Origin: Kordia jejudonensis
GTDB taxonomy: Bacteria; Bacteroidota; Bacteroidia; Flavobacteriales; Flavobacteriaceae
NCBI RefSeq assembly: GCF_001005315.1
Contig: NZ_LBMG01000034.1
Coordinates: 1-64,000, forward strand
Direction of reading: 5' to 3'
Length of the DNA stretch: 64,000 nucleotides
The position numbers and the translations under genes are program-made. Below are positions 1-64,000 of the stretch, in pieces (position 1 is the first letter of the stretch; every line of letters begins with the position of its first letter). The notes beneath the pieces were generated by a model. That model saw only the letters and a list, made by a program, of their open reading frames with translations, had not been told where the DNA came from and did not search any database.

Positions 1-1645
1 TATCTGTATTGTCTAAGTAAGGAGATAAATCTACAGTTCCTGCACTTCCAGTAATACTCAAAATATCTGAAGCGACTGAAATTGCTTGCTCGTCTGTATT
101 CATACTTGTTTCCCAAGAATCGCCATCCCAATAGTAGATACTATCTGTTTCTGTATCGTATACAGTCATCCCTTCATCTGTTGCACCTAAAGAACTTCCA
201 AAAGTAGTACGTTCAGCAGTTGTTAATCTATTCAAATGTAAACCTTTGTTTGCACCTGTTAAGTCTAAAGAAGCATTTGCATTTGGTATATCAGTACCAA
301 TACCAACGCTCAGTGGGTTTGTAGCTCCACCAAGAACCATTGTATTATTGTTTACAGCAGTTGCAGCATTACCGATAGCAACTGAGTTTGTTCCCTGTAC
401 ATTTGCGGCAGTACCAATAGCAATATTATTACTAGGATCTAAAGCACTTGGATCTGTAGAAGAAGCTTGGTAACCCATTACAATAGCACCATCGTTTTGT
501 GCTATTGTTGTAGAACCAATGGCAATTGCAAACTGATTGTCAACATCTACCGAGCGTCCAATACCTACAGCATCATTTTCTGCAACATTCACACGGTCAC
601 CAATACCAACTGAGTAATCAGCCAGCGTTCCCATATTTCCTAAATATCCCATCATAATAGAGTAATCTCCTCTTACATCATGATCATGTCCTAAAGAAAC
701 TGAATATTGTCCATCAATAAATGCTCTGTTACCAAATCCCATCACATTATTATTACTTACAGTAATGTCATAACCATAAAATACGGCGTTAGAACGGTTT
801 GTATTGTCAAAATCTGCTAACGATCCCATACCTACATTATATTGTCCTTCACGGTTTGAAAAACCAGTAGAAAAACCTACATATGTATTGTGGTTAGCGT
901 TTGCTGTATTGTTTGTACGGTTGTTATCCCAACCTGCTTGTGCTCCAATAAATGTGTTATAATCTGCCCATTCTGTAGCAACACCAGCAGCGGCACCAAC
1001 CATCGTGTTGTAAATACCGTCTCCAATATCAATAGCTGCAGAATCTCCTAAAGCAGTGTTGTGGTGACCATCATCAACATCACTCATAGATTCACTACCA
1101 ACAGCTGTATTTCGGTATCCAACATCAGATGAAATACCTACTTCGTTACCAATAAATGTTTGTTTGTAACCAGTAGTGTTACTAAAACCAGCATCTTCTC
1201 CGATGAATGTGTTTTCGTAACCAGTGGTGTTGTTAGCTCCAGATTCTTCACCGACGAATGTGTTATCGTAACCAGTCGTGTTGTTTTCTCCAGATTCAGC
1301 TCCAACGAAGGTATTATCTCCACCGTTTATATTTAAGCGTCCAGCTTCATACCCAATAAAGGTATTATCAAAACCTGTGGTGTTAGAATATCCAGCCAAA
1401 TAACCGATAGCAACAAGTTCACTTGTTGTAACGCTTCGTCCAGCACTGTATCCAAATAAGGTTACTCTAGATCCTGAGGTAATGAAACTACCTGTACTGT
1501 CTCCGTAAAAGGTGTTAAAATCACCTGAACTGATACTTACTCCGGAACCTGTACCCATAGTTTCGTTTAGTGTTTGTGCTTGCATAGATGTCATGCCCAA
1601 TAGACACAAGACAAACACAACTACGAGGGGTAATTGTTTTCTCAT
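1..1645 (-). CDS. YadA-head-like repeat surface protein, partial (3' end beyond window)
   Basis: Reading the minus strand from the ATG at 1643-1645, the frame stays open to base 1 (about 548 codons), so the C-terminus is missing. It opens with a signal peptide (MRKQLPLVVVFVLCLLGMTS followed by MQAQ). The body is made of short glycine-rich repeats of the type NTTGYxNTFIGEExG; the clearest tandem run lies at about 1140-1340. Further in are variants such as AVGIG and AIGxA, which resemble left-handed beta-roll heads of YadA-like adhesins. Towards the left edge comes a stretch, SLDLTGANKGLHLNR, typical of the tail of Bacteroidota repeat proteins that end in a coiled or sorting domain. I infer a secreted or surface protein. 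The trimeric autotransporter anchor is not visible, so adhesin function is not shown. Confidence 0.8.
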   Translation of the reverse strand, partial: MRKQLPLVVVFVLCLLGMTSMQAQTLNETMGTGSGVSISSGDFNTFYGDSTGSFITSGSRVTLFGYSAGRSVTTSELVAIGYLAGYSNTTGFDNTFIGYEAGRLNINGGDNTFVGAESGENNTTGYDNTFVGEESGANNTTGYENTFIGEDAGFSNTTGYKQTFIGNEVGISSDVGYRNTAVGSESMSDVDDGHHNTALGDSAAIDIGDGIYNTMVGAAAGVATEWADYNTFIGAQAGWDNNRTNNTANANHNTYVGFSTGFSNREGQYNVGMGSLADFDNTNRSNAVFYGYDITVSNNNVMGFGNRAFIDGQYSVSLGHDHDVRGDYSIMMGYLGNMGTLADYSVGIGDRVNVAENDAVGIGRSVDVDNQFAIAIGSTTIAQNDGAIVMGYQASSTDPSALDPSNNIAIGTAANVQGTNSVAIGNAATAVNNNTMVLGGATNPLSVGIGTDIPNANASLDLTGANKGLHLNRLTTAERTTFGSSLGATDEGMTVYDTETDSIYYWDGDSWETSMNTDEQAISVASDILSITGSAGTVDLSPYLDNTD

Positions 1646-1868
1646 AATAGAATTGTTGTTAGTTTACTTTTAAAATAAAATGGTTACTTCAAATATAGAA
1701 AATATTATTTTAACATATTTTCAAAAGTAATTAACAAAGCATTAAGATACATGCGTATATACACCTGTTTTTGATTCAACTCAAAATTGAGAGCACTTTT
1801 TTATTTGGATTTGTTAGTTTTTAGATTGAATAATTCTTTTATATTGCATCAAAAATTAACCAACTGTA

Positions 1869-4800
1869 ATGCCAAAAGCTAAAAAAATTATTAGCTGGAT
1901 GCTCTTCGCATTCGTGTTTATTGTATATGCGATCTCATCGTCTAAAACCATTGCTTTTTGGGATAGTCCAGAGTTTATTGTAAGTAATTTTACACTACAA
2001 GCATCACATCCAGCAGGAGCTCCTTTTTACACTATTCTATCAAAAGTTGTTCTATCATTTTTTCCAGCTAGCATGGCGGCATATGTTAGTAATTTGATCT
2101 CTGCCTTTTTTGGCGCATTGACTGTTGTTACATTATTTAGAATCGTTATAAATATAGCCGAACGCGTACTTTCTGAGTCAAAAAGTAACCATGCGCCTAC
2201 ATTAGCTTTGTTTGCTGGACTTATTTCAGCATTAACATTAGCTTTTTCAGATAGTTTCTGGACAGCCACAACAGAAACAGAAGTGTATACTTTATCATTT
2301 GCTTTGCTTACTGGAATGATCTACGTAATGCTAATGTGGGAGAAAACACAAGCACCACGAAAAGAGATAATTTTATTAGTATTTCTTGCTTTTCTTTTGG
2401 GAATTTCTACAGGAGTGCATTTAATTACTATTGCCGTTGTCATCCCTTTTTCAGTGTTGATAGCACACAAAAAATTTGGGCTGACAATCAAAAATTTTAT
2501 CATTGCAATTATACTTGGTTGCATTGGCTTTTTTATCATTTATGGTTTTGTCGTCCAAGGACTCATCAAGCTAGCAAATAATTTAGACATTTGGGCAGTA
2601 AACTCGCTTGAAATGCCTTTAAATTCAGGAATACTGATCTTGTTATTTTTGCTCTCAACGCTGTTTGCAATCGCATTGGTATTCTCGCGAAAGCGTAAAA
2701 AAATAATACTTCATCATTGCATTTTAGGATTAATTTTCTTTTTGATCGGAATGAGCTCTTTTTTCATGCCTATCCAACGATCGCATACAAATACTTTAGT
2801 TTCTGATAGTATTAAAAATAGCAACAAAATGTTACAATATTTGCGTGCTGAACAATTTGGCGTTGCTGCAATTCCGTTGCTAAAAGGTCCTGTTTATAAT
2901 GCTCCGCTGGATAAAGATGTTGACTTTTTGGATGGAAAACCCGCGCTGACGTATGACGATGTACAGAAGAAATATGCTGTAGTTCACGACGGAAAGTTTA
3001 AAGTTGTAAATTATTCCGATGAATTTACGATGTTTTTTCCAAGAATGTTCGATAAAGGAGATGCGGAGAAATACAAAGCGTGGACTCCTATTTTTGGCGA
3101 ACCTATTACATATCCTGTTCAGGGGAAAATTGTGACAATCAATAAGCCTACATTTGGAGAAAATCTCAGCTTTTTTGTCAATTATCAAGTTTTTTGGCTA
3201 AATCTACGCTATTTGTATTGGAATTTTATCGGACGACAAAACGATCATCAAGGACTTGGTTATATCAAAGATGGAAATTGGATTAGCGGAATTAATGCGC
3301 TCGATAAACATAGAATTGGCGATCAATCTATCATTCCTGAATACTACAAAAATCACAAAGGAAATGATGCATATTACTTTTTACCGTTTATTTTAGGGAT
3401 CTTGGGACTCATTGCATTGTGGAAACAGAAACACTATTTTTGGACGACTTTACTCCTATTTTTAACTTTTGGTATCGGAATTACCATTTATATAAATCCT
3501 GTGCCTTCTAGTATTCTAGTTCGTGAACGCGATTATATTTTTATCGGTTCGTTTGTCATTTTTGCATTGTGGGTTGGACTTTCAGTAATTGCGCTTTTTA
3601 AAGTAACTGCTTTCATCGCCAATCAAAAAACTCGCTATATTGTTGTTGGAATGATTGCATTTTTAGCCGCGCCAGGACAATTGTTTGCCAAAGGTTGGGA
3701 CAACCATCAACGCAGTCATGACGACTTTGCATATCACTTTGGAAAAGCCTATTTAGATGCATGTCCAGAACAAGCAATTTTGATTACTGACGGCGATAAT
3801 ATGACCTTTCCACTTTGGTATTTGCAACAAGTGGAAGGTTACAGAACAGATGTCCGTGTGATTAATTTTGATCAATTGAATCTTGAAACACATATTGATA
3901 ACTTAAAACAAAAATTATTCGCTTCAAACCCTTTAAAACTTAGCTTACGCAAAGAGAATTATGTAAGTGGTATTGAAAAATTAATCCCTTTGCAGGAAGA
4001 AATAAAAGAAGCTGCAAATTTACCTGTACTATTCAACTTTTTAAATAACGAAACTACGCGTATCAATTGGAATGGACGCATGCGACATTACATTCCGTCA
4101 ACTTCATTTACAATTCCTATTGATACTGTAAACATCAAAAAAATAATAGATCCAAAAGCCGTAAATGCTTCTTATACTGAAAGCATTACTTGGAGTCATC
4201 CGAAAAAGTTTTATGGGCTAAATGAAATTGTATTGATGGATTTGCTTACAAACAACATTCAAGATCGTGCTATTTGTTTTGCAATCAATGGAAAAAAACG
4301 TCACAACATAGGTTTGGAACCTTATCTAATTCAACATGGAATGGTCAATGTTTTAGCACCAATACAACGAAAAAACCCGAAGCTCAATCCTAAAATAGTG
4401 GATACACAAATGATGTATTCGTATTTAAAAAATGATGTCAATTTTGAAGGTATCAACAATGAAGATGTATTTTTTAGAAGTGAAATTAAAGATTATACGC
4501 GTATCATATTGAGACAAAACTATTACTTTTTAGCGCAAGCATTATTGGAAGAAGGAAAGACTGCCGAAAGTGTCGAAATTTTAGATACTTGTATTTCATT
4601 ATTCCCAAATAAAACAATTCCATTTGAAGAATATGCCTTTGCAATTGGCAAGTTGTATGTAAGAGCTGGAAAAGTGGAAAAAGGGACACAGATTTGTAAA
4701 ACTGCGATGCAAAATATTTGGAACGAATTGCAATGGATGACTTCATTTGATCCACCATATCCAATCATTAATTTACGGCATGCATACCGTTTAAAAAATA

Positions 4801-4922
4801 TGTATGCGCAAATGATGTCACAATTTCCAACTGGTGAGCAAAACTTGCCGGTAAGCAAAGAAAATTTTCAACAATTTGATGCTGCTTTTTTAAAGTGGCA
4901 AAACCGAAATTGGCCATATTAA
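1869..4922 (+). CDS. DUF2723 family membrane protein (GT-C glycosyltransferase-like)
   Basis: This 1017-residue protein has about ten or more hydrophobic segments in its first 640 residues and a soluble C-terminal part. The N-terminal signature WDSPEF (31-36) followed by HPAGAP (47-52) is the hallmark of DUF2723, the bacterial relative of the eukaryotic O-mannosyltransferase TMEM260. The acidic residues of WDSPEF fall in the first extracytoplasmic loop, where GT-C enzymes place their catalytic Asp/Glu. The C-terminal roughly 130 residues contain a pair of TPR-like helices. A role in adding sugar to secreted proteins from a lipid-linked donor follows from the family and is not shown here. The start is the first ATG of the frame. 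The next gene begins 11 bases after the stop, so the two are probably co-transcribed. Confidence 0.85.
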   Translation: MPKAKKIISWMLFAFVFIVYAISSSKTIAFWDSPEFIVSNFTLQASHPAGAPFYTILSKVVLSFFPASMAAYVSNLISAFFGALTVVTLFRIVINIAERVLSESKSNHAPTLALFAGLISALTLAFSDSFWTATTETEVYTLSFALLTGMIYVMLMWEKTQAPRKEIILLVFLAFLLGISTGVHLITIAVVIPFSVLIAHKKFGLTIKNFIIAIILGCIGFFIIYGFVVQGLIKLANNLDIWAVNSLEMPLNSGILILLFLLSTLFAIALVFSRKRKKIILHHCILGLIFFLIGMSSFFMPIQRSHTNTLVSDSIKNSNKMLQYLRAEQFGVAAIPLLKGPVYNAPLDKDVDFLDGKPALTYDDVQKKYAVVHDGKFKVVNYSDEFTMFFPRMFDKGDAEKYKAWTPIFGEPITYPVQGKIVTINKPTFGENLSFFVNYQVFWLNLRYLYWNFIGRQNDHQGLGYIKDGNWISGINALDKHRIGDQSIIPEYYKNHKGNDAYYFLPFILGILGLIALWKQKHYFWTTLLLFLTFGIGITIYINPVPSSILVRERDYIFIGSFVIFALWVGLSVIALFKVTAFIANQKTRYIVVGMIAFLAAPGQLFAKGWDNHQRSHDDFAYHFGKAYLDACPEQAILITDGDNMTFPLWYLQQVEGYRTDVRVINFDQLNLETHIDNLKQKLFASNPLKLSLRKENYVSGIEKLIPLQEEIKEAANLPVLFNFLNNETTRINWNGRMRHYIPSTSFTIPIDTVNIKKIIDPKAVNASYTESITWSHPKKFYGLNEIVLMDLLTNNIQDRAICFAINGKKRHNIGLEPYLIQHGMVNVLAPIQRKNPKLNPKIVDTQMMYSYLKNDVNFEGINNEDVFFRSEIKDYTRIILRQNYYFLAQALLEEGKTAESVEILDTCISLFPNKTIPFEEYAFAIGKLYVRAGKVEKGTQICKTAMQNIWNELQWMTSFDPPYPIINLRHAYRLKNMYAQMMSQFPTGEQNLPVSKENFQQFDAAFLKWQNRNWPY

Positions 4923-4933
4923 TTCCCCTAAGC

Positions 4934-5704
4934 ATGTTATTTTCCACTGAAGTTACTTCATCTAAAATTATTTCTGACAATCCATTGTTTCAACGGACGC
5001 TCAAAGCTTACCATTTGGTAGCGCCACATATTTACGGCAATGTCCTTGAAATTGGTTGTGGCGAAGGCTACGGCGTTGAATTGTTGTATAAAAATGCATC
5101 GCAATTAACGTTGATTGACAAATCGCCTTATACGGCAGAAATCATTAAGGAAAAGTACCCGAAAGCAACAATCATTCAAGAGAAAATTCCGCCACTTACT
5201 ACATTTGCAGACAATAGTTTTGACGTTATCGTTTCGTTTCAAGTTATTGAACATATCAAAGAAGCAGCATTGTATTTAGAAGAAATCGCTCGCGTATTAA
5301 AACCTTCTGGAAAAGCATATATTTCCACACCAAATGCTTTAAAAACGATTGCTCGAAATCCTTGGCATTACAAAGAATATACGTTTGAAAGTTTATCCGA
5401 TTTGTTTCAAAATACATTTTCAACATACACAATTCAAGCAATTCAAGGAAATGAAAAAACAGTTGCCTATTATGAACAGAATAAGAAGTCTGTAGCACGG
5501 TTTTTACGGTATGATATTTTTAAGTTGGAACACAAAATTCCGTCTTGGTTATTGCAAATTCCATACGAAATTGCCAATCGCATGAATCGAAAAAAATTAT
5601 TGAATAAAAATCCTGAATTGGTAAATAGCATTACGCTTGAAGATTATTCGCTTGCTGAACATTCGGAAGCAACATTGGATTTCTTTTGTACGCTGGTGAA
5701 ATAG
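4934..5704 (+). CDS. class I SAM-dependent methyltransferase
   Basis: The protein has 256 residues if the ATG at 4934 is used; a GTG at 4895 would extend it into the upstream gene and adds nothing recognisable. Motif I is VLEIGCGEGYG, followed by LIDKSPY (motif II) and DVIVSFQVIEHIKE (motif IV/post-II), the pattern of Methyltransf_11/UbiE-like enzymes. The substrate cannot be told from sequence. Its place directly behind a DUF2723 membrane protein suggests that it modifies a glycan or lipid intermediate of the same pathway, but this is inference. Confidence 0.85.
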   Translation: MLFSTEVTSSKIISDNPLFQRTLKAYHLVAPHIYGNVLEIGCGEGYGVELLYKNASQLTLIDKSPYTAEIIKEKYPKATIIQEKIPPLTTFADNSFDVIVSFQVIEHIKEAALYLEEIARVLKPSGKAYISTPNALKTIARNPWHYKEYTFESLSDLFQNTFSTYTIQAIQGNEKTVAYYEQNKKSVARFLRYDIFKLEHKIPSWLLQIPYEIANRMNRKKLLNKNPELVNSITLEDYSLAEHSEATLDFFCTLVK

Positions 5705-5711
5705 TATGTAG

Positions 5712-5796
5712 ATGTTTTGGGTTTTGGGTCTTTGGTCTTGGGGTTTTAGATTTTGGTTTAAAAAAAGCTCCACAATATTACTTGTGAAGCCTTTAC
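5712..5796. terminator. G/T-rich low-complexity tract and imperfect hairpin
   Basis: Bases 5712-5760 are a low-complexity run of TTTGGG/TTTTGG words. They are followed at about 5764-5793 by an imperfect stem (AAAGCTCCACAA with TTGTGAAGCCTT, 10 of 12 paired) with A-rich and T-containing flanks. It lies between two convergent genes and probably ends transcription in both directions. Confidence 0.45.
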
Positions 5797-5815
5797 GAAT
5801 GATGAAAACCAATCT

Positions 5816-6499
5816 TCACTCTAGTTGCAGCGTCTTAATGTCTGCAATTAATTGTTGTACTGCTGTTTTATTCAAACCGTTATAAATACCTCTGATTTGT
5901 CTGTTTTTATCAATCAACACGAAATTTTCTGTGTGTAAAAAATCGTCATCTGTTTTGTTTTCTCCTAAGTCTTCTTCAACGAAATAATAATTTCGACCTA
6001 AGTCGTAAATATCAGCACGTTTTCCTGTAACTAAATGCCACTTTTTACTATCAATTTTTTTATTTTCTGCATACGATTTTAATACGGAAACGGAGTCTAT
6101 TTCAGGTGTCACTGAATGTGATAAGAGCAAAATTTCAGCATCATTTTTAAACTCTTGTTGCAAAATGCCCATATTCGCCGTCATTTTAGGACAAATGCCT
6201 GGACACGTTGTAAAAAAGAAATCTGTAATGTAAATTTTATCCTGAAACGTAGCTTCCGTAATGGTTTCGCCATCTTGATTTGTTAGCTTAAACGCAGGAA
6301 TTTGATGAAATTCTTTTTGTGCTTTGCTTCCACTTTCCAACCAATGCGGTGTAAATGTTGCTTCTTTGTAATATGGCAAACTCGCCACACGACTGTCTAT
6401 AGCATTTGTTGCTTTTTGCTCACAATTGAACAACAACAAACAACTTACAAAAACTACTAAAATGTTACTTTGTTTGTACAATTTCATTTTCCAATTCAT
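5816..6499 (-). CDS. SCO1/SenC family copper chaperone (thioredoxin-like lipoprotein)
   Basis: SCO proteins deliver copper to cytochrome oxidase CuA and have a thioredoxin fold. The 227-residue product has a lipoprotein signal (LLLFNC, Cys26) and the copper-binding motif TCPGICPKM with Cys99 and Cys103. The conserved distal His is expected in the segment FLHTENFVLID. A second in-frame ATG at 6487 gives a shorter n-region and is equally plausible as start. The gene overlaps the stop of the upstream YwqK-like gene (6465) by 35 or 23 bases, so translation is probably coupled. It is the last gene of the sigma-factor-led set. Confidence 0.9.
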   Translation of the reverse strand: MNWKMKLYKQSNILVVFVSCLLLFNCEQKATNAIDSRVASLPYYKEATFTPHWLESGSKAQKEFHQIPAFKLTNQDGETITEATFQDKIYITDFFFTTCPGICPKMTANMGILQQEFKNDAEILLLSHSVTPEIDSVSVLKSYAENKKIDSKKWHLVTGKRADIYDLGRNYYFVEEDLGENKTDDDFLHTENFVLIDKNRQIRGIYNGLNKTAVQQLIADIKTLQLE

Positions 6500-7118
6500 A
6501 ACACAATCCTGCTTTTTTCAAACCAAAAAAACGTCCGTTTTTAGCTTCGTAATTATTATATAGTTTTCCATTTTTACGCCATGCTTTTTGCAAGCCTTCT
6601 TCTTTTCCATTTACAATGGTCAGTTGCTTAAATTTCTCGCCTGTCATATACCATTGTTCTTGAATTCCGTTGACGATTCCATTGGTATAATTAGATTTTG
6701 AACGTACATTTCCATTGCTCCACCATGTTTTTGAGGTTCCATGCAATTTTCCATCCAAATAGGTAGCTTCAAAACTCAGCATTCCGGTTTCAAACCACTT
6801 TTTCCGTTCACCTTCTTTTTTTCCATTGACATATGTAATGGTTTCCGCTACAATTCCATTAGGATATATTAGTTTAGAAACTCCTGTAAATGGTTGATTT
6901 TCATAATATACCAATCCAATAGTTGACTTTAGCGTGAGCATATCTTTAGCAACTACAACCAAAAAGTTTGGGGGAGAAATATTGGCAATAGCTTCTTGCT
7001 GCTGCGGAACTTTTTTACATGAAACTACGAACAGCATAATGATAAAAATGATTGCAATATTATTGTATATTGCTCGCTGTTCCTTGATAATTTCCTGGAA
7101 ATAAGATATAATACGCAT
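6465..7118 (-). CDS. YwqK/MORN-like repeat lipoprotein
   Basis: This 217-residue protein contains four copies of a MORN-variant unit: NGKKEGERKKWFETG, DGKLHGTSKTWWSNG, NGIVNGIQEQWYMTG and NGKEEGLQKAWRKNG. They are typical of the family annotated as 'YwqK family antitoxin', although many members in Bacteroidota are simply envelope lipoproteins. A hydrophobic segment ends in FVVSC, a lipobox. The ATG at 7118 lies 59 bases inside the upstream YHYH gene. The only later ATG, at 7037, would leave too short a signal peptide, so I keep the overlapping start. Its function is unknown. There is no toxin partner next to it, so the antitoxin label should not be taken literally. Confidence 0.75.
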   Translation of the reverse strand: MRIISYFQEIIKEQRAIYNNIAIIFIIMLFVVSCKKVPQQQEAIANISPPNFLVVVAKDMLTLKSTIGLVYYENQPFTGVSKLIYPNGIVAETITYVNGKKEGERKKWFETGMLSFEATYLDGKLHGTSKTWWSNGNVRSKSNYTNGIVNGIQEQWYMTGEKFKQLTIVNGKEEGLQKAWRKNGKLYNNYEAKNGRFFGLKKAGLCYELENEIVQTK

Positions 7119-7866
7119 TCAAATAAAGTTCATTTTGTATGTGATAATGATATTCTGCTTCAGTGGTATGTTGTGTCGTACTTGTATGTCCGCCAGAAGC
7201 ATCTAAATCTGTTGGATATGTTCCTGTTGCGTTACATTTTCGTCCATATAAGAAAAAACCATCTGCAATAATTCCAATCAATTCTTCATCGTCATCTGAC
7301 CATGCTTTTGGTTCTAAATGATAGTGATAACTTTGTGGTCCTGTATGCGCCGCTGTATAATCTAGTGACCCAACAGCATTGTCTAAAGGTACATTTGGAC
7401 CTTCTTGATCGTTGTAAATCATTCCGCCAGAAATGGCAATTCCGATCGCTCCCAAACCTGTAGCACTTGAATTGGACGCTAAGGTAGGATTTGCAGAAAC
7501 TGTCAACGAATACGATCCGTTAAAATCATCAATATTTCCTGGCGCCATATTATTAAATGAAGTAACTGTTGGTGCCACAAATAATGGATGATCCGTAGAT
7601 GCAGCAGGCGTTCCCATTCTAGCAGTTGTACTTGACCAATATGGCGATGTATGATTTGGCATTCCGTTAGATTCTATTTCTACATTTGAGCCGTTTAGCA
7701 TAATGGTTACATTAGTTGCATCAAATTCATCAAAAGCGGCATGCAATGTTGCCGTTTCTCCGCCACCTGTTGTAGTTGTTGTTGCATCATCATCACTTCC
7801 GCAGGCAACTACAAAAGCGATAGAAGCCAAAACTAAAAGTAGTATGATTAAAGATTTTCTGTTCAT
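7060..7866 (-). CDS. YHYH-domain lipoprotein
   Basis: The product is a 268-residue lipoprotein (signal peptide ending FVVAC, Cys22, then GSDDD). The motif YHYH at 180-183 is followed by a GIIADGFFLYGRK segment, which matches the YHYH domain family (PF14240). The histidine cluster suggests metal binding, but no activity is established for the family. A copy of the 33-bp element lies 30 bases upstream of the start codon. It shares its domain with the next gene upstream, which has the same motif plus EF-hands, so the two are probably old duplicates. Confidence 0.85.
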   Translation of the reverse strand: MNRKSLIILLLVLASIAFVVACGSDDDATTTTTGGGETATLHAAFDEFDATNVTIMLNGSNVEIESNGMPNHTSPYWSSTTARMGTPAASTDHPLFVAPTVTSFNNMAPGNIDDFNGSYSLTVSANPTLASNSSATGLGAIGIAISGGMIYNDQEGPNVPLDNAVGSLDYTAAHTGPQSYHYHLEPKAWSDDDEELIGIIADGFFLYGRKCNATGTYPTDLDASGGHTSTTQHTTEAEYHYHIQNELYLNAYYILFPGNYQGTASNIQ

Positions 7867-7895
7867 GTTGTGTACGTTTTAATTAGGTTATATTT

Positions 7896-7928
7896 TAGTT
7901 AGATGCCTTATTTTAAAAAAACTTGTGT
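7896..7928 (-). promoter_or_regulatory. 33-bp conserved element, copy C
   Basis: Read in gene direction it is CAAGTTTT, 12 variable bases, then CATCTAACTA. It lies 30-62 bases upstream of the YHYH lipoprotein ATG. The spacing of the two conserved halves is identical in the three copies. TCTAA at the start-proximal end resembles an ECF-sigma -10 box and AAGTTTTT a -35 box. Confidence 0.7.
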
Positions 7929-7939
7929 TGAATTTAATA

Positions 7940-9124
7940 TTATTGTCTTCCGCCACGTTGTCCTCGTTGTCCGCCACGCTGTCCGCCTTGTCTTTCTTGA
8001 GGTTCTGGCATATTTTCTAATTCTTTTTTTGTGATAAATCCGTCATCATCTGTGTCAATTTTTGAAAAATTTCGCTGCAATGGCCCTTTTACTTCTTCTT
8101 TGCTTAGTTTACCATCTTCATTTGCGTCCATTTGTTCAAAAAGTTCTTCCACACTCAAACGTTCTCTATTGTTTCTTCGTTTATTTCTTCTAGAACCTCT
8201 TTCTCGATTTCCGCCACGCATATTATCATTTACTTTGAAACTCTTGTGAGGCGTTCCAACAAAAAATCGTGGCAATGAAGGAAAGGTATCTGTAATGACA
8301 TAATAGTAAGTTCCATCGGGAAATTCAGGTGTGTTTCCGAAACGACCGTTGGCTTCATCCAAATCGCCGTGACCTTCTACATATTCAAAATCACGCACGT
8401 ATGTTCCATCATAAGGTCCATTTGGCGCTGTAATACCATCTCCAGGACGATTTCCTTGTTTTAGTTTGTAACTAGATGTCAATTCAACCAACTGCGTATT
8501 TTCTGCGGAAGCGAAACCATATTTATAATATATTGGAAACCCATCAGCCGCCCAACCAAGTAAAAACATTGTATTCTTTTTGGCTTGATTTACAATTCCC
8601 CACGGCGTTCCATGATAATGATATTCGCCAGTGGGTTGCACATGTGCGTTGTTGCAATCGTCGCCTAAATTAACTTTTGTGCTTAGTGCTTCTTTTGACC
8701 AAGTAAAATTCATCTCGCGCGTGTTTGGATTGATGAAAAATTCCATGGCTGTTGGTTCCATCTTTACACCATTAATCGCAACACCAAAAATGTATGCAGG
8801 TCTTCCCTGTCCTAACATTCCGTCACTATATACTGACGTTAGTTTTTTGTTCTTTTTGGGTTTTAATGCAACTGTATATGTCTTTTTTTGAGGAGAAATT
8901 GTATTGGGATTTCCTGCATTTGGAAACTTTCCTGTTAGATGTTCTGGAATTGCATTTGATTTGATGATGCGATAGTTGCCTTTTTCAGAAATGCTCACAA
9001 TATTTTCATATCTGATCATTTCAGAACAGTCGTTTCCGCTGCTTACAGAAAAAGTATTTATTGTTTCTTGTGCAAATGACACGCAGGCAACAAGCAAAAA
9101 TGTAGTGGTAAGTATGTTTTTCAT
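7940..9124 (-). CDS. secreted YHYH-domain protein with two EF-hands
   Basis: This 394-residue protein starts with a signal peptide (cleavage after ...CVSFAQ). The YHYH motif is at 168-171 in a PTGEYHYHGTPWG context, followed by GWAADGFPIYYKYG, as in the neighbouring lipoprotein. A basic linker leads to two complete EF-hand loops: DANEDGKLSKEE (333-344) and DTDDDGFITKKE (357-368). The tail is a Gly/Arg/Gln-rich repeat (RGGQRGQRGG). Calcium binding by the loops is likely. The role of the YHYH domain is unknown. A copy of the 33-bp element lies 26 bases upstream of the start. Confidence 0.85.
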   Translation of the reverse strand: MKNILTTTFLLVACVSFAQETINTFSVSSGNDCSEMIRYENIVSISEKGNYRIIKSNAIPEHLTGKFPNAGNPNTISPQKKTYTVALKPKKNKKLTSVYSDGMLGQGRPAYIFGVAINGVKMEPTAMEFFINPNTREMNFTWSKEALSTKVNLGDDCNNAHVQPTGEYHYHGTPWGIVNQAKKNTMFLLGWAADGFPIYYKYGFASAENTQLVELTSSYKLKQGNRPGDGITAPNGPYDGTYVRDFEYVEGHGDLDEANGRFGNTPEFPDGTYYYVITDTFPSLPRFFVGTPHKSFKVNDNMRGGNRERGSRRNKRRNNRERLSVEELFEQMDANEDGKLSKEEVKGPLQRNFSKIDTDDDGFITKKELENMPEPQERQGGQRGGQRGQRGGRQ

Positions 9125-9149
9125 ATAGAAAGATTTTCATCATGTTTTG

Positions 9150-9182
9150 TAGTTAGATGGATTCTTTCAGAAAAACTTGTGT
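9150..9182 (-). promoter_or_regulatory. 33-bp conserved element, copy B
   Basis: It has the same CAAGTTTT-N12-CATCTAACTA pattern (gene direction) and lies between the Spy-like gene and the YHYH/EF-hand gene, 26-58 bases before the ATG of the latter. It is far enough upstream to act as a promoter. Confidence 0.7.
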
Positions 9183-9218
9183 GCTTTTTCATTTATTTTT
9201 AAAAAACACTAAAAAAAC

Positions 9219-9665
9219 TTACGGTCTTCGTCTTTTTTTACCGTGTTGTTTTAACGCCTTTTGCACTATGGTATTAAATTGTTTGCTTTGCTCGGCTGTA
9301 CAGATTTTTTGCACTTCTCTAAAATGATAGAACGTTTTTAAATCTTTTTGACGTGTTTTTTCGCCAATACGCTTTGTCAAATTGTTTACTTTTTCTTCGT
9401 CTAGCGTAGGTTTGGAAATTTCTGCAAATAGTTCATCTTTCAACATTTTTATATCTTCCGAAAGAACTCTCATTGCTTCGTGATGCGCATCGTTTAGTAG
9501 TTCAAATTCTTGCATTTGTGTTTCCGAAAACTGTAATTCTTTGGCGATAAAATTTCCAGGATTTGGTCTTGGCGGACGTTTATCTCCAAAAATTTTAACC
9601 ATAAAAAAACCATTCATCACAACTAGAAAAGCAATTAAAATGTATAGTAAAGTATTTTTTTTCAC
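9219..9665 (-). CDS. Spy/CpxP-like periplasmic helical protein
   Basis: This 148-residue protein has an N-terminal membrane anchor (LLYILIAFLVVMNGFFMVKIF) and a mostly helical, charged periplasmic part. The segment LQFSETQMQEFELLNDAHH, followed by a long amphipathic pair of helices, resembles the LTxxQ-type proteins (Spy, CpxP, 'periplasmic heavy metal sensor'). The C-terminus is very basic (KKRRRP). The start is a GTG at 9665: an ATG overlaps it out of frame (ATGTGA) but stops at once, and no in-frame ATG is near. Position directly after the sigma and anti-sigma genes suggests an envelope-stress or metal sensor or chaperone, which is inference. Confidence 0.75.
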   Translation of the reverse strand: MKKNTLLYILIAFLVVMNGFFMVKIFGDKRPPRPNPGNFIAKELQFSETQMQEFELLNDAHHEAMRVLSEDIKMLKDELFAEISKPTLDEEKVNNLTKRIGEKTRQKDLKTFYHFREVQKICTAEQSKQFNTIVQKALKQHGKKRRRP

Positions 9666-9734
9666 ATGTATAAATTTTTAATAATAAATTAATAATGAGC
9701 TGATTATAAAATTTAAAATGTTCGTTTCATATGC

Positions 9735-10049
9735 TTAGTCAAATAACGAAGCTTGTTCTTCTTGCGATAGTTCATACGCGCTAGCAAATTCAGAAATATG
9801 CGTATTATATTCTGTTGTTGACAGTTGCCAGAATCCGATACTATTGATCACTAAAATACAAATTAGTGTTGCAAATTGTAATTTTGGTGTAAACCATCCG
9901 AAACCTGTTGAAACTACTTCTTCCTTTTCTGAAAACAAACGTTGCATCGTTTTGTCTTTAAAAAACGGAGAAACCTGTACCGCTTTGATTGTTTCTAAAA
10001 CTTCAAAGGCATCATCAATAGGTGTATTTTTATTGTTTGCTGTGTTCAT
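9735..10049 (-). CDS. small one-TM protein, probable anti-sigma partner
   Basis: This 104-residue protein has a cytosolic first half (about 65 residues), one transmembrane helix (LQFATLICILVINSIGFWQL) and a short periplasmic tail. It follows the ECF sigma gene by 38 bases in the same direction, the standard place for an anti-sigma factor. It has no zinc-binding HxxxCxxC motif. I recognise no specific family, so the anti-sigma role rests on topology and context only. A copy of the 33-bp element ends 7 bases before its ATG. Confidence 0.65.
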   Translation of the reverse strand: MNTANNKNTPIDDAFEVLETIKAVQVSPFFKDKTMQRLFSEKEEVVSTGFGWFTPKLQFATLICILVINSIGFWQLSTTEYNTHISEFASAYELSQEEQASLFD

Positions 10050-10055
10050 AACTAT

Positions 10056-10088
10056 TAGTTAGATGTCATATTTAGTAAAAACTTGCGC
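10056..10088 (-). promoter_or_regulatory. 33-bp conserved element, copy A
   Basis: The pattern is CAAGTTTT-N12-CATCTAACTA in gene direction, touching the last base of the sigma gene stop and ending only 7 bases before the anti-sigma ATG. If it is a promoter the transcript would be almost leaderless. Alternatively it is an operator, or the gene starts further in. Confidence 0.65.
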
Positions 10089-10666
10089 TAGATTTCATTT
10101 TTATAAAAATTATCTAAAATTTTCTGTAAATTTTTCTTGGCGCGAAACATGAGCGATTCTACTGAAGATACACTTTTTTCAGTAATCTCAGCAATTTCTT
10201 TATATGGTAAACCATCTACTTTATGCAGTGTAAACACAACTTTTTGTGCTTCGGGCAATTGATGAATGGCTTTAAATATAGTTTCACTTTTCTCTTTATT
10301 TTCTAATAAAATCCCAGGATGATTCATCTCTGTAAAGTACGCAGTTTTATCTAATGGAATTTCATTTCCAAAAATAGATTGCATGAACGCAAATCGTTTT
10401 TTTGTATTTTTCTTTCGGATGAATTCTAAGGATTTATTGGTGGCAATTCTGTACATCCAAGTAGAAAGTTTTGAATTTCCTTTAAATGTTTGAATCGATT
10501 TGAATACTTCTACAAAAACCTCTTGCGCAATATCTTCGGCATCTTCGTTATTAGGCACAAACGACAGGCAAGTACTAAAAACAAGTTGCTCATATTCATC
10601 TAAAAGACGACCGTATGCTTCGCGTTTTCCTGCTCGTAAATCGTTTATAAAAGTAGTTTCACTCAA
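10088..10666 (-). CDS. ECF RNA polymerase sigma factor
   Basis: The 192-residue protein has sigma region 2 (LVFSTCLSFVPNNEDAEDIA and following EVFVEVF), the conserved WMYRIATNKSLEFIRKK segment, and region 4 (LPEAQKVVFTLHKVDGLPYK followed by an HTH ending SSVESLMFRAKKNL). It therefore belongs to the sigma-70 ECF group. The only sensible start is a TTG at 10666; upstream there is no in-frame ATG, and downstream ATGs would remove region 2. It heads the minus-strand set and is divergent from the methyltransferase gene. It is the natural candidate to read the three 33-bp elements found downstream. Confidence 0.85.
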   Translation of the reverse strand: MSETTFINDLRAGKREAYGRLLDEYEQLVFSTCLSFVPNNEDAEDIAQEVFVEVFKSIQTFKGNSKLSTWMYRIATNKSLEFIRKKNTKKRFAFMQSIFGNEIPLDKTAYFTEMNHPGILLENKEKSETIFKAIHQLPEAQKVVFTLHKVDGLPYKEIAEITEKSVSSVESLMFRAKKNLQKILDNFYKNEI

Positions 10667-10716
10667 TGATTTTATTTGAATGTTTAAATAAACTAAAAAA
10701 TCTAAACATAAAACAA

Positions 10717-10724
10717 TACCTTTG
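10717..10724 (+). promoter_or_regulatory. candidate Bacteroidota -7 box
   Basis: TACCTTTG matches the TAnnTTTG -7 consensus of the Bacteroidota housekeeping sigma factor and lies 20 bases before the ATG of the methyltransferase gene at 10744. I see no clear TTTG -33 box at the proper distance. Confidence 0.45.
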
Positions 10725-10743
10725 CGGTTTAATTTTGAAATAG

Positions 10744-11949
10744 ATGCGATTACACAGAAATTTAGTTTTTTCCGTAATAGATGGACTGAACTTAATATTT
10801 AATGAAGGAGCATATGCAGACAAAGTAGTTGAAAAATTACTAAAACGAGACGCCCGCTGGGGAAGTCGTGATCGTAAGTTTGTTGCTGAAACCACTTATG
10901 AAATAGTCCGCTGGAAGCGTTTGTACGCTGAGATAGCTGATATTAAAGAAAATTATTCCCGAGAAAATTTATGGCGCATTTTTGCAGTTTGGGCAACGCT
11001 TAGAGGCATTGAGTTACCCGATTGGAATCAGCTTGCAGGTACGCCAACACGCAGAATAAAAGGTCGTTTTGATGAAGTTTCTAAAATCAGAAAAATTAAG
11101 GAATCTATTCCTGATTGGTTAGATGAATTAGGTGTTTCTGAACTGGGCGAAGACGTGTGGACAAAAGAAATTAATGCGTTAAACAAACAAGCAGACGTTA
11201 TTCTTCGTACGAATACTTTACGTACCACAAAAGAAAAACTACACCAATTATTGGCTACTCTTGACATAGAAACGGAAACCGTAGAAGGACATCCTGTAGC
11301 ATTGCGTTTAAAAGAACGTGGCAATATTTTCAAAAATGAAGCCTTTAAAAATGGTTTCTTTGAAGTACAAGATGCGAATTCTCAATTGGTTTCTGAATTC
11401 TTAGATGTAAAACCAGGAATGAAAGTCATAGATACGTGTGCTGGTGCTGGTGGAAAATCATTGCATTTAGCCGCGTTAATGGAAAATAAAGGCAACTTAA
11501 TTTCTTTAGATATTTACGAAGGAAAATTACGTGAGTTAAAACGTAGAGCACGACGAAATGGTGCGCACAATATTGAAACACGCGTGATTACTTCTACGAA
11601 AGTGATTAAAAAATTACATGACAAAGCCGATCGTGTATTGATTGATGCGCCATGCTCTGGATTGGGCGTTTTACGTAGAAATCCGGATGCGAAGTGGAAA
11701 ATTCAACCTGAGTTTTTAGAAAAAGTAAAAAATACACAACAAGATATTTTACAGCGTTACGCGCGTATGGTAAAACCTGGAGGAAAATTAGTATATGCTA
11801 CTTGCTCTATCTTACCTTCTGAAAATCAAGAACAAGTAACAAAGTTTTTAGCTTCAAATGACGAATTTACACTTATAGAAGACAAAAAGCTTTTAGCATC
11901 TGAATCAGGATTTGACGGATTCTACATGGCGTTACTTGAACGAAAATAA
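10744..11949 (+). CDS. RsmB/NOP-family RNA (cytosine-5) methyltransferase
   Basis: The 401-residue protein has the SAM-binding motif DTCAGAGGKSLHLA and both catalytic cysteines of m5C RNA methyltransferases. One lies in DAPCSGLGVLRRNPDAKW (motif IV) and one in YATCSILPSENQ (motif VI). The N-terminal part corresponds to the RNA-binding region of the NOL1/NOP2/Sun family; it is shorter than in E. coli RsmB and lacks a clear NusB-like domain. 16S rRNA is the likely substrate by family. The next gene follows after 29 bases but is unrelated in function. Confidence 0.9.
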   Translation: MRLHRNLVFSVIDGLNLIFNEGAYADKVVEKLLKRDARWGSRDRKFVAETTYEIVRWKRLYAEIADIKENYSRENLWRIFAVWATLRGIELPDWNQLAGTPTRRIKGRFDEVSKIRKIKESIPDWLDELGVSELGEDVWTKEINALNKQADVILRTNTLRTTKEKLHQLLATLDIETETVEGHPVALRLKERGNIFKNEAFKNGFFEVQDANSQLVSEFLDVKPGMKVIDTCAGAGGKSLHLAALMENKGNLISLDIYEGKLRELKRRARRNGAHNIETRVITSTKVIKKLHDKADRVLIDAPCSGLGVLRRNPDAKWKIQPEFLEKVKNTQQDILQRYARMVKPGGKLVYATCSILPSENQEQVTKFLASNDEFTLIEDKKLLASESGFDGFYMALLERK

Positions 11950-11978
11950 AACCCTAAATTATTTCAATATATAGTACA

Positions 11979-13835
11979 ATGAAAAGAATACTACCCTTTT
12001 TTATCGGATTAATTTCATTAGCAACTTTTGCACAGCAATCGTATTATAATGATGTAAACCTTACCTTAACTGGCACACAATTGCGTGATGAATTGGCAAC
12101 AAAAGTGATCAATACACATTCGAACTCGTTATCGTATTCAGAGATTTGGACAGCTACGATGGTTACTGATTTGGATCCAAACAATTCAAATAATGTTTTA
12201 TTATTATACGGCTGGGAAAATGGAAGTGACGGAGATGTTACGAATGACTTATCTAGAGACAAAAACAATAACGGAGGAAATGTTGGCGAGTGGAATAGAG
12301 AACATACATTTGCAAATTCATTGGCAAGTCCTGATTTAGATGCAAATACCACAAATGGACCTCCATACAGTGATGCACACAATTTACGTTCTACCGATGT
12401 ACAACGAAATGGACAGCGCGGAAGTCGTTTGTTTTCAGCAGGTTCTGGAAATTCTGGAACTGTTGGTGCTTTTTGGTATCCTGGAGATGCCACACTAGGT
12501 GGAATAGATTGGCGTGGTGATGTAGCACGAATTGTAATGTATATGTACATCCGCTATGGAAATCAATGTGCGCCAAATTTAGTAGCAAACGGAACTCAAA
12601 ACAGCGTAGATGCTAATATGATTGATTTGTTGTTAGAATGGAATGCTGCTGATCCAGTTTCGGCTTATGAAGATGTTCGTAATGCATATCACGAAGATAT
12701 TTTTAACGCAACGGCACAAGGAAATCGTAATCCTTTTATTGACAATCCTCGTTTGGCAACACAAATTTGGGGAGGAACTCCAGCAGAAGATCGTTGGGGA
12801 ATTTTTGGCACAGATACCGAAGATCCAACTGTACCAATGAATGTGATGGTAAGCAATGAAACATCAAACTCAATTACTGTTTCTTGGGCAGCTGCCACAG
12901 ACAATGTTGGCGTTACAGGATATGATGTATTTGTAGACGGAATGTTAGCTCAAAATGTATCAGGCACAACTGCTACAGTAAGCGGTTTAGCTGCTTCTAC
13001 GACATATGCATTTACGGTATTAGCAAAAGATGCAGCAGGAAACACTTCTGCATTATCTACTCCAGTCAATGGTACAACACTTGCTGGCGGCGGCGGAACT
13101 GGTGCAAGTTTATACTTTTCAGAATATATAGAAGGTAGTTCATTCAATAAAGCAATAGAAATTGCTAACTACACAGGAAGCACTGTAGATTTAAATGATC
13201 CTACAAATATATATACATTAAAAATTAGTACTAACGGAAACGCCATGTGGAATTCTACCTATACTTTTCCTGCTGGTGCAATGATAAGTGACGGCGATGT
13301 GTATGTCATTGGAAATACTGGTTTGGCTGTTTGTACTGGCGAAGTAGACGATTCGGACGATACTATTACAGGTTTTAACGGAAATGACGCTATCGGATTG
13401 TTTAAAAATGACGTTTTAATCGACATTTTAGGAACACTCGGAGACGGAACAACCTATGCAAGCAATACTACTTTGGTAAGAAAACCAAGTATTGATAGTC
13501 CTAATACAACTTTTACAATTGGCGAATGGGATACGTCCGCTTCAAATACGTGTACCGATTTGGGAAGACATACACAAACATTGAGTACGGAAACGTTTGA
13601 AACAGAAACATTTGCAGTGTATCCAAATCCTACAAGTGGAGATATCGTCTATATCAACACAAAAAATAATGCTGTCATTAGCGCCGTACAGGTGTATGAT
13701 ATGACTGGTAAACAAGTGTTGCTACAAGCTAATCCTGCTACTGAAATTAACATTCAAGGATTACAAAAAGGAATGTATATTTTACAGTTACAAATTGGAA
13801 ATCAATTAATTACTAAAAAATTAATTAGACAATAA
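11979..13835 (+). CDS. secreted endonuclease I with FN3, lamin-tail and T9SS sorting domains
   Basis: The 618-residue precursor carries a signal peptide (ending LATFAQ). The endonuclease I domain (about 20-270) has the signature WNREHTFANSL and further conserved DAHNLRSTD and IDWRGDVAR segments, placing it with periplasmic/extracellular DNase of the EndA type. A fibronectin type III domain (about 280-365) is followed by a lamin-tail-like domain (about 372-535). The Type IX sorting domain (about 545-618) opens with FAVYPNPTSGD and ends with KKLIRQ. It is probably exported to the surface or medium to degrade DNA for nutrients. The three C-terminal domains recur in the next two genes. Confidence 0.92.
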   Translation: MKRILPFFIGLISLATFAQQSYYNDVNLTLTGTQLRDELATKVINTHSNSLSYSEIWTATMVTDLDPNNSNNVLLLYGWENGSDGDVTNDLSRDKNNNGGNVGEWNREHTFANSLASPDLDANTTNGPPYSDAHNLRSTDVQRNGQRGSRLFSAGSGNSGTVGAFWYPGDATLGGIDWRGDVARIVMYMYIRYGNQCAPNLVANGTQNSVDANMIDLLLEWNAADPVSAYEDVRNAYHEDIFNATAQGNRNPFIDNPRLATQIWGGTPAEDRWGIFGTDTEDPTVPMNVMVSNETSNSITVSWAAATDNVGVTGYDVFVDGMLAQNVSGTTATVSGLAASTTYAFTVLAKDAAGNTSALSTPVNGTTLAGGGGTGASLYFSEYIEGSSFNKAIEIANYTGSTVDLNDPTNIYTLKISTNGNAMWNSTYTFPAGAMISDGDVYVIGNTGLAVCTGEVDDSDDTITGFNGNDAIGLFKNDVLIDILGTLGDGTTYASNTTLVRKPSIDSPNTTFTIGEWDTSASNTCTDLGRHTQTLSTETFETETFAVYPNPTSGDIVYINTKNNAVISAVQVYDMTGKQVLLQANPATEINIQGLQKGMYILQLQIGNQLITKKLIRQ

Positions 13836-13851
13836 GTACAATTATTATTTT

Positions 13852-13895
13852 AAAAAAAGCGGTAGTGTTTCCTGTAAATGCTACCGCTTTTTTTT
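13852..13895 (+). terminator. Rho-independent terminator
   Basis: AAAAAAAGCGGTAG pairs with CTACCGCTTTTTTTT around a 15-base loop that can itself pair partly. It lies 17 bases after the endonuclease stop. Confidence 0.9.
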
Positions 13896-13918
13896 ATTTA
13901 GGAGAATTGAAACCGATC

Positions 13919-14071
13919 ATGAAAAAAAACTCTTGTTCTTCTTATGTAAAAGTGTTGCAACAAACGAATCTTTCAACTGAAATCAACATTCAAGAATTAC
14001 GGAAAGGAATGTACATTTGACAGTTACAAATTGAAAATCAACCAATTACTAAAAAACTAATTGAACACTAA
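13919..14071 (+). pseudogene. decayed fragment of a T9SS sorting domain
   Basis: Translated from the ATG at 13919, the frame begins MKKNSCSS and then runs straight into a copy of the last third of the endonuclease sorting domain: ...TEINIQELRKGMYI, then an in-frame TGA at 14018-14020, then QLQIENQPITKKLIEH and TAA. The parent gene has TTA where the TGA stands. An N-terminus of a secreted protein seems joined directly to the C-terminal end of the sorting domain, so this is the remnant of a fourth family member after internal deletion and a nonsense mutation. Confidence 0.85.
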
Positions 14072-14156
14072 AAGTACTACTGAATTTATAAAAGGCGATC
14101 ACATTCACACTGCTAGTATCGGTTTTTTTTATACATTTATGTAAAATTACCATGCT

Positions 14157-15278
14157 ATGAAAAAAATTACTTGCATTGTTATACTACTTGTGTATAGTTT
14201 TCCATGTTTTGCACAGGATACACAAGCACCAACAACACCTACCAATTTTCAATTCTTGACGGACAATCCTTTAAGTTCATTAACTCCAGAATCATTTTAT
14301 GTGGAATGGGAACATGCTACTGATAACGTTGGTGTTGCAAGCTATGAAATTTACATCAATGGAATTTTAGACGAAATAGTTCCTTACGATGGATCAAATC
14401 CTGTTCAAATTCAATATTTTTCTAATTTTCCAAATGGAACCTATTGTCTTACCATGTTAGCAAGAGATGCGGCTGGAAATGCTTCGCCACTAACTGGTCA
14501 AATTTGCAGAAACATCTATGTTATTTATCAAACTGAACCGAATAAACTTTACATTTCAGGGATGCTAAATCATGCAGGAGATGACAAAGCTATTGAATTG
14601 TCAAATCTTACATATCAAAATCTAGATTTATCAGATTTCACCTTAAAAATTAGCTACAATGGTAGTGGCACATGGGACGATGTATATACATTTCCTGCAA
14701 ATGCGGTTGTTTCTACTGGCGATACGTTTATCATAGCACATCCAAATATCTCAATATGTTCAAATTTAGTTGATGATTACAACAGTACCATTACCAATTT
14801 TGATGGAAACGACGTAATTGGATTGTTCAAATACGATGTCTATTATGATACACTTGGCGAACTAGGTAACGCGGGAAGTATTGTTAACAACAATGTATTT
14901 ATGAAAAGAACTTTCATGACCTCAATAATACCTACTACTATTTTTGATGGAGATCAATGGTCAACAGATGGAGATGACGGCACGTGTCCAGATTTAATGG
15001 GATTTGCTGAAAGTTTAGCAATTTTGAGTACCAATGAAGTCGCAACAAACAACTTTCAAATTTATCCGAATCCTGTTCAAGGTAATTTTATATACATTCA
15101 AACTAAAAATAATATAGAAATTAGTGCTATTCAGTTATTCGATATGACTGGAAAGGAAATCATCCGACAAGTAAACCCATCCAATCAAATTAATGTTCAA
15201 GGACTACAACAAGGAGTTTATATTTTACAATTAAAATCTAACAATCAAACCGTTACAAAGAAGCTTATCATCGAGTAA
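14157..15278 (+). CDS. secreted FN3/lamin-tail protein with T9SS sorting domain (paralogue 1)
   Basis: The 373-residue precursor has a signal peptide (ending SFPCFAQ). An FN3 domain follows (about 22-120; NVGVASYEIYINGI and AGNASPLTG correspond to the FN3 of the endonuclease). The lamin-tail-like domain is about 128-290 (DKAIELSNL, LKISYNGSGTWDDVYTFP, ITNFDGNDVIGLFKYD). The Type IX sorting domain (about 300-373) contains FQIYPNPVQGN and ends KKLIIE. There is no catalytic domain. Lamin-tail domains are seen next to secreted nucleases and may bind substrate or surface. This gene is the endonuclease without its nuclease domain and arose by tandem duplication. Confidence 0.88.
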   Translation: MKKITCIVILLVYSFPCFAQDTQAPTTPTNFQFLTDNPLSSLTPESFYVEWEHATDNVGVASYEIYINGILDEIVPYDGSNPVQIQYFSNFPNGTYCLTMLARDAAGNASPLTGQICRNIYVIYQTEPNKLYISGMLNHAGDDKAIELSNLTYQNLDLSDFTLKISYNGSGTWDDVYTFPANAVVSTGDTFIIAHPNISICSNLVDDYNSTITNFDGNDVIGLFKYDVYYDTLGELGNAGSIVNNNVFMKRTFMTSIIPTTIFDGDQWSTDGDDGTCPDLMGFAESLAILSTNEVATNNFQIYPNPVQGNFIYIQTKNNIEISAIQLFDMTGKEIIRQVNPSNQINVQGLQQGVYILQLKSNNQTVTKKLIIE

Positions 15279-15361
15279 ACGTGTTCAAATTTATAAAAAT
15301 GGTCGTATTTTCTTAATGGTATATTTCTTTTTGCTATACTTTTAAACAAAAATTACGCATC

Positions 15362-16474
15362 ATGAAAAAAATTACACTCACTACCTTCTTACTCTTTTTA
15401 TGGAGCGTTTCTTGTTTTGCTCAAGATACAGAAGCGCCAACAAAACCCACAGACGTAACTATTGATTATCAAATTGGTTATTTATCTTGGACTTCTTCTA
15501 CTGATAATATTGGAGTTGTTGCCTACGATATATATGTAAATGATACATTTCGCCTGACCATAAATCATCTTGCAAATCCAACAAATGGGATCACTTTAAA
15601 CGATTTAGGACCATTTACATACGGAGGCATTTATACCTTTAAAGTATTAGCCAAAGATGCCGCAGGAAACGAATCTCCGTTTAGCTATTACAATTCTTTT
15701 GTAGCAGACGATCCGCAAGATATTTATATTCCTGATCAAGTATTTATGTCGAAAATAATGAACGGCAACAATAACGATAAAGCCATTGAAATACTAAATC
15801 TTTCAAGTACTATTTATGATCTATCTGAATTTACCCTAAAAATAAGCTATGACGGAAATACTACTTGGGATGCTACGTATACATTTCCTGCAAACAGTAC
15901 ACTAGGACTATCGGAAAGAATCCGAATTGCAAACTCAGGACACACATTTCCTTTCTGCAATTTGTATGGTGCGCAAGATATTAATTATCTAAATGATGTA
16001 ATTACCAATTTTGATGGCAACGATGCTATTGGACTATTTCATAATGGCGTTTTAATTGATCGGCTCGGAAACTTAGGACAAAATGCAACTTTTATTGAAC
16101 CCAATAAATTAGCATACAGAGCTTTTTATTCCGATCAACACACACCTTGGACACGAGAAACACCAACTTCCTATTATCATATTTGTGCAGATTTTATGGG
16201 AGAAGAATACTTACTGCTCAGCACTCCAGAAGTCGTTGCCAAGAATATTGTAGTGTATCCAAATCCTGTAAGAGGAAATCTATTACTATTTGAAACAAAA
16301 AATAATCAACTTTTACATACGGCTACAATTGTAGACATGACTGGCAAAACGGTTTTAACAACTGCTAAAATTATCAACAATCAACTAGACATACAGACGA
16401 TTACACGAGGAATTTATTTTGTAAAAATTCAATCTGGCAATCAAATCAGCATTCACAAAATGATTCGTCAATAA
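15362..16474 (+). CDS. secreted FN3/lamin-tail protein with T9SS sorting domain (paralogue 2)
   Basis: The 370-residue precursor has the same order as the preceding gene: signal peptide (ending SCFAQ), FN3 (NIGVVAYDIYVND, DAAGNESPF), lamin-tail-like domain (DKAIEILNL, YDGNTTWDATYTFP, ITNFDGNDAIGLFHNG) and Type IX sorting domain (IVVYPNPVRGN to HKMIRQ). It is clearly paralogous to 14157-15278 and to the back half of the endonuclease but well diverged. No enzymatic domain is seen. It is probably transcribed with or just after its paralogue, because no terminator lies between them. Confidence 0.88.
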   Translation: MKKITLTTFLLFLWSVSCFAQDTEAPTKPTDVTIDYQIGYLSWTSSTDNIGVVAYDIYVNDTFRLTINHLANPTNGITLNDLGPFTYGGIYTFKVLAKDAAGNESPFSYYNSFVADDPQDIYIPDQVFMSKIMNGNNNDKAIEILNLSSTIYDLSEFTLKISYDGNTTWDATYTFPANSTLGLSERIRIANSGHTFPFCNLYGAQDINYLNDVITNFDGNDAIGLFHNGVLIDRLGNLGQNATFIEPNKLAYRAFYSDQHTPWTRETPTSYYHICADFMGEEYLLLSTPEVVAKNIVVYPNPVRGNLLLFETKNNQLLHTATIVDMTGKTVLTTAKIINNQLDIQTITRGIYFVKIQSGNQISIHKMIRQ

Positions 16475-16495
16475 ACTACAAAAATACGCTCCAAC

Positions 16496-16528
16496 AAAAA
16501 AGCTCCAAACACAACATTTGGAGCTTTT
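16496..16528 (+). terminator. Rho-independent terminator
   Basis: AAAAGCTCCAAA pairs with TTTGGAGCTTTT around a 7-base loop, with a T-run after it, 22 bases behind the second paralogue. It is nearly symmetric, so it may also serve the convergent racemase gene. Confidence 0.9.
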
Positions 16529-16623
16529 GTATATTACATAATTATGCCAGTAAAAATGTAATTGAAGTATAAAAATATAAACTATTTTCTATTTTTGGAA
16601 ATGATTACAACTATCTTTTTAAA

Positions 16624-17313
16624 TTAATTCAACGCAAAATCAATTGCTTTGGTAGCGTGAATCGTAGTCGTATCAAACACCGGAATTGCAACATCTTCTT
16701 GTTTTATTAGTAACGGAATCTCCGTACAACCCAAAATAATTCCTTCTGCGCCAGCCTGTTGCATACGATCAATAACTTCCAAATAGCGTTGTTTTGAAGC
16801 TGGATTCAGTTCACCTTTTGATAATTCGTCATAAATAATCCTATGAATTTCATCACGATCGTTCGCATTAGGAATCAACGTTTGTATGCCAAAAGAAGCC
16901 AAAATATCTTTATAAAAATCCTTTTCCATCGTGTATTTTGTTCCTAACAAAGCAACCGTTTCTATCTCTTTGGCAATAATTTGTTCAGCCGTTGCTTCTG
17001 CAATATGAATCACAGGAATTGAAACATTTGCACGGACAGCATCTATGGTTAAATGCATCGTATTTGCACAAATTAAAATACAATCGGCACCAGCATTTTC
17101 TAGACTTTTCGCGGCTTGTATCATCAAATCGTTCAACAAATCCCAACGACCTTTGGCTTGTAATGTATGTATGTCTTCAAATTGCACAGTATGAATAATA
17201 CTTTTTGCAGAATGTTTTCCACCAAGTCGTTTCGCGGCCAACGTATTCAATACCTCATAATACAAAATGGTAGATTGCCATGTAATTCCACCAATGAGCC
17301 CAATAGTTTTCAT
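16624..17313 (-). CDS. aspartate/glutamate racemase family protein
   Basis: This 229-residue protein has the two cysteine motifs of the cofactor-independent Asp/Glu racemase family: ILICANTMH in the first half and ILGCTEIPLL in the second. The N-terminus GLIGGITWQSTILYY is typical of the YgeA/RacX aspartate racemase branch. It probably interconverts L- and D-aspartate or another amino acid; the exact substrate is not clear. It is divergent from hutI, with 74 bases between the start codons. Confidence 0.88.
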   Translation of the reverse strand: MKTIGLIGGITWQSTILYYEVLNTLAAKRLGGKHSAKSIIHTVQFEDIHTLQAKGRWDLLNDLMIQAAKSLENAGADCILICANTMHLTIDAVRANVSIPVIHIAEATAEQIIAKEIETVALLGTKYTMEKDFYKDILASFGIQTLIPNANDRDEIHRIIYDELSKGELNPASKQRYLEVIDRMQQAGAEGIILGCTEIPLLIKQEDVAIPVFDTTTIHATKAIDFALN

Positions 17314-17361
17314 AATTAAGAATTTATACGGTTAAAATTAGGGATTTATTCGCTTTGCTTC

Positions 17362-17369
17362 TACTTTTG
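17362..17369 (+). promoter_or_regulatory. candidate Bacteroidota -7 box for hutI
   Basis: TACTTTTG fits TAnnTTTG and lies 18 bases before the hutI ATG. A TTTG occurs at 17354-17357 but is too close to be a -33 box, so support is partial. Confidence 0.4.
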
Positions 17370-17387
17370 TAACTATAAATATAGCGT

Positions 17388-18623
17388 ATGACAACCTTAC
17401 TCATTAACATCAAAGAAGTGCTGCAAGTTCGTGGAACCGCAATTGCTAACGTCGCTGGAGAAGCCATGAAAACGCTTCCAATCCTACAAAACGGCTATAT
17501 TTATATTGTTGATGATGTAATTTCAGATGTTGGTATCATGGCAAACATTGAAATCGCTTCCGCAGATAAAATTATCGATTGTACAGGAAAAATAGTATTG
17601 CCAACATGGTGCGACAGTCATACACATTTGGTCTACGCTGGAAATCGAGCGCAAGAATTTGTCGACAGAATCAACGGATTAAGCTATGAAGAAATTGCCA
17701 ATCGTGGTGGCGGCATTTTAAATTCAGCCAAAAAATTACAAGAAACTTCCGAAGATGAACTTTTTGTACAGTCAGCAAAACGCTTGGAAGAAGTCATGCG
17801 AATGGGAACTGGCGCTATCGAAATAAAATCAGGTTACGGACTCACTACGGAAGCCGAACTCAAAATGTTACGTGTTGCCAAACGTTTAAAAGAAACCTAC
17901 AATTTTGCAATCAAAACTACGTTTTTGGGCGCACATGCGGTTCCTGCAAATTACAAAGGAAATCAAGACGGTTATATGGATTTGGTAATTAACGAAATGT
18001 TGCCAAAAGTGGCCGCAGAAAATTTAGCCGAATATGTGGATATTTTTTGCGAAAAAGGATATTTCACACTAAAAGATACCGAACGTTTGTTAAAAGCGGC
18101 GCAACACTACAATTTGATTCCAAAAATTCACGTAAATCAATTCAATGCGTTTGGTGGCGTGGCTTTAGGTGTAAAATACAATGCACTTTCGGTGGATCAT
18201 TTGGAAGAGCTAAACGATGCAGACATTGAAGCATTACAAGGAAGTAACACTATGCCAGTTGCGCTACCTTCCTGTTCCTATTTTTTAAGCATTCCGTACA
18301 CACCAGCTCGTAAATTGATGGATGCAGGTTTACCTGTTGCGCTGGCTACCGATTACAATCCAGGTTCCACACCTTCTGGAAATATGAATTTTGTGGTCAG
18401 TACAGCGTGCATTAAGATGAAAATGACACCTGAAGAAGCTATCAATGCAGCCACCATAAACGGCGCATATGCGATGGGACTTTCAGAAACGCACGGAAGT
18501 ATTACGGTTGGAAAAGCTGCAAATTTGATTATTACCAAAGAAATAGAATCCTACAATGTATTACCATATGCGTTTGGCGATACTAATATTGAGCAGGTTT
18601 TGATCAATGGAAAAGTGATTTAA
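17388..18623 (+). CDS. hutI: imidazolonepropionase
   Basis: HutI opens the imidazolone ring to N-formimino-L-glutamate in histidine degradation. The 411-residue protein has the metal and substrate motifs of the family in order: SHTHLVYAGNRAQEF, an AIEIKSGYGL segment, TFLGAHAVP, KIHVNQFNAFGG and LATDYNPGSTP, giving the expected His/His/His/Asp ligands. Length matches other HutI proteins. hutG lies two genes downstream. The earlier steps (HutH, HutU) are not in this window. Confidence 0.95.
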   Translation: MTTLLINIKEVLQVRGTAIANVAGEAMKTLPILQNGYIYIVDDVISDVGIMANIEIASADKIIDCTGKIVLPTWCDSHTHLVYAGNRAQEFVDRINGLSYEEIANRGGGILNSAKKLQETSEDELFVQSAKRLEEVMRMGTGAIEIKSGYGLTTEAELKMLRVAKRLKETYNFAIKTTFLGAHAVPANYKGNQDGYMDLVINEMLPKVAAENLAEYVDIFCEKGYFTLKDTERLLKAAQHYNLIPKIHVNQFNAFGGVALGVKYNALSVDHLEELNDADIEALQGSNTMPVALPSCSYFLSIPYTPARKLMDAGLPVALATDYNPGSTPSGNMNFVVSTACIKMKMTPEEAINAATINGAYAMGLSETHGSITVGKAANLIITKEIESYNVLPYAFGDTNIEQVLINGKVI

Positions 18624-18713
18624 AATTTGGACTGACTTGGATTGTTAGCCGTGCATTTTTCCACACCTGATGCAGCATCTCATACTTTTTAAAAAACTAC
18701 GTAACTAATTTTC

Positions 18714-19283
18714 ATGTATAATTTCTCGCTTTCGCTGAATTCGCCACTTTCTAAGCTGCTGCTAGATAAAGGAATCGTTGATTTCAAAAGTGCGATTGCT
18801 TATGTAAATCAATTGCCCTACGGACGCACCTCTGATCGGAGTGATTACCGTTTGATACTTCCTGAACACAAAGGAACTTGTGCCACAAAACATGCTTTTT
18901 TGAAGCAACTTGCGATAGAAAATCAGCAAAATACCATCAAATTATACATAGGAATCTATCAAATGAACGAGAAAAATACCAAAGGTGTCGGAAACGTTTT
19001 AAAGCAATTTCAATTACCCTACATTCCAGAAGCACATACGTATCTTAAAATTGATGGAAACATTGTCGATATCACACGAATTACTAAAAATGAAACATCT
19101 TTTGCAGACAATTTACTAATAGAAGAAGAAATTTTGCCACATCAAATTGCAGATTATAAAGTAACTTGGCATCAAACATTTTTAAAAGGATGGATTCAAA
19201 CGGAGCAACTTCCGTACACTTTTGAAAAAATCTGGAATATTCGTGAAAAATGTATCAAGGCATTGGCAAACCAAATCATTTAA
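18714..19283 (+). CDS. unknown protein, possible transglutaminase-like fold
   Basis: I do not recognise a named family for this 189-residue soluble protein without signal peptide. Three segments are spaced like a transglutaminase-type Cys-His-Asp triad: GTCATKHAFLK (Cys followed by a helix), EAHTYLKIDGN (His) and IVDITRIT (Asp). It lies between hutI (90 bases upstream) and hutG (34 bases downstream) on the same strand, so it may belong to the histidine-use operon. The fold assignment is inference from motif spacing only. Confidence 0.6.
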   Translation: MYNFSLSLNSPLSKLLLDKGIVDFKSAIAYVNQLPYGRTSDRSDYRLILPEHKGTCATKHAFLKQLAIENQQNTIKLYIGIYQMNEKNTKGVGNVLKQFQLPYIPEAHTYLKIDGNIVDITRITKNETSFADNLLIEEEILPHQIADYKVTWHQTFLKGWIQTEQLPYTFEKIWNIREKCIKALANQII

Positions 19284-19317
19284 AAGTGTAAATTAGCATA
19301 CGCAATTGACCAAAACT

Positions 19318-20334
19318 ATGCTTAAAGTTTACACCAAAGAACTACTTGATACGTATATCAATCTACGCAAAGGCGAAACCAAATTTGGCGAAAGAGTTAC
19401 AACGCTTGCTGCTGCTGATCATTTGGAAACAGCGCTCCAAGAAAGTAATGCTAAATATGTTTTATTGGGAATTCCAGAAGATATTGGCATCATGGCAAAT
19501 CGTGGAAAAGCGGGCGCGGTTACCGCTTGGAAAGCAACTTTACGTTTGTTGCTAAACACGCAACACAACGCCGTAAATAACGGAAAAAGAGTGTTAATCT
19601 TAGGACATTTAGATTTTTCTGAATGGCTTCAAACGGCAAAAAAATTAGACACAAACGCACTTGATTATTACGAACAACTTTCTAGTTTGGTTTCTAAAAT
19701 TGATGAAGAAGTCAGCTATCTTATATTTCAAATTGTAAAAGCGGGTAAAAAACCAATTATTATTGGTGGCGGACATAACAATGCGTACGGAAACATTAAA
19801 GGAACTGCGCTTGGTACTAGTACAGCAATCAATGTTGTCAATTTTGACGCACATACGGACTTTAGAAGTTTGGAAGGCAGACACAGTGGGAATAGTTTCA
19901 GTTATGCGTTCAAATATGGCTTTTTGCAGAAGTATTTTATGTTTGGATTGCATGAAAATTACACTTCAAAAAAAGTATTCAATACGCTTGAAGAATATGC
20001 CGATCGCTTGCATTACAATACATTTGAAAGTATTGAAATTCGTCAGGAACAAGGATATACATTTCAATTGCATCGCGCGTTAGATTTTATAAAAAATTGT
20101 CCTTTTGGTGTAGAAATCGATTGTGATTCTATTGAAAATATTCCAAGTAGCGCCATGACACCAAGTGGTTTTAGTGCAAATCAGGCAAGAGCTTTTGCAT
20201 CATTCTTCGGAAAACATAAAAATGCTGCGTATTTGCACTTATGCGAAGCAGCACCAAACGAAAATGACGCTGACGAAATGTATCGCGTTGGAAAATTACT
20301 AAGTTACCTCATTACAGATTTTATGCGTAAATAA
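19318..20334 (+). CDS. hutG: formimidoylglutamase (arginase/agmatinase family)
   Basis: HutG hydrolyses formiminoglutamate to glutamate and formamide with a dimanganese site. The 338-residue product has the arginase-family ligands in IIIGGGHNNAYGN, VNFDAHTDFRSLEGRHSGNS and GVEIDCDSIENIPSSAM, in the right order. The ATG at 19318 is preferred over a TTG four codons earlier. With hutI nearby the pathway assignment is good. Agmatinase or another ureohydrolase is possible but less likely in this context. Confidence 0.85.
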   Translation: MLKVYTKELLDTYINLRKGETKFGERVTTLAAADHLETALQESNAKYVLLGIPEDIGIMANRGKAGAVTAWKATLRLLLNTQHNAVNNGKRVLILGHLDFSEWLQTAKKLDTNALDYYEQLSSLVSKIDEEVSYLIFQIVKAGKKPIIIGGGHNNAYGNIKGTALGTSTAINVVNFDAHTDFRSLEGRHSGNSFSYAFKYGFLQKYFMFGLHENYTSKKVFNTLEEYADRLHYNTFESIEIRQEQGYTFQLHRALDFIKNCPFGVEIDCDSIENIPSSAMTPSGFSANQARAFASFFGKHKNAAYLHLCEAAPNENDADEMYRVGKLLSYLITDFMRK

Positions 20335-20337
20335 CTC

Positions 20338-20808
20338 ATGAATACGATTTCCATTATTCCATTTGACGAAAAATATGCCTCCGATTTTTATGATTTAAAT
20401 ATTGAATGGCTTGAAACCTTTTTTTATGTTGAACCACATGATGAAGAAGTACTAAGCCAAGCAAAAAGCTATATTATTGATCAAGGCGGACATATATTTT
20501 TTGCTAAAATTGAGGGTGAAATTGTGGCAACCGTAGCCTTCATGAAAATTTCAGACGATATTTTTGAACTTGGCAAAATGGCAGTTACACCGAAACGAAG
20601 AGGTCAAAAAATTGGACAACAATTGCTCCAATATTGTCTGGATTTTGCAAAGTCGGAAAACATGGAAAAGCTCCTACTCTATTCCAACCGAAAACTCGAA
20701 AATGCAATTTACATTTATAAAAAATACGGTTTTGTTGAAATTCCGATAGAAAAAAATAATCCGTATGCGCGTGGCGATATTAAAATGGAATTAAAACTTA
20801 ATGTCTAG
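20338..20808 (+). CDS. GNAT family N-acetyltransferase
   Basis: The 156-residue protein has the GNAT core: VATVAFMKI (beta strands), then LGKMAVTPKRRGQKIGQQLL, the acetyl-CoA pyrophosphate loop of the R/Q-x-x-G-x-G/A kind, and a C-terminal AIYIYKKYGFVEIP. Substrate is unknown. It starts 3 bases after the hutG stop, so the two are co-translated or at least co-transcribed. Confidence 0.88.
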   Translation: MNTISIIPFDEKYASDFYDLNIEWLETFFYVEPHDEEVLSQAKSYIIDQGGHIFFAKIEGEIVATVAFMKISDDIFELGKMAVTPKRRGQKIGQQLLQYCLDFAKSENMEKLLLYSNRKLENAIYIYKKYGFVEIPIEKNNPYARGDIKMELKLNV

Positions 20809-20916
20809 TTTTTCGAAGTACTATTTGAATGGAATCATTTCATAAATAAAATTTAAAATCCCGTAACAATTGCATAGTTTTATCGTCTAGTTTACGTATC
20901 GAACGCCGAATCATCA

Positions 20917-21474
20917 ATGAAAGAACGTTACATCACATTTTTTAGACGCTTTTGGATTGTACTCATTATTGCTTTTATAGTTTACAACTGTATTTATCCT
21001 GAAACGTTTTCTAGAGAAAATATTGCCACGCATATTCAAGCGTATGGCAGTTATGGTTTGGCAATTTTCTTTTTCTGCCACCTTATCAGAGGTTTTGTCA
21101 TGTTGCCCAGTACTGCATTGATTTTTGCAGGTGTGTTTCTATTTCCAAATCACTTATTCTTAGTATTGATGCTTTCCGTAATAGGAATTGTAATTTCTTC
21201 AATGATTGTATATTATTTTGCTGACAAATTGGGCTTTGCAAAGATTTTTGATCAAAATACCAAAACATCAAATTTGGTAAAAATGAAGCTTTCCGGAAAA
21301 TACGGACCGCTTTTTATCATTTTTTGGGCATTTTTTCCGTTCGTTCCTACAGATTTGATTTGCTATACAGCTGGCGCGATGAAAATTAATCCAATTGTTT
21401 TTGCTGTTAGTATTTTTATTGGAGAATTAATTTTATGCAGCGTTTACGTATACGGAAGTGCTTATTTTATATAA
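20917..21474 (+). CDS. TVP38/TMEM64 (VTT domain) membrane protein
   Basis: This 185-residue integral membrane protein has about five hydrophobic segments. The stretch RGFVMLPSTALIFAGVFLFP and a C-terminal FWAFFPFVPTDLICYTAGAM fit the SNARE-associated/VTT (DedA-like) family, which includes phospholipid scramblase and flippase-type proteins. The substrate is not known. Its last 8 bases overlap the end of the convergent histidine kinase gene. Confidence 0.85.
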   Translation: MKERYITFFRRFWIVLIIAFIVYNCIYPETFSRENIATHIQAYGSYGLAIFFFCHLIRGFVMLPSTALIFAGVFLFPNHLFLVLMLSVIGIVISSMIVYYFADKLGFAKIFDQNTKTSNLVKMKLSGKYGPLFIIFWAFFPFVPTDLICYTAGAMKINPIVFAVSIFIGELILCSVYVYGSAYFI

Positions 21475-23665
21475 GATTCACGTATAAATTTTTCAATATG
21501 ATTTGATGAAATTCTTCAATATCATACGGTTTGATGATAAGATCGTTCATGCCAGCTTCCTGAATTTTATCTTTAATTTGATCTTCTTCAACAGCTGTTA
21601 AGGCAATAATTGGGATGTTAATTTTTTGTTGACGAATTTGTTTTGTAGCTTCAATTCCGTCAATTTTTGGCATATTAATGTCCATTAAAATTAAATCATA
21701 TGTATTGTTTTGAACCTTTTCTATCGCTTCAGAGCCATCTTCTGCAACATCACATTGGTATCCTTTACTTTTTAAAATTCGCTTGGTAACTACACGATTA
21801 ATTTTATTATCGTCTACCACCAAAATGCATTTTTTCTCACTGTCAATAACATCATTTGGCGTAAGTGCAACTTGTTCTAATAGTTCTTTGCTTTCTTCAA
21901 AAACAATTGAAAATTGAAACATTGCACCTTCATTTTCTTTACTTTCAAGTGTAATATCGCTGTCAAACAATTCGAGCAAACGCTTTACAATTGGCAAGCC
22001 CAAACCAGTTCCTTGATAGTTTTTTTCAATAGGTCTTAGTTGAACAAACTTGTCAAAAATAGCTACTTGTTTTTCTTCTGGAATTCCTAAACCATCATCT
22101 TTTATGGTAAAGTTTATAGTATACTTTGCTGCTTCTTCTTTAATCAAATTGAGCTGAATCCAGATGTTTCCCGATTCAGTAAATTTGATAGCATTCCCAA
22201 TTAAGTTCATTAATATTTGAGACAGTCGAACAGAATCACCCAGCAATATTTCAGGAATTTGTGGATCAATTTCTTGGTGCACCTTATTTTCACTGTGATT
22301 GATAGCAAAACCAAATGAATTTACGACTTCACTGACTAAGTTTCGAATGTTAAACGGAATGCGTTCTAACTTTACACCTTTGGATTCTATTTTATTCATT
22401 TGCAACACATTATTAATTAATGATAGCAAATATTTACTAGAGAATTTTAACGATTTAAAGTTTTCATTTTCTTTTAAATTTGGAAAATCTTCCGTGAGTA
22501 ATGACGTTAAACCAACAACTCCGTACAAAGGCGTTCGTAACTCGTGACTTACTGTAGAGAAAAACTGTGATTTTAAGTTGGCTTGTTGTTCAGCTTCTTC
22601 TTTTGCAACACGCAATTCAGTGTTTTTTAAACGTAATTTTGCCAATGCCTTGTTTCTAAACTTGTAGTTTTTAAACATGTTTATCAAGAGTAAAATCAAG
22701 ATGAAACCTGCTATCATTAACACATAAGAAATCTGTTGCGATTGTTGTAAAATGATATCTTGATCTCGTTTTTCAGCTTCAACTTTTTCGTAGTTTTTTT
22801 TAATTTCGTCTACTTCAAACTTAATCTGTGCATTTTGTAATTCTTCTAATTTATTTCTGTTGTACAGTGAATCTTTATACTTTAAGTGCTGTTCCAAACG
22901 GATATACGCTTCATCTTTATCGCCTTGATTTTTAGCCAATTCTGAATAATACTTGTAAATTTCTGTCAATTCTTCTAGTAAACCTTCACTTTTAGCATAC
23001 AAAATAGACGTTCGGAAATAATCATCTGCCAACGTATAATCTTTTGCATACATGTAATAGCGTCCCAACAAAAAACTAACTTGTGCTATTGCTGAATCGT
23101 CTCCATGTTTTGTTTTGATTAATTTCTCTGCATCAATAAGATATGCATACGATTTTTCATGTTCCCCTAAATCGGCATATGTCCAGCCAATGTTTAAAAT
23201 CGGAGTTAAAATTCCAGGAGTATCTTTCAGTTTTTCCGCTAATCGCAATGATTTTTCATAATAATGATTTGCAGAATCTGTGTTTTTATATCCTTCAGAG
23301 TAGATATTTCCCAAGTTGTTATACGCCCAACTTTTTAAGGTATCATTCTTAATTTTAATAGCATATTCTAATGATTTTAGATAATTGACCCTCGATTTAC
23401 TCAACTCAGAAAAACCCTCATACACCAAACCTAAATCATTGTGTAGTATAGCAAGAGAATAAATATCGTTTATTTGCTTCGCGAAAGCAATTGCTTTATT
23501 TCCAGACTCTAAAGATTCCTTAAAGCGATACTCTTCGCGGTAATTAGCAGCTTGATAAATATACTTTTCAATGCTATCTTTTATGGCCGATTTGTCTACT
23601 TCCTGCGCTTGCAAGAAGCACACAAAAAAGAAAAATAATATAGTAGGTAGTAAGTTATATTTCAA
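21467..23665 (-). CDS. TPR-containing hybrid histidine kinase
   Basis: The protein has a signal peptide and a periplasmic TPR sensor region (about residues 40-300) with a short coiled coil before one membrane helix (YVLMIAGFILILLLINMF). The cytosolic HisKA domain has the phospho-acceptor in STVSHELRTPLYG. The HATPase has N, G1 and G2 boxes (LMNLIGNAIKFTESG, DDGLGIPEE, GTGLGLPIVKRLLEL). A C-terminal receiver domain has VVDDN, LILMDINMPK and the KP pair. There is no output domain in the polypeptide, so phosphoryl transfer must go to another protein. No ATG lies near the N-terminus. TTG codons at 23698 and 23665 are possible starts; the latter (MKYNLLPTILFFFFVCFLQA) gives the better signal peptide. 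Confidence 0.88.
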   Translation of the reverse strand: MKYNLLPTILFFFFVCFLQAQEVDKSAIKDSIEKYIYQAANYREEYRFKESLESGNKAIAFAKQINDIYSLAILHNDLGLVYEGFSELSKSRVNYLKSLEYAIKIKNDTLKSWAYNNLGNIYSEGYKNTDSANHYYEKSLRLAEKLKDTPGILTPILNIGWTYADLGEHEKSYAYLIDAEKLIKTKHGDDSAIAQVSFLLGRYYMYAKDYTLADDYFRTSILYAKSEGLLEELTEIYKYYSELAKNQGDKDEAYIRLEQHLKYKDSLYNRNKLEELQNAQIKFEVDEIKKNYEKVEAEKRDQDIILQQSQQISYVLMIAGFILILLLINMFKNYKFRNKALAKLRLKNTELRVAKEEAEQQANLKSQFFSTVSHELRTPLYGVVGLTSLLTEDFPNLKENENFKSLKFSSKYLLSLINNVLQMNKIESKGVKLERIPFNIRNLVSEVVNSFGFAINHSENKVHQEIDPQIPEILLGDSVRLSQILMNLIGNAIKFTESGNIWIQLNLIKEEAAKYTINFTIKDDGLGIPEEKQVAIFDKFVQLRPIEKNYQGTGLGLPIVKRLLELFDSDITLESKENEGAMFQFSIVFEESKELLEQVALTPNDVIDSEKKCILVVDDNKINRVVTKRILKSKGYQCDVAEDGSEAIEKVQNNTYDLILMDINMPKIDGIEATKQIRQQKINIPIIALTAVEEDQIKDKIQEAGMNDLIIKPYDIEEFHQIILKNLYVNLI

Positions 23666-23814
23666 AAAATGAGGCTTTATTATAATCACAAAATACAAAA
23701 AAATAAAATAATGTAGGTTTTTTATTTCGTTTATTGCTGAGGATTTTAAAGCACTGATAAGTTTCTATTTTTAGTTGTACCTTTAAAATTTTTATAATTA
23801 TTCTAAACATAACT

Positions 23815-24228
23815 ATGAATATTTTTCATTATGCTTTTAAAGTAAAAGACATTACATCAACGCGAAAATTTTATATTGATTTTTTAGGTTGTACAGAAGG
23901 TAGATCGACTGAAAATTGGATTGATTTTGACTTTTACGGACATCAACTATCTGGACATGTCAGCGAAAATTTTCCGAAACTTGATTATTGTGGAAAAGTT
24001 GATGGTGTGAATGTTCCAATTCCGCATTTTGGTTGTGTATTGACAATTTCACAGTTTGAAACTTTACAGCAAACTTTTGAAGAAAATAATATAGAATTCG
24101 TCGTAAAACCTCAAATACGTTATGCGGGACAAGTTGGCGAACAACGCACCATGTTTGTATTCGATTTTAGTGGAAATCCGCTAGAATTTAAAGCTTTTTC
24201 GAACGCGAATGAAGTTTTTGCCAAATAA
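23815..24228 (+). CDS. VOC family (glyoxalase/dioxygenase superfamily) protein
   Basis: This 137-residue protein has the single-domain VOC pattern: IFHYAFKVKDITSTRKFYIDF at the N-terminus with a metal-site His, GHQLSGHV in the middle and DFSGNPLEFKAF with the Glu ligand at the end. The reaction is unknown. The paralogous fold covers glyoxalases, dioxygenases and resistance proteins. It is 23 bases upstream of the hydroxylase-like gene and probably shares its transcript. Confidence 0.85.
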   Translation: MNIFHYAFKVKDITSTRKFYIDFLGCTEGRSTENWIDFDFYGHQLSGHVSENFPKLDYCGKVDGVNVPIPHFGCVLTISQFETLQQTFEENNIEFVVKPQIRYAGQVGEQRTMFVFDFSGNPLEFKAFSNANEVFAK

Positions 24229-24251
24229 TCATAAAAAGCTAACTTACACTT

Positions 24252-24797
24252 ATGAATGCACTAAAACTTCCTTTTGAATTTGATGTTGAAATTATAAAAA
24301 AAGAACTCTCCCAATTTTCAAAAACCGATTATCAAGATATATACAATTCTTCTGTGATGTTAGAAACTTTATGGTTAATTCATTTTATTGAACCTATTTT
24401 GGGCGAAGATGGATTGCCTATTTTTCTACCAAACGAAGCGTTAAAAAAGTGTCCGTATCTGCTTTCTATTTTTGAAAAATTTAAATGTCCCGTTGAAACC
24501 TTTCGTATTCATACGTTAGATGCAGGCGCAACTATTCAAAAACATAGAGATGTAGGATATAGTTTTGAACATGGAAAAGTCCGTTTGCATATTCCAGTAT
24601 TTACAAATGATAAGGTAGAAATGTTAGTTGCTGATGAAATTATTCCGATGCAAGAAGGCGAATGTTGGTATTGCAATTTTCACGTAGAACATGAAGTTAG
24701 AAATAACAGCGATCAACCACGCGCACATATTATTATTGATTGCTTGGTAAATGACTGGCTGACAGGTGTTTTTGAGGAGGCTGGAATAGTAAATTAA
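24252..24797 (+). CDS. aspartyl/asparaginyl beta-hydroxylase-like protein
   Basis: The 181-residue protein shows the Fe(II)/2-oxoglutarate motif in FRIHTLDAGATIQKHRDVGY (His-x-Asp) and a distal His in NFHVEHEVRNNSDQPRAHII. The Arg of QPRAH is placed to hold 2-oxoglutarate. This is the pattern of the Asp_Arg_Hydrox domain. The substrate is unknown. It follows a VOC gene in what looks like a two-gene operon; Fe(II) chemistry is common to both families. Confidence 0.82.
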   Translation: MNALKLPFEFDVEIIKKELSQFSKTDYQDIYNSSVMLETLWLIHFIEPILGEDGLPIFLPNEALKKCPYLLSIFEKFKCPVETFRIHTLDAGATIQKHRDVGYSFEHGKVRLHIPVFTNDKVEMLVADEIIPMQEGECWYCNFHVEHEVRNNSDQPRAHIIIDCLVNDWLTGVFEEAGIVN

Positions 24798-24810
24798 AAT
24801 ATTGCTGGTT

Positions 24811-24840
24811 TGGCGCGAGTTGTAAACTCGCGTTAACTGT
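24811..24840 (+). repeat. REP-like palindrome R1
   Basis: The core is a perfect 8-bp inverted repeat, CGCGAGTT-GTA-AACTCGCG (24814-24832), followed by TTAACTG. It has the same orientation as R3 and R4. Confidence 0.75.
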
Positions 24841-24914
24841 GGATTTTACTGAAAACCGTAAAAAGATTGTTGATGTTTAAATTAATTTTATGAAATAAAC
24901 AAAAATTAATTTAA

Positions 24915-25169
24915 ATGAAAAATACACGATACTTTCTAAGCTATGACTTAAGAAATGAAAAGAATTATCAGAAGTTATATGATGAATTAGATAAATTTGA
25001 TGCGATTAAAATTTTGGAATCTCTTTACTGTTTTAAGTATCTTGATGATAAAACTAGTGATTTAAGAGATCATTTTAAAGGTTTTATGGATAAAAGCGAT
25101 GGATTTATTATAATTAAATGCGATCATTGGGCAAGTTATAATATTGATGGTAATCCAAATAATTTATAA
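24915..25169 (+). CDS. Cas2/SinR-like small protein
   Basis: The 84-residue protein begins RYFLSYDLRNEKNYQKLYDE, continues LESLYCFKY and LRDHFKGFMDKSDGFIIIK, and ends with an HWASYN motif. This is the pattern of the SinR/Cas2-like ferredoxin-fold family, whose members start with a beta strand ending in YDL. Stand-alone members occur without CRISPR, and none is seen here. Its activity is not known (nuclease or structural). It lies inside the REP island between R1 and R2, so it could have arrived with the mobile element. Confidence 0.6.
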   Translation: MKNTRYFLSYDLRNEKNYQKLYDELDKFDAIKILESLYCFKYLDDKTSDLRDHFKGFMDKSDGFIIIKCDHWASYNIDGNPNNL

Positions 25170-25185
25170 ATTTTAATTAAGTCAC

Positions 25186-25216
25186 AAAGCTAGCGCGAGT
25201 TTGCAACTCGTGCCCG
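25186..25216 (-). repeat. REP-like palindrome R2 (inverted)
   Basis: GCTAGCGCGAGTTTGCAACT and following CGTGCC are the reverse complement of the R3/R4 unit (GGCACGAGTTGCAAACTCGC plus GCTAGC). The core stem is CGAGTT/AACTCG. It lies about 85 bases before the transposase ATG. Confidence 0.75.
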
Positions 25217-25300
25217 CACACAAAATCATGAATTTGTAAAAAATAGATGTTAAGAATCCTATTTATACATAATAAACTAAACTTTTGTATTTTTAGATGT

Positions 25301-25858
25301 ATGAGTAGAAAGTATAAATTCCATAATAAATCTGGAGTGTATTTTATAAGTTTTGCAACGGTATATTGGATTGATGTTTTTACTAGACAACTATATTTTA
25401 ATATTCTTGTTGAAAGCGTCAATTATTGTAGAAAGCATAAAGGAATGGAAATTTACGCATATTGTTTTATGCCAAATCACATTCATTTAATTTTTAGATC
25501 TGCGCATGAAGATCCATCAGGATTAATAAGAGATTTTAAAAAATATACTTCAAAGAAAGTCATTGAAGCTATTATAAATAATCCACAAGAAAGTAGAAAA
25601 GATTGGCTTCTTTCAATGTTTGAAAATGCTGGAGAAGAAAAGAGTAATGTAACAAAATATCAATTTTGGCAACATAACAATAAGCCTATTGAATTGTGGA
25701 GTGAAACAGTTATTAAACAAAAAATAAAGTACATTCACAACAATCCTATCGAAAGTGGTTTTGTTACTGCCCCAATCGATTGGAAATATTCAAGTGCTAG
25801 AAACTTTCAAGATGATCACACTATTTTAGAAATTGATGATACTGGCTTTTTTGGTTAG
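25301..25858 (+). CDS. REP-associated transposase-like protein (IS200-type Y1 HUH)
   Basis: The 185-residue protein carries the HUH motif in CFMPNHIHLIF and is followed by helices (DFKKYTSKKVIEAI) and a terminal region with YIHNNPIESGFV, the usual RAYT arrangement. The catalytic Tyr is expected in the C-terminal helix (around Lys-Tyr-Ile-His). I start at ATG 25301 (MSRKYKFHNKSG), where the fold begins, instead of the upstream ATG at 25247. RAYTs are domesticated single-strand transposases that move or process REP palindromes. The four palindromes around it fit this role exactly. Confidence 0.85.
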   Translation: MSRKYKFHNKSGVYFISFATVYWIDVFTRQLYFNILVESVNYCRKHKGMEIYAYCFMPNHIHLIFRSAHEDPSGLIRDFKKYTSKKVIEAIINNPQESRKDWLLSMFENAGEEKSNVTKYQFWQHNNKPIELWSETVIKQKIKYIHNNPIESGFVTAPIDWKYSSARNFQDDHTILEIDDTGFFG

Positions 25859-25877
25859 ATTATATTTTATTGTATTC

Positions 25878-25912
25878 ATTGGCACGAGTTACAAACTCGC
25901 GCTAGCTGAGGA
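25878..25912 (+). repeat. REP-like palindrome R3
   Basis: ATTGGCACGAGTTACAAACT and CGCGCTAGCTGAGG form the unit; the stem CGAGTT/AACTCG is extended by GC pairs. It begins about 20 bases behind the transposase stop. Confidence 0.8.
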
Positions 25913-25960
25913 AAAACTAGTATGAGAAACCCAATTTTAAAAAATAAAACCAAAACCCTT

Positions 25961-25995
25961 CATTGGCACGAGTTGCAAACTCGCGCTAGCTGAGG
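25961..25995 (+). repeat. REP-like palindrome R4
   Basis: It is almost identical to R3 (CATTGGCACGAGTTGCAAAC then TCGCGCTAGCTGAGG) and is spaced 84 bases from it, start to start, in the same orientation. R3 and R4 together look like a BIME-type pair. The rest of the 305-base gap between 25858 and 26164 holds only the two hairpins listed next. Confidence 0.8.
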
Positions 25996-26075
25996 ATGTA
26001 ATTACTATAAACGTCCCTTAGAATTAGTATCCGATTTCTCATAAATTGCTATTAATTTTAATGTTATATTCAACC

Positions 26076-26104
26076 AAAAACCCTCACAAATTGCAAGGGT
26101 TTTA
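26076..26104 (-). terminator. terminator of ettA
   Basis: AAAACCCT pairs with AGGGTTTT around an 11-base loop, with A-rich and T-rich flanks. It lies downstream of the minus-strand ettA stop and can act in both directions. Confidence 0.75.
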
Positions 26105-26128
26105 TAGATTTTAGTTTTATTTGAAAAG

Positions 26129-26148
26129 ATTCCTGCCTTCGCAGGAAT
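26129..26148. repeat. hairpin repeat ATTCCTGC-CTTC-GCAGGAAT
   Basis: This perfect 8-bp stem with a four-base loop is a common intergenic palindrome in flavobacterial genomes. A degenerate relative (TTCCTGCGAAAGCAGAAA) lies at about 43809-43826. Confidence 0.6.
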
Positions 26149-26163
26149 GACAAAGCTAATCAA

Positions 26164-27855
26164 TTATCGAATCAACTTCTTATATTTAATACGCTTCGGC
26201 ATCAAGTCGCCACCCAAACGTTTCTTTTTGTTTTCTTCATAATCAGAGAAGCTTCCTTCGAAGAAATACACTTGCGAATCGCCTTCAAAAGCCAAGATGT
26301 GTGTACAAATTCGATCTAAAAACCATCTATCATGCGAAATGACTACCGCACAACCAGCAAAGTTTTCCAAACCTTCTTCCAACGCTCGTAAAGTATTTAC
26401 ATCCAAGTCGTTTGTTGGCTCATCAAGTAATAATACGTTTCCTTCTTCTTTTAAGGTCATAGCCAAATGCAGACGATTTCGTTCTCCTCCAGAAAGTGTA
26501 TTTACCTTTTTGTTTTGCTCGCTTCCTGCAAAGTTGAAGCGACTTAAATACGCTCTCGAATTTACTTGCTTTCCGCCCATCATGACCAATTCTTGTTCAT
26601 CTGAGAAGTTTGCCCAAATCGATTTTTCAGGATTAATGTTAGAGTGCGACTGATCAACGTAGGCAATTTTTGCCGTTTCTCCTACCGTAAATGTTCCTTT
26701 GTCTGGAGTTTCTTCGCCCATAATCATTTTGAAAATAGTCGTTTTTCCTGCTCCATTCGGACCAATAACACCAACAATTCCTGCTTGTGGTAAGTTGAAG
26801 TTTAAATCTTCATATAACAACTTATCGCCAAAAGCTTTAGAAACGCCTGTTGCTTCAATTACATTGGTTCCTAAACGTGGACCGTTTGGAATGTAGATTT
26901 CCAGCTTCTCGTCCATTTGTTTTTGATCTTGACTCATCAATTTGTCATAGTTCTTCAAACGTGCTTTTTGCTTGGTTTGACGACCTTTTGCACCTTGACG
27001 AACCCATTCTAACTCTCGTTCTAATGTTTTCTGACGTTTGGAAGCTGTTTTGCTCTCTTGCGCCATACGTTTCGATTTTTGATCTAACCAAGAAGAATAA
27101 TTTCCTTTCCACGGAATTCCTTCTCCTCTATCCAATTCTAAAATCCAACCTGCAACATTGTCTAAGAAATATCTATCGTGCGTTACCGCAATTACGGTTC
27201 CTTTGTATTGTGCTAAGTGATGTTCTAACCAATGTACAGATTCTGCATCCAAGTGGTTGGTTGGCTCATCAAGTAATAAAATTTCGGGTTCTTGTAATAG
27301 TAAACGACATAACGCAACTCTACGACGTTCTCCACCAGAAAGTACTCCAATGAGTTTGTCTGGCTCTGGCGTCCGTAACGCGTCCATGGCAATTTCAAGT
27401 TTGGTATCTAATTCCCAAGCATTTGAAGCGTCAATTTTGTCTTGCAAATCAGCTTGTTGTGCCATTAACTTATCCATTTTGTCTGCATCAGAATATACTT
27501 CTTCCAATCCAAACATATCATTGATTTTGTTATATTCATCAAGAATGGCAACCGTTTCGGCAACACCTTCTTTTACAACTTCCATCACGGTTTTCGTTTC
27601 GTCTAATTGTGGTTCCTGTTCAAGATATCCAACTTTATAGCCTGGAGAAAATGTTACTTCTCCTTGGTAATTTTTTTCTACGCCTGCAATAATTTTCAGC
27701 AAGGTAGATTTACCAGAACCGTTCAAACCGAGAATCCCGATTTTAGCTCCATAGAAAAAACTTAGGTATATATCTTTTAAAACTTGTTTGTTGGTACTTT
27801 GATAGGTTTTAGAAACCCTATTCATGGAAAAGATAACTTTCTTATCGTCTGACAT
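26164..27855 (-). CDS. ettA: energy-dependent translational throttle protein (ABC-F)
   Basis: EttA binds the ribosomal E site and gates the first elongation step in response to ATP/ADP. The 563-residue protein has two ABC domains: GLNGSGKST, LSGGERRRVALC and LLLDEPTNHLD in the first, and GPNGAGKTT, LSGGERNRLHLA and LLLDEPTNDLD in the second. They are joined by the arm and linker of ABC-F proteins, and there are no membrane segments. The N-terminus MSDDKKVIFSMNRVSKTY is close to the EttA/YjjK type, and the length fits. It is a single-gene unit here. Confidence 0.92.
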   Translation of the reverse strand: MSDDKKVIFSMNRVSKTYQSTNKQVLKDIYLSFFYGAKIGILGLNGSGKSTLLKIIAGVEKNYQGEVTFSPGYKVGYLEQEPQLDETKTVMEVVKEGVAETVAILDEYNKINDMFGLEEVYSDADKMDKLMAQQADLQDKIDASNAWELDTKLEIAMDALRTPEPDKLIGVLSGGERRRVALCRLLLQEPEILLLDEPTNHLDAESVHWLEHHLAQYKGTVIAVTHDRYFLDNVAGWILELDRGEGIPWKGNYSSWLDQKSKRMAQESKTASKRQKTLERELEWVRQGAKGRQTKQKARLKNYDKLMSQDQKQMDEKLEIYIPNGPRLGTNVIEATGVSKAFGDKLLYEDLNFNLPQAGIVGVIGPNGAGKTTIFKMIMGEETPDKGTFTVGETAKIAYVDQSHSNINPEKSIWANFSDEQELVMMGGKQVNSRAYLSRFNFAGSEQNKKVNTLSGGERNRLHLAMTLKEEGNVLLLDEPTNDLDVNTLRALEEGLENFAGCAVVISHDRWFLDRICTHILAFEGDSQVYFFEGSFSDYEENKKKRLGGDLMPKRIKYKKLIR

Positions 27856-28181
27856 AATTATACTTTATTTAATTGCTTTACAGCAAATATACATAATTGT
27901 CGTAGCATTCGCACAAGTAAATGTGTATTGAAGAATTGAATGATTAAAAAATTAAAAATTCCGCTTGCGATTACTATTTCATTCAACCAAACACAGAAAA
28001 GAACAATCTTTTTATATAATTTCCTATTAAATATAATTGTTTGAAAATCAAATATTTAAATATAAAATACTATAAACTTCTCAATCGTTTCAAACTTTTT
28101 TCACTTTTTAGAAAACCGCTTCTTGATTCTTCTCGTATATAAAACTGTAATACAATAAAAATCTAATTAAACTTAAAAATT
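27856..28181. other. intergenic region without visible gene
   Basis: This 326-base AT-rich stretch between divergent ettA and the DUF4331 gene must hold both promoters. I see no clear TAnnTTTG box, repeat or reading frame of interest. Confidence 0.5.
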
Positions 28182-28832
28182 ATGAAACGAGTAACAACCA
28201 TTTTAGGAATCAGTATTATATTGGTGGGAAGTTTCTTTTTAATTGCTGCTGATCATATTGATGCACCAGCAATACAAGGAACATCTTCTGACATTACAGA
28301 TTTCTACGCCTTTCAGGGAGAAGATACAAATACAATTGCATTTGTAGTAAACACACAAGGATTATTGAGTCCAGCCGCAACTTCTGGCGCTTCATTTAGT
28401 GAAAACACGTTAATTGAAATCAATATTGATAACAACGGAGATAATGTAGAAGATTTAGTGATTCAAGCCATTCCAAGAGGAGACAAAATGTACTTTTTTG
28501 GACCCGTTGCACCAAGTGCTTCAGGATTAAATAGTGTCATTGAAACCACGGGAACAGCTTCTTCTGTAGATATTACTGCTTACGGAAGCACTGCAATAAT
28601 TGCCAATACGAATGGAATGAAATTTTTCGCAGGACCAAGAGATGATCCTTTCTTTATGGATTTTGCACAGTATGGAGAAATTATTACTGGAAACGCAACA
28701 AGCTTTAACAATCCTGGTACAGACACATTTGCAGGTTCAAATGTATTATCAATTGTCGTAGAAGTGCCAAAATCAGAAATTGGTGGTACAGGAACTATTA
28801 ACGTTTGGGCAGAAGCGAAAGCAAAACAATAA
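28182..28832 (+). CDS. DUF4331 family secreted protein
   Basis: The 216-residue protein has a signal peptide and, directly after it, ADHIDAPAIQGTSSDITDFY, the N-terminal signature of DUF4331 (AD-H-D-AP...DI-D-Y/F-F). It ends with SIVVEVPKSEI, the N-terminal half pattern of longer family members. The next gene carries the second half type. No biochemical role is established for the family; it is exported by context and signal. It has a 34-base gap to the next gene and is probably in one operon with it. Confidence 0.82.
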   Translation: MKRVTTILGISIILVGSFFLIAADHIDAPAIQGTSSDITDFYAFQGEDTNTIAFVVNTQGLLSPAATSGASFSENTLIEINIDNNGDNVEDLVIQAIPRGDKMYFFGPVAPSASGLNSVIETTGTASSVDITAYGSTAIIANTNGMKFFAGPRDDPFFMDFAQYGEIITGNATSFNNPGTDTFAGSNVLSIVVEVPKSEIGGTGTINVWAEAKAKQ

Positions 28833-28866
28833 TTACTAATAATTTATACTTAAAAAAGATATTACA

Positions 28867-29424
28867 ATGAAAACTATACAATCAATTTTAGGAATTTTAC
28901 TCGTAAGCATGTTTACATTCACGAGTTGTTCTTCAGACGATAATACAATTATTGTTGATAACGGACCCGATTTTTCAGGAACGTTTACACAACAAGATCA
29001 AATGGGAAGACCTGCTGTAAATACAGTATTTGTTTCGCAAGCAAGCAAAGACAATTTTAACGTAACAACGCCATCGCAACAAAATGCTGCCTTTCAAAGT
29101 ATGTTTGAAACGAACTTAACAGGATTAAGTCCAGCATTTGCAAATCCTGGAGATCAAAATGCTTTAGGACAAGATGCAGCAACATTTACAGGATTATTGG
29201 CTACAGATGTGTTGAATGTTTCTTTAGACGGAACTACTACATTTTATGATGGAACCAACGTTTTAACAGGTCGTGCATTAGCTGATGACGTAATTACGGT
29301 AGAACTTTTATTAATATTTGGAGGCGAAGACTTCACAGAAAACCCAAATCTTTCTGATGATCATGTAGACGCCAACGACAAGCCTTTTTTGCCCTCTTTT
29401 CCATACTTAGCCACACCTTGGTAA
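28867..29424 (+). CDS. DUF4331-related lipoprotein
   Basis: The 185-residue lipoprotein (FTFTSCSSDDN) contains MGRPAVNTVFVSQASKDNFN, LLATDVLNVSLDG, LTGRALADDVITVELL and a terminal FLPSFPYLATPW. These are the segments seen in the C-terminal half of full-length DUF4331 proteins. Together with the preceding gene it looks like a DUF4331 protein whose two halves are made separately, one soluble and one lipid-anchored. Function is unknown. Confidence 0.75.
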   Translation: MKTIQSILGILLVSMFTFTSCSSDDNTIIVDNGPDFSGTFTQQDQMGRPAVNTVFVSQASKDNFNVTTPSQQNAAFQSMFETNLTGLSPAFANPGDQNALGQDAATFTGLLATDVLNVSLDGTTTFYDGTNVLTGRALADDVITVELLLIFGGEDFTENPNLSDDHVDANDKPFLPSFPYLATPW

Positions 29425-29496
29425 GGTAGACAAGTATTTATTTTCATCAAGAAAAATTTCATGATAGAAATACATACTTATTAAAATTAGTAAGTA

Positions 29497-29664
29497 GTTG
29501 AGATCCCACTTTACAGCGGGATGAGTTCTACTAACTGCATTGAGTGCGTCTTACAGACTTCTCAACGCAGTGTATCACTAATCTGATTTGCTTAGAGAGT
29601 ATTTAGCTCATGCAATTTTGTGTATTATTTGATGAAACGATCACGCTAAATGCTCTCTATTTTT
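29497..29664 (+). other. three successive stem-loops (structured intergenic RNA)
   Basis: Three hairpins follow one another between the DUF4331 lipoprotein and the TPR gene. The first is ATCCCACTTTACAGCGGGAT at 29503-29522. The second is ACTGCATTGAG with CTCAACGCAGT (10 of 11 paired; 29534-29572). The third is AGAGAGTATTTAGC (29594-29607) with GCTAAATGCTCTCT (29645-29658, 13 of 14 paired), followed by a T-run. The last is terminator-like with a long loop. The set may be a terminator with an attenuator-type leader of the TPR gene, or a small RNA. Confidence 0.55.
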
Positions 29665-29692
29665 TAAATTTTTATCACTAAAAACCATTATT

Positions 29693-30988
29693 ATGAATAT
29701 CAAAATCGCTTTTCAAATTCTTGGAGTTTGTACCATTCTTATGAGTTGTACAAATTCATCATCACACAAGATTACTAATGCAGAGACGTACAATACGTAT
29801 TTAGAAGTCGCTGAAAATAAAACCATAGAAACTGCAACAGAAATTCACGATTTCTGGACAACAAAACTAGAAAAAAGTCCAAATCAATATCCGTATCATT
29901 CAAAAATTGCCAATGCACATTCACAGTTATTTAAAGCAACTGGAGAAATATCTCATCTTATCGAATCGGCACAGCATTTGGAACTTTTAAATGCGCGTAC
30001 AAAATATCAAAATGCAGGCTATATCCGAAGCTTGGTTCAGAATTACATTTCACAACACCGTTTTCAAGAAGCGTTGCAATTGTTGGAAAAAGCAGAAGTA
30101 TTAGGCGAAAATCTACAAGCCACACAAAAAATGTTGTTTGATGTTCACTTGGAACTTGGAAATACGGTAGAAGCTGAAAAGTATTTGAACATTTTTAAAA
30201 ATGAAAACAGTTTTAATGCAATGATTCGATTATCAAAATGGTACGATCATGAAGGAAAATTGATGGCTGCCATTAAAATGATGGAAAAAGCAATGTTGAA
30301 AGCTGAAGATGCTAACAATACTGCATTAAAGCAATGGTCATATACCAATTTGGCTGATTTTTACGGTCACGCCGGAAGAATTAAAGACGCGTACGAACAT
30401 TATTTAAAAGCGTTAGCGATAGATCCAACTGATGCATATGCAAAAAAAGGAATCGCTTGGATTGCATTTTCATATGAGAAAAATCCTGAAGAAGCTTTAC
30501 GTATTTTGAATACAATTATGCTACAACACAAAGCACCTGATTACTATTTACTAAAAGCAGAAATTGCCGAATACATGGGAAATATTGCTGAAAAAGAACA
30601 ACATATTGCAGCGTTTATGAACGCAATTCAAGATAAAAATTATGGCGTAATGTATACTTCCTATGCAGTTTCGGTACTTTCTGAAGAACTAAATAATGCA
30701 GAAAAAGCGATCGAAATTGCACAAAAAGAAGTGGATTTGCGTCCTACACCACAATCCTACGATTTATTAGCGTGGACTTACCATTTACATGGAAATTCTG
30801 CAAAGGCATTAGAAATTATACAACAACAAGTTCTAGAAAAAACATTTGAACCTGTTGCCATGTATCATGCTGCTGAAATTTTGAAAGCGACAGGAAATAC
30901 CGAAGACGTAAACGATCTAAAAGAAGAACTCTTAGAAAGCAGCTTTGAAGTTGGTCCCATACTAACAAAAAAAATACAACAGTTATAA
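29693..30988 (+). CDS. TPR-repeat lipoprotein
   Basis: The 431-residue lipoprotein (ILMSCTNSSS) consists of TPR helical pairs through its length, for example ALQLLEKAEVLGENLQATQK, DAYEHYLKALAIDPTDAYAK and AIEIAQKEVDLRPTPQSYD. Such proteins scaffold other envelope proteins. It follows the DUF4331 pair on the same strand, behind a structured 268-base gap, so it may be their partner. It has no enzymatic motif. Confidence 0.82.
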   Translation: MNIKIAFQILGVCTILMSCTNSSSHKITNAETYNTYLEVAENKTIETATEIHDFWTTKLEKSPNQYPYHSKIANAHSQLFKATGEISHLIESAQHLELLNARTKYQNAGYIRSLVQNYISQHRFQEALQLLEKAEVLGENLQATQKMLFDVHLELGNTVEAEKYLNIFKNENSFNAMIRLSKWYDHEGKLMAAIKMMEKAMLKAEDANNTALKQWSYTNLADFYGHAGRIKDAYEHYLKALAIDPTDAYAKKGIAWIAFSYEKNPEEALRILNTIMLQHKAPDYYLLKAEIAEYMGNIAEKEQHIAAFMNAIQDKNYGVMYTSYAVSVLSEELNNAEKAIEIAQKEVDLRPTPQSYDLLAWTYHLHGNSAKALEIIQQQVLEKTFEPVAMYHAAEILKATGNTEDVNDLKEELLESSFEVGPILTKKIQQL

Positions 30989-31045
30989 CTGTAGCAAACT
31001 ATTTATTGAGCTAACATTAGTTAGGCGATTGGTTTTTATTGATTG

Positions 31046-31080
31046 AAAAGGCACTTTGTGATGGAGTGCCTTTTTATTTT
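31046..31080 (+). terminator. Rho-independent terminator
   Basis: AAAAGGCACT pairs with AGTGCCTTTT around a 9-base loop, followed by a T-rich tail, 58 bases after the TPR gene. Confidence 0.88.
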
Positions 31081-31097
31081 TTATTGTTTTTCAATGC

Positions 31098-31116
31098 TTT
31101 ACGGTGTTACCGTAAA
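31098..31116. promoter_or_regulatory. 19-bp palindrome, candidate operator
   Basis: TTTACGGTGTTACCGTAAA is a perfect 8+3+8 palindrome 59 bases before the precursor-peptide ATG. It has no T-run on either side, so a binding site is more likely than a terminator. Confidence 0.5.
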
Positions 31117-31174
31117 CATTTACTAACGATTTTGTGTACTTTATATACATATGTTTAACCAAAAAATTATAATC

Positions 31175-31339
31175 ATGAAAAAAAGAAATTTCAAGTCGCT
31201 CACACTTAACAAAAAAGCAATCTCGCATTTAGAAGTTGCAGAATCGAACATTGGTGGTCGTGGCGCAAGTGACCGACTTACCGAATGTAGAAATGATTAT
31301 TGTGTATCATTTTTCAATAGTTGTCCTTGGGTTTGTTAA
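31175..31339 (+). CDS. class I lanthipeptide-like precursor peptide
   Basis: The 54-residue peptide starts MKKRNFKSLTLNKKAISHLE, the Bacteroidota lanthipeptide leader pattern (a basic start, then L-x-L-x-K-x-x-I-S-x-L), and has a Gly-Gly at 27-28. The rest (29-54) has Cys38, 43, 50 and 54 and several Ser/Thr, enough for up to four thioether rings. An ATG at 31151 would add eight residues; the second ATG is the family-like start. No LanB dehydratase, protease or transporter is next to it, so it is an orphan. Maturation by enzymes elsewhere in the genome, or disulfide formation, are the alternatives. Confidence 0.78.
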   Translation: MKKRNFKSLTLNKKAISHLEVAESNIGGRGASDRLTECRNDYCVSFFNSCPWVC

Positions 31340-31456
31340 GAAAGTTTACAATACTAAAATACTTTACAAGTCACTTCCATTTTATAAAATAGCATGCATA
31401 GTATTTGTTTTTGAAAATTCATCCGCGTATTTTAATCTACTTAAAACAAAACACAT

Positions 31457-31558
31457 ATGTTAGAAAAATTTGAAGTATTTGAAGTCCAAAATCTATACAC
31501 AGTGTATGGAAAAGGTGTTATTGAAACCGTAGATAATTTAGAAGCAGAAATTGATTAA
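31457..31558 (+). CDS. short peptide, possible second RiPP-type precursor
   Basis: The 33-residue frame MLEKFEVFEVQNLYTVYGKG and following VIETVDNLEAEID has the F-x-x-F-E-V-x-N-L leader look of small Bacteroidota natural-product precursors. GKG stands where GG is usual, and there is almost no core behind it. It lies 117 bases behind the lanthipeptide-like gene. It could be a truncated precursor or a chance frame. Confidence 0.4.
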   Translation: MLEKFEVFEVQNLYTVYGKGVIETVDNLEAEID

Positions 31559-32057
31559 ACGAACTTAAATTCTCTGATTACACTACATAATCAGCATTTG
31601 TTATTTCTGTAAAAGCAGGAACTTATTTAACTTGAGTTCGACGTAAAAAATTTAGTTCGATACTTTTCTTTTCCGAAGTATAGCAGGGATTTTCCGTTAA
31701 AAATTTTTGAAGCCTTGGAAAAAATTTAGGGAAATTCATGCGGTTTTAGTTTTTCCCTAAAAGAAAAACTAAAAATACCTCTGGAAATGCTTAGCATTCA
31801 TAAATACCTTAATTTAAAATATGAATAACATGAACTAAAAGTTCCCTTTCTTTTGTTGATGCCTGTGCTGAACTTGATTCAGTATTCTTTGGGAAAGCAA
31901 AGAAATCGAAGATTCACGAATTCCTGTTTAAGAAAATAAAGTCTTATGAGCTAAAATGAAAATAAAAAACTGAAAATGTGGTGTTTAGCAAGGAGTTTCT
32001 TAGCTCAATCACAAATATGAATTGAATGACTTATATCGAACTAACGTTATTCAACAA
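31559..32057. other. gene-free region with intergenic repeats
   Basis: No coding frame is convincing. There is a perfect stem-loop TTTTAGTTTTT / AAAAACTAAAA at 31744-31774. At about 31867-31890 lies the small palindrome CTGAACTTGATTCAG, a word widespread between flavobacterial genes. The region may be a decayed locus, but I see no recognisable remnant. Confidence 0.5.
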
Positions 32058-32098
32058 AAAAATTGTCATTCAACACTAAATGTAGAATGACAATTTTT
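32058..32098 (-). terminator. bidirectional terminator
   Basis: AAAAATTGTCATTC pairs perfectly (14 bp) with GAATGACAATTTTT around a 13-base loop. It lies 19 bases downstream of the minus-strand anti-sigma gene. Confidence 0.9.
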
Positions 32099-32116
32099 AT
32101 ATATAAAATATCTCTG

Positions 32117-32926
32117 TTATGGATTCGAAGCCACCACACCAAGTGTATATAATTGCTCTAATGTTGGCGATTCGCTTCCACCTGCTGGCTCTAAGGTAAT
32201 TCCGAAAGCTTCCGATTCGTTTGCATTTGCCAAATCGAATACTTTATCTGAATCAGCCGAGAATTCTTCTATAACTCCTAAACTTGTTGGCGTTAACGGA
32301 TTTAGTTTTAACGACCAAACTTGGTATACTTTTCCTGCTGGCGGATCAGGCAATCCTTGTAAATCCAAATATACCTGATTCAGCTTTTTATCCCAATACA
32401 CTTTTGCATAGGAATCTGGAGAAACGGCTTGTCCACCAAGTGGCACCGAAATAATATCTTTAGTTCGTAACACGCCCAACAGGTCTTTTGCGGCAGTCAA
32501 ATCACTATTTGCTTGATAAACTTTATCTTTTAAAGCTTCACGTTCTGACGTAACCACTTCAATTTCTGATTGCAATTCATTGGTTTTCAATACGGAATAT
32601 ATCAATCCAATAGCTAAAATAATAGAAGCTGCCCAACCAACATACAAGAAAATAGAAGATTTCCTCTGAATTGGTATTACTTTATCATCACGATTATCTT
32701 CTGATAGATTCAGCTCTTGCTTTACAGCTTCAAAAACATAAGAGGTATCTCTAGGCGCTGTTGCCGCTGTTAAAGTTACAATTGCATTTTCAATGGCAAC
32801 AACCTCTGCTGCCACTTCTGGATACTGTTGCATCATTGCATGCACTGCTTCGTTTTCTTCTTCAGAAAGCGCACCTGCTACATACAGTTCTAAAATTCCA
32901 GATGCTATGTATTCGTTACTATTCAT
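32117..32926 (-). CDS. RskA-type anti-sigma factor
   Basis: The 269-residue protein has a cytosolic N-terminal anti-sigma domain (YIASGILELYVAGALSEEEN). One transmembrane helix follows (FLYVGWAASIILAIGLIYSV). After a short coiled coil comes an extracytoplasmic RskA domain (VYWDKKLNQVYLDLQGLP, AGKVYQVWSLKL, LGVIEEF). RskA-family proteins hold their sigma factor until regulated proteolysis. Its start overlaps the sigma gene stop by one base (TAATG), so the two are translationally coupled. Confidence 0.92.
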   Translation of the reverse strand: MNSNEYIASGILELYVAGALSEEENEAVHAMMQQYPEVAAEVVAIENAIVTLTAATAPRDTSYVFEAVKQELNLSEDNRDDKVIPIQRKSSIFLYVGWAASIILAIGLIYSVLKTNELQSEIEVVTSEREALKDKVYQANSDLTAAKDLLGVLRTKDIISVPLGGQAVSPDSYAKVYWDKKLNQVYLDLQGLPDPPAGKVYQVWSLKLNPLTPTSLGVIEEFSADSDKVFDLANANESEAFGITLEPAGGSESPTLEQLYTLGVVASNP

Positions 32927-33456
32927 TATACATGTAATGCTTTTCTAAGTTCCTTAATACAGTTTCTATTTCTAGTTTTTACCGTTCCTAAGGGAATGTC
33001 TAATGCTTCAGCGGTTTCTTTTTGCGTATATCCTTTAAAATAAATATAATCAACTACTTTTTTACAATTCTCAGTTAACTTTTCAATATACTGCTTTATT
33101 CCGATAGCATTCGTTTTTTGGTCCAAACTATCATGTGTCTCTATACTATGTACGAAAAAATCAATGTCATGGTTTTGTTGTGCATTCTTAAAAGATTTCG
33201 AACGCACTTTATCAATAGCCGCGTTTCTAGCAATATTCAACAACCACGTAAAAAAACGACCTTTTCCAGCAGTATAAGAATCTGACTTATTCCATGCTTT
33301 TACAAAGACATCTTGCATGACTTCTGTAGCAATATCATCATTTTTAACAATAGTATGAATGACACCAAAAATACTTTCATTATACATATCATATAACGCT
33401 TCAAGAGCTTTAGGGTCCTTATTTTTGAATTTTTTGATGAGTAATGCTAACTCCAT
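32926..33456 (-). CDS. ECF sigma factor (SigK-like pair member)
   Basis: The 176-residue protein has sigma region 2 (LEALYDMYNESIFGVIHTIV, IATEVMQDVFVKAWN) and region 4 with helix-turn-helix (YFKGYTQKETAEALDIPLGT and VKTRNRNCIKELRKAL). The segment GRFFTWLLNIARNAAIDKVR is the core DNA-melting region. It is controlled by the RskA-type protein downstream. Targets cannot be told; no copy of the 33-bp element of the other sigma locus is near it. Confidence 0.92.
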   Translation of the reverse strand: MELALLIKKFKNKDPKALEALYDMYNESIFGVIHTIVKNDDIATEVMQDVFVKAWNKSDSYTAGKGRFFTWLLNIARNAAIDKVRSKSFKNAQQNHDIDFFVHSIETHDSLDQKTNAIGIKQYIEKLTENCKKVVDYIYFKGYTQKETAEALDIPLGTVKTRNRNCIKELRKALHV

Positions 33457-33603
33457 ATAATGTTGGTTTTCTAAGTATAAATAGCTGATATAATCAACTT
33501 TGTGATAAAGTTAGCCTTTTTCATACAAGTTTTTGTGCTGTATCGCTTCAAAGGTGTCCGCATATACGAAACATACAAATTGCTTCGCTCTAAAAAAAAC
33601 TAA

Positions 33604-33786
33604 TTATACTCTACCTTTCAATGCATTAAAAACCCATGCAATAGCAAAAAAACCAATCCCAACTGCCGCAAATCCATATCCTGCTACATCATCATATCTA
33701 AAAGCGCCGAGTGCAATCAATCCTATTCCAACTAAAATCATTATAAAAGTTGCCCACGCTAATACTGTATTTTTGTTCATTCCCAT
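33604..33786 (-). CDS. small membrane protein of the CAL67264 type
   Basis: The 60-residue protein (MGMNKNTVLAWATFIMILVG...) has two transmembrane helices separated by FRYDDVAGYG and ends in WVFNALKGRV. I recognise it as the small conserved flavobacterial membrane protein called CAL67264 family; its function is unknown. The ATG at 33807 would add seven residues; the inner start matches relatives better. A 6-bp hairpin (CTTCCG/CGGAAG, 33808-33825) lies just upstream. Confidence 0.7.
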   Translation of the reverse strand: MGMNKNTVLAWATFIMILVGIGLIALGAFRYDDVAGYGFAAVGIGFFAIAWVFNALKGRV

Positions 33787-33825
33787 AATCTGTTTATTAG
33801 TGCGCATCTTCCGCTATCTCGGAAG

Positions 33826-34179
33826 TCGGGTTTTCGGTAGTCGCTCTCTCCGAGGAGCTTCAACAATACCTCAATCCCTTGCGCGGCATGAAGTGCAAAT
33901 ATCGAATTTTTAAATCAAAATTTAGAAGTTTACTACATACAAATTATAAAACGGCGTTCATGTTTGAATAAACTAGAGCAGCTATTTTTTAGTATTTTTT
34001 GTAAGAATAGTTAAAAAGTAGTTCCGCCTGTTCTATCAAAAAAAACTTAGATCGCTCGTAATATGAACGTTAACATTAGTTGTTGGTTACAATACTACTT
34101 GAACTGTGATTAGAAATTTACCCATAAACTTGAAAATGTGCATACTTATACTGTTTTTGTTTGCTGAGTCGCTTCTTTT
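33826..34179. other. intergenic region
   Basis: About 350 bases lie between the small membrane protein and the LytTR gene. The left part is G/T-rich low-complexity sequence (TCGGGTTTTCGGTAGTCGCT), the rest plain AT-rich sequence. I see no gene. Confidence 0.5.
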
Positions 34180-34584
34180 TTATACTGCTATTTGAAACGG
34201 TATTTTTATTTCTTGATTTCGAATCATTTTTGATATAGAACGACTTCTTCTATGACTTATAGGCAATACAATTTCTCCTTTTAGGTAAACTAGACGGTAT
34301 TTTTTTTCATATGATTTTACATGAGAAAGATTGATAAGATAGGAACGATGAACACGAATAAACGAATTGTCTCGGAATTTTTCTTCATAGTGTCCAATAG
34401 ATTTACAGCTAAGCATTGTTGAACCATTTTTAAGGTGCAACCAAGTATAGTTTTCATAAGCTTCTATATAAATAATTGTTTCTTTCAGTACATAGTCTCC
34501 TTTGTGCTTAGTTCCCAAACGGATGTATTGATTCGTATGTAATCGGTCTTTGAGATTTTTCAGCGTACTTTTTGTTGCTATCAT
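34180..34584 (-). CDS. LytTR DNA-binding domain regulator
   Basis: The 134-residue protein is essentially one LytTR domain. Conserved segments are IIYIEAYENYTWLHLKNGS, FIRVHRSYLINLSHVKSYEK and EIVLPISHRRSRSI, with the typical (F/Y)xRxHRSYxVN pattern. The N-terminus (MIATKSTLKNLKDRLHTNQY) is too short for a receiver domain. LytTR proteins bind paired direct repeats upstream of targets. The large RHS genes downstream on the same strand, or the gene itself, may be targets; this is inference. Confidence 0.88.
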   Translation of the reverse strand: MIATKSTLKNLKDRLHTNQYIRLGTKHKGDYVLKETIIYIEAYENYTWLHLKNGSTMLSCKSIGHYEEKFRDNSFIRVHRSYLINLSHVKSYEKKYRLVYLKGEIVLPISHRRSRSISKMIRNQEIKIPFQIAV

Positions 34585-34708
34585 GTGATATGTATACTGT
34601 TTTAATGAGTTTTGAATGTATTAGGTTGGAAAACTTTTTCAGCACAAGCGTTTTGTGTGAACGTTGGATATCAGTATCTAAAATTTTTTAGATGGAATTT
34701 TTAGAAAT

Positions 34709-34745
34709 AAAGCAATCATAATTTTATATGAATTATGATTGCTTT
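34709..34745 (-). terminator. terminator of the RHS operon
   Basis: AAAGCAATCATAATT and AATTATGATTGCTTT form a perfect 15-bp stem with a 7-base loop and a T-run, 62 bases downstream of the RHS stop on the minus strand. Confidence 0.9.
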
Positions 34746-34807
34746 TTGTTTCTGTTTTTGTTTGCTTTTGCTTGGTGTTAGCTAGAAGCTAACGTAGCAT
34801 GAGGTTT

Positions 34808-37800
34808 TTACTTTATTTTATTTATATCACTATTTGCTATTCTTATCCTTCTTCTTATTAAAGAATCCTTTTTCGCCTTTAGATTACTACGAACAAAAAC
34901 ACTATTAACACTGTCGTTTACATTTCTAGATATACTTAATGCAAATCCTGCATTTCTTCCAATTGAACCTTCACCATCAAACTTCAACCACTTGTTATCT
35001 AAGTCTCTAACAGCTTTTTTTGTATCTGCTAAATTATGAGACCTAGTTATTTCTTTAGAAACGCTATCTATTTCATTATTTAATGTTTCAGTAACTTCTG
35101 GATGATTAAATTCAAACTTACTCATCTCTAATGTTTCTAACCAGGCCTCATTAGCTACTGGATTTTCTCCATTAGGATTATCGCTACCTGTAAGAGAAAA
35201 GGGTTCACTACTCGACTCTGGAAGACTAACAACATCTCCAACTTCAACATCTGACATCAACATACCATCCGATTCTCTTTTATAGTTTTTACCAAGTTGA
35301 CTTTCAACGACATTATTAGCTTGCTCAGCAGAAATATTAGCATCTTGTGATAAAGTCCAAGCACTATCTCCTGCTTTAGCTACCCAATTTCCATTTTTAT
35401 CTTTTTCCCAATCTGGACTAGCTGGAGCCATCCCATCATAATCTTGGAAATATACAGGATTGTTAAATCCAAAATTATAAGGCGAATGTCTGCGCATTTT
35501 CTCCGCTAATGGATCAAGGTTCATCCAACGCCCAATAGCAGGATCGTAATTACGAGCTGTAATATCCATCCATTCTAAACCAAGTTCACTTTGCTCTTCT
35601 TTTCCACCAAAACCATACTTATGATCTCCCAAAGCACCAATGTTAGTGTTGTATCCTTTATGCTTCAATCCAAAAGGATAATAATTGTTTTCCTCTACAA
35701 TTTCTGTGACATCAACAGTGTTGTCATTGTTGGTATCTGAGTAGCTTACACGGATGTTTCCTAAGTGATCTTTAAACTGATATACATAATCAAATCTCCC
35801 TGTATTGTTTGGTTGCGCGTATCCTTCAGAATGATTGAAAAATTTTAATTCTTCGCCAGCACTGTTGCTTTCATAGATAAAGTTTCCTGCGTAATAGGTT
35901 ACCGTGTAATTTCCATTGTCTGCCACGACTTTGCTTTGTTTTACACCCGTAGCATCGTATAAATAGTAAATACTTTTGTTAGGATCATTATCAAATACTA
36001 TCTGTGTTGGCAAGTTTAGATGATTGTATTTGATACCATCTGTTGCGGTTGTTCCTATGCCTTTATTTAAATCTTTTAGCATGTTTCCATTGGCATCATA
36101 CGTATAATCGTCTCCAATAGTGTTTCCGTCTTTAAAGCCTTCTAAAACTTCTGGTCCGCCAGAATTGTCATCTACAGATACCAGTTTGTTTCCGATATCA
36201 TAGTTATAAAATAAAAAGTCTATATAGTCATTCGTAGTTTTCTTTCTATTTAAGCGTAAAATGTTCCCATTTTTATCGTATTGAATACCACCTTCATTGT
36301 AATGCACATGACTTGCAAATAACGTCCCAAAAATATGAACAATTCCTTTAGCGCCTTTCAATCTGTTTAATGCATCATACGTATATCCATATCCGCGTCT
36401 TGTTGTGGCAGCATCATTTGCTGTTCGCGAAAGGGTTTCGCTAATGTTTCCGTTATACAAAGGATTGGTTGCTGTTTTTGTGGTGTTATAGGAAAGTTCA
36501 AAACTGAATAAATCGTCTTCTAAGTTTTCAACATCGTTAATTTGTTTTAACCAACCACGCACATTGTATTTGTAATCCACACTTTGCAATCCAGTAGAAG
36601 CTTCAGCTTCACTAGCTACTGAACCACCGACTTTTTTGTTTACAAGTTGTCCTAACGCATCATAGCTATTATTTACAATAAGTTCTGTAATACCATTGTT
36701 AATAGATTGTGTTTGCGTTAATAATCGTGAAGCATGATCGTAGGTAAAAAAGTCATTTATTTTAATGGCTACATTGTTTCCTTTGGTATGTAAACTTTCG
36801 GTTTCTAATACTTTTCCTGAAAAGTCTAAAGCCGTTTTTACAATGTCTAATGTATATAAATATGCATTGTGACTTCCTGCATAAATAGGGCGTTTTTTGT
36901 CATCATAATACGTGGCACTAATAATCCATTGATTGCTGTCAAGTATTCTAACTTTACTTCCTGTAGCTAAAGTTCTTGTAAAGTTGCTAATGGTATGTGT
37001 AGTTCCCGCTAATGTGAAATTGATAGGATTTGGTATGACAGCGTCAATTTCTTTAGGATAATCATCAAAATAGTTTACCGTTAAGACTTGTATATCCGTA
37101 TTTGGGAAAGTAGTATTGCTGTAATAAGCATCTGCATCGCCAATAATTGTAATACCAACTGTTCTTGTTTCGCTTACTACATTTTGTGTATCAATCGTAT
37201 TTTGAACTGCTGTACGTGTACTATTATTTGTGTATAATCCTGTATATGCAACACGCCCGAAATGATCATATTTTGTAAATAACCATTGTTTAGGCGATTT
37301 GTTTCTTTGATTGGCATCTTGCATTAATACAGGTCTGTCTAGTGTGTCATATATGATATATCCCCAACCTTTCCCTGGTATTTTCTTTTCTACCAAACGG
37401 TTTCTGCCATCATATTTGTATTGATAGCATAATTCATCTAAAATGTTCTGCGCAATTACATAGTTTGCTACTTTGATTGCTTCCGAAGCTTTTGGCGATA
37501 ACACATAGGTTAAATTTCCAAAATCGTCATAGATGTAAAAGGTATCATGCTCTTGATCCTGATCATAGTTACGTTTGAGCAGTAGTTGTCCCGATTTGTT
37601 TTTGAATTCTTCTGTGGTATGATCTTTTAGATGTGTTTGAGTTGGATTCCAATTTTCATCCTTTGTGATATTTTTATAAAGCTGTTCTTCGGCATAAGCA
37701 CCATTGTATTGTAATTGTGGAGCTTCAGTGTTACCTCCAGCAAAAGTTACGGTGTAATAGGCAACTTCGTCTACGGCATTTGTTTCATATTCAAATTTTA

Positions 37801-38920
37801 TGGTATGATCCGTATCTGCGGAAGCATCAACTTTCCAGTCGGTTCCTGGCGCACCTTGCTCCAAGATTCTTGCAAGTGGAGAAGCTTCTAAATTCTTTTC
37901 GGAATACGGATTTAGCGTTCCGTTAAAATCTTCACTATACGTGTTTGAATAGTAATTATTTACCCTAGAAATTGCGATATTCTCACGCGTGAATTTTGCT
38001 AAAGTTTCATCGGCATACGGTAAATATTCTTTGGTTTTACGACCATCCGCATCGTACACAATTGGTGTTACAATATCTTCAATTACAGTATCACTATCTG
38101 AATGCTCTAAGTGTGGTTTGTACCAGTATTGTTCCACAGTTAAATCAGTACAATAAACTAAATAGTTTCTAAATCTGGATACTGTAGTGTCTGGATTCCA
38201 TTTGAATTCTGTTCCATCTAACACTTTATTTCCGTTGATATCATATACACCACTTTCTCCAGTATCAGCGCCAGTATAATCATGCGGATGTACAACACCT
38301 TTTATCTGATACCATACATCTAATTCAGGAAGAAATCCATACCAAAAATAAGGATTACTTTGTGCATTACCCGAAAGGTCACTAACATATCTTGTTCCAA
38401 AGTAAGTAGTTCCATTGGTAAGATTTCCTGTTTTTTTAACCCAAGTAGTATAGCGATATGTACGATTTTTGTCTACAGAAATTAAAGCACCTGTCCAGCC
38501 ACCATCTTGACGAGCACTAGAATCAGTAACATCCGTATCATCTTGATTGGTAGATTTCCATAACAAATCGGTATTTCCAAATGGCGTAACACCGCTAGTT
38601 ATTATATTTTCGGATGTACTTCCATATTTAATGTAATACGGAGTTGTAGTCAATCCTTCTTGCCATTCGTTTGGAAGTTCGTTGACATATTTTGTGCTTG
38701 TTCCTCCTGCACGAAGTGCAATACTTTGTTCGGGTCTACCTAAACCATCGTAATAGGTAATATTTTCTACCTTTTCTAAGATTGGTAGTGCTTGTATTTC
38801 CGTTTCGTTTTGAACAGGTTGTTGGTAACTTGTATTTTTTACGTAATTTTTACTATTTGTTTGTGCCATCACTATTATAGACACAAACATTGCTGTTAAA
38901 GTGATTAGTAACTTTTTCAT
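34808..38920 (-). CDS. RHS repeat protein (DUF6443-type) with LysM-like C-terminus
   Basis: The 1370-residue protein has a signal peptide (MKKLLITLTAMFVSIIVMAQ) and a DUF6443-like N-terminal segment with ITYYDGLGRPEQSIALRAGG. Many YD repeats follow (for example FYIYDDFGNLTYVLSPKA, YTYDALNRLKGAKG, DYTYDANGNMLKDL) and then the RHS-associated core (FGLKHKGYN, ARNYDPAIGRWMNLDPLAEK near 1120-1140). Behind the core comes a variable tail of about 230 residues. Its first part (about 1180-1230; AGDSAWTLSQDANISAEQAN ... VEVGDVVSLPE) resembles a LysM module; the last 140 residues are unknown to me. It is a surface or secreted polymorphic protein. No immunity gene is evident downstream. Confidence 0.88.
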   Translation of the reverse strand: MKKLLITLTAMFVSIIVMAQTNSKNYVKNTSYQQPVQNETEIQALPILEKVENITYYDGLGRPEQSIALRAGGTSTKYVNELPNEWQEGLTTTPYYIKYGSTSENIITSGVTPFGNTDLLWKSTNQDDTDVTDSSARQDGGWTGALISVDKNRTYRYTTWVKKTGNLTNGTTYFGTRYVSDLSGNAQSNPYFWYGFLPELDVWYQIKGVVHPHDYTGADTGESGVYDINGNKVLDGTEFKWNPDTTVSRFRNYLVYCTDLTVEQYWYKPHLEHSDSDTVIEDIVTPIVYDADGRKTKEYLPYADETLAKFTRENIAISRVNNYYSNTYSEDFNGTLNPYSEKNLEASPLARILEQGAPGTDWKVDASADTDHTIKFEYETNAVDEVAYYTVTFAGGNTEAPQLQYNGAYAEEQLYKNITKDENWNPTQTHLKDHTTEEFKNKSGQLLLKRNYDQDQEHDTFYIYDDFGNLTYVLSPKASEAIKVANYVIAQNILDELCYQYKYDGRNRLVEKKIPGKGWGYIIYDTLDRPVLMQDANQRNKSPKQWLFTKYDHFGRVAYTGLYTNNSTRTAVQNTIDTQNVVSETRTVGITIIGDADAYYSNTTFPNTDIQVLTVNYFDDYPKEIDAVIPNPINFTLAGTTHTISNFTRTLATGSKVRILDSNQWIISATYYDDKKRPIYAGSHNAYLYTLDIVKTALDFSGKVLETESLHTKGNNVAIKINDFFTYDHASRLLTQTQSINNGITELIVNNSYDALGQLVNKKVGGSVASEAEASTGLQSVDYKYNVRGWLKQINDVENLEDDLFSFELSYNTTKTATNPLYNGNISETLSRTANDAATTRRGYGYTYDALNRLKGAKGIVHIFGTLFASHVHYNEGGIQYDKNGNILRLNRKKTTNDYIDFLFYNYDIGNKLVSVDDNSGGPEVLEGFKDGNTIGDDYTYDANGNMLKDLNKGIGTTATDGIKYNHLNLPTQIVFDNDPNKSIYYLYDATGVKQSKVVADNGNYTVTYYAGNFIYESNSAGEELKFFNHSEGYAQPNNTGRFDYVYQFKDHLGNIRVSYSDTNNDNTVDVTEIVEENNYYPFGLKHKGYNTNIGALGDHKYGFGGKEEQSELGLEWMDITARNYDPAIGRWMNLDPLAEKMRRHSPYNFGFNNPVYFQDYDGMAPASPDWEKDKNGNWVAKAGDSAWTLSQDANISAEQANNVVESQLGKNYKRESDGMLMSDVEVGDVVSLPESSSEPFSLTGSDNPNGENPVANEAWLETLEMSKFEFNHPEVTETLNNEIDSVSKEITRSHNLADTKKAVRDLDNKWLKFDGEGSIGRNAGFALSISRNVNDSVNSVFVRSNLKAKKDSLIRRRIRIANSDINKIK

Positions 38921-38927
38921 ATCTATC

Positions 38928-41900
38928 TTAGTTTTGCGTGTAATTGTATTCGTTTTTACTTAAAATGTTTCCATCTTTATCTTTGATGTATTTCAGTCGA
39001 TAAAAGGCATCATATTCGTAACTTATTTTGTTACAACTAGGATCAATAATGTGTGTTAAGAGATTTGTTGTTGCATCGTAAAAATAAAGTGTGACATAAG
39101 AGTTTGGATACACCGATGCAGCATTTTGACACAGTATAGTCAAGTTGGGTTCCGTAAAGTTAAAACCACCAATAGGCGCTTCATAGTTTTCTATTTTTTG
39201 AATGACTTGATTGAGTCCGTTGTACTTGTACTTTGTAATACTTCCATTTTTGTATTGGATTTCTGTGGGATTTCCTTTTGCATCATAATCAACAAACACC
39301 ACACGATCTTCTAAAGTATTGGCTCCTTTTGCAGATTGAATAATGGCTGGTAATACTTTTCCACCTGTATTTACAGCATCGTAAATTGTTTTTTGAGTAG
39401 CCAATAAAGTAGGCACATTGTTACGATTTACATACGATTCTGTTTGAATAGGATTGTTTACACGATGTGCATTATACAACGCATCATAATTGGATAATTG
39501 CGTCGAATTTCCGTTTGCAATAGCTACACGTTCATCTAAATAACGACTTACTGTTTCATACGTTTTGTTATCAGTACTCGTTGTTACAGTAGTCTTGGTA
39601 GGTAATCCTGAATAGTCGCTGTTGTATTCATAATTTGTAGTCGTAATGATTTTTCTAGCTTCTGCTTCTTCTATTGTAGGCTCAGGTTCATAAGTAGCTG
39701 CTAAATCTAAATAGTCTTGATCTTCAAAATTTGCAATTCCATCGGCATCATGATCTCCTATTTGCCATCCTGGTTGTTTATATGGATTTGTATTGATTGG
39801 TTTTACCACTACAACTGCATCTATATAATCGATATTCACGGTTTCATAGACAACAATATTTTTAGCATGTATTTGAAATTTCCCCAAACCAACATTGGTA
39901 TACGGCATGATATATCCAGGTCCTATATCTTGAAAAAACGAACCTGCAAATCCTTCAATGGTAGAAAGAATAGTGTTGGTGTACTTAGTGGTTGTTTCTT
40001 TAATTTTATATAAAACACTATCTTCATAAGTTAAAACAGTTTGTTTGGTTGGTTTTCCATTTTTTAAAAAACGCCAACTAGCATTTTTATTAGTGCTACT
40101 TAATCCATCGAATTGCGGTGTTTCAATTCTAGGAGTTTTAAAAATAGCTGTGATGATACCTGATTCAGTAATGAATTGCTTTTCAATACCGCCGTTTTCA
40201 AAATTATCACCTCCATAACTAACAGTAACCCTATTATAGTTATTTAACACATGCTCATTGGTAATATTTGTAGGACTCGAATCTAAGATAATTCCAGGGT
40301 GAGGACTTATACTTGAAGCCAAAAAGTCTTCACAAGTTTGATTAATCACCTCCAGTATTAATAATTGTGTTGGTTTCACATAACTAGGTTCTTGAAAATA
40401 ATCAACAACATCAATAGGATCTTTAAATACATCTTCTTTAGGTAAGTAGTAATAGCGTTTTATATTTGTTACATCGGCTCCTGAGGCAGTTTGGTCGAAT
40501 TGTTTTTTAACTCTTAAACTACCGGCATTTACAAGTTGTTCGCCATTTATGAAGTTAAAGTTAAGATTGGCATGCATTGCAGGTCCTGACGTATTATTCG
40601 GCAATTCTAGTTCAATATGATATGTTTTATCTTTTTCAAAAGTGAAAGGAAATGTAAATGTGTATTGTGCAGAAACTGGACTATTAGGCGTACTTGTGCC
40701 CGAAAATACTCGAAATGTTTCTGCTAATTGTGTATTTGTTTCTGCATCAAATACTCGTATGTAGGTTCTTTCATGTCCAGGAAAAGAGAGTGCATGAATA
40801 GTTAAATTGAATTCAATTTGCTGATCGTACAATAATGTATTTCCTGTATACGGCTCAGGATCTTGACCTAAATCAACATCTATTGGACCATTTCCACCAA
40901 TTGTTGCAGAAACGACCAAATCATCATTCGCATACGCACCTGTATCATCAATAGGGAAACTGTTTCTAAATGCTTTTAAACCAATTGTTTTAGTGGTTGC
41001 TTTCTTTTTTAAATGCGATTCATATTCAAAAGTTGTACGTCCTCCAGTTGGATAAATAATTTGTTCTAAAGCTCCATACAGACTTTTTTCAAAATTGAAA
41101 CTTCTATTTGCATAATCTGAATATGTATTGATTGGATGTGTAGGTGAAGAATCTATAGGATGTAGAACCGTAGGAAATAAGCCTGTATTGTTTTCTTCCC
41201 CATTATAAAATCCATAATGATCTTGTGCATACGAGAATCGTCTAGGTAATTCTAAAGGATTATTGTAGTTAAACGAGTATTTTTTATCATCATTGAAATC
41301 AACTGTAGTTAGAAAAAAACGATTGGCATAAAAACCTTCATAATCAAAAATATAATCCAAATCAATAGTTCTTAAAACAGTAGTATTGTTTACAATTTCG
41401 ATAGATTCTAAAACGCGTTCAAAATTAAAACCACCATTAACGGTTGTGGTTGAGTTAAAACGTACTTCCTGAATTGAATTTGCGTTGGTATACATCCGTT
41501 TTAAAAATCTTGCATTATAAATATTATTGAAAACAGTTTGTGGAGCATATGCTGGCAATCTTCCTATAGCAGATTTAGGTTGACAGTATGATGGAGGAAA
41601 CGGAACTCCGCCAACTGCAATATTCTCTAAGTAATCTTGTGCAGAATGCATAGCACTTACGCTTGTTTTGTAATGTGCAATATTGTGATACTCAAAAAAT
41701 ACATTCCCATTTATTGGATGTTCAATTTTGTGTAGATAATATCCTGTATCTGCTAATGGCTGTACTTCGCTATGCCAACCATATTCCATTTTGGTCTGTT
41801 CAACTTCGTTTCCTCCAAAATAATACTTGGTTCCATCGGCAGTTGTGATTCTAAATTCTTTAAACTGCACCAAATTAGCTTGGTTTCCCTGATTTCCAGT

Positions 41901-42485
41901 AATTTCAATCTTTAAAGGATTATCATTTGTAATTAATACTGGTTCGAAATTTTCATCTAAGTAAAAACTGCCACTTCCTCCTGGAAATGAAAAAGAAAAA
42001 ACATCTGGTTGTGTATCCCAGCCAGGACTGTTAAAAAATTGATGTAACAAAACTGCATTATTACTAGGAGCAGTCAATTCTTCAGCTTGGCCATGATCTA
42101 CAAGACCTAACGCATCAATATCTGCTTGTTTAATTCGATGTTGTGCCACTTCATCAGGATCATCGTGAACTACTCTGGTAATTACACCACCTGCGTTTAG
42201 CGTCCAATTAACGCCAGTCCAAGTGTTGGGTGCATTTACTTTTACACCACTACCAATATAATTAAGACCTATAGGAATACTAATGCCGCCCACAGTGTAC
42301 GTGTGAATAGGAATGCTTAAGGCAGCTTTACCAGTAGATTCATTAATTTCTTGATTCCCATACTGAGTTATCGCTGCAGCTTCTGGCGAAGGTGGCGTAA
42401 AGTTGGGGATTTCGATTCCTTGTTGCTGTGCATAAAGCGTAAAGCTTCCGAGTACGAACAACATCATTAAAAAGGGTTTATTCAT
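38928..42485 (-). CDS. large secreted protein with terminal YD repeats (RHS partner)
   Basis: From the ATG at 42485 the protein has 1185 residues (an earlier ATG at 42491 adds two). It carries a signal peptide ending in LYAQQQG. A SpvB/RHS-type N-terminal part follows (KAALSIPIHTYTVGGISIPI, LNYIGSGVKVNAPNTWTG, WTLNAGGVITRVVHDDPDE), then a long beta-rich body. A few YD repeats occur only in the last 90 residues (DYDAKGNPTEIQYKNGSITK, YEYDAFYRLKYIKDKDGN). It is 7 bases upstream of the RHS gene and clearly in one operon with it. Such pairs are common in flavobacteria; the first protein may begin the shell that the second closes. Confidence 0.8.
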   Translation of the reverse strand: MNKPFLMMLFVLGSFTLYAQQQGIEIPNFTPPSPEAAAITQYGNQEINESTGKAALSIPIHTYTVGGISIPIGLNYIGSGVKVNAPNTWTGVNWTLNAGGVITRVVHDDPDEVAQHRIKQADIDALGLVDHGQAEELTAPSNNAVLLHQFFNSPGWDTQPDVFSFSFPGGSGSFYLDENFEPVLITNDNPLKIEITGNQGNQANLVQFKEFRITTADGTKYYFGGNEVEQTKMEYGWHSEVQPLADTGYYLHKIEHPINGNVFFEYHNIAHYKTSVSAMHSAQDYLENIAVGGVPFPPSYCQPKSAIGRLPAYAPQTVFNNIYNARFLKRMYTNANSIQEVRFNSTTTVNGGFNFERVLESIEIVNNTTVLRTIDLDYIFDYEGFYANRFFLTTVDFNDDKKYSFNYNNPLELPRRFSYAQDHYGFYNGEENNTGLFPTVLHPIDSSPTHPINTYSDYANRSFNFEKSLYGALEQIIYPTGGRTTFEYESHLKKKATTKTIGLKAFRNSFPIDDTGAYANDDLVVSATIGGNGPIDVDLGQDPEPYTGNTLLYDQQIEFNLTIHALSFPGHERTYIRVFDAETNTQLAETFRVFSGTSTPNSPVSAQYTFTFPFTFEKDKTYHIELELPNNTSGPAMHANLNFNFINGEQLVNAGSLRVKKQFDQTASGADVTNIKRYYYLPKEDVFKDPIDVVDYFQEPSYVKPTQLLILEVINQTCEDFLASSISPHPGIILDSSPTNITNEHVLNNYNRVTVSYGGDNFENGGIEKQFITESGIITAIFKTPRIETPQFDGLSSTNKNASWRFLKNGKPTKQTVLTYEDSVLYKIKETTTKYTNTILSTIEGFAGSFFQDIGPGYIMPYTNVGLGKFQIHAKNIVVYETVNIDYIDAVVVVKPINTNPYKQPGWQIGDHDADGIANFEDQDYLDLAATYEPEPTIEEAEARKIITTTNYEYNSDYSGLPTKTTVTTSTDNKTYETVSRYLDERVAIANGNSTQLSNYDALYNAHRVNNPIQTESYVNRNNVPTLLATQKTIYDAVNTGGKVLPAIIQSAKGANTLEDRVVFVDYDAKGNPTEIQYKNGSITKYKYNGLNQVIQKIENYEAPIGGFNFTEPNLTILCQNAASVYPNSYVTLYFYDATTNLLTHIIDPSCNKISYEYDAFYRLKYIKDKDGNILSKNEYNYTQN

Positions 42486-42491
42486 TGTCAT

Positions 42492-42912
42492 AGATATAAT
42501 TTTTTTAAACTCAAATCTTAGTAAAAACGAACTGTTGTTTTACATAAGAATTATGAAATATGTATTAGAAATAACTGTTCAAATGAATAGAAAAATTCCA
42601 TGATTTTTTAATAAGACAACCCTGAATTATCGAATTAAAGGCAATGATTTAAATTATAATTAACTGATAATAAAAACTTTATAAATTTTAATTGTATTCA
42701 TGAAGTGAAATACTCATTCTTTTAAATTTTGAGGAAAATTTGAGAATTAGAAGCAAATTGATCAATGTCTGAAAAAATATTTGATGAAGATTTACTAGTC
42801 ATTTTTTACAGGTTTAATACTTTTCAACGAAGATTCATTTTAAATGATATGCTCATATTTTTAGTATCTTTCTACAAAATTCAACCCTAAACAACTATCT
42901 CAATTACAATTT
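42492..42912. other. intergenic region
   Basis: These 421 AT-rich bases separate the divergent RHS operon and the TraB/GumN gene and must hold both promoters. TATCTTTC at 42867-42874 is a weak -7-like box for the TraB gene. Nothing else stands out. Confidence 0.45.
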
Positions 42913-43803
42913 ATGTACAAAAGACTTTCACTATCAATACTTTGCGTTCTAGCCTTCTTTATCAGTTGTACTTCGACAAAATCTGTTTCTAATAGTAACA
43001 CAACTCCAAAACTTGAAAATTCACTACTTTGGAAAATTACAGGAAATGGTATCGAAGAAGCTTCATACCTATATGGAACCATTCATTTAACCTGTGATTA
43101 TGTGTTTACCGATAAACTCAAAAAAGCATTTGACGAAACAGATCAATTGGCATTAGAACTAGACATGTCAGATCCAAAATTACAAAACGACATGATGAAA
43201 TACATCTTCTTAGAAGACGGTAAAACGATCAAAAGCTTATTAAATAAAGAAGATTATGACACCTTAGCAACGTTTTTCAAAAAACAAGTTGGTATGGACA
43301 TGTCGTTATTCAATACCATGAAACCATTGGCAATTACTTCTGCATTGACTTCAAAAATAGCGAGTTGTGAAAACGGAACTGCCTACGAAACAGAATTTAT
43401 CAAAGTAGCCACAGCGCAAAAAGAAAAAGTCATTGGGTTAGAAACCGTAGAAGATCAAATGAAAGCTTTTGACAACATTCCTTACGAAGAACAATTGAAA
43501 TCATTAGTGAAAATGGCAAAAGAAGGTTCTGAAAAAACTCAGGAAGGATTTGCCGAAATGACAAAATATTACAACGCGGAAGACTTAGAAGGACTTCTAG
43601 AAATAACGTCCGATCAAGGTTTGGTAACTGATTATCAAGAAGATTTAGTAGATCAACGCAATCGCAATTGGATTCCACTCATTGTAAAAATGACAAAAGA
43701 GAAACCAACATTTATTGGTGTAGGCGCATTGCATTTACCTGGCAAACAAGGCGTGATTAACTTATTAAGAGAACAAGGATTTACGGTTGAAGCTGTATAT
43801 TAG
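42913..43803 (+). CDS. TraB/GumN family lipoprotein
   Basis: The 296-residue lipoprotein (LAFFISCTSTK) has the two family motifs: YLYGTIHLTCDYVF near the N-terminus and IGVGALHLPGKQGVINLL near the C-terminus, each with the Gly-x-x-His. LALELDMSD in between gives further conserved Glu/Asp. The fold is related to Tiki/EreA metallohydrolases, so a membrane-anchored metalloprotease is possible by family. The substrate is unknown. Confidence 0.9.
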   Translation: MYKRLSLSILCVLAFFISCTSTKSVSNSNTTPKLENSLLWKITGNGIEEASYLYGTIHLTCDYVFTDKLKKAFDETDQLALELDMSDPKLQNDMMKYIFLEDGKTIKSLLNKEDYDTLATFFKKQVGMDMSLFNTMKPLAITSALTSKIASCENGTAYETEFIKVATAQKEKVIGLETVEDQMKAFDNIPYEEQLKSLVKMAKEGSEKTQEGFAEMTKYYNAEDLEGLLEITSDQGLVTDYQEDLVDQRNRNWIPLIVKMTKEKPTFIGVGALHLPGKQGVINLLREQGFTVEAVY

Positions 43804-43855
43804 ACTCGTTCCTGCGAAAGCAGAAACCTCTTAGATCACTGCGCTTTTAGACCAT

Positions 43856-43895
43856 AAAAAATCCACAATATTCATCTGAACATTGCGGATTTTTT
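43856..43895. terminator. bidirectional terminator
   Basis: AAAAATCCACAAT pairs with ATTGCGGATTTTT (12 of 13) around a 14-base loop, between the two convergent genes. Confidence 0.85.
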
Positions 43896-43915
43896 ATGTT
43901 TATATTTTTGTATTG

Positions 43916-46494
<2,579 letters not shown>

Positions 46495-47664
46495 ATGCTA
46501 AGCGAATTACTAGTAAAAAGAAAAATATACGAAAGTCAAAATCATGAACTTATCAGTTTGATGATTGATGATTTTATAAAAAGAGAAATCCTTCCTTTAC
46601 ATAGCGAATGGGAAAAAAATGCAGTAGTTTCTAGAGAAATTTGGAAACTTACAGGCGCGCAAGGCTTGCTTTGCATTGATGTTCCTGAAAAATATGGTGG
46701 CGTCGGATTCGATTTTACGTTTAGTGCCTTATTTATTGAAAAATTGGCAACGTACGGAATTACAGGACCTGGCTTTTCGTTACATTCTGATATTGTGGCA
46801 AATTACATCGTTAATTACGGTTCAGAATCACAAAAATATAAGTACTTGCCAGAAATGGCAAAAGGAACAATGATTGGCGCCATTGCAATGACAGAACCCG
46901 ATTGCGGAAGCGATTTGTCTAACATTACTACAACAGCTGTTGATCATGGTTCACATTATATAGTACATGGAGAAAAGACGTTTGTTACAAACGGACTTTT
47001 GTGTGATTTTGCCATTGTAGCAGTAAAAACACCAAATGCTTCACAAAAAGATAGCATTACACTATTGCTGATTGATACGGACACAGAAGGAATACAAAAA
47101 GGAGTTCCTTTTAAAAAGTTGGGTATGCATGCGCAGGATACCTGTTCGTTATTTTTTGACAATGTAAAAGTCCCTAAAACACAGATTTTGTTTGGAGAAG
47201 GCAAAGGTTTTCAACTGATGATGAATGAATTGTCACGTGAACGTTTAACCATTGCAATTGCAAGCGTAGGCACTGCAAAAGGTGCTATTGAAGAAACGAT
47301 TGCCTATACAACAACTCGAAAAGCGTTTAAAAAACCCATTGCTGGTTTTCAAAACACACAGTTTAAACTTGCTGAATGTGTTTCTAAATTGCAAATTCAT
47401 CAAGCATTTATTGACAATTGTATTGAGTTGGAAAAAAACGGAGCATTAAGCGCCGAATCTGCCGCCATTGCTAAATATTCCGCTTCTGAAATGAGCACTT
47501 CCATTATTGATGAATGTTTGCAACTATTTGGTGGTTACGGCTACATGTGGGAATATCCAATTTCTCGCAGATTCGCAGATAATAGAGTTTCCAAAATATA
47601 CGGCGGCACCAATGAAATTATGAAAATTCTTATCGCAAAAAAATTATTAAAAGGACATATATAA
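46495..47664 (+). CDS. acyl-CoA dehydrogenase
   Basis: The 389-residue flavoprotein has the family motifs MTEPDCGSDLSNI, GRLT-like RERLTIAIASVGTAKGAIEE, FQNTQFKLAE, QLFGGYGYMWEYPISR, and the catalytic Glu in IYGGTNEIMKILIAKKLL. It oxidises an acyl chain at Calpha-Cbeta with transfer of electrons to ETF. It is the first plus-strand gene before the NRPS genes, 167 bases ahead of the DUF6734-like gene, so it may belong to the cluster (supplying or modifying a precursor). It may equally be an ordinary fatty-acid enzyme next to the dienoyl-CoA reductase. Confidence 0.92.
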   Translation: MLSELLVKRKIYESQNHELISLMIDDFIKREILPLHSEWEKNAVVSREIWKLTGAQGLLCIDVPEKYGGVGFDFTFSALFIEKLATYGITGPGFSLHSDIVANYIVNYGSESQKYKYLPEMAKGTMIGAIAMTEPDCGSDLSNITTTAVDHGSHYIVHGEKTFVTNGLLCDFAIVAVKTPNASQKDSITLLLIDTDTEGIQKGVPFKKLGMHAQDTCSLFFDNVKVPKTQILFGEGKGFQLMMNELSRERLTIAIASVGTAKGAIEETIAYTTTRKAFKKPIAGFQNTQFKLAECVSKLQIHQAFIDNCIELEKNGALSAESAAIAKYSASEMSTSIIDECLQLFGGYGYMWEYPISRRFADNRVSKIYGGTNEIMKILIAKKLLKGHI

Positions 47665-47831
47665 AACAATCGTTAAACACTAAACAAATCAGAACATAGA
47701 AGTATATAAAGACTATAGAAAAACAAGAGTATAATAAATTCCCCAAGAATTTAATCACATAAAAAGTTCACATAAGAAAAACCTAAAAACTGTATTTCAT
47801 CTAAAAATATTGAAAAAGAGAAAAACAGTTT

Positions 47832-48725
47832 ATGAAAATAGTACAAAGTTTTTGGTCGAAACCAAGCTTAAAGTTTAAAAATCTAAACGATTTTGATCGC
47901 TTTAATGGTGGATGGCTTGACAAGCGATACAACTTTATGAGTTGGACACTAAGTTTTCTGCAACTCAATAAGTTTTACGATCGTGTCGAATTGGTCACAG
48001 ATGCCGAAGGAAAAGCGTTATTAATTGACAAACTAAACCTTCCGTACAGTGCCGTAAATGTGACACTTGAAAAGGTAAATCACTATCACAATGATTTGTG
48101 GGCAATTGGCAAATTGTACACGTACTCGATTCAAGATGAACCGTTTATGCATATTGATGGCGATGTTTTTATCTGGAAAAAGTTTGATGAAAGCATCAAC
48201 AGCGCACCATTAATTGTTCAAAATTTAGATGCCGACTTGCCATTTTACTACCCAATTCTAAACGAGGTAGAAGAAAACTTAACATACATTCCAACAGTTG
48301 TCAAAAAACAACGACAAAAAAACCGAATCGTACACTCATGCAATGCTGGGGTTTTTGGTGGAAATGATATTGCATTCCTAAAAGAATACTGCAAAAAAGC
48401 ATTTCAATTTGTAGATGAAAATCTGGAAAATTTAGACAGGATAAACGTCGGTTATTTCAATTGCATTTACGAACAATACCTTTTTTACTGTATGTCTGAT
48501 TATCATAACAAAGACGTACGTTCTGTACTTAATGATCTTGATAAAGGTGTCGAAGGTGTCAAAATTGATTTCAACGGCGTTCCTTCAAAAGTAACCTACG
48601 CGCATCCTGCGAACTACGCTAAAAAAAGTGAAACCATTTGCAATCATATTGAACACAGGTTACAAATGGATTATCCTGAACACTATTTCCGCGTGTTAGA
48701 CCTTTTAGATTCACATAAAATATAA
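47832..48725 (+). CDS. DUF6734-like protein (glycosyltransferase-type)
   Basis: The 297-residue protein begins MKIVQSFWSKPSLKF and has a D-x-D site in FMHIDGDVFIWKKF, like the metal site of GT-A glycosyltransferases. I also see CNAGVFGGNDIAFLKEYC, a His-rich EHRLQMDYPEHYF end, and no membrane segment. I associate it with the DUF6734 family of Bacteroidota, which often stands near peptide natural-product genes (from memory). It precedes the LanC-like gene by 5 bases, so they form one unit. Glycosylation of the peptide product is possible but not shown. Confidence 0.65.
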   Translation: MKIVQSFWSKPSLKFKNLNDFDRFNGGWLDKRYNFMSWTLSFLQLNKFYDRVELVTDAEGKALLIDKLNLPYSAVNVTLEKVNHYHNDLWAIGKLYTYSIQDEPFMHIDGDVFIWKKFDESINSAPLIVQNLDADLPFYYPILNEVEENLTYIPTVVKKQRQKNRIVHSCNAGVFGGNDIAFLKEYCKKAFQFVDENLENLDRINVGYFNCIYEQYLFYCMSDYHNKDVRSVLNDLDKGVEGVKIDFNGVPSKVTYAHPANYAKKSETICNHIEHRLQMDYPEHYFRVLDLLDSHKI

Positions 48726-48730
48726 CGGCA

Positions 48731-50683
48731 ATGAAAGAAATACATGAAATGATAGAAAATCATGGGTTCACATTCGATACAAAAACGATGTACACAAAAA
48801 TTACTGACTTCTGTGAGCATCCTGAAAATGAAGAAATTACGCCTCACGGATTGTTGCAAATCATTTTATTTTACATAGATATATATTCAGTTCATGCAGA
48901 TGCGAATACGTTGAAACAAATCACGTCTTTATTTGATGATTACCATGAATATGTTCAAAAAATTGAAGGCGATTATTCGTTTGGAAAAGGAAAATTAGGC
49001 TTTCTCTACGCAGCAACACGATTGTATGAACTTGACAAATCTTCATCCTTTTTAGAAAAAGCTACTGTTTTTTTAGAAGAAAGAATGCTCAATTTTATCA
49101 GTTCTCCATACACGAACAATTCAATCTTTACAGGACGTGCAGGAAGTTTGTTGGTGTTAGAATATTACTATGCAGTTACAAATGATTCAAAAGCAAAAGA
49201 ATGGATTGATACCATCACACAAAAAATAATTTCGGAAGCGCAAGTAACAGACAAAGGTGTTTTTTGGAAAGATCGAGTAGAAAAAATGCACGGTTTGTTA
49301 AATTTTGAATTCGGAAACGCAGGAATTGGTTACACATTTCTCCAACTTTCAAAAACATATCAAAACGATGATTTTCAATTACTTGCAAACCTAATATACA
49401 AGTATCAATCGCAGTTTTGGGATGCAACAATAGGTTTTAAAGCCACCAAAAAAGGAATTGAAAATAACAATACCTATCAAGCGGCTTTAAAAGCAATTCA
49501 ACAAGAGGAATCATCCTATTTTGAACCTGTACTTGACATCATTTTTATTCATGTTGGCGTAACGAAATTTACATTGCATTTATGGCAAACAACAGACGAC
49601 GATTCCATAAAAGAAAACGCACTACAGTACGTAGCATTTTGCAAGCAGTTAATTGAAAAATCCAACACAACACTTTCAACAAAAAAAGCACTATTGCTTG
49701 GAACACTTTTCCTTGAGGCCTCTAAAATTTTACAAGAGGAATCGTATAAAACAGTTGCGACAAGTATGGCAGATTTCATTAAAGAACATCATAAAAAAAC
49801 GGAGAATCCAAGCTTTACGGACTGCGTTTTTGAAATCAAAATTGCACATTTTTATCTATCACTAGAAAATGCTTCCGTTGATAATGCGTTGCTTCCAAAA
49901 TATTCGGTTCAAGACAGAAAAAACATAGCAACAAGTATTGACGTAAATTGTAAAGAAGGCATTCTTAAAAATACGTTTCCAAGGACTTTTACATATTTAC
50001 AGTCGCACAATAACGAATTGATTTCTAATTATTTAAAAACTCCATTAGAAGAAAAATCAATGCGCAACTTTATGATGTTTATCAAAAAAAATTTGAATCA
50101 ATTTCCTTCAATTCAAAAGAAGCAACTCTCCGAAATTTTAAAACTAGAAATTACGATTCAAAACCTCAAAAAAAGCATTAAAAATTATGCACAATTAGAA
50201 GCCAAAAATATTCACACGTATCAAACGGTTCAAGCGTTGTTTAATGAACCAACTGAAGTATTGCTTTCCAATGTATTACAACTCAATCCAACTGCAAAAA
50301 AACTAACTACAGCTTGGAATTGGGAGCAAAAACAAGGTGTAATTTCCACACAAAAATTACAGCAACCTGAATCTAACATCAATGTATTTTTATTTCCGTA
50401 TTACACACATATTATAAAAGAATATTGGCAGCATTCACACAATGTTGTGTTGCACTATTTTGAAAATCAGACCCGAATTTCGGATGCCATCGCACAAATA
50501 AAACAGTTTTATCTATCCAAAGATGAAATTTTTATAGACAGCTTTTCTCAGTTTGTCATGGCAGAAACGAGCTATGTACTTGAAAATTTAGACACCATCA
50601 TTTTAAAAATAATTCAAGAATACATGGCAATTGGTCTTTTAGAAATTGTACAAACTTCAAAATCACGCGAAACGTATGAATAG
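48731..50683 (+). CDS. LanC-like protein without zinc motifs, fused to an unknown C-terminal domain
   Basis: In the 650-residue protein, the first half (about 50-400) has the repeating Gly-rich turns of LanC-type alpha/alpha toroids: GKGKLGFLYAATRLYELD (near 82-100), SIFTGRAGSLLVLEYYY (131-147), and MHGLLNFEFGNAGIGYTFLQ (186-205). The NAGIGY turn normally reads HGxAGI, and the catalytic His is Phe194 here; His187 is nearby. The zinc ligands of LanC (a Cys in a WCxG segment and Cys-His in CHG) are missing. The remaining 250 residues are unknown, with a helical end (AETSYVLENLDTIILKIIQE) faintly like a RiPP recognition or winged-helix domain. It overlaps the NRPS start by 8 bases (ATGAATAG). 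An ordinary cyclase function is unlikely; a structural or binding role is possible. Confidence 0.7.
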   Translation: MKEIHEMIENHGFTFDTKTMYTKITDFCEHPENEEITPHGLLQIILFYIDIYSVHADANTLKQITSLFDDYHEYVQKIEGDYSFGKGKLGFLYAATRLYELDKSSSFLEKATVFLEERMLNFISSPYTNNSIFTGRAGSLLVLEYYYAVTNDSKAKEWIDTITQKIISEAQVTDKGVFWKDRVEKMHGLLNFEFGNAGIGYTFLQLSKTYQNDDFQLLANLIYKYQSQFWDATIGFKATKKGIENNNTYQAALKAIQQEESSYFEPVLDIIFIHVGVTKFTLHLWQTTDDDSIKENALQYVAFCKQLIEKSNTTLSTKKALLLGTLFLEASKILQEESYKTVATSMADFIKEHHKKTENPSFTDCVFEIKIAHFYLSLENASVDNALLPKYSVQDRKNIATSIDVNCKEGILKNTFPRTFTYLQSHNNELISNYLKTPLEEKSMRNFMMFIKKNLNQFPSIQKKQLSEILKLEITIQNLKKSIKNYAQLEAKNIHTYQTVQALFNEPTEVLLSNVLQLNPTAKKLTTAWNWEQKQGVISTQKLQQPESNINVFLFPYYTHIIKEYWQHSHNVVLHYFENQTRISDAIAQIKQFYLSKDEIFIDSFSQFVMAETSYVLENLDTIILKIIQEYMAIGLLEIVQTSKSRETYE

Positions 50684-53600
50684 TAAAGAGTTAATAAATG
50701 CGTTGAGAAAAGGAGAAATTTCCATAGAAAGCTACAAAGAATTGTTGGCAAATAAAGGAAATGAAACTACTATCGTCAAAGAAGAAAAAAGTCTTTTAGA
50801 CACGCTGAATGAACAATCAAAACCGTTTACGTCTAAAAAATGTATTCATGAACTATTTGAGGAAATTGCGCAAAAATATCCGCGACACACTGCTGTCATT
50901 CATGATAAAGAATTGATTTCCTACGCCGAATTGGACGGCAAAAGTAACAGACTCGCAACAATTATTCAAAAACGCGGCATTCAACCAGACGATATCATCG
51001 GAATTTTCATGGATCGTTCTATCGAAACCATCATTTCCATTCTTGGGATTCTAAAAGCTGGCGCGGCGTTTCTTCCGTTAGATGTTAATTATCCTGAAGC
51101 CAGAATTTCGTATATCGTCGAAAATAGCAACCTGAAAATTGTAGTTACAAAAACGAAATTTGAAGCACAATTACCAACTATTGAAGCACTAATTTCAGTT
51201 GATAATTTGAAACACGAAATACATTCTGAAAATACACAAAAAGTTACACCTGAAAACTTAGCATACATCATCTATACGTCGGGAACGACAGGTTTTCCAA
51301 AAGGCGTGATGTTACGACACGATGGTTTTGTACCAATGATTACCGATCAATTGAAACGATTCTTGTGTACGGAAAAAGATGTCTACGCACAATTTGCCTC
51401 CATCTCGTTTGATGCTTCGGTTTCGGAAATATTTCTAGCATTATTAAGTGGTGGAACTTTAGTGATGATTCCTGAAACTGTTAAAACGAATGGAAGCTTA
51501 CTATTAGATTATTTTATTGAAAAAAACATCACGATTGCTACACTGCCGCCAACGTTGGTTGCTACCATTCCGAAAGATAAAAAATTACCGCTAAAAACGT
51601 TGATTACGGCTGGAGAAGCCGCACGAATGGATGATGTGCAACATTTTTCCAAATACATCACCTACATAAACGCTTACGGACCAACGGAAAGCACGGTTTG
51701 CGCTTCAAGTTACACGGTTGACGGAAATTCAACGTATGATGAGATTCCAATTGGAACGCCAGTTTCTAATATTCAGTTTCACATTTTAGACGAACATCTA
51801 AACGCTGTAAAAGTTGGCGAAGCAGGCGAATTATTCCTTTCCGGAAACGGCTTGGCAAGAGGTTATCTCAACAATCCTGAATTAACGGAAGAACGTTTCA
51901 TCTCCATCAACGGAACTCGTTGTTACAAAACGGGCGATCGTGTCATCTGCAAACCTGACGGACATGTGTACTTTTTGGGAAGAACCGATCATCAACTAAA
52001 AATTCGAGGATTTCGTGTAGATCCACAAGAAATAGAAGTCGTTTTACAAACACATGATTTGATTGAAAGTGCAATACTAATTCCTAAAAAAATAAACGAA
52101 AATCTAAGTCTCATTGCGTATTTCACAGCTTCCGAACAACTTAAAAATCAAACACTCAAAACATTCTTAGAACAAAAACTTCCATCGTATATGTTGCCGC
52201 ATTTTTTCTTTCAATTGGAAGAAATGCCGTTAACGATCAACAAAAAAATTAACCGAGAACAATTACTACAAAAAGAACTTCAACTCAATTTGGACAACGA
52301 ATATGTTGCTGCTCAAAACGATACGGAAAAAGAATTGGTTGCCATTTGGCAGGATATTTTAGGAATTGACGATGTCGGTGTAGAAGATAATTTCTTTGAT
52401 TTAGGTGGCGATTCTATCAAGAATATTCAAGTGATTAACAAAGCTTCAAAATACGGACTTGATCTGAAAAACGTAGATCTTTTCAAGCATCAAACCATTC
52501 AAGAATTGTCTAAAAATGTGTCTATTTCTACAGAAAAAGAAGAAAACACAACTGTTGAAGAAACGCTGAGTGAAGAGGAAATCACGCAATTTTTAGAAGA
52601 AAATCAATTACTTCCACAAAAAGAAAACATCGAAGCGGTTTTCAAACTAACGTCTTTACAACTAGGAATTTTATACGAACACCTAAAAGCGACAAATTCA
52701 GATTTATACTATTTACAATCTGTAATTACGATTGAAGAAGCCATAAATTATACCGCTTTTGAAGCAACTATCAATGAACTTGCAGAACGTTACGATGCAC
52801 TCAGAACAGGAGTTTTCTATCAAAATATCGCAAATCCGTTGCAAGTCACTTTTAAAAACTGCAAACCGACAATTGAAATTCTAGATTGGCGAACAGTTCC
52901 AAATAAAGATGAAAAACTACAGGAAATCATCAAAAAAAGAAGACGGCAAAATTTTGACTTAACGCAACCACCTTTATTGCGAATTTGTTGTGTGGAATTT
53001 GACGATAAGATGGTAAAAATCTTAGTAGAATCGCATCACATTCTCATGGATGGTTGGTCCAACGGAATTCTGCTAAAATACATTTTCAATTCGTATGCAA
53101 GTAAAATATACACATCTAATTTTCAACCTTCTACACCAATTCTGTATCGAGATTATGTAGCACAATTACAACGTATTAAAAACGAAGCGAAGGAAAAAAT
53201 ATTCTGGGAAAATCATCTAAAAGGTTTCGAAGAAATCACTCCATTACCGTTGGAAAATCTGGAAAATAAACCTTTGACACAACAGACGGAAATACGAAAA
53301 GAAACAAAAATCTATACCAATCTAACGGACGCAACAACATTTAAAGCATTTGTACAATCCAAACGAATAACGCCCAATACAATTACGCTTGCGGCACTTT
53401 TTATCGTACTAAAAAAGCTTACAACTAAAAATGATATATTAATTGGTGGCATCAGTTCTGGAAGATCATTGCGCGGAATTGACACAAAAGATTCTGTTGG
53501 TTTGCATGTAAATACTACACCATTTCGCATGTGCATGGAAGATGAAACATCTATTCATGAGTTCCTGAAAACCATTCAAGAAACGAGTTTGCAACGTTTG

Positions 53601-56600
53601 GAATATGAACACACAGCCATGGCAGACATATATTCGTATGCCGATTATAGTTCGCCAGAAGGATTGTTTCAAATTCTATACGGTTTTCAAAACTTCCCGA
53701 AATATCAAGTGGAACAACAAGAAACGCAACTCAAAATTACAAAGTTGGAAACCATTGAACAAGATCATTATCCACTCGGATTTGCATTTTCGTTCAGCGA
53801 TTCATTGGAAGTTACGCTCAATTTTGACGCCAATCGCTATTCGGAACAAACGATTGACACCTTGGTATATTACTTCAAAAATACAATTGCCAATATGCTG
53901 AAAAATGAGGAAAATCAAACGATTGCTTCGTTGCAGCTACTAAAAGAAAAAGATATTCAGCAACTCATTTACGATTGGAATGCAAATGAAACGTCAATTC
54001 CAACCGATTGTATTCATGAAGTTGTCGAAAAATTTGCCAAACTCAACCCAACGAAAATTGCATTGCAAGATGAACATCATCAAATTTCTTATGCGGAATT
54101 AATCACAAAAAGCAATCAACTAGCAAGCTATCTCCTATCGCAAAATATCACAAAAGGAAATGCAGTTGCCGTTTTTATGGAACGCTCTGCCAATGTTATC
54201 ATTGCCATGTTAGGCATCATGAAAGCTGGCGCAGTTTATGTTCCTATCGCGATCGCTTCTCCTGAAAAACGCGTTTCGTACATTCTAGAAAATGCAAACG
54301 TAAAAGTCATCATCACGCAAGAAAAATTACAAGATCATTTTACAAATGCGAAACAGCAAATCATTCCGATTGACACAGAAGATTTTACTCAAAATGTAGC
54401 AAAATCATTTCCAAATGTTGCACCAACTGATGTAGCCTATATTATCTATACGTCAGGTTCTACAGGAGTTCCCAAAGGTGTTCCAATTGTACATCAAGGT
54501 TTTGTCAACATGATGACCGACAAAGCGCAACAATTTGAAATTCAACAAGATGACATTTTATCACAAGTTGCTTCATTGTCGTTTGATGCGTCTATTTCTG
54601 AAATATTTCTTGCACTATTTTCAGGCGCAAAATTGGTCATCATTCCAGAAGCTATCAAAAAATCTGGAACGGAACTGATTTCATATTTAACCACACACAA
54701 TATTTCGATAGGCACGTTAACACCTGCGTACATTTCTGTGTTAGATAAAAGTCAAAAACTTCCGCTGCGCACCTTAATTTCTGGTGGCGAAAAAGCAAAA
54801 ACGGAAGATGTATTTCACTACAGCAATTACCTAACGTACATCAACGCATATGGACCTACGGAAGCGTCTATTTGTGCTTCATTTTACAAAGTAAACGGAA
54901 CGAAAAAACTGCAAAATATTCCTATTGGAAAACCGTTGGCGAACACAAAATTGTATGTATTAGACAACAACCTAAATCCGCAACCGATTGGCGTTTCAGG
55001 CGAATTGTACATTGGTGGCGTTGGTTTGACAAAAGGTTATTTGGGCAACGATGAACTCACGAAAAAAGTATTTCTAAAAAGTCCGTTCAACAATTCAGAA
55101 ATTATCTACAAAACGGGCGATATGGTCAAACGGTTGCCAGATGGAAACTTAATTTTTGTAGAACGAACCGATTTTCAAGTCAAAATTAGAGGACATCGCA
55201 TAGAATTGGGCGAAATTGAAAATACGTTACTCAAATTTCCAAACATTAAAGAAAATGCAGTTGTTCATAAAACGACTGATCACGAATCGTTTCTGGTTTG
55301 TTTTTTCGCTTCCGCAGAAAATACACAGATAGACGGAATGCTTTTGCGAACATTTTTACAATCGTACTTGCCTGCGTACATGATTCCTTCAAAATTTATA
55401 CAATTGGAAACCTTGCCAACAACACTAAACGGTAAAGTTGATTTGAAGCAATTGAAAGCGTATGAGATCAGTTTTACAGGCAAAAAAGAAATCATTGAAC
55501 CAATCAACGAAACGGAAGCCAAACTCTGTGACATATGGAAAGAAACCTTACAACTTGACAAAGTTAGTACGGATGATAATTTCTATGAACTTGGTGGCGA
55601 TTCCATCAAAATCATGAAAATATTAGGGCAAATTCAACACGAATTTCATCAAAAAGTTGACATTAATGTATTTTCAGACAATCCAACTATTGCAAAACTA
55701 GCAAGCGTAGTAGGTTCACAAAAAAGCATTGAAAAACAGCAAATTGAACCAGCTCCTGTTGCTACGTTTTATCCAGTTTCCAACACACAATTACGTTTTT
55801 GGATGCAATATCAAATGGGCTTGCAAATTGTTGCCAATAGTATCAGTTTGTACAACTTAAAAGAAGAAATAAACAGTGAAACTTTTGAAAAAGCAATTCA
55901 ACTTTGCATAGAAAAACATGAAATTCTCAGAACTGCTTTTATCGAAATTGACAAATCGCCACAACAAAAAATACTTTCGCTAAACGAATATCAATTTTCG
56001 TTGCAATCCACCGATTTTACGAATACTCCCGATTGGAAAAAAGCAATTGTACAACTCGCAAATGAAGATTACAATACACCTTTCGATCTCACAAACGCAC
56101 CATTACTCAGAGGGAAATTGATCAAAATTCAAGATGAAAAATATGTCTTTGTCATGACTTTGCATCACAGTATTGTAGATGGTTGGTCGATAAAATTACT
56201 GTTTGAAGAAATCATAGAGCATTACACAAAATTAAAACAAGATACAGCTTTCAAACCAACTCCTTTGCGCATTCATTACAAAGATTACAGCGTTTGGTTG
56301 CAACAACAATTACATGGCGATTTAGGAAAACGCGCCTTAGATTTTTGGAAAAAACAATATCCAACTGGTGTGCAAGATTTTCACTTTCCAACCGATTTTG
56401 AACGTAAAAAAGAAAAAACAACCAATGGAAAACGTGTCACAGTACACATTCAAAAAGCACAATTTTCCAAACTAACAACACTTGCCGAAACTGAAAATGC
56501 AAGTTTATATATGGTATTGTTAAGTTTGTTAAATATAAGTTTAGCAGAACATGTAAATAGCAATGAAATTACAGTTCGAACGCCTGTTCACGGACGTTTT

Positions 56601-57140
56601 CACGTAGACTTGCATCAGCAAATTGGTCCATATATTAACAGTATTCCTGTGCGTACCAAACTGGAAGATTCCCAAACGTTTCAGGAACTACTCAAAACGA
56701 TCAAGGACTTTATGTTGGGCGCATTCAACCATCAATTTTACCCAATTGATAAGCTTGCGAGCGATTTACATGTAAAACGTTACTACGATCGCATGCCGTT
56801 TTCAGATGTGGTCGTTGTGATGCAAAACAAAGAAATGGCAGAAGCCGCTTTAGACGAAAAAGAGGACATTTCTACGGCTGATTTGAGCGATTCTGGAATT
56901 ATCAGCATGGTAGATTTACGCATAGAACTCAATGAATTAGAAGATTCATTACAAATTGCGCTCGATTACAATACCGATTTATTTAAAGAAAGTACCATTC
57001 AACAACTTGCGGATACGATTGTTTCAATTACCGAAAAAGTCATTGAAAATCCGAAAATGCAACTTGAAGAACTAAAAGAAGATACCAGCAATCAAGAAAT
57101 AAAACAATCATTTGATTTCGATTTCTTTTTTGACAATTAA
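50676..57140 (+). CDS. nonribosomal peptide synthetase, A-PCP-C-A-PCP-C
   Basis: This 2154-residue NRPS starts at the ATG at 50676, overlapping the stop of the upstream gene. A short helical start (KELINALRKGEISIESYKEL) may be a docking segment. Module 1: A1 (SGTTGFPKG near 202) and PCP1 (GGDSI, Ser580). Module 2: C1 (HHILMDG, first His 787), A2 (SGSTGVPKG near 1260) and PCP2 (GGDSI, Ser1643). A final C2 domain has HHSIVDG (first His 1830). The missing C domain at the front marks it as an initiation protein. Aligned by eye to GrsA, the A1 code reads DASTIAAVC(K) and A2 DASTIGAIC(K), both aromatic (Phe/Tyr)-like. There is no epimerase, methyltransferase or thioesterase. The last C must act with A3-PCP3 of the second NRPS. 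Confidence 0.95.
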   Translation: MNSKELINALRKGEISIESYKELLANKGNETTIVKEEKSLLDTLNEQSKPFTSKKCIHELFEEIAQKYPRHTAVIHDKELISYAELDGKSNRLATIIQKRGIQPDDIIGIFMDRSIETIISILGILKAGAAFLPLDVNYPEARISYIVENSNLKIVVTKTKFEAQLPTIEALISVDNLKHEIHSENTQKVTPENLAYIIYTSGTTGFPKGVMLRHDGFVPMITDQLKRFLCTEKDVYAQFASISFDASVSEIFLALLSGGTLVMIPETVKTNGSLLLDYFIEKNITIATLPPTLVATIPKDKKLPLKTLITAGEAARMDDVQHFSKYITYINAYGPTESTVCASSYTVDGNSTYDEIPIGTPVSNIQFHILDEHLNAVKVGEAGELFLSGNGLARGYLNNPELTEERFISINGTRCYKTGDRVICKPDGHVYFLGRTDHQLKIRGFRVDPQEIEVVLQTHDLIESAILIPKKINENLSLIAYFTASEQLKNQTLKTFLEQKLPSYMLPHFFFQLEEMPLTINKKINREQLLQKELQLNLDNEYVAAQNDTEKELVAIWQDILGIDDVGVEDNFFDLGGDSIKNIQVINKASKYGLDLKNVDLFKHQTIQELSKNVSISTEKEENTTVEETLSEEEITQFLEENQLLPQKENIEAVFKLTSLQLGILYEHLKATNSDLYYLQSVITIEEAINYTAFEATINELAERYDALRTGVFYQNIANPLQVTFKNCKPTIEILDWRTVPNKDEKLQEIIKKRRRQNFDLTQPPLLRICCVEFDDKMVKILVESHHILMDGWSNGILLKYIFNSYASKIYTSNFQPSTPILYRDYVAQLQRIKNEAKEKIFWENHLKGFEEITPLPLENLENKPLTQQTEIRKETKIYTNLTDATTFKAFVQSKRITPNTITLAALFIVLKKLTTKNDILIGGISSGRSLRGIDTKDSVGLHVNTTPFRMCMEDETSIHEFLKTIQETSLQRLEYEHTAMADIYSYADYSSPEGLFQILYGFQNFPKYQVEQQETQLKITKLETIEQDHYPLGFAFSFSDSLEVTLNFDANRYSEQTIDTLVYYFKNTIANMLKNEENQTIASLQLLKEKDIQQLIYDWNANETSIPTDCIHEVVEKFAKLNPTKIALQDEHHQISYAELITKSNQLASYLLSQNITKGNAVAVFMERSANVIIAMLGIMKAGAVYVPIAIASPEKRVSYILENANVKVIITQEKLQDHFTNAKQQIIPIDTEDFTQNVAKSFPNVAPTDVAYIIYTSGSTGVPKGVPIVHQGFVNMMTDKAQQFEIQQDDILSQVASLSFDASISEIFLALFSGAKLVIIPEAIKKSGTELISYLTTHNISIGTLTPAYISVLDKSQKLPLRTLISGGEKAKTEDVFHYSNYLTYINAYGPTEASICASFYKVNGTKKLQNIPIGKPLANTKLYVLDNNLNPQPIGVSGELYIGGVGLTKGYLGNDELTKKVFLKSPFNNSEIIYKTGDMVKRLPDGNLIFVERTDFQVKIRGHRIELGEIENTLLKFPNIKENAVVHKTTDHESFLVCFFASAENTQIDGMLLRTFLQSYLPAYMIPSKFIQLETLPTTLNGKVDLKQLKAYEISFTGKKEIIEPINETEAKLCDIWKETLQLDKVSTDDNFYELGGDSIKIMKILGQIQHEFHQKVDINVFSDNPTIAKLASVVGSQKSIEKQQIEPAPVATFYPVSNTQLRFWMQYQMGLQIVANSISLYNLKEEINSETFEKAIQLCIEKHEILRTAFIEIDKSPQQKILSLNEYQFSLQSTDFTNTPDWKKAIVQLANEDYNTPFDLTNAPLLRGKLIKIQDEKYVFVMTLHHSIVDGWSIKLLFEEIIEHYTKLKQDTAFKPTPLRIHYKDYSVWLQQQLHGDLGKRALDFWKKQYPTGVQDFHFPTDFERKKEKTTNGKRVTVHIQKAQFSKLTTLAETENASLYMVLLSLLNISLAEHVNSNEITVRTPVHGRFHVDLHQQIGPYINSIPVRTKLEDSQTFQELLKTIKDFMLGAFNHQFYPIDKLASDLHVKRYYDRMPFSDVVVVMQNKEMAEAALDEKEDISTADLSDSGIISMVDLRIELNELEDSLQIALDYNTDLFKESTIQQLADTIVSITEKVIENPKMQLEELKEDTSNQEIKQSFDFDFFFDN

Positions 57141-57154
57141 AAAAAAGCAATGTT

Positions 57155-58891
57155 ATGATACCAAAGAAAAACAAGTATGATGTAATTATTTGTGGTGGCG
57201 GCTTGGCTGGACTCACATTAGCAAGACAACTCAACGTAGAATTTCCCGAATTGGAAACCTTAGTCATTGAAAAACGAACGTTTCCAAAACCCATTGCAAC
57301 GTATAAAGTTGGCGAATCGACCACAGAAATTGCTTCGTTTTACTTTAAAGAAGATTTACAATTAGAATCGTATTTCAAAAATGCACATTACAAAAAATTA
57401 GGCTTCCGTTTCATTTTGGGCGATGGAAAAGAAGAATGGACAACACGTCCAGAAATTGGGCTAGCAAGCTATCCGCCATACGATTCGCTTCAAATGGATA
57501 GAGGCGTTTTGGAAAATGATTTATATGAAATCAACAAAACAAACGGCGTTGAAATTCTTGATGATACCGCAATTACTGACATTGAAATCAATGAAAATTC
57601 ACAAGATAATTTCGTACGTATAAAAACAGATAATCAAGCGTTTGATTTGCAGTGCAGATGGACAATTGACGCCATGGGAAGACGCATGTTTTTTCACAAT
57701 AAATTCAATCTGACCAAAAAAATGGACACGCCACACAATGCCGCTTGGTTTCGTGTAAAAGGTCGTTTTGATGTGGAAGATATGGTGAGTAAAGACAATG
57801 TGAAATATCGCAATCATGTGCCACACAAAAACCGATATTATTCTACGTTTCACATAATGGGACAAGGCTATTGGGTTTGGCTCATTCCACTAAATTCAGG
57901 ACATACAAGTATCGGAATTGTCACTTCGGAAGCGTTTCATGATTTTAGTACCTACAACACCAAAGCAAAAGCGAGAACTTGGTTAGAAACACACGAACCT
58001 GCCATTGCAAAACATCTGGAAAACTTTAAAATGGAAGATTTTCTCCGCAATAAAAACTACAGTCATTCGGCTACGCAAGTCTGTTCTATCGATCGTTGGG
58101 CATGCACAGGAGAAGCCGCCGTATTTGCCGATCCGTTGTATTCTCCAGGTTCCAACATGATTGGTTACGAAAATAATTGTATTGTTGATTTAATTCGAAA
58201 AGACTTGAATAATGATTTAAGCGAACAACATGTCAATCGTTTGAGTCAATTTATCATTTCGCAAAACGAGTGGTTAATTGATCACATTCAAGGTTCGTAT
58301 CCATATTTTGGACATCAACAAGTATATACGATGGCGTATTTGTGGAGTGTTGTCATCGGTTGGTCGTTAGATTGTCCGCAGATGTTCAACAAAACGTTTT
58401 TAGACCTGAATGTAAAGACACAATTAGACAAAGAAAATGCTAATATTATTTTCGCGCTGGGCAGAATGAAGCAACTCTTTCTCGATTGGCACAAAGTGGC
58501 AAACAACACCTTTACATTTGACTTTATCGACTATTTAGGCATTCCGTTTATCTTGGATATTTTCAAGCGAAATCTGGAACCAAACAAATCTTTAGAAACT
58601 TTACTTGAAGACCGAATTCACACGGTAGAACGTTTGGAAGAATTTGCACAAGTCATCTTTTTAATTGTCATAAAAGATGTATTTCCAGAAAAATTAACGC
58701 TGTTTCAAGAACCGATTTGGCTCAACGTAAACGCGATCAGTTTACATCCTGAAAAGTGGGAAGCAGATGGTTTATTTGAACCAAAAACAACACCAAGAAG
58801 CTTAAAAAATATTGAAAATCAGATTCTTGACATTATTCAATTTAAAAGCGAAGCCAAAGAAAAAATAGATTTAGACATCTCCATATTTTAA
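57155..58891 (+). CDS. flavin-dependent halogenase-like enzyme
   Basis: The 578-residue flavoprotein has an N-terminal GGGLAG motif (14-19), KVGESTTEIASFYF and the halogenase signature WVWLIP (240-245; consensus WxWxIP). It also has GEAAVFADPLYSPGSNMIG (319 onward), like the GDAAGFxDPxFSPG of tryptophan and carrier-bound halogenases. A Lys in the KKLGFRFILGD segment could be the catalytic one. Position between the two NRPS genes, with gaps of 14 and 20 bases, suggests a carrier-tethered aromatic residue as substrate. Some members of this superfamily are hydroxylases or other oxidases, so halogenation is probable, not proved. Confidence 0.8.
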   Translation: MIPKKNKYDVIICGGGLAGLTLARQLNVEFPELETLVIEKRTFPKPIATYKVGESTTEIASFYFKEDLQLESYFKNAHYKKLGFRFILGDGKEEWTTRPEIGLASYPPYDSLQMDRGVLENDLYEINKTNGVEILDDTAITDIEINENSQDNFVRIKTDNQAFDLQCRWTIDAMGRRMFFHNKFNLTKKMDTPHNAAWFRVKGRFDVEDMVSKDNVKYRNHVPHKNRYYSTFHIMGQGYWVWLIPLNSGHTSIGIVTSEAFHDFSTYNTKAKARTWLETHEPAIAKHLENFKMEDFLRNKNYSHSATQVCSIDRWACTGEAAVFADPLYSPGSNMIGYENNCIVDLIRKDLNNDLSEQHVNRLSQFIISQNEWLIDHIQGSYPYFGHQQVYTMAYLWSVVIGWSLDCPQMFNKTFLDLNVKTQLDKENANIIFALGRMKQLFLDWHKVANNTFTFDFIDYLGIPFILDIFKRNLEPNKSLETLLEDRIHTVERLEEFAQVIFLIVIKDVFPEKLTLFQEPIWLNVNAISLHPEKWEADGLFEPKTTPRSLKNIENQILDIIQFKSEAKEKIDLDISIF

Positions 58892-58911
58892 AATAAAAAG
58901 CCACCATACGT

Positions 58912-61900
58912 ATGAACACACAAAGTATCTCAGCAACACAAAATACCTCATGGACTGCCGAAGAAGGAGCTCATTTTTCGTTCAAGCAAAAAAACAAAGC
59001 TGCACAACAAGAAAAAGCTTCCTTTCAGTTTGAAATTGATACCAATTCGCATTCAAAATTTTTCGAATTGGCAAAAACGAACAATACCATTTCCCTTGTC
59101 GTACTTTTTTCGGCTTTTTCAGTATTGATTCGCAAATATTCGTTCCAAGAAGAAATCATTATCAATACGCCGCATTTGCAAAATGTAGAAGCCGATGCCA
59201 TTCATGTGCCAATTTCTTTGCATGTGGATACAAAACGAAGTTTTAAGGAACACTTAAAAATGTGTCAAGAAACCTTGAAAGTACAATACAGCAAGCAAAA
59301 AAGCGACATTCTGAAGCAACATACGAAGAGTAATGTATTATTTATCTATGAAAATGCACATGACAAACCGCTTGAAAATGATGTTGATTTTGTGTTTACA
59401 TGTGTAAAAGAAGGCGATAAAATGATGATTACAATTTCGTATGATATTGCGTGTTTTGAATCGTATTTCATTGAAAACATACAGGCACATTTTGATGTGT
59501 GTTTATCTTTATTCCAACAACCTGAAACGCTGCTAAAAGACATAGATATTGTTTCTGAAGAAGAAAAAAATACAATTCTTACTATTTTCAATAATACAGC
59601 GAAAACATACGATTCCGATAAAACTTTAGTTGAATTATTTGAAGAACAAGTGGCGATACATCCTGAAAAAAATGCTGTCATTTATACTGGAGAAAAGTTG
59701 AGTTATCAAGAATTCAACAATCGGATCAACATATTGGCAGATTATTTAGTAAACGAATACGACGTGCAAGTGGGCGATTGTGTTGGCGTCATGTTGGAGC
59801 GTTCCAATTCATGGTTAATCGCACTCATGGCAATTTGGAAATGTGGCGGAATTTACGTGCCATTAGACTTAAAATTACCTGTAGAACGCAGAGATACTAT
59901 TTTAATAAAAACCAACGCAAACGTACTCATCACAGTCAGCGATTTGATGTTTGACTTGCAAGAATACACAGGAAACTTGCTCGCACTCGATTTGGAAATT
60001 GATTTTGATAGTTCGGAAGCAACTTCGTTTCAAAACAAGTCTAGTAAAGAACAAACGGCGTATATCATTCACACGTCAGGTTCTACAGGCGAACCAAAAG
60101 CGATTCCGATAAAACACAAAAGTATTTCAGATAGAACGCTGTATCACAACGAATATTTAGAAATTACACAGCAAAACTTTCTACAATTTGCTTCCATATC
60201 TTTTGATGCTTCTTTAGTGGAAATTTTTATGCCGCTTGTTGGAGGAAACACACTTATTATAGCTTCAGAGCGCGAAAAAAATGACACCAATGTGTTGACC
60301 GAATTGTTAGAAACGTACAATGTCAATGTTGCTATATTTCCGCCTTCATATCTTAAAATTCTAAACAAACGTGAACTGCCAAGCATGCAGAAAATCATCA
60401 CGACAGGCGAAAAAGCATCCATTCCAGATTGTATTCATTACGCACAAACCAAAGATGTTTACAACGGTTACGGACCAACGGAAACCTGCATTGGCGCTTC
60501 TTTTTACAAGATTGATTATGCTAAAAAAGAATTCTACGCAGAAAATAGTGTTCCGATTGGAGAAGCGTTTGCCAACACGAAAATTTTATTGTTAGATGAC
60601 GACATGAAACTTGTGCCAATAGGAATTCAAGGCGAAATTTGTGTGTCTGGTTTGGGACTTTCGGATGGTTATCTAAACAACGATACACTGACCGCAGAAA
60701 AATTCACAACAACTCCATATGTAAACGGGGAACGCATTTATAAAACAGGCGATTATGCTACGTTTACCAAAGATGGTTCGCTCATGTTTCACGGTCGCAT
60801 GGATTCGCAAGTGCAACTGAACGGAATTCGCGTAGAATTGCACGAAATTGAAGAAGCCATTACAAGTTATGAAGCTGTAAAAAATACCGTTGTTATTGTG
60901 GATGAAGCCAAGCACGGAAAGCATTTGGCAGCGTTTGTGGAAACAGAAGCTGAAATTGATACTGAGCAATTGAAATCGTATCTATCCGAAATTATTCCGC
61001 CATATATGTTGCCAAATGTGTTTGCATATGTTCCAACATTTCCATTGAATGCTGCTGGAAAAGTAGACACTAAAATCTTAAAAAAGCACATTCAAGCTGA
61101 TGCAGAAACTGCAAAAGAAAAAGAGATCGTTGCACCAACTACAGAATACGAACAGCATATTTTAACGATTTTTGAAGAAGTATTATTACACAAACCGTTG
61201 AGCATAACAGACAGCTTTTTTGAATATGGAGGAAACTCTTTAAAGGCTATTCAAGTGGTTTCTGAAGTCTATAAAGTTACAGGAATTACCATTGATGTTC
61301 GCGATGTTTTTGACCATTCTACACCGCAAAAACTTGCCAAACACACGGAAAATTACACTAAAAAAGAACAAGTGATTCCTGTGGTTTCCAACGAAAGTGG
61401 CATTTATGATATTTCATTCAATCAAAAGCGTTTTTTAGGTTTTGAAAAAGCATTTCGCATGATGAGCGAAGATCAAAAACCAAACAATGCCTTTCCAGGT
61501 ATGTTTTCGATTATTGGAAATTTAAATGTGGAAGCATTTGAAAAAGCATTGTATCGTATTGTGCAACGACATGAAAGTTTACGCACCTTATTTATAGAAA
61601 TTGATGGCGAACTGAAACAACAAATCTTTGAAACTGCCGATCGTACATTTAGTCTTACGTATCACGATGTTTCAAAAGCAGAATATCCACAAGAAAAAGC
61701 AGATGAATTGTTAGAAATTGAAGACAAAACTTCCATCGATTTGTTTGAAGGTCCATTGCTGCGCATGCGATTGATCAAAAAAAGCGAGACGGAACATTTG
61801 CTCATTATGGTGATTCATCACATTGTTTCCGATGGTTGGTCTATGAATGTACTATTCGACGAATTGCACGAACTCTACAATAATTTCAATAAAAATAAAG

Positions 61901-62733
61901 CTGTTACACTAGAACCATTAAAAATTCATTACAAAGAATTCGCGTATTGGAAAAACGATAAAATTCATCAAGGGGAATTGGATGAATCGAAAGATTTTTG
62001 GTTTTCCTATTTAAAAGATTTAACACAAGCAATCGATTTTCCACATACAGTTGAACAAAAAGAATTCAACATTTACAATGGTTTCGGACATGAAATTATA
62101 TTTGATGAACAGCTCACGAAAACACTTCGCGATCAAGCAAAAAAATACAATACGACTATTTTTACATTTTTAGTTGGTAGCTTAAAATTATTGATTCATG
62201 CAGCAACCGATCAAAAAGATGTTGCCATTGCCAGCGTAAATGCAGGACGCGAACACAAAGACCTCAACAATCAAATTGGCTATTACGCCAACGATACCAT
62301 TTTTAGAACGGAAATTGATGCTTCGGAAACTGTGGAAACTTATGTAAAAAAGATTAAGAAAAATTTACTCGATGTTTTTTCACATCAAAACTATCCGTAC
62401 AGTTTGTTGGTAGAACAACTCAAATTTGCAGAATGTCCTATCGGAATCGGAATTGAAAACTTTACGAAAGTGAATAACGACACCAAGATGGAAGGCGTTT
62501 CGTTTAGCACAGAAAGTTCATCGGTTCACAAATGGTTTGGACGCAGTTTTTCGTTCAATTTTACGGAACATGAACACACTATTGCGATGAATGTCATATA
62601 CAATTCCAACCGATTTACGGAAGCAGACGCCAAAAACAGAGCGAATCAATATGCAGCTGTTTTGCAATTTATTTTAGAAAATGAACAGCAAAATCTACAC
62701 GAAATCATCAACATCATAAACACAACATCATGA
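58912..62733 (+). CDS. nonribosomal peptide synthetase, (half C)-A-PCP-C
   Basis: The 1273-residue NRPS has an N-terminal segment (about 25-215) that looks like the C-terminal lobe of a condensation domain without the HHxxxDG half. A3 (TSGSTGEPKA near 389) follows, then PCP3 (GGNSL, Ser776) and a C domain (HHIVSDG, first His 969) that ends the protein. The A3 code, aligned by eye, is DAVIITGIG(K), which I cannot assign. The C domain at the end has no acceptor module within the window and there is no thioesterase, so the next enzyme or a C-type release lies beyond the edge. It ends overlapping the next gene (ATGA). Confidence 0.93.
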   Translation: MNTQSISATQNTSWTAEEGAHFSFKQKNKAAQQEKASFQFEIDTNSHSKFFELAKTNNTISLVVLFSAFSVLIRKYSFQEEIIINTPHLQNVEADAIHVPISLHVDTKRSFKEHLKMCQETLKVQYSKQKSDILKQHTKSNVLFIYENAHDKPLENDVDFVFTCVKEGDKMMITISYDIACFESYFIENIQAHFDVCLSLFQQPETLLKDIDIVSEEEKNTILTIFNNTAKTYDSDKTLVELFEEQVAIHPEKNAVIYTGEKLSYQEFNNRINILADYLVNEYDVQVGDCVGVMLERSNSWLIALMAIWKCGGIYVPLDLKLPVERRDTILIKTNANVLITVSDLMFDLQEYTGNLLALDLEIDFDSSEATSFQNKSSKEQTAYIIHTSGSTGEPKAIPIKHKSISDRTLYHNEYLEITQQNFLQFASISFDASLVEIFMPLVGGNTLIIASEREKNDTNVLTELLETYNVNVAIFPPSYLKILNKRELPSMQKIITTGEKASIPDCIHYAQTKDVYNGYGPTETCIGASFYKIDYAKKEFYAENSVPIGEAFANTKILLLDDDMKLVPIGIQGEICVSGLGLSDGYLNNDTLTAEKFTTTPYVNGERIYKTGDYATFTKDGSLMFHGRMDSQVQLNGIRVELHEIEEAITSYEAVKNTVVIVDEAKHGKHLAAFVETEAEIDTEQLKSYLSEIIPPYMLPNVFAYVPTFPLNAAGKVDTKILKKHIQADAETAKEKEIVAPTTEYEQHILTIFEEVLLHKPLSITDSFFEYGGNSLKAIQVVSEVYKVTGITIDVRDVFDHSTPQKLAKHTENYTKKEQVIPVVSNESGIYDISFNQKRFLGFEKAFRMMSEDQKPNNAFPGMFSIIGNLNVEAFEKALYRIVQRHESLRTLFIEIDGELKQQIFETADRTFSLTYHDVSKAEYPQEKADELLEIEDKTSIDLFEGPLLRMRLIKKSETEHLLIMVIHHIVSDGWSMNVLFDELHELYNNFNKNKAVTLEPLKIHYKEFAYWKNDKIHQGELDESKDFWFSYLKDLTQAIDFPHTVEQKEFNIYNGFGHEIIFDEQLTKTLRDQAKKYNTTIFTFLVGSLKLLIHAATDQKDVAIASVNAGREHKDLNNQIGYYANDTIFRTEIDASETVETYVKKIKKNLLDVFSHQNYPYSLLVEQLKFAECPIGIGIENFTKVNNDTKMEGVSFSTESSSVHKWFGRSFSFNFTEHEHTIAMNVIYNSNRFTEADAKNRANQYAAVLQFILENEQQNLHEIINIINTTS

Positions 62734-64000
62734 GCGATCACGTATATTTAAAGCCAAATGTAGTTATTGAACCGTTGCTAAATCGTTGGTATTGTTGGTC
62801 ACATTTAATTTCTCCAGCAACAGCGGCAAAGATTGTAAAAGAGCGAAATTTGAAAATTATAAACTCGTACATTCAAGCACCAAAAGCACACAAAGCCGCA
62901 ACGAAAAATCCGAAATTGTTGGGCGGTCCGTTTATGGATTTTGAAACTGAACGCAAAGAAGATGTCATTGCATTAAAAGAAAAAACGGAGACGAAACAAG
63001 GACAATTGCTGCGATTGGCAGACGCGATTTCGGAACTGGAATTGATGCTCAAAAACGAAGCAAAAGGACAATCGTTGGATGATTTGTATGCAAAAATTCC
63101 GCAAGCGTTGAAAGGTTATGTAGAATTGGTGTATGATTTAAACAACAATCCGTCATATAATTTATTTGAAAGTTTGCTGTACAAAAGCGAATATTACGAT
63201 GAAAGTATGCAAAGTATTGCACTTTGGCTGACCGATAATGACGACAGACCTTTTGTCCTAAGCACGCCACGATTGGACGAAAAACACATCAAACATATTG
63301 ACATTCCGTTTGCAAATAAAGCGATTGACAAACTTAGTCGTATGAAAAAGGAAGCAGGTTCGTTTACGGAAATTGCCAAATTGCTACACTGTGAAAATGA
63401 TCCGTTGTTTGAGTCGTTCTTTACAGAAGAAAAACCGCCGAAATATCAAAAATACGAAGGCGATCACATTCGTATGCGCTACTTTGGACACGCGTGCATT
63501 TTGGTCGAAACGAAAGACGTAAGCATTTTGGTAGATCCGTTGATTAGTTATTATGGCTATGTTTCTGAAGTAGATCATTTTTCGGATGTTGATTTGCCCG
63601 ATATAATAGATTATGTGCTAATTACGCACAATCATCAAGATCATGTCATGTTTGAAACGTTGTTACCATTGCGTCATAAAATCAAAAATATCATCATTCC
63701 GCGTGGTGGAAACGGAAAATTACAAGATCCAAGTTTAAAAATGATGTTTCAAAATATTGGTTTCCATAATGTTACCGAATTGGATATCATGGAAAATTTC
63801 ACTTCCGTAGATTGCTGCATTACTGGCGTTCCGTTTTTAGGCGAACATTGCGACTTAAACATTCCTACGAAACTGTGCTTTCATGTAAAAATTGCTTCAT
63901 TCTCGATGCTTTTTGTAGCAGATTCGTGCAATGTAGAAAATGAAATCTATAAAAAAGTACATGAAATTATTGGCAATGCAGATGTAATCTTTTTAGGAAT
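62730..64000 (+). CDS. CmlA-type diiron beta-hydroxylase (MBL fold), partial at right edge
   Basis: From the ATG at 62730, which overlaps the preceding NRPS stop by four bases, the frame is open to the window end (423 codons). The N-terminal domain starts MSDHVYLKPNVVIEPLLNRW, as in the NRPS-linked metallo-beta-lactamase-fold hydroxylases; the MBL part starts at about 260 (MRYFGHACILVETKDVSILV). Metal motifs are THNHQDH (His300, His302, Asp304, His305), GEH (Glu372) and ADSC (Asp398). CmlA of chloramphenicol biosynthesis uses His305, His307, Asp309, His310, Glu377 and Asp403 (from memory). All six ligands are thus kept with a constant offset of five. It is expected to hydroxylate the beta-carbon of a PCP-bound amino acid. 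Confidence 0.88.
   Translation, partial: MSDHVYLKPNVVIEPLLNRWYCWSHLISPATAAKIVKERNLKIINSYIQAPKAHKAATKNPKLLGGPFMDFETERKEDVIALKEKTETKQGQLLRLADAISELELMLKNEAKGQSLDDLYAKIPQALKGYVELVYDLNNNPSYNLFESLLYKSEYYDESMQSIALWLTDNDDRPFVLSTPRLDEKHIKHIDIPFANKAIDKLSRMKKEAGSFTEIAKLLHCENDPLFESFFTEEKPPKYQKYEGDHIRMRYFGHACILVETKDVSILVDPLISYYGYVSEVDHFSDVDLPDIIDYVLITHNHQDHVMFETLLPLRHKIKNIIIPRGGNGKLQDPSLKMMFQNIGFHNVTELDIMENFTSVDCCITGVPFLGEHCDLNIPTKLCFHVKIASFSMLFVADSCNVENEIYKKVHEIIGNADVIFLG

Follow-up and report, generated by a model that had tools for sequence, protein, structure and literature searches.

Does the Kordia jejudonensis locus where two nonribosomal peptide synthetase (NRPS) genes adjoin halogenase-like and CmlA-type genes constitute one biosynthetic island, and which peptide would it make? 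A preliminary description of the window (the whole analysed stretch of 64,000 nucleotides) had proposed a beta-hydroxylated, possibly halogenated aromatic peptide. Judged from sequence, we predict an NRPS pathway of eight genes leading to a small tyrosine-containing peptide that is probably halogenated and hydroxylated. Literature searches retrieved no published description of the island, and queries with the A-domain code strings or with DUF6734 returned no papers.

Gene content and conservation of the island

All genes described lie on the forward strand. The island opens with an acyl-CoA dehydrogenase gene (46495..47664; assigned by Pfam, best PDB match the long-chain acyl-CoA dehydrogenase 8w0t), followed by genes for a DUF6734 protein (47832..48725; PF20508, Pfam 3e-113), a LanC-like protein (48731..50683; PF05147, LANC_like, Pfam 7.8e-12), NRPS1 (50676..57140), a flavin-dependent halogenase-like protein (57155..58891), NRPS2 (58912..62733) and a CmlA-type diiron hydroxylase (62730..64000). 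The window end at 64000 cuts this last gene; on the full contig (L009; 72,649 bases) it reaches 64337, and an ABC exporter gene follows at 64419-66239. The NRPS, halogenase-like, CmlA-type, LanC-like and DUF6734 genes were thus all present where first reported; the cluster is real but longer than had been described, spanning 46495-66239 and ending with the exporter. Intergenic distances are, from 5' to 3', 167, 5, -38, 14, 20, -4 and 81 bases. The LanC-like/NRPS1 overlap is -38 bases from TTG 50646, which gives the longest frame; taking ATG 50676, a better start, reduces it to -8. For the core genes the "4-20 base gaps or overlaps" given earlier were right.

The eight-gene island was present in three of 11 Kordia genomes. 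Gene order was the same in K. aestuariivivens (L012/L055) and in a further genome, G399 (L044/L045), with protein identities of 56-91%. The surroundings are unrelated between carriers: blastn of the island flanks gave no match, and the flank proteins yielded one weak match (26%) among 18. NG86 dN/dS ratios of 0.025-0.18 in 15 gene comparisons indicated purifying selection, these ratios being rough since dS exceeded 1 in all 15. Conserved order, protein identity and low dN/dS together show that the island is not a chance arrangement. The same applies to its first gene: matches to the acyl-CoA dehydrogenase at E<=1e-100 occurred only in the three of 11 Kordia genomes with the island, and this co-occurrence, the gene spacing and the non-shared flanks ruled out a chance neighbour.

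The assembly line and its module order

NRPS1 (A1-T1-C1-A2-T2-C2) starts with an A domain, preceded by a short helix-like stretch. A1 (50856..52265, approximate limits) carries the code DASTIAAVC and A2 (54087..55262) DASTIGAIC; both codes, re-derived by alignment, agreed with those first read and are Tyr-like, so that two of the three codes of the line are aromatic. The A1 code is the GrsA Phe code with W239S, and that of A2 is close to it. According to PMC11355689, W239S in PheA makes Tyr preferred about threefold over Phe. We read A1 and A2 as Tyr pockets on account of this substitution in a Phe-type pocket. C1 (52635..53966, HHILMDGWS) lies outside the main LCL-type clade of the C-domain tree and is not an ordinary LCL-type domain, though module 1 has no epimerase and no E domain precedes C1; T2 (55521..55706) is followed by C2 (55761..57086, HHSIVDGWS), within that clade.

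NRPS2 opens with the C-terminal half of a condensation domain (58990..59577), in which HHxxxDG was not found, and continues with A3 (59638..60675), T3 (61156..61344) and a terminal condensation domain, C3 (61399..62706), with an intact HHIVSDGWS; C3 was typed by this motif, the C-domain tree being built without NRPS2. The A3 code, DAVIITGIG, is identical in 4/4 orthologues and is not known to match any code, aromatic or other. In the A-domain tree A3 fell in a deep, weakly supported region, not grouped with Leu codes.

The line thus has three modules and no thioesterase, its last domain being an intact C domain. In the scheme that we propose, A1 and A2 would each load Tyr and A3 a third residue, X; the flavoenzyme would chlorinate or brominate the tyrosyl group on T1 or T2; and the CmlA-type diiron enzyme would beta-hydroxylate a carrier-bound residue. 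As no thioesterase is present, the terminal C domain may release the tripeptide, either by cyclising it or by passing it to an amine or alcohol, and the ABC protein would export it. The acyl-CoA dehydrogenase may desaturate an intermediate, and the LanC-like and DUF6734 proteins would form an accessory pair. As a whole, this Tyr-Tyr-X scheme with halogenation, hydroxylation and C-domain release seems to us marginally favoured.

The modules might instead work in reverse, NRPS2 before NRPS1, to give X-Tyr-Tyr, with the half-C marking an initiation module and C2 as the terminal domain. The half-C without HHxxxDG at the start of NRPS2 would fit this, as would the head of NRPS1, where a short helix-like stretch leads directly into A1, so that C3 could feed it. 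NRPS1 nevertheless precedes NRPS2 in all three complete islands and C2 groups with ordinary LCL-type domains, and we consider the reverse order unlikely, if still worth keeping in mind. Should the Tyr-Tyr-X scheme hold, the island would add a compact and likely halogenated peptide of marine origin to the few nonribosomal products characterised from this phylum.

The halogenase-like flavoenzyme

The flavoenzyme contains GGGLAGL (GxGxxG), WVWLIP at 240-245 (WxWxIP) and FADPLYSPG at 324-332 (FxxPxxSxG). K81 is invariant in 14 aligned sequences and, like the last two motifs, conserved in 4/4 orthologues; judged by eye, it matches the conserved lysine near the flavin in PltA and CmlS. WxWxIP and Fx.Px.Sx.G are halogenase motifs according to PMC8407142, where PltA is a variant B (carrier-protein-dependent) halogenase. 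A profile of the family (14 members) matched 20 PDB sequences at E<=1e-5, several of them variants of one enzyme; 19 were halogenases (17 so named, CmlS and ChlB4), with PltA the best match, and the last was a flavoprotein without a name (3nix). With the single sequence and E<=0.01, 18/20 matches were halogenases, the other two being 3nix and glucose oxidase 1gpe (0.0099). In this profile search of PDB sequences, which stands in for a full phylogeny of characterised halogenases, the protein thus did not nest among non-halogenating flavoenzymes, which would have spoken against the earlier assignment. It groups with flavin-dependent halogenases, most closely resembling carrier-protein-dependent ones, and halogenation is predicted on this basis.

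Among the loci of the flavoenzyme's relatives, 21/23 lie outside the island, with 30-42% identity, and direct inspection found a ketosynthase <=3.1 kb from the flavoenzyme homologue in 18/21 loci of distant relatives, so the family probably tends to work next to carrier proteins. To our knowledge no function has been assigned to any of these outside relatives. This leaves room for an enzyme that hydroxylates or oxidises carrier-bound substrates instead of halogenating them, a reading also suggested by the loss of WxWxIP in 5/25 aligned sequences (four mycobacterial, one an Acidobacteria MAG) and by the low score with the NCBIfam CmlS model (68 bits against a cut-off of 900), which denies equivalog-level identity with CmlS. 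Every halogenase motif is however kept in the 4/4 orthologues, the neighbours in the PDB are halogenases, and the geranylgeranyl reductase, LodB and QhpG models scored below the CmlS model; we accordingly judge a non-halogenating role distinctly improbable. If the predicted halogenation holds, the enzyme would represent an uncharacterised halogenase family whose relatives neighbour ketosynthases in, among others, Planctomycetes and mycobacteria. None of the island's proteins was identified as a flavin reductase. The halogenase could also act after release of the peptide.

The CmlA-type hydroxylase and its target residue

The CmlA-type protein aligned over nearly its full length with 8a90 (1.2e-137), a non-haem diiron monooxygenase (FrsH) and its closest solved structure, and with CmlA 4jo0 (1.4e-108). 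It has the CmlA_N domain (PF18456, 2e-87) and a metallo-beta-lactamase-type domain, keeps HxHxDH intact as THNHQDH, and on these features is a sound CmlA/FrsH relative. In the related FR900359 biosynthesis, the substrate of FrsH is Leu bound to a carrier domain; that pathway also has a starter C domain, an MbtH-like protein and thioesterases (PMC7794379), none of which was seen in the Kordia island.

Such a homologue is in itself no proof of an aromatic target, a use of it that we rejected: 15/15 further full-length Kordia homologues (the partial hit G401:C57 omitted) adjoin NRPS genes whose codes include those for Leu, Asn, Gly and Phe, among others. In the CmlA tree the island protein fell in a clade of seven rows (support 100/99) in which each of the four non-orthologous members comes after an NRPS gene with a Leu-type last detected code, whereas CmlAs adjoining Phe-type codes were among the other 12 rows. 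Hydroxylation of X on T3 is on this evidence somewhat more likely than that of Tyr.

Teicoplanin-type building employs a CmlA-like non-haem iron hydroxylase, and glycopeptide antibiotic clusters combine a heptapeptide line with P450 cross-linking. By analogy one tyrosine could be both halogenated and beta-hydroxylated here, the CmlA homologue acting on Tyr-T1 or Tyr-T2. Two Tyr-like modules stand in line, and aromatic residues are served by CmlA-type enzymes in chloramphenicol and, as beta-hydroxy-Phe, in chitinopeptins (PMC9248904). The NRPS protein directly upstream of the G392 homologue has a Tyr-like DASTIAAVC module besides its Leu-type one, which weakens the case for X. Against this stand the Leu-type companions in the well-supported clade and the overlap of the CmlA gene with NRPS2 rather than NRPS1, and we think double modification of one tyrosine rather unlikely. 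Of the initial beta-hydroxy-halo-aromatic proposal, the NRPS with two Tyr-like modules, the halogenase-related flavoenzyme and the CmlA-family membership therefore stand, but a single beta-hydroxy-halotyrosine residue is not established, given the Leu-type grouping. Judging from this comparison, the phylogeny of the hydroxylase may be of use in predicting the modified module.

Set against known systems, the island is an uncharacterised example of a known pathway type. According to PMC8407142, one NRPS pathway unites halogenation of PCP-bound Tyr, the substrate of Tcp21, with a non-haem iron hydroxylase, as predicted here; unlike teicoplanin, the Kordia island has three modules, no P450 among its eight proteins and no thioesterase, belongs to a Bacteroidota host and adds LanC-like, DUF6734 and acyl-CoA dehydrogenase genes. 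Thus the glycopeptide hallmarks are absent. With the chloramphenicol pathway (CmlA, CmlS, CmlP) it shares a CmlA-family hydroxylase, a CmlS-related flavoenzyme and an NRPS, but the CmlS likeness is distant, the modules are three and p-aminophenylalanine genes are lacking among the eight. Chitinopeptins of Chitinophaga likewise derive from NRPS clusters of Bacteroidetes in which CmlA-like features occur, and contain beta-hydroxy Asp, Phe and Ile, but are cyclic lipopeptides of 14-15 residues (PMC9248904); the word "halogenase" is absent from that paper's main text. Bromoalterochromides, from a different genus, also come from a marine NRPS pathway that includes a flavin-dependent halogenase, but which additionally uses a fatty acid synthase (PMC13101523).

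The LanC-like and DUF6734 genes

What makes the island odder is its LanC-like and DUF6734 accessory genes. The LanC-like protein has a putative toroid-like N-terminal part at about residues 35-380, then a C-terminal region of ~250 residues, and Foldseek gave LanC-type hits for a weak model from a two-row alignment (mean pLDDT 49). LanC proteins bind zinc through Cys and Cys-His ligands; neither a WCxG nor a CHG pattern was found in an alignment of nine sequences. In DUF6734, D109-G110-D111 is invariant in eight sequences, a DGD motif that makes it a tentative candidate for a GT-A-type glycosyltransferase (DxD motif). It had no match among PDB sequences, other Pfam matches did not rise above chance (the best, Tsi6, gave 0.0027, in 2/8 sequences) and its model from a two-row alignment was poor (mean pLDDT 33).

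The LanC-like profile matched 4/395 order genomes at E<=1e-8 (G072 being a weak match to an unrelated 445-aa frame), 2/392 phylum genomes at E<=1e-15 (the window's own and G722) and 8/11 Kordia genomes at E<=1e-6, full-length strong matches being confined to G000 (two), G395, G399 and G403. The pair may have a separate function, for example on ribosomal peptides, and merely adjoin NRPS genes: a LanC-like relative occurs with lantibiotic dehydratase genes in G297, 17/21 DUF6734 genomes have no LanC-like profile match, and in G402 and G400 the LanC-like protein that follows DUF6734 is shorter, the 20 kb read there containing no NRPS-like gene. The full-length pair, on the other hand, adjoins NRPS genes at 3/3 non-orthologous sites (the Kordia island; G000:C156, with an orthologue in G403; G392), that is, beside two NRPS clusters of Kordia and a third in a genome from a different family of the same taxonomic order. 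Within the island, gaps of <=167 bases also leave little space for a precursor gene. We consider a separate function quite improbable. Our tentative suggestion, itself doubtful, is that DUF6734 and the zinc-less LanC-like protein form a transferable, ribosomal-peptide-related tailoring pair that acts in Bacteroidota on nonribosomal peptides, whether still carrier-bound or already released, for instance by glycosylating or holding them; if so, the pair would represent a new type of accessory to NRPS pathways.

The island and its flanks

Contig C146 measures 72,649 bases, the window being its first 64,000, in a draft genome of 5.36 Mb where 44 condensation-domain matches are spread over 10 contigs. 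The island comprises eight genes in the same direction (46495-66239 on the contig, the window ending within the seventh): acyl-CoA dehydrogenase, DUF6734, LanC-like, NRPS1, halogenase-like, NRPS2, CmlA-type hydroxylase and ABC exporter. All the NRPS, halogenase, hydroxylase, LanC-like and DUF6734 genes of the preliminary description were found among them. We observed an identical gene order in K. aestuariivivens (L012/L055), whose halogenase-like protein shares 82% identity with that of the window, and in a further genome, G399 (L044/L045). Judged by DUF6734 (orthologues 86-89%) and CmlA (85-91%), the island is present in 3 of 11 Kordia genomes, and solely these three gave an acyl-CoA dehydrogenase match at E<=1e-100. 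Island genes showed dN/dS (NG86) of 0.025-0.18 in 15 comparisons, rough values with dS >1 throughout; the LanC-like gene evolved fastest (57-60% identity).

Blastn of the window flanks (20.5 + 6.4 kb) against those of the other islands (2.5-17.6 kb each) gave no match. Similarly, the 18 flank proteins yielded a single weak match (26%) to the other islands' flanks, while a self control recovered 18/18. Because flanks are not common to the copies, the unit spans dehydrogenase to exporter and has occupied different places. The island is a genuine, conserved trimodular NRPS unit, and apparently an undescribed one: no description was found in the portions available of open-licence PMC main texts on Kordia NRPS, halogenase or halogenated tyrosine peptide. 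Kordia is described as rich in biosynthetic clusters, including NRPS (PMC7477175, PMC10734526, PMC13101523, PMC9248904), and the sole halogenase passage among the Kordia, nonribosomal and halogenase texts concerns an alterochromide producer.

In a Saprospiraceae MAG, a contig of 6.1 kb (L011) carries a halogenase and an NRPS2 with 83% and 73% identity to the window's; possibly this is a Kordia contig that was misbinned. Upstream of the island (34808-42491) lie two neighbouring very large proteins of 1370 aa (DUF6443) and 1187 aa, the latter with no Pfam match at 1e-6.

NRPS modules and predicted residues

NRPS1 is organized as A1-T1-C1-A2-T2-C2 and NRPS2 as half-C-A3-T3-C3; domain searches found no thioesterase or epimerase in either. 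The codes first read from the window, DASTIAAVC (A1) and DASTIGAIC (A2), were recovered. A1 reads DAYTIAAVC in K. aestuariivivens and DASTIAAVC in G399, and A2 reads DASTIGAIC and DASTVGAIC, respectively. Both domains form a single clade (SH-aLRT 99). We take the A1 code to be the GrsA Phe code with serine at 239. The W239S change gives about threefold preference for Tyr, according to a review (PMC11355689). The A3 code, DAVIITGIG, is the same in 4/4 orthologues, L011 included; in the tree A3 stands apart from Leu-type domains; its branch is long, and the group to which it belongs, also containing aromatic codes, has weak support.

In the condensation-domain tree, a 52-row clade (97) contains C2 and, in all, 17 of the 21 C domains that come after a carrier domain. 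The other four comprise the three C1 and one domain of L124, and the five post-epimerase C domains likewise fall outside the clade. C1 (window 52635-53966) thus lies outside the main LCL-type clade despite a module without epimerase. Its motif, HHILMDGWS, is present in 3/3 orthologues, and HHILMDGWC in two of the five post-epimerase domains (both G392); C1 clusters (81) with FHHAxxDGWS domains, not with the post-epimerase ones. From this tree position and motif, the first residue may be D-configured or achiral.

Halogenase-like and CmlA-type enzymes

The halogenase-like protein carries GxGxxG, WVWLIP, FADPLYSPG and the conserved lysine. A single-sequence search of the PDB matched PltA, 3nix, ChlB4, 8zop, CmlS and others; a 14-row profile gave 20 matches at E<=1e-5, of which 19 were halogenases and one was 3nix. 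Among 25 aligned family proteins WxWxIP is absent in five and FxxPxxSxG in two, all outside the island group. At E<=1e-30, the 395 sampled genomes of the order (seemingly without other Kordia) gave a match in the window's genome alone. In 21 of the 23 loci found with a family protein, the relatives show 30-42% identity (Bacteroidota, Planctomycetes, mycobacteria, Granulosicoccus, others). Of these 21 loci, 18 have a ketosynthase within 3.1 kb, the exceptions being L013, L016 and L030; Pfam confirmed four such neighbours. In Planctomycetes (L015, L018, L021, L022, L023, L026, L027), at least two successive halogenase-family frames stand beside a large ketosynthase-containing gene, with PKS domains confirmed in L018.

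The alignment of the hydroxylase to 8a90 and CmlA (4jo0) covers almost the whole protein, and HxHxDH is present. Kordia genomes hold 15 further full-length CmlA homologues, every one adjoining NRPS genes; a second one of the window's genome lies within another NRPS cluster (L130:11757-13412, G000:C177). Of the 19 rows of the hydroxylase tree, seven form a clade (100/99): the window's protein, its two orthologues, L119, L121, L127 and L136. For these last four, the final code detected in the upstream NRPS gene (in L119 with an ABC gene in between) is what we take to be Leu-type, as in none of the remaining 12 rows; one of the 12, L132, carries the code DGWHMGNVV, grouped by the A-domain tree with Leu-type domains. 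The CmlA phylogeny would thus lean to a target on the third module, a lean weakened by the midpoint root, the long L136 branch and the additional DASTIAAVC module in the NRPS protein that precedes the L136 gene.

Altogether the tailoring genes fit a predicted halogenated and beta-hydroxylated Tyr-containing peptide. The beta-hydroxylated, possibly halogenated aromatic product initially proposed agrees with this gene content; its glycopeptide-like placing of both modifications on a single Tyr, as beta-hydroxy-halotyrosine, is one option among several.

L136 belongs to a large NRPS cluster of G392, from a different family of the same order (L071:15133-20000, L072, L135, L136), with aminotransferase-like, 4-hydroxyphenylpyruvate dioxygenase family (278.3 bits, cut-off 277) and glycolate-oxidase-like genes and a CmlA homologue; its codes are Tyr-like and DIFTFGLIL. 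Glycopeptide and ramoplanin lines make 4-hydroxyphenylglycine, and by inference this cluster may do so.

The LanC-like and DUF6734 pair

Both proteins are clear family matches in Pfam. The alignment of nine LanC-like proteins was checked for the zinc-ligand pattern typical of LanC, which is absent from all nine. One of them, in G297 (L073:12901-20000), sits with lantibiotic dehydratase genes. Foldseek with a LanC-like model, itself poor, ranked LanC-type proteins at the top.

DUF6734 occurs in 21 of 395 genomes of the order, and a LanC-like partner is uncommon, since 17 of the 21 have no LanC-like profile match. G402 and G400 each have a LanC-like protein of 534 aa after DUF6734, and the 20 kb read there contains no NRPS-like gene. 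Besides the island, the full-length pair occurs in G392, where it adjoins a large NRPS cluster having a phosphopantetheinyl transferase gene, and by a PKS-NRPS cluster in the window's genome (G000:C156, L046-L048), orthologous to G403:C5 (L049). The latter cluster is conserved, both copies having DUF6734, LanC-like and UDPGT-type glycosyltransferase genes, and aspartyl/prolyl hydroxylase-like genes were seen in the C156 copy.
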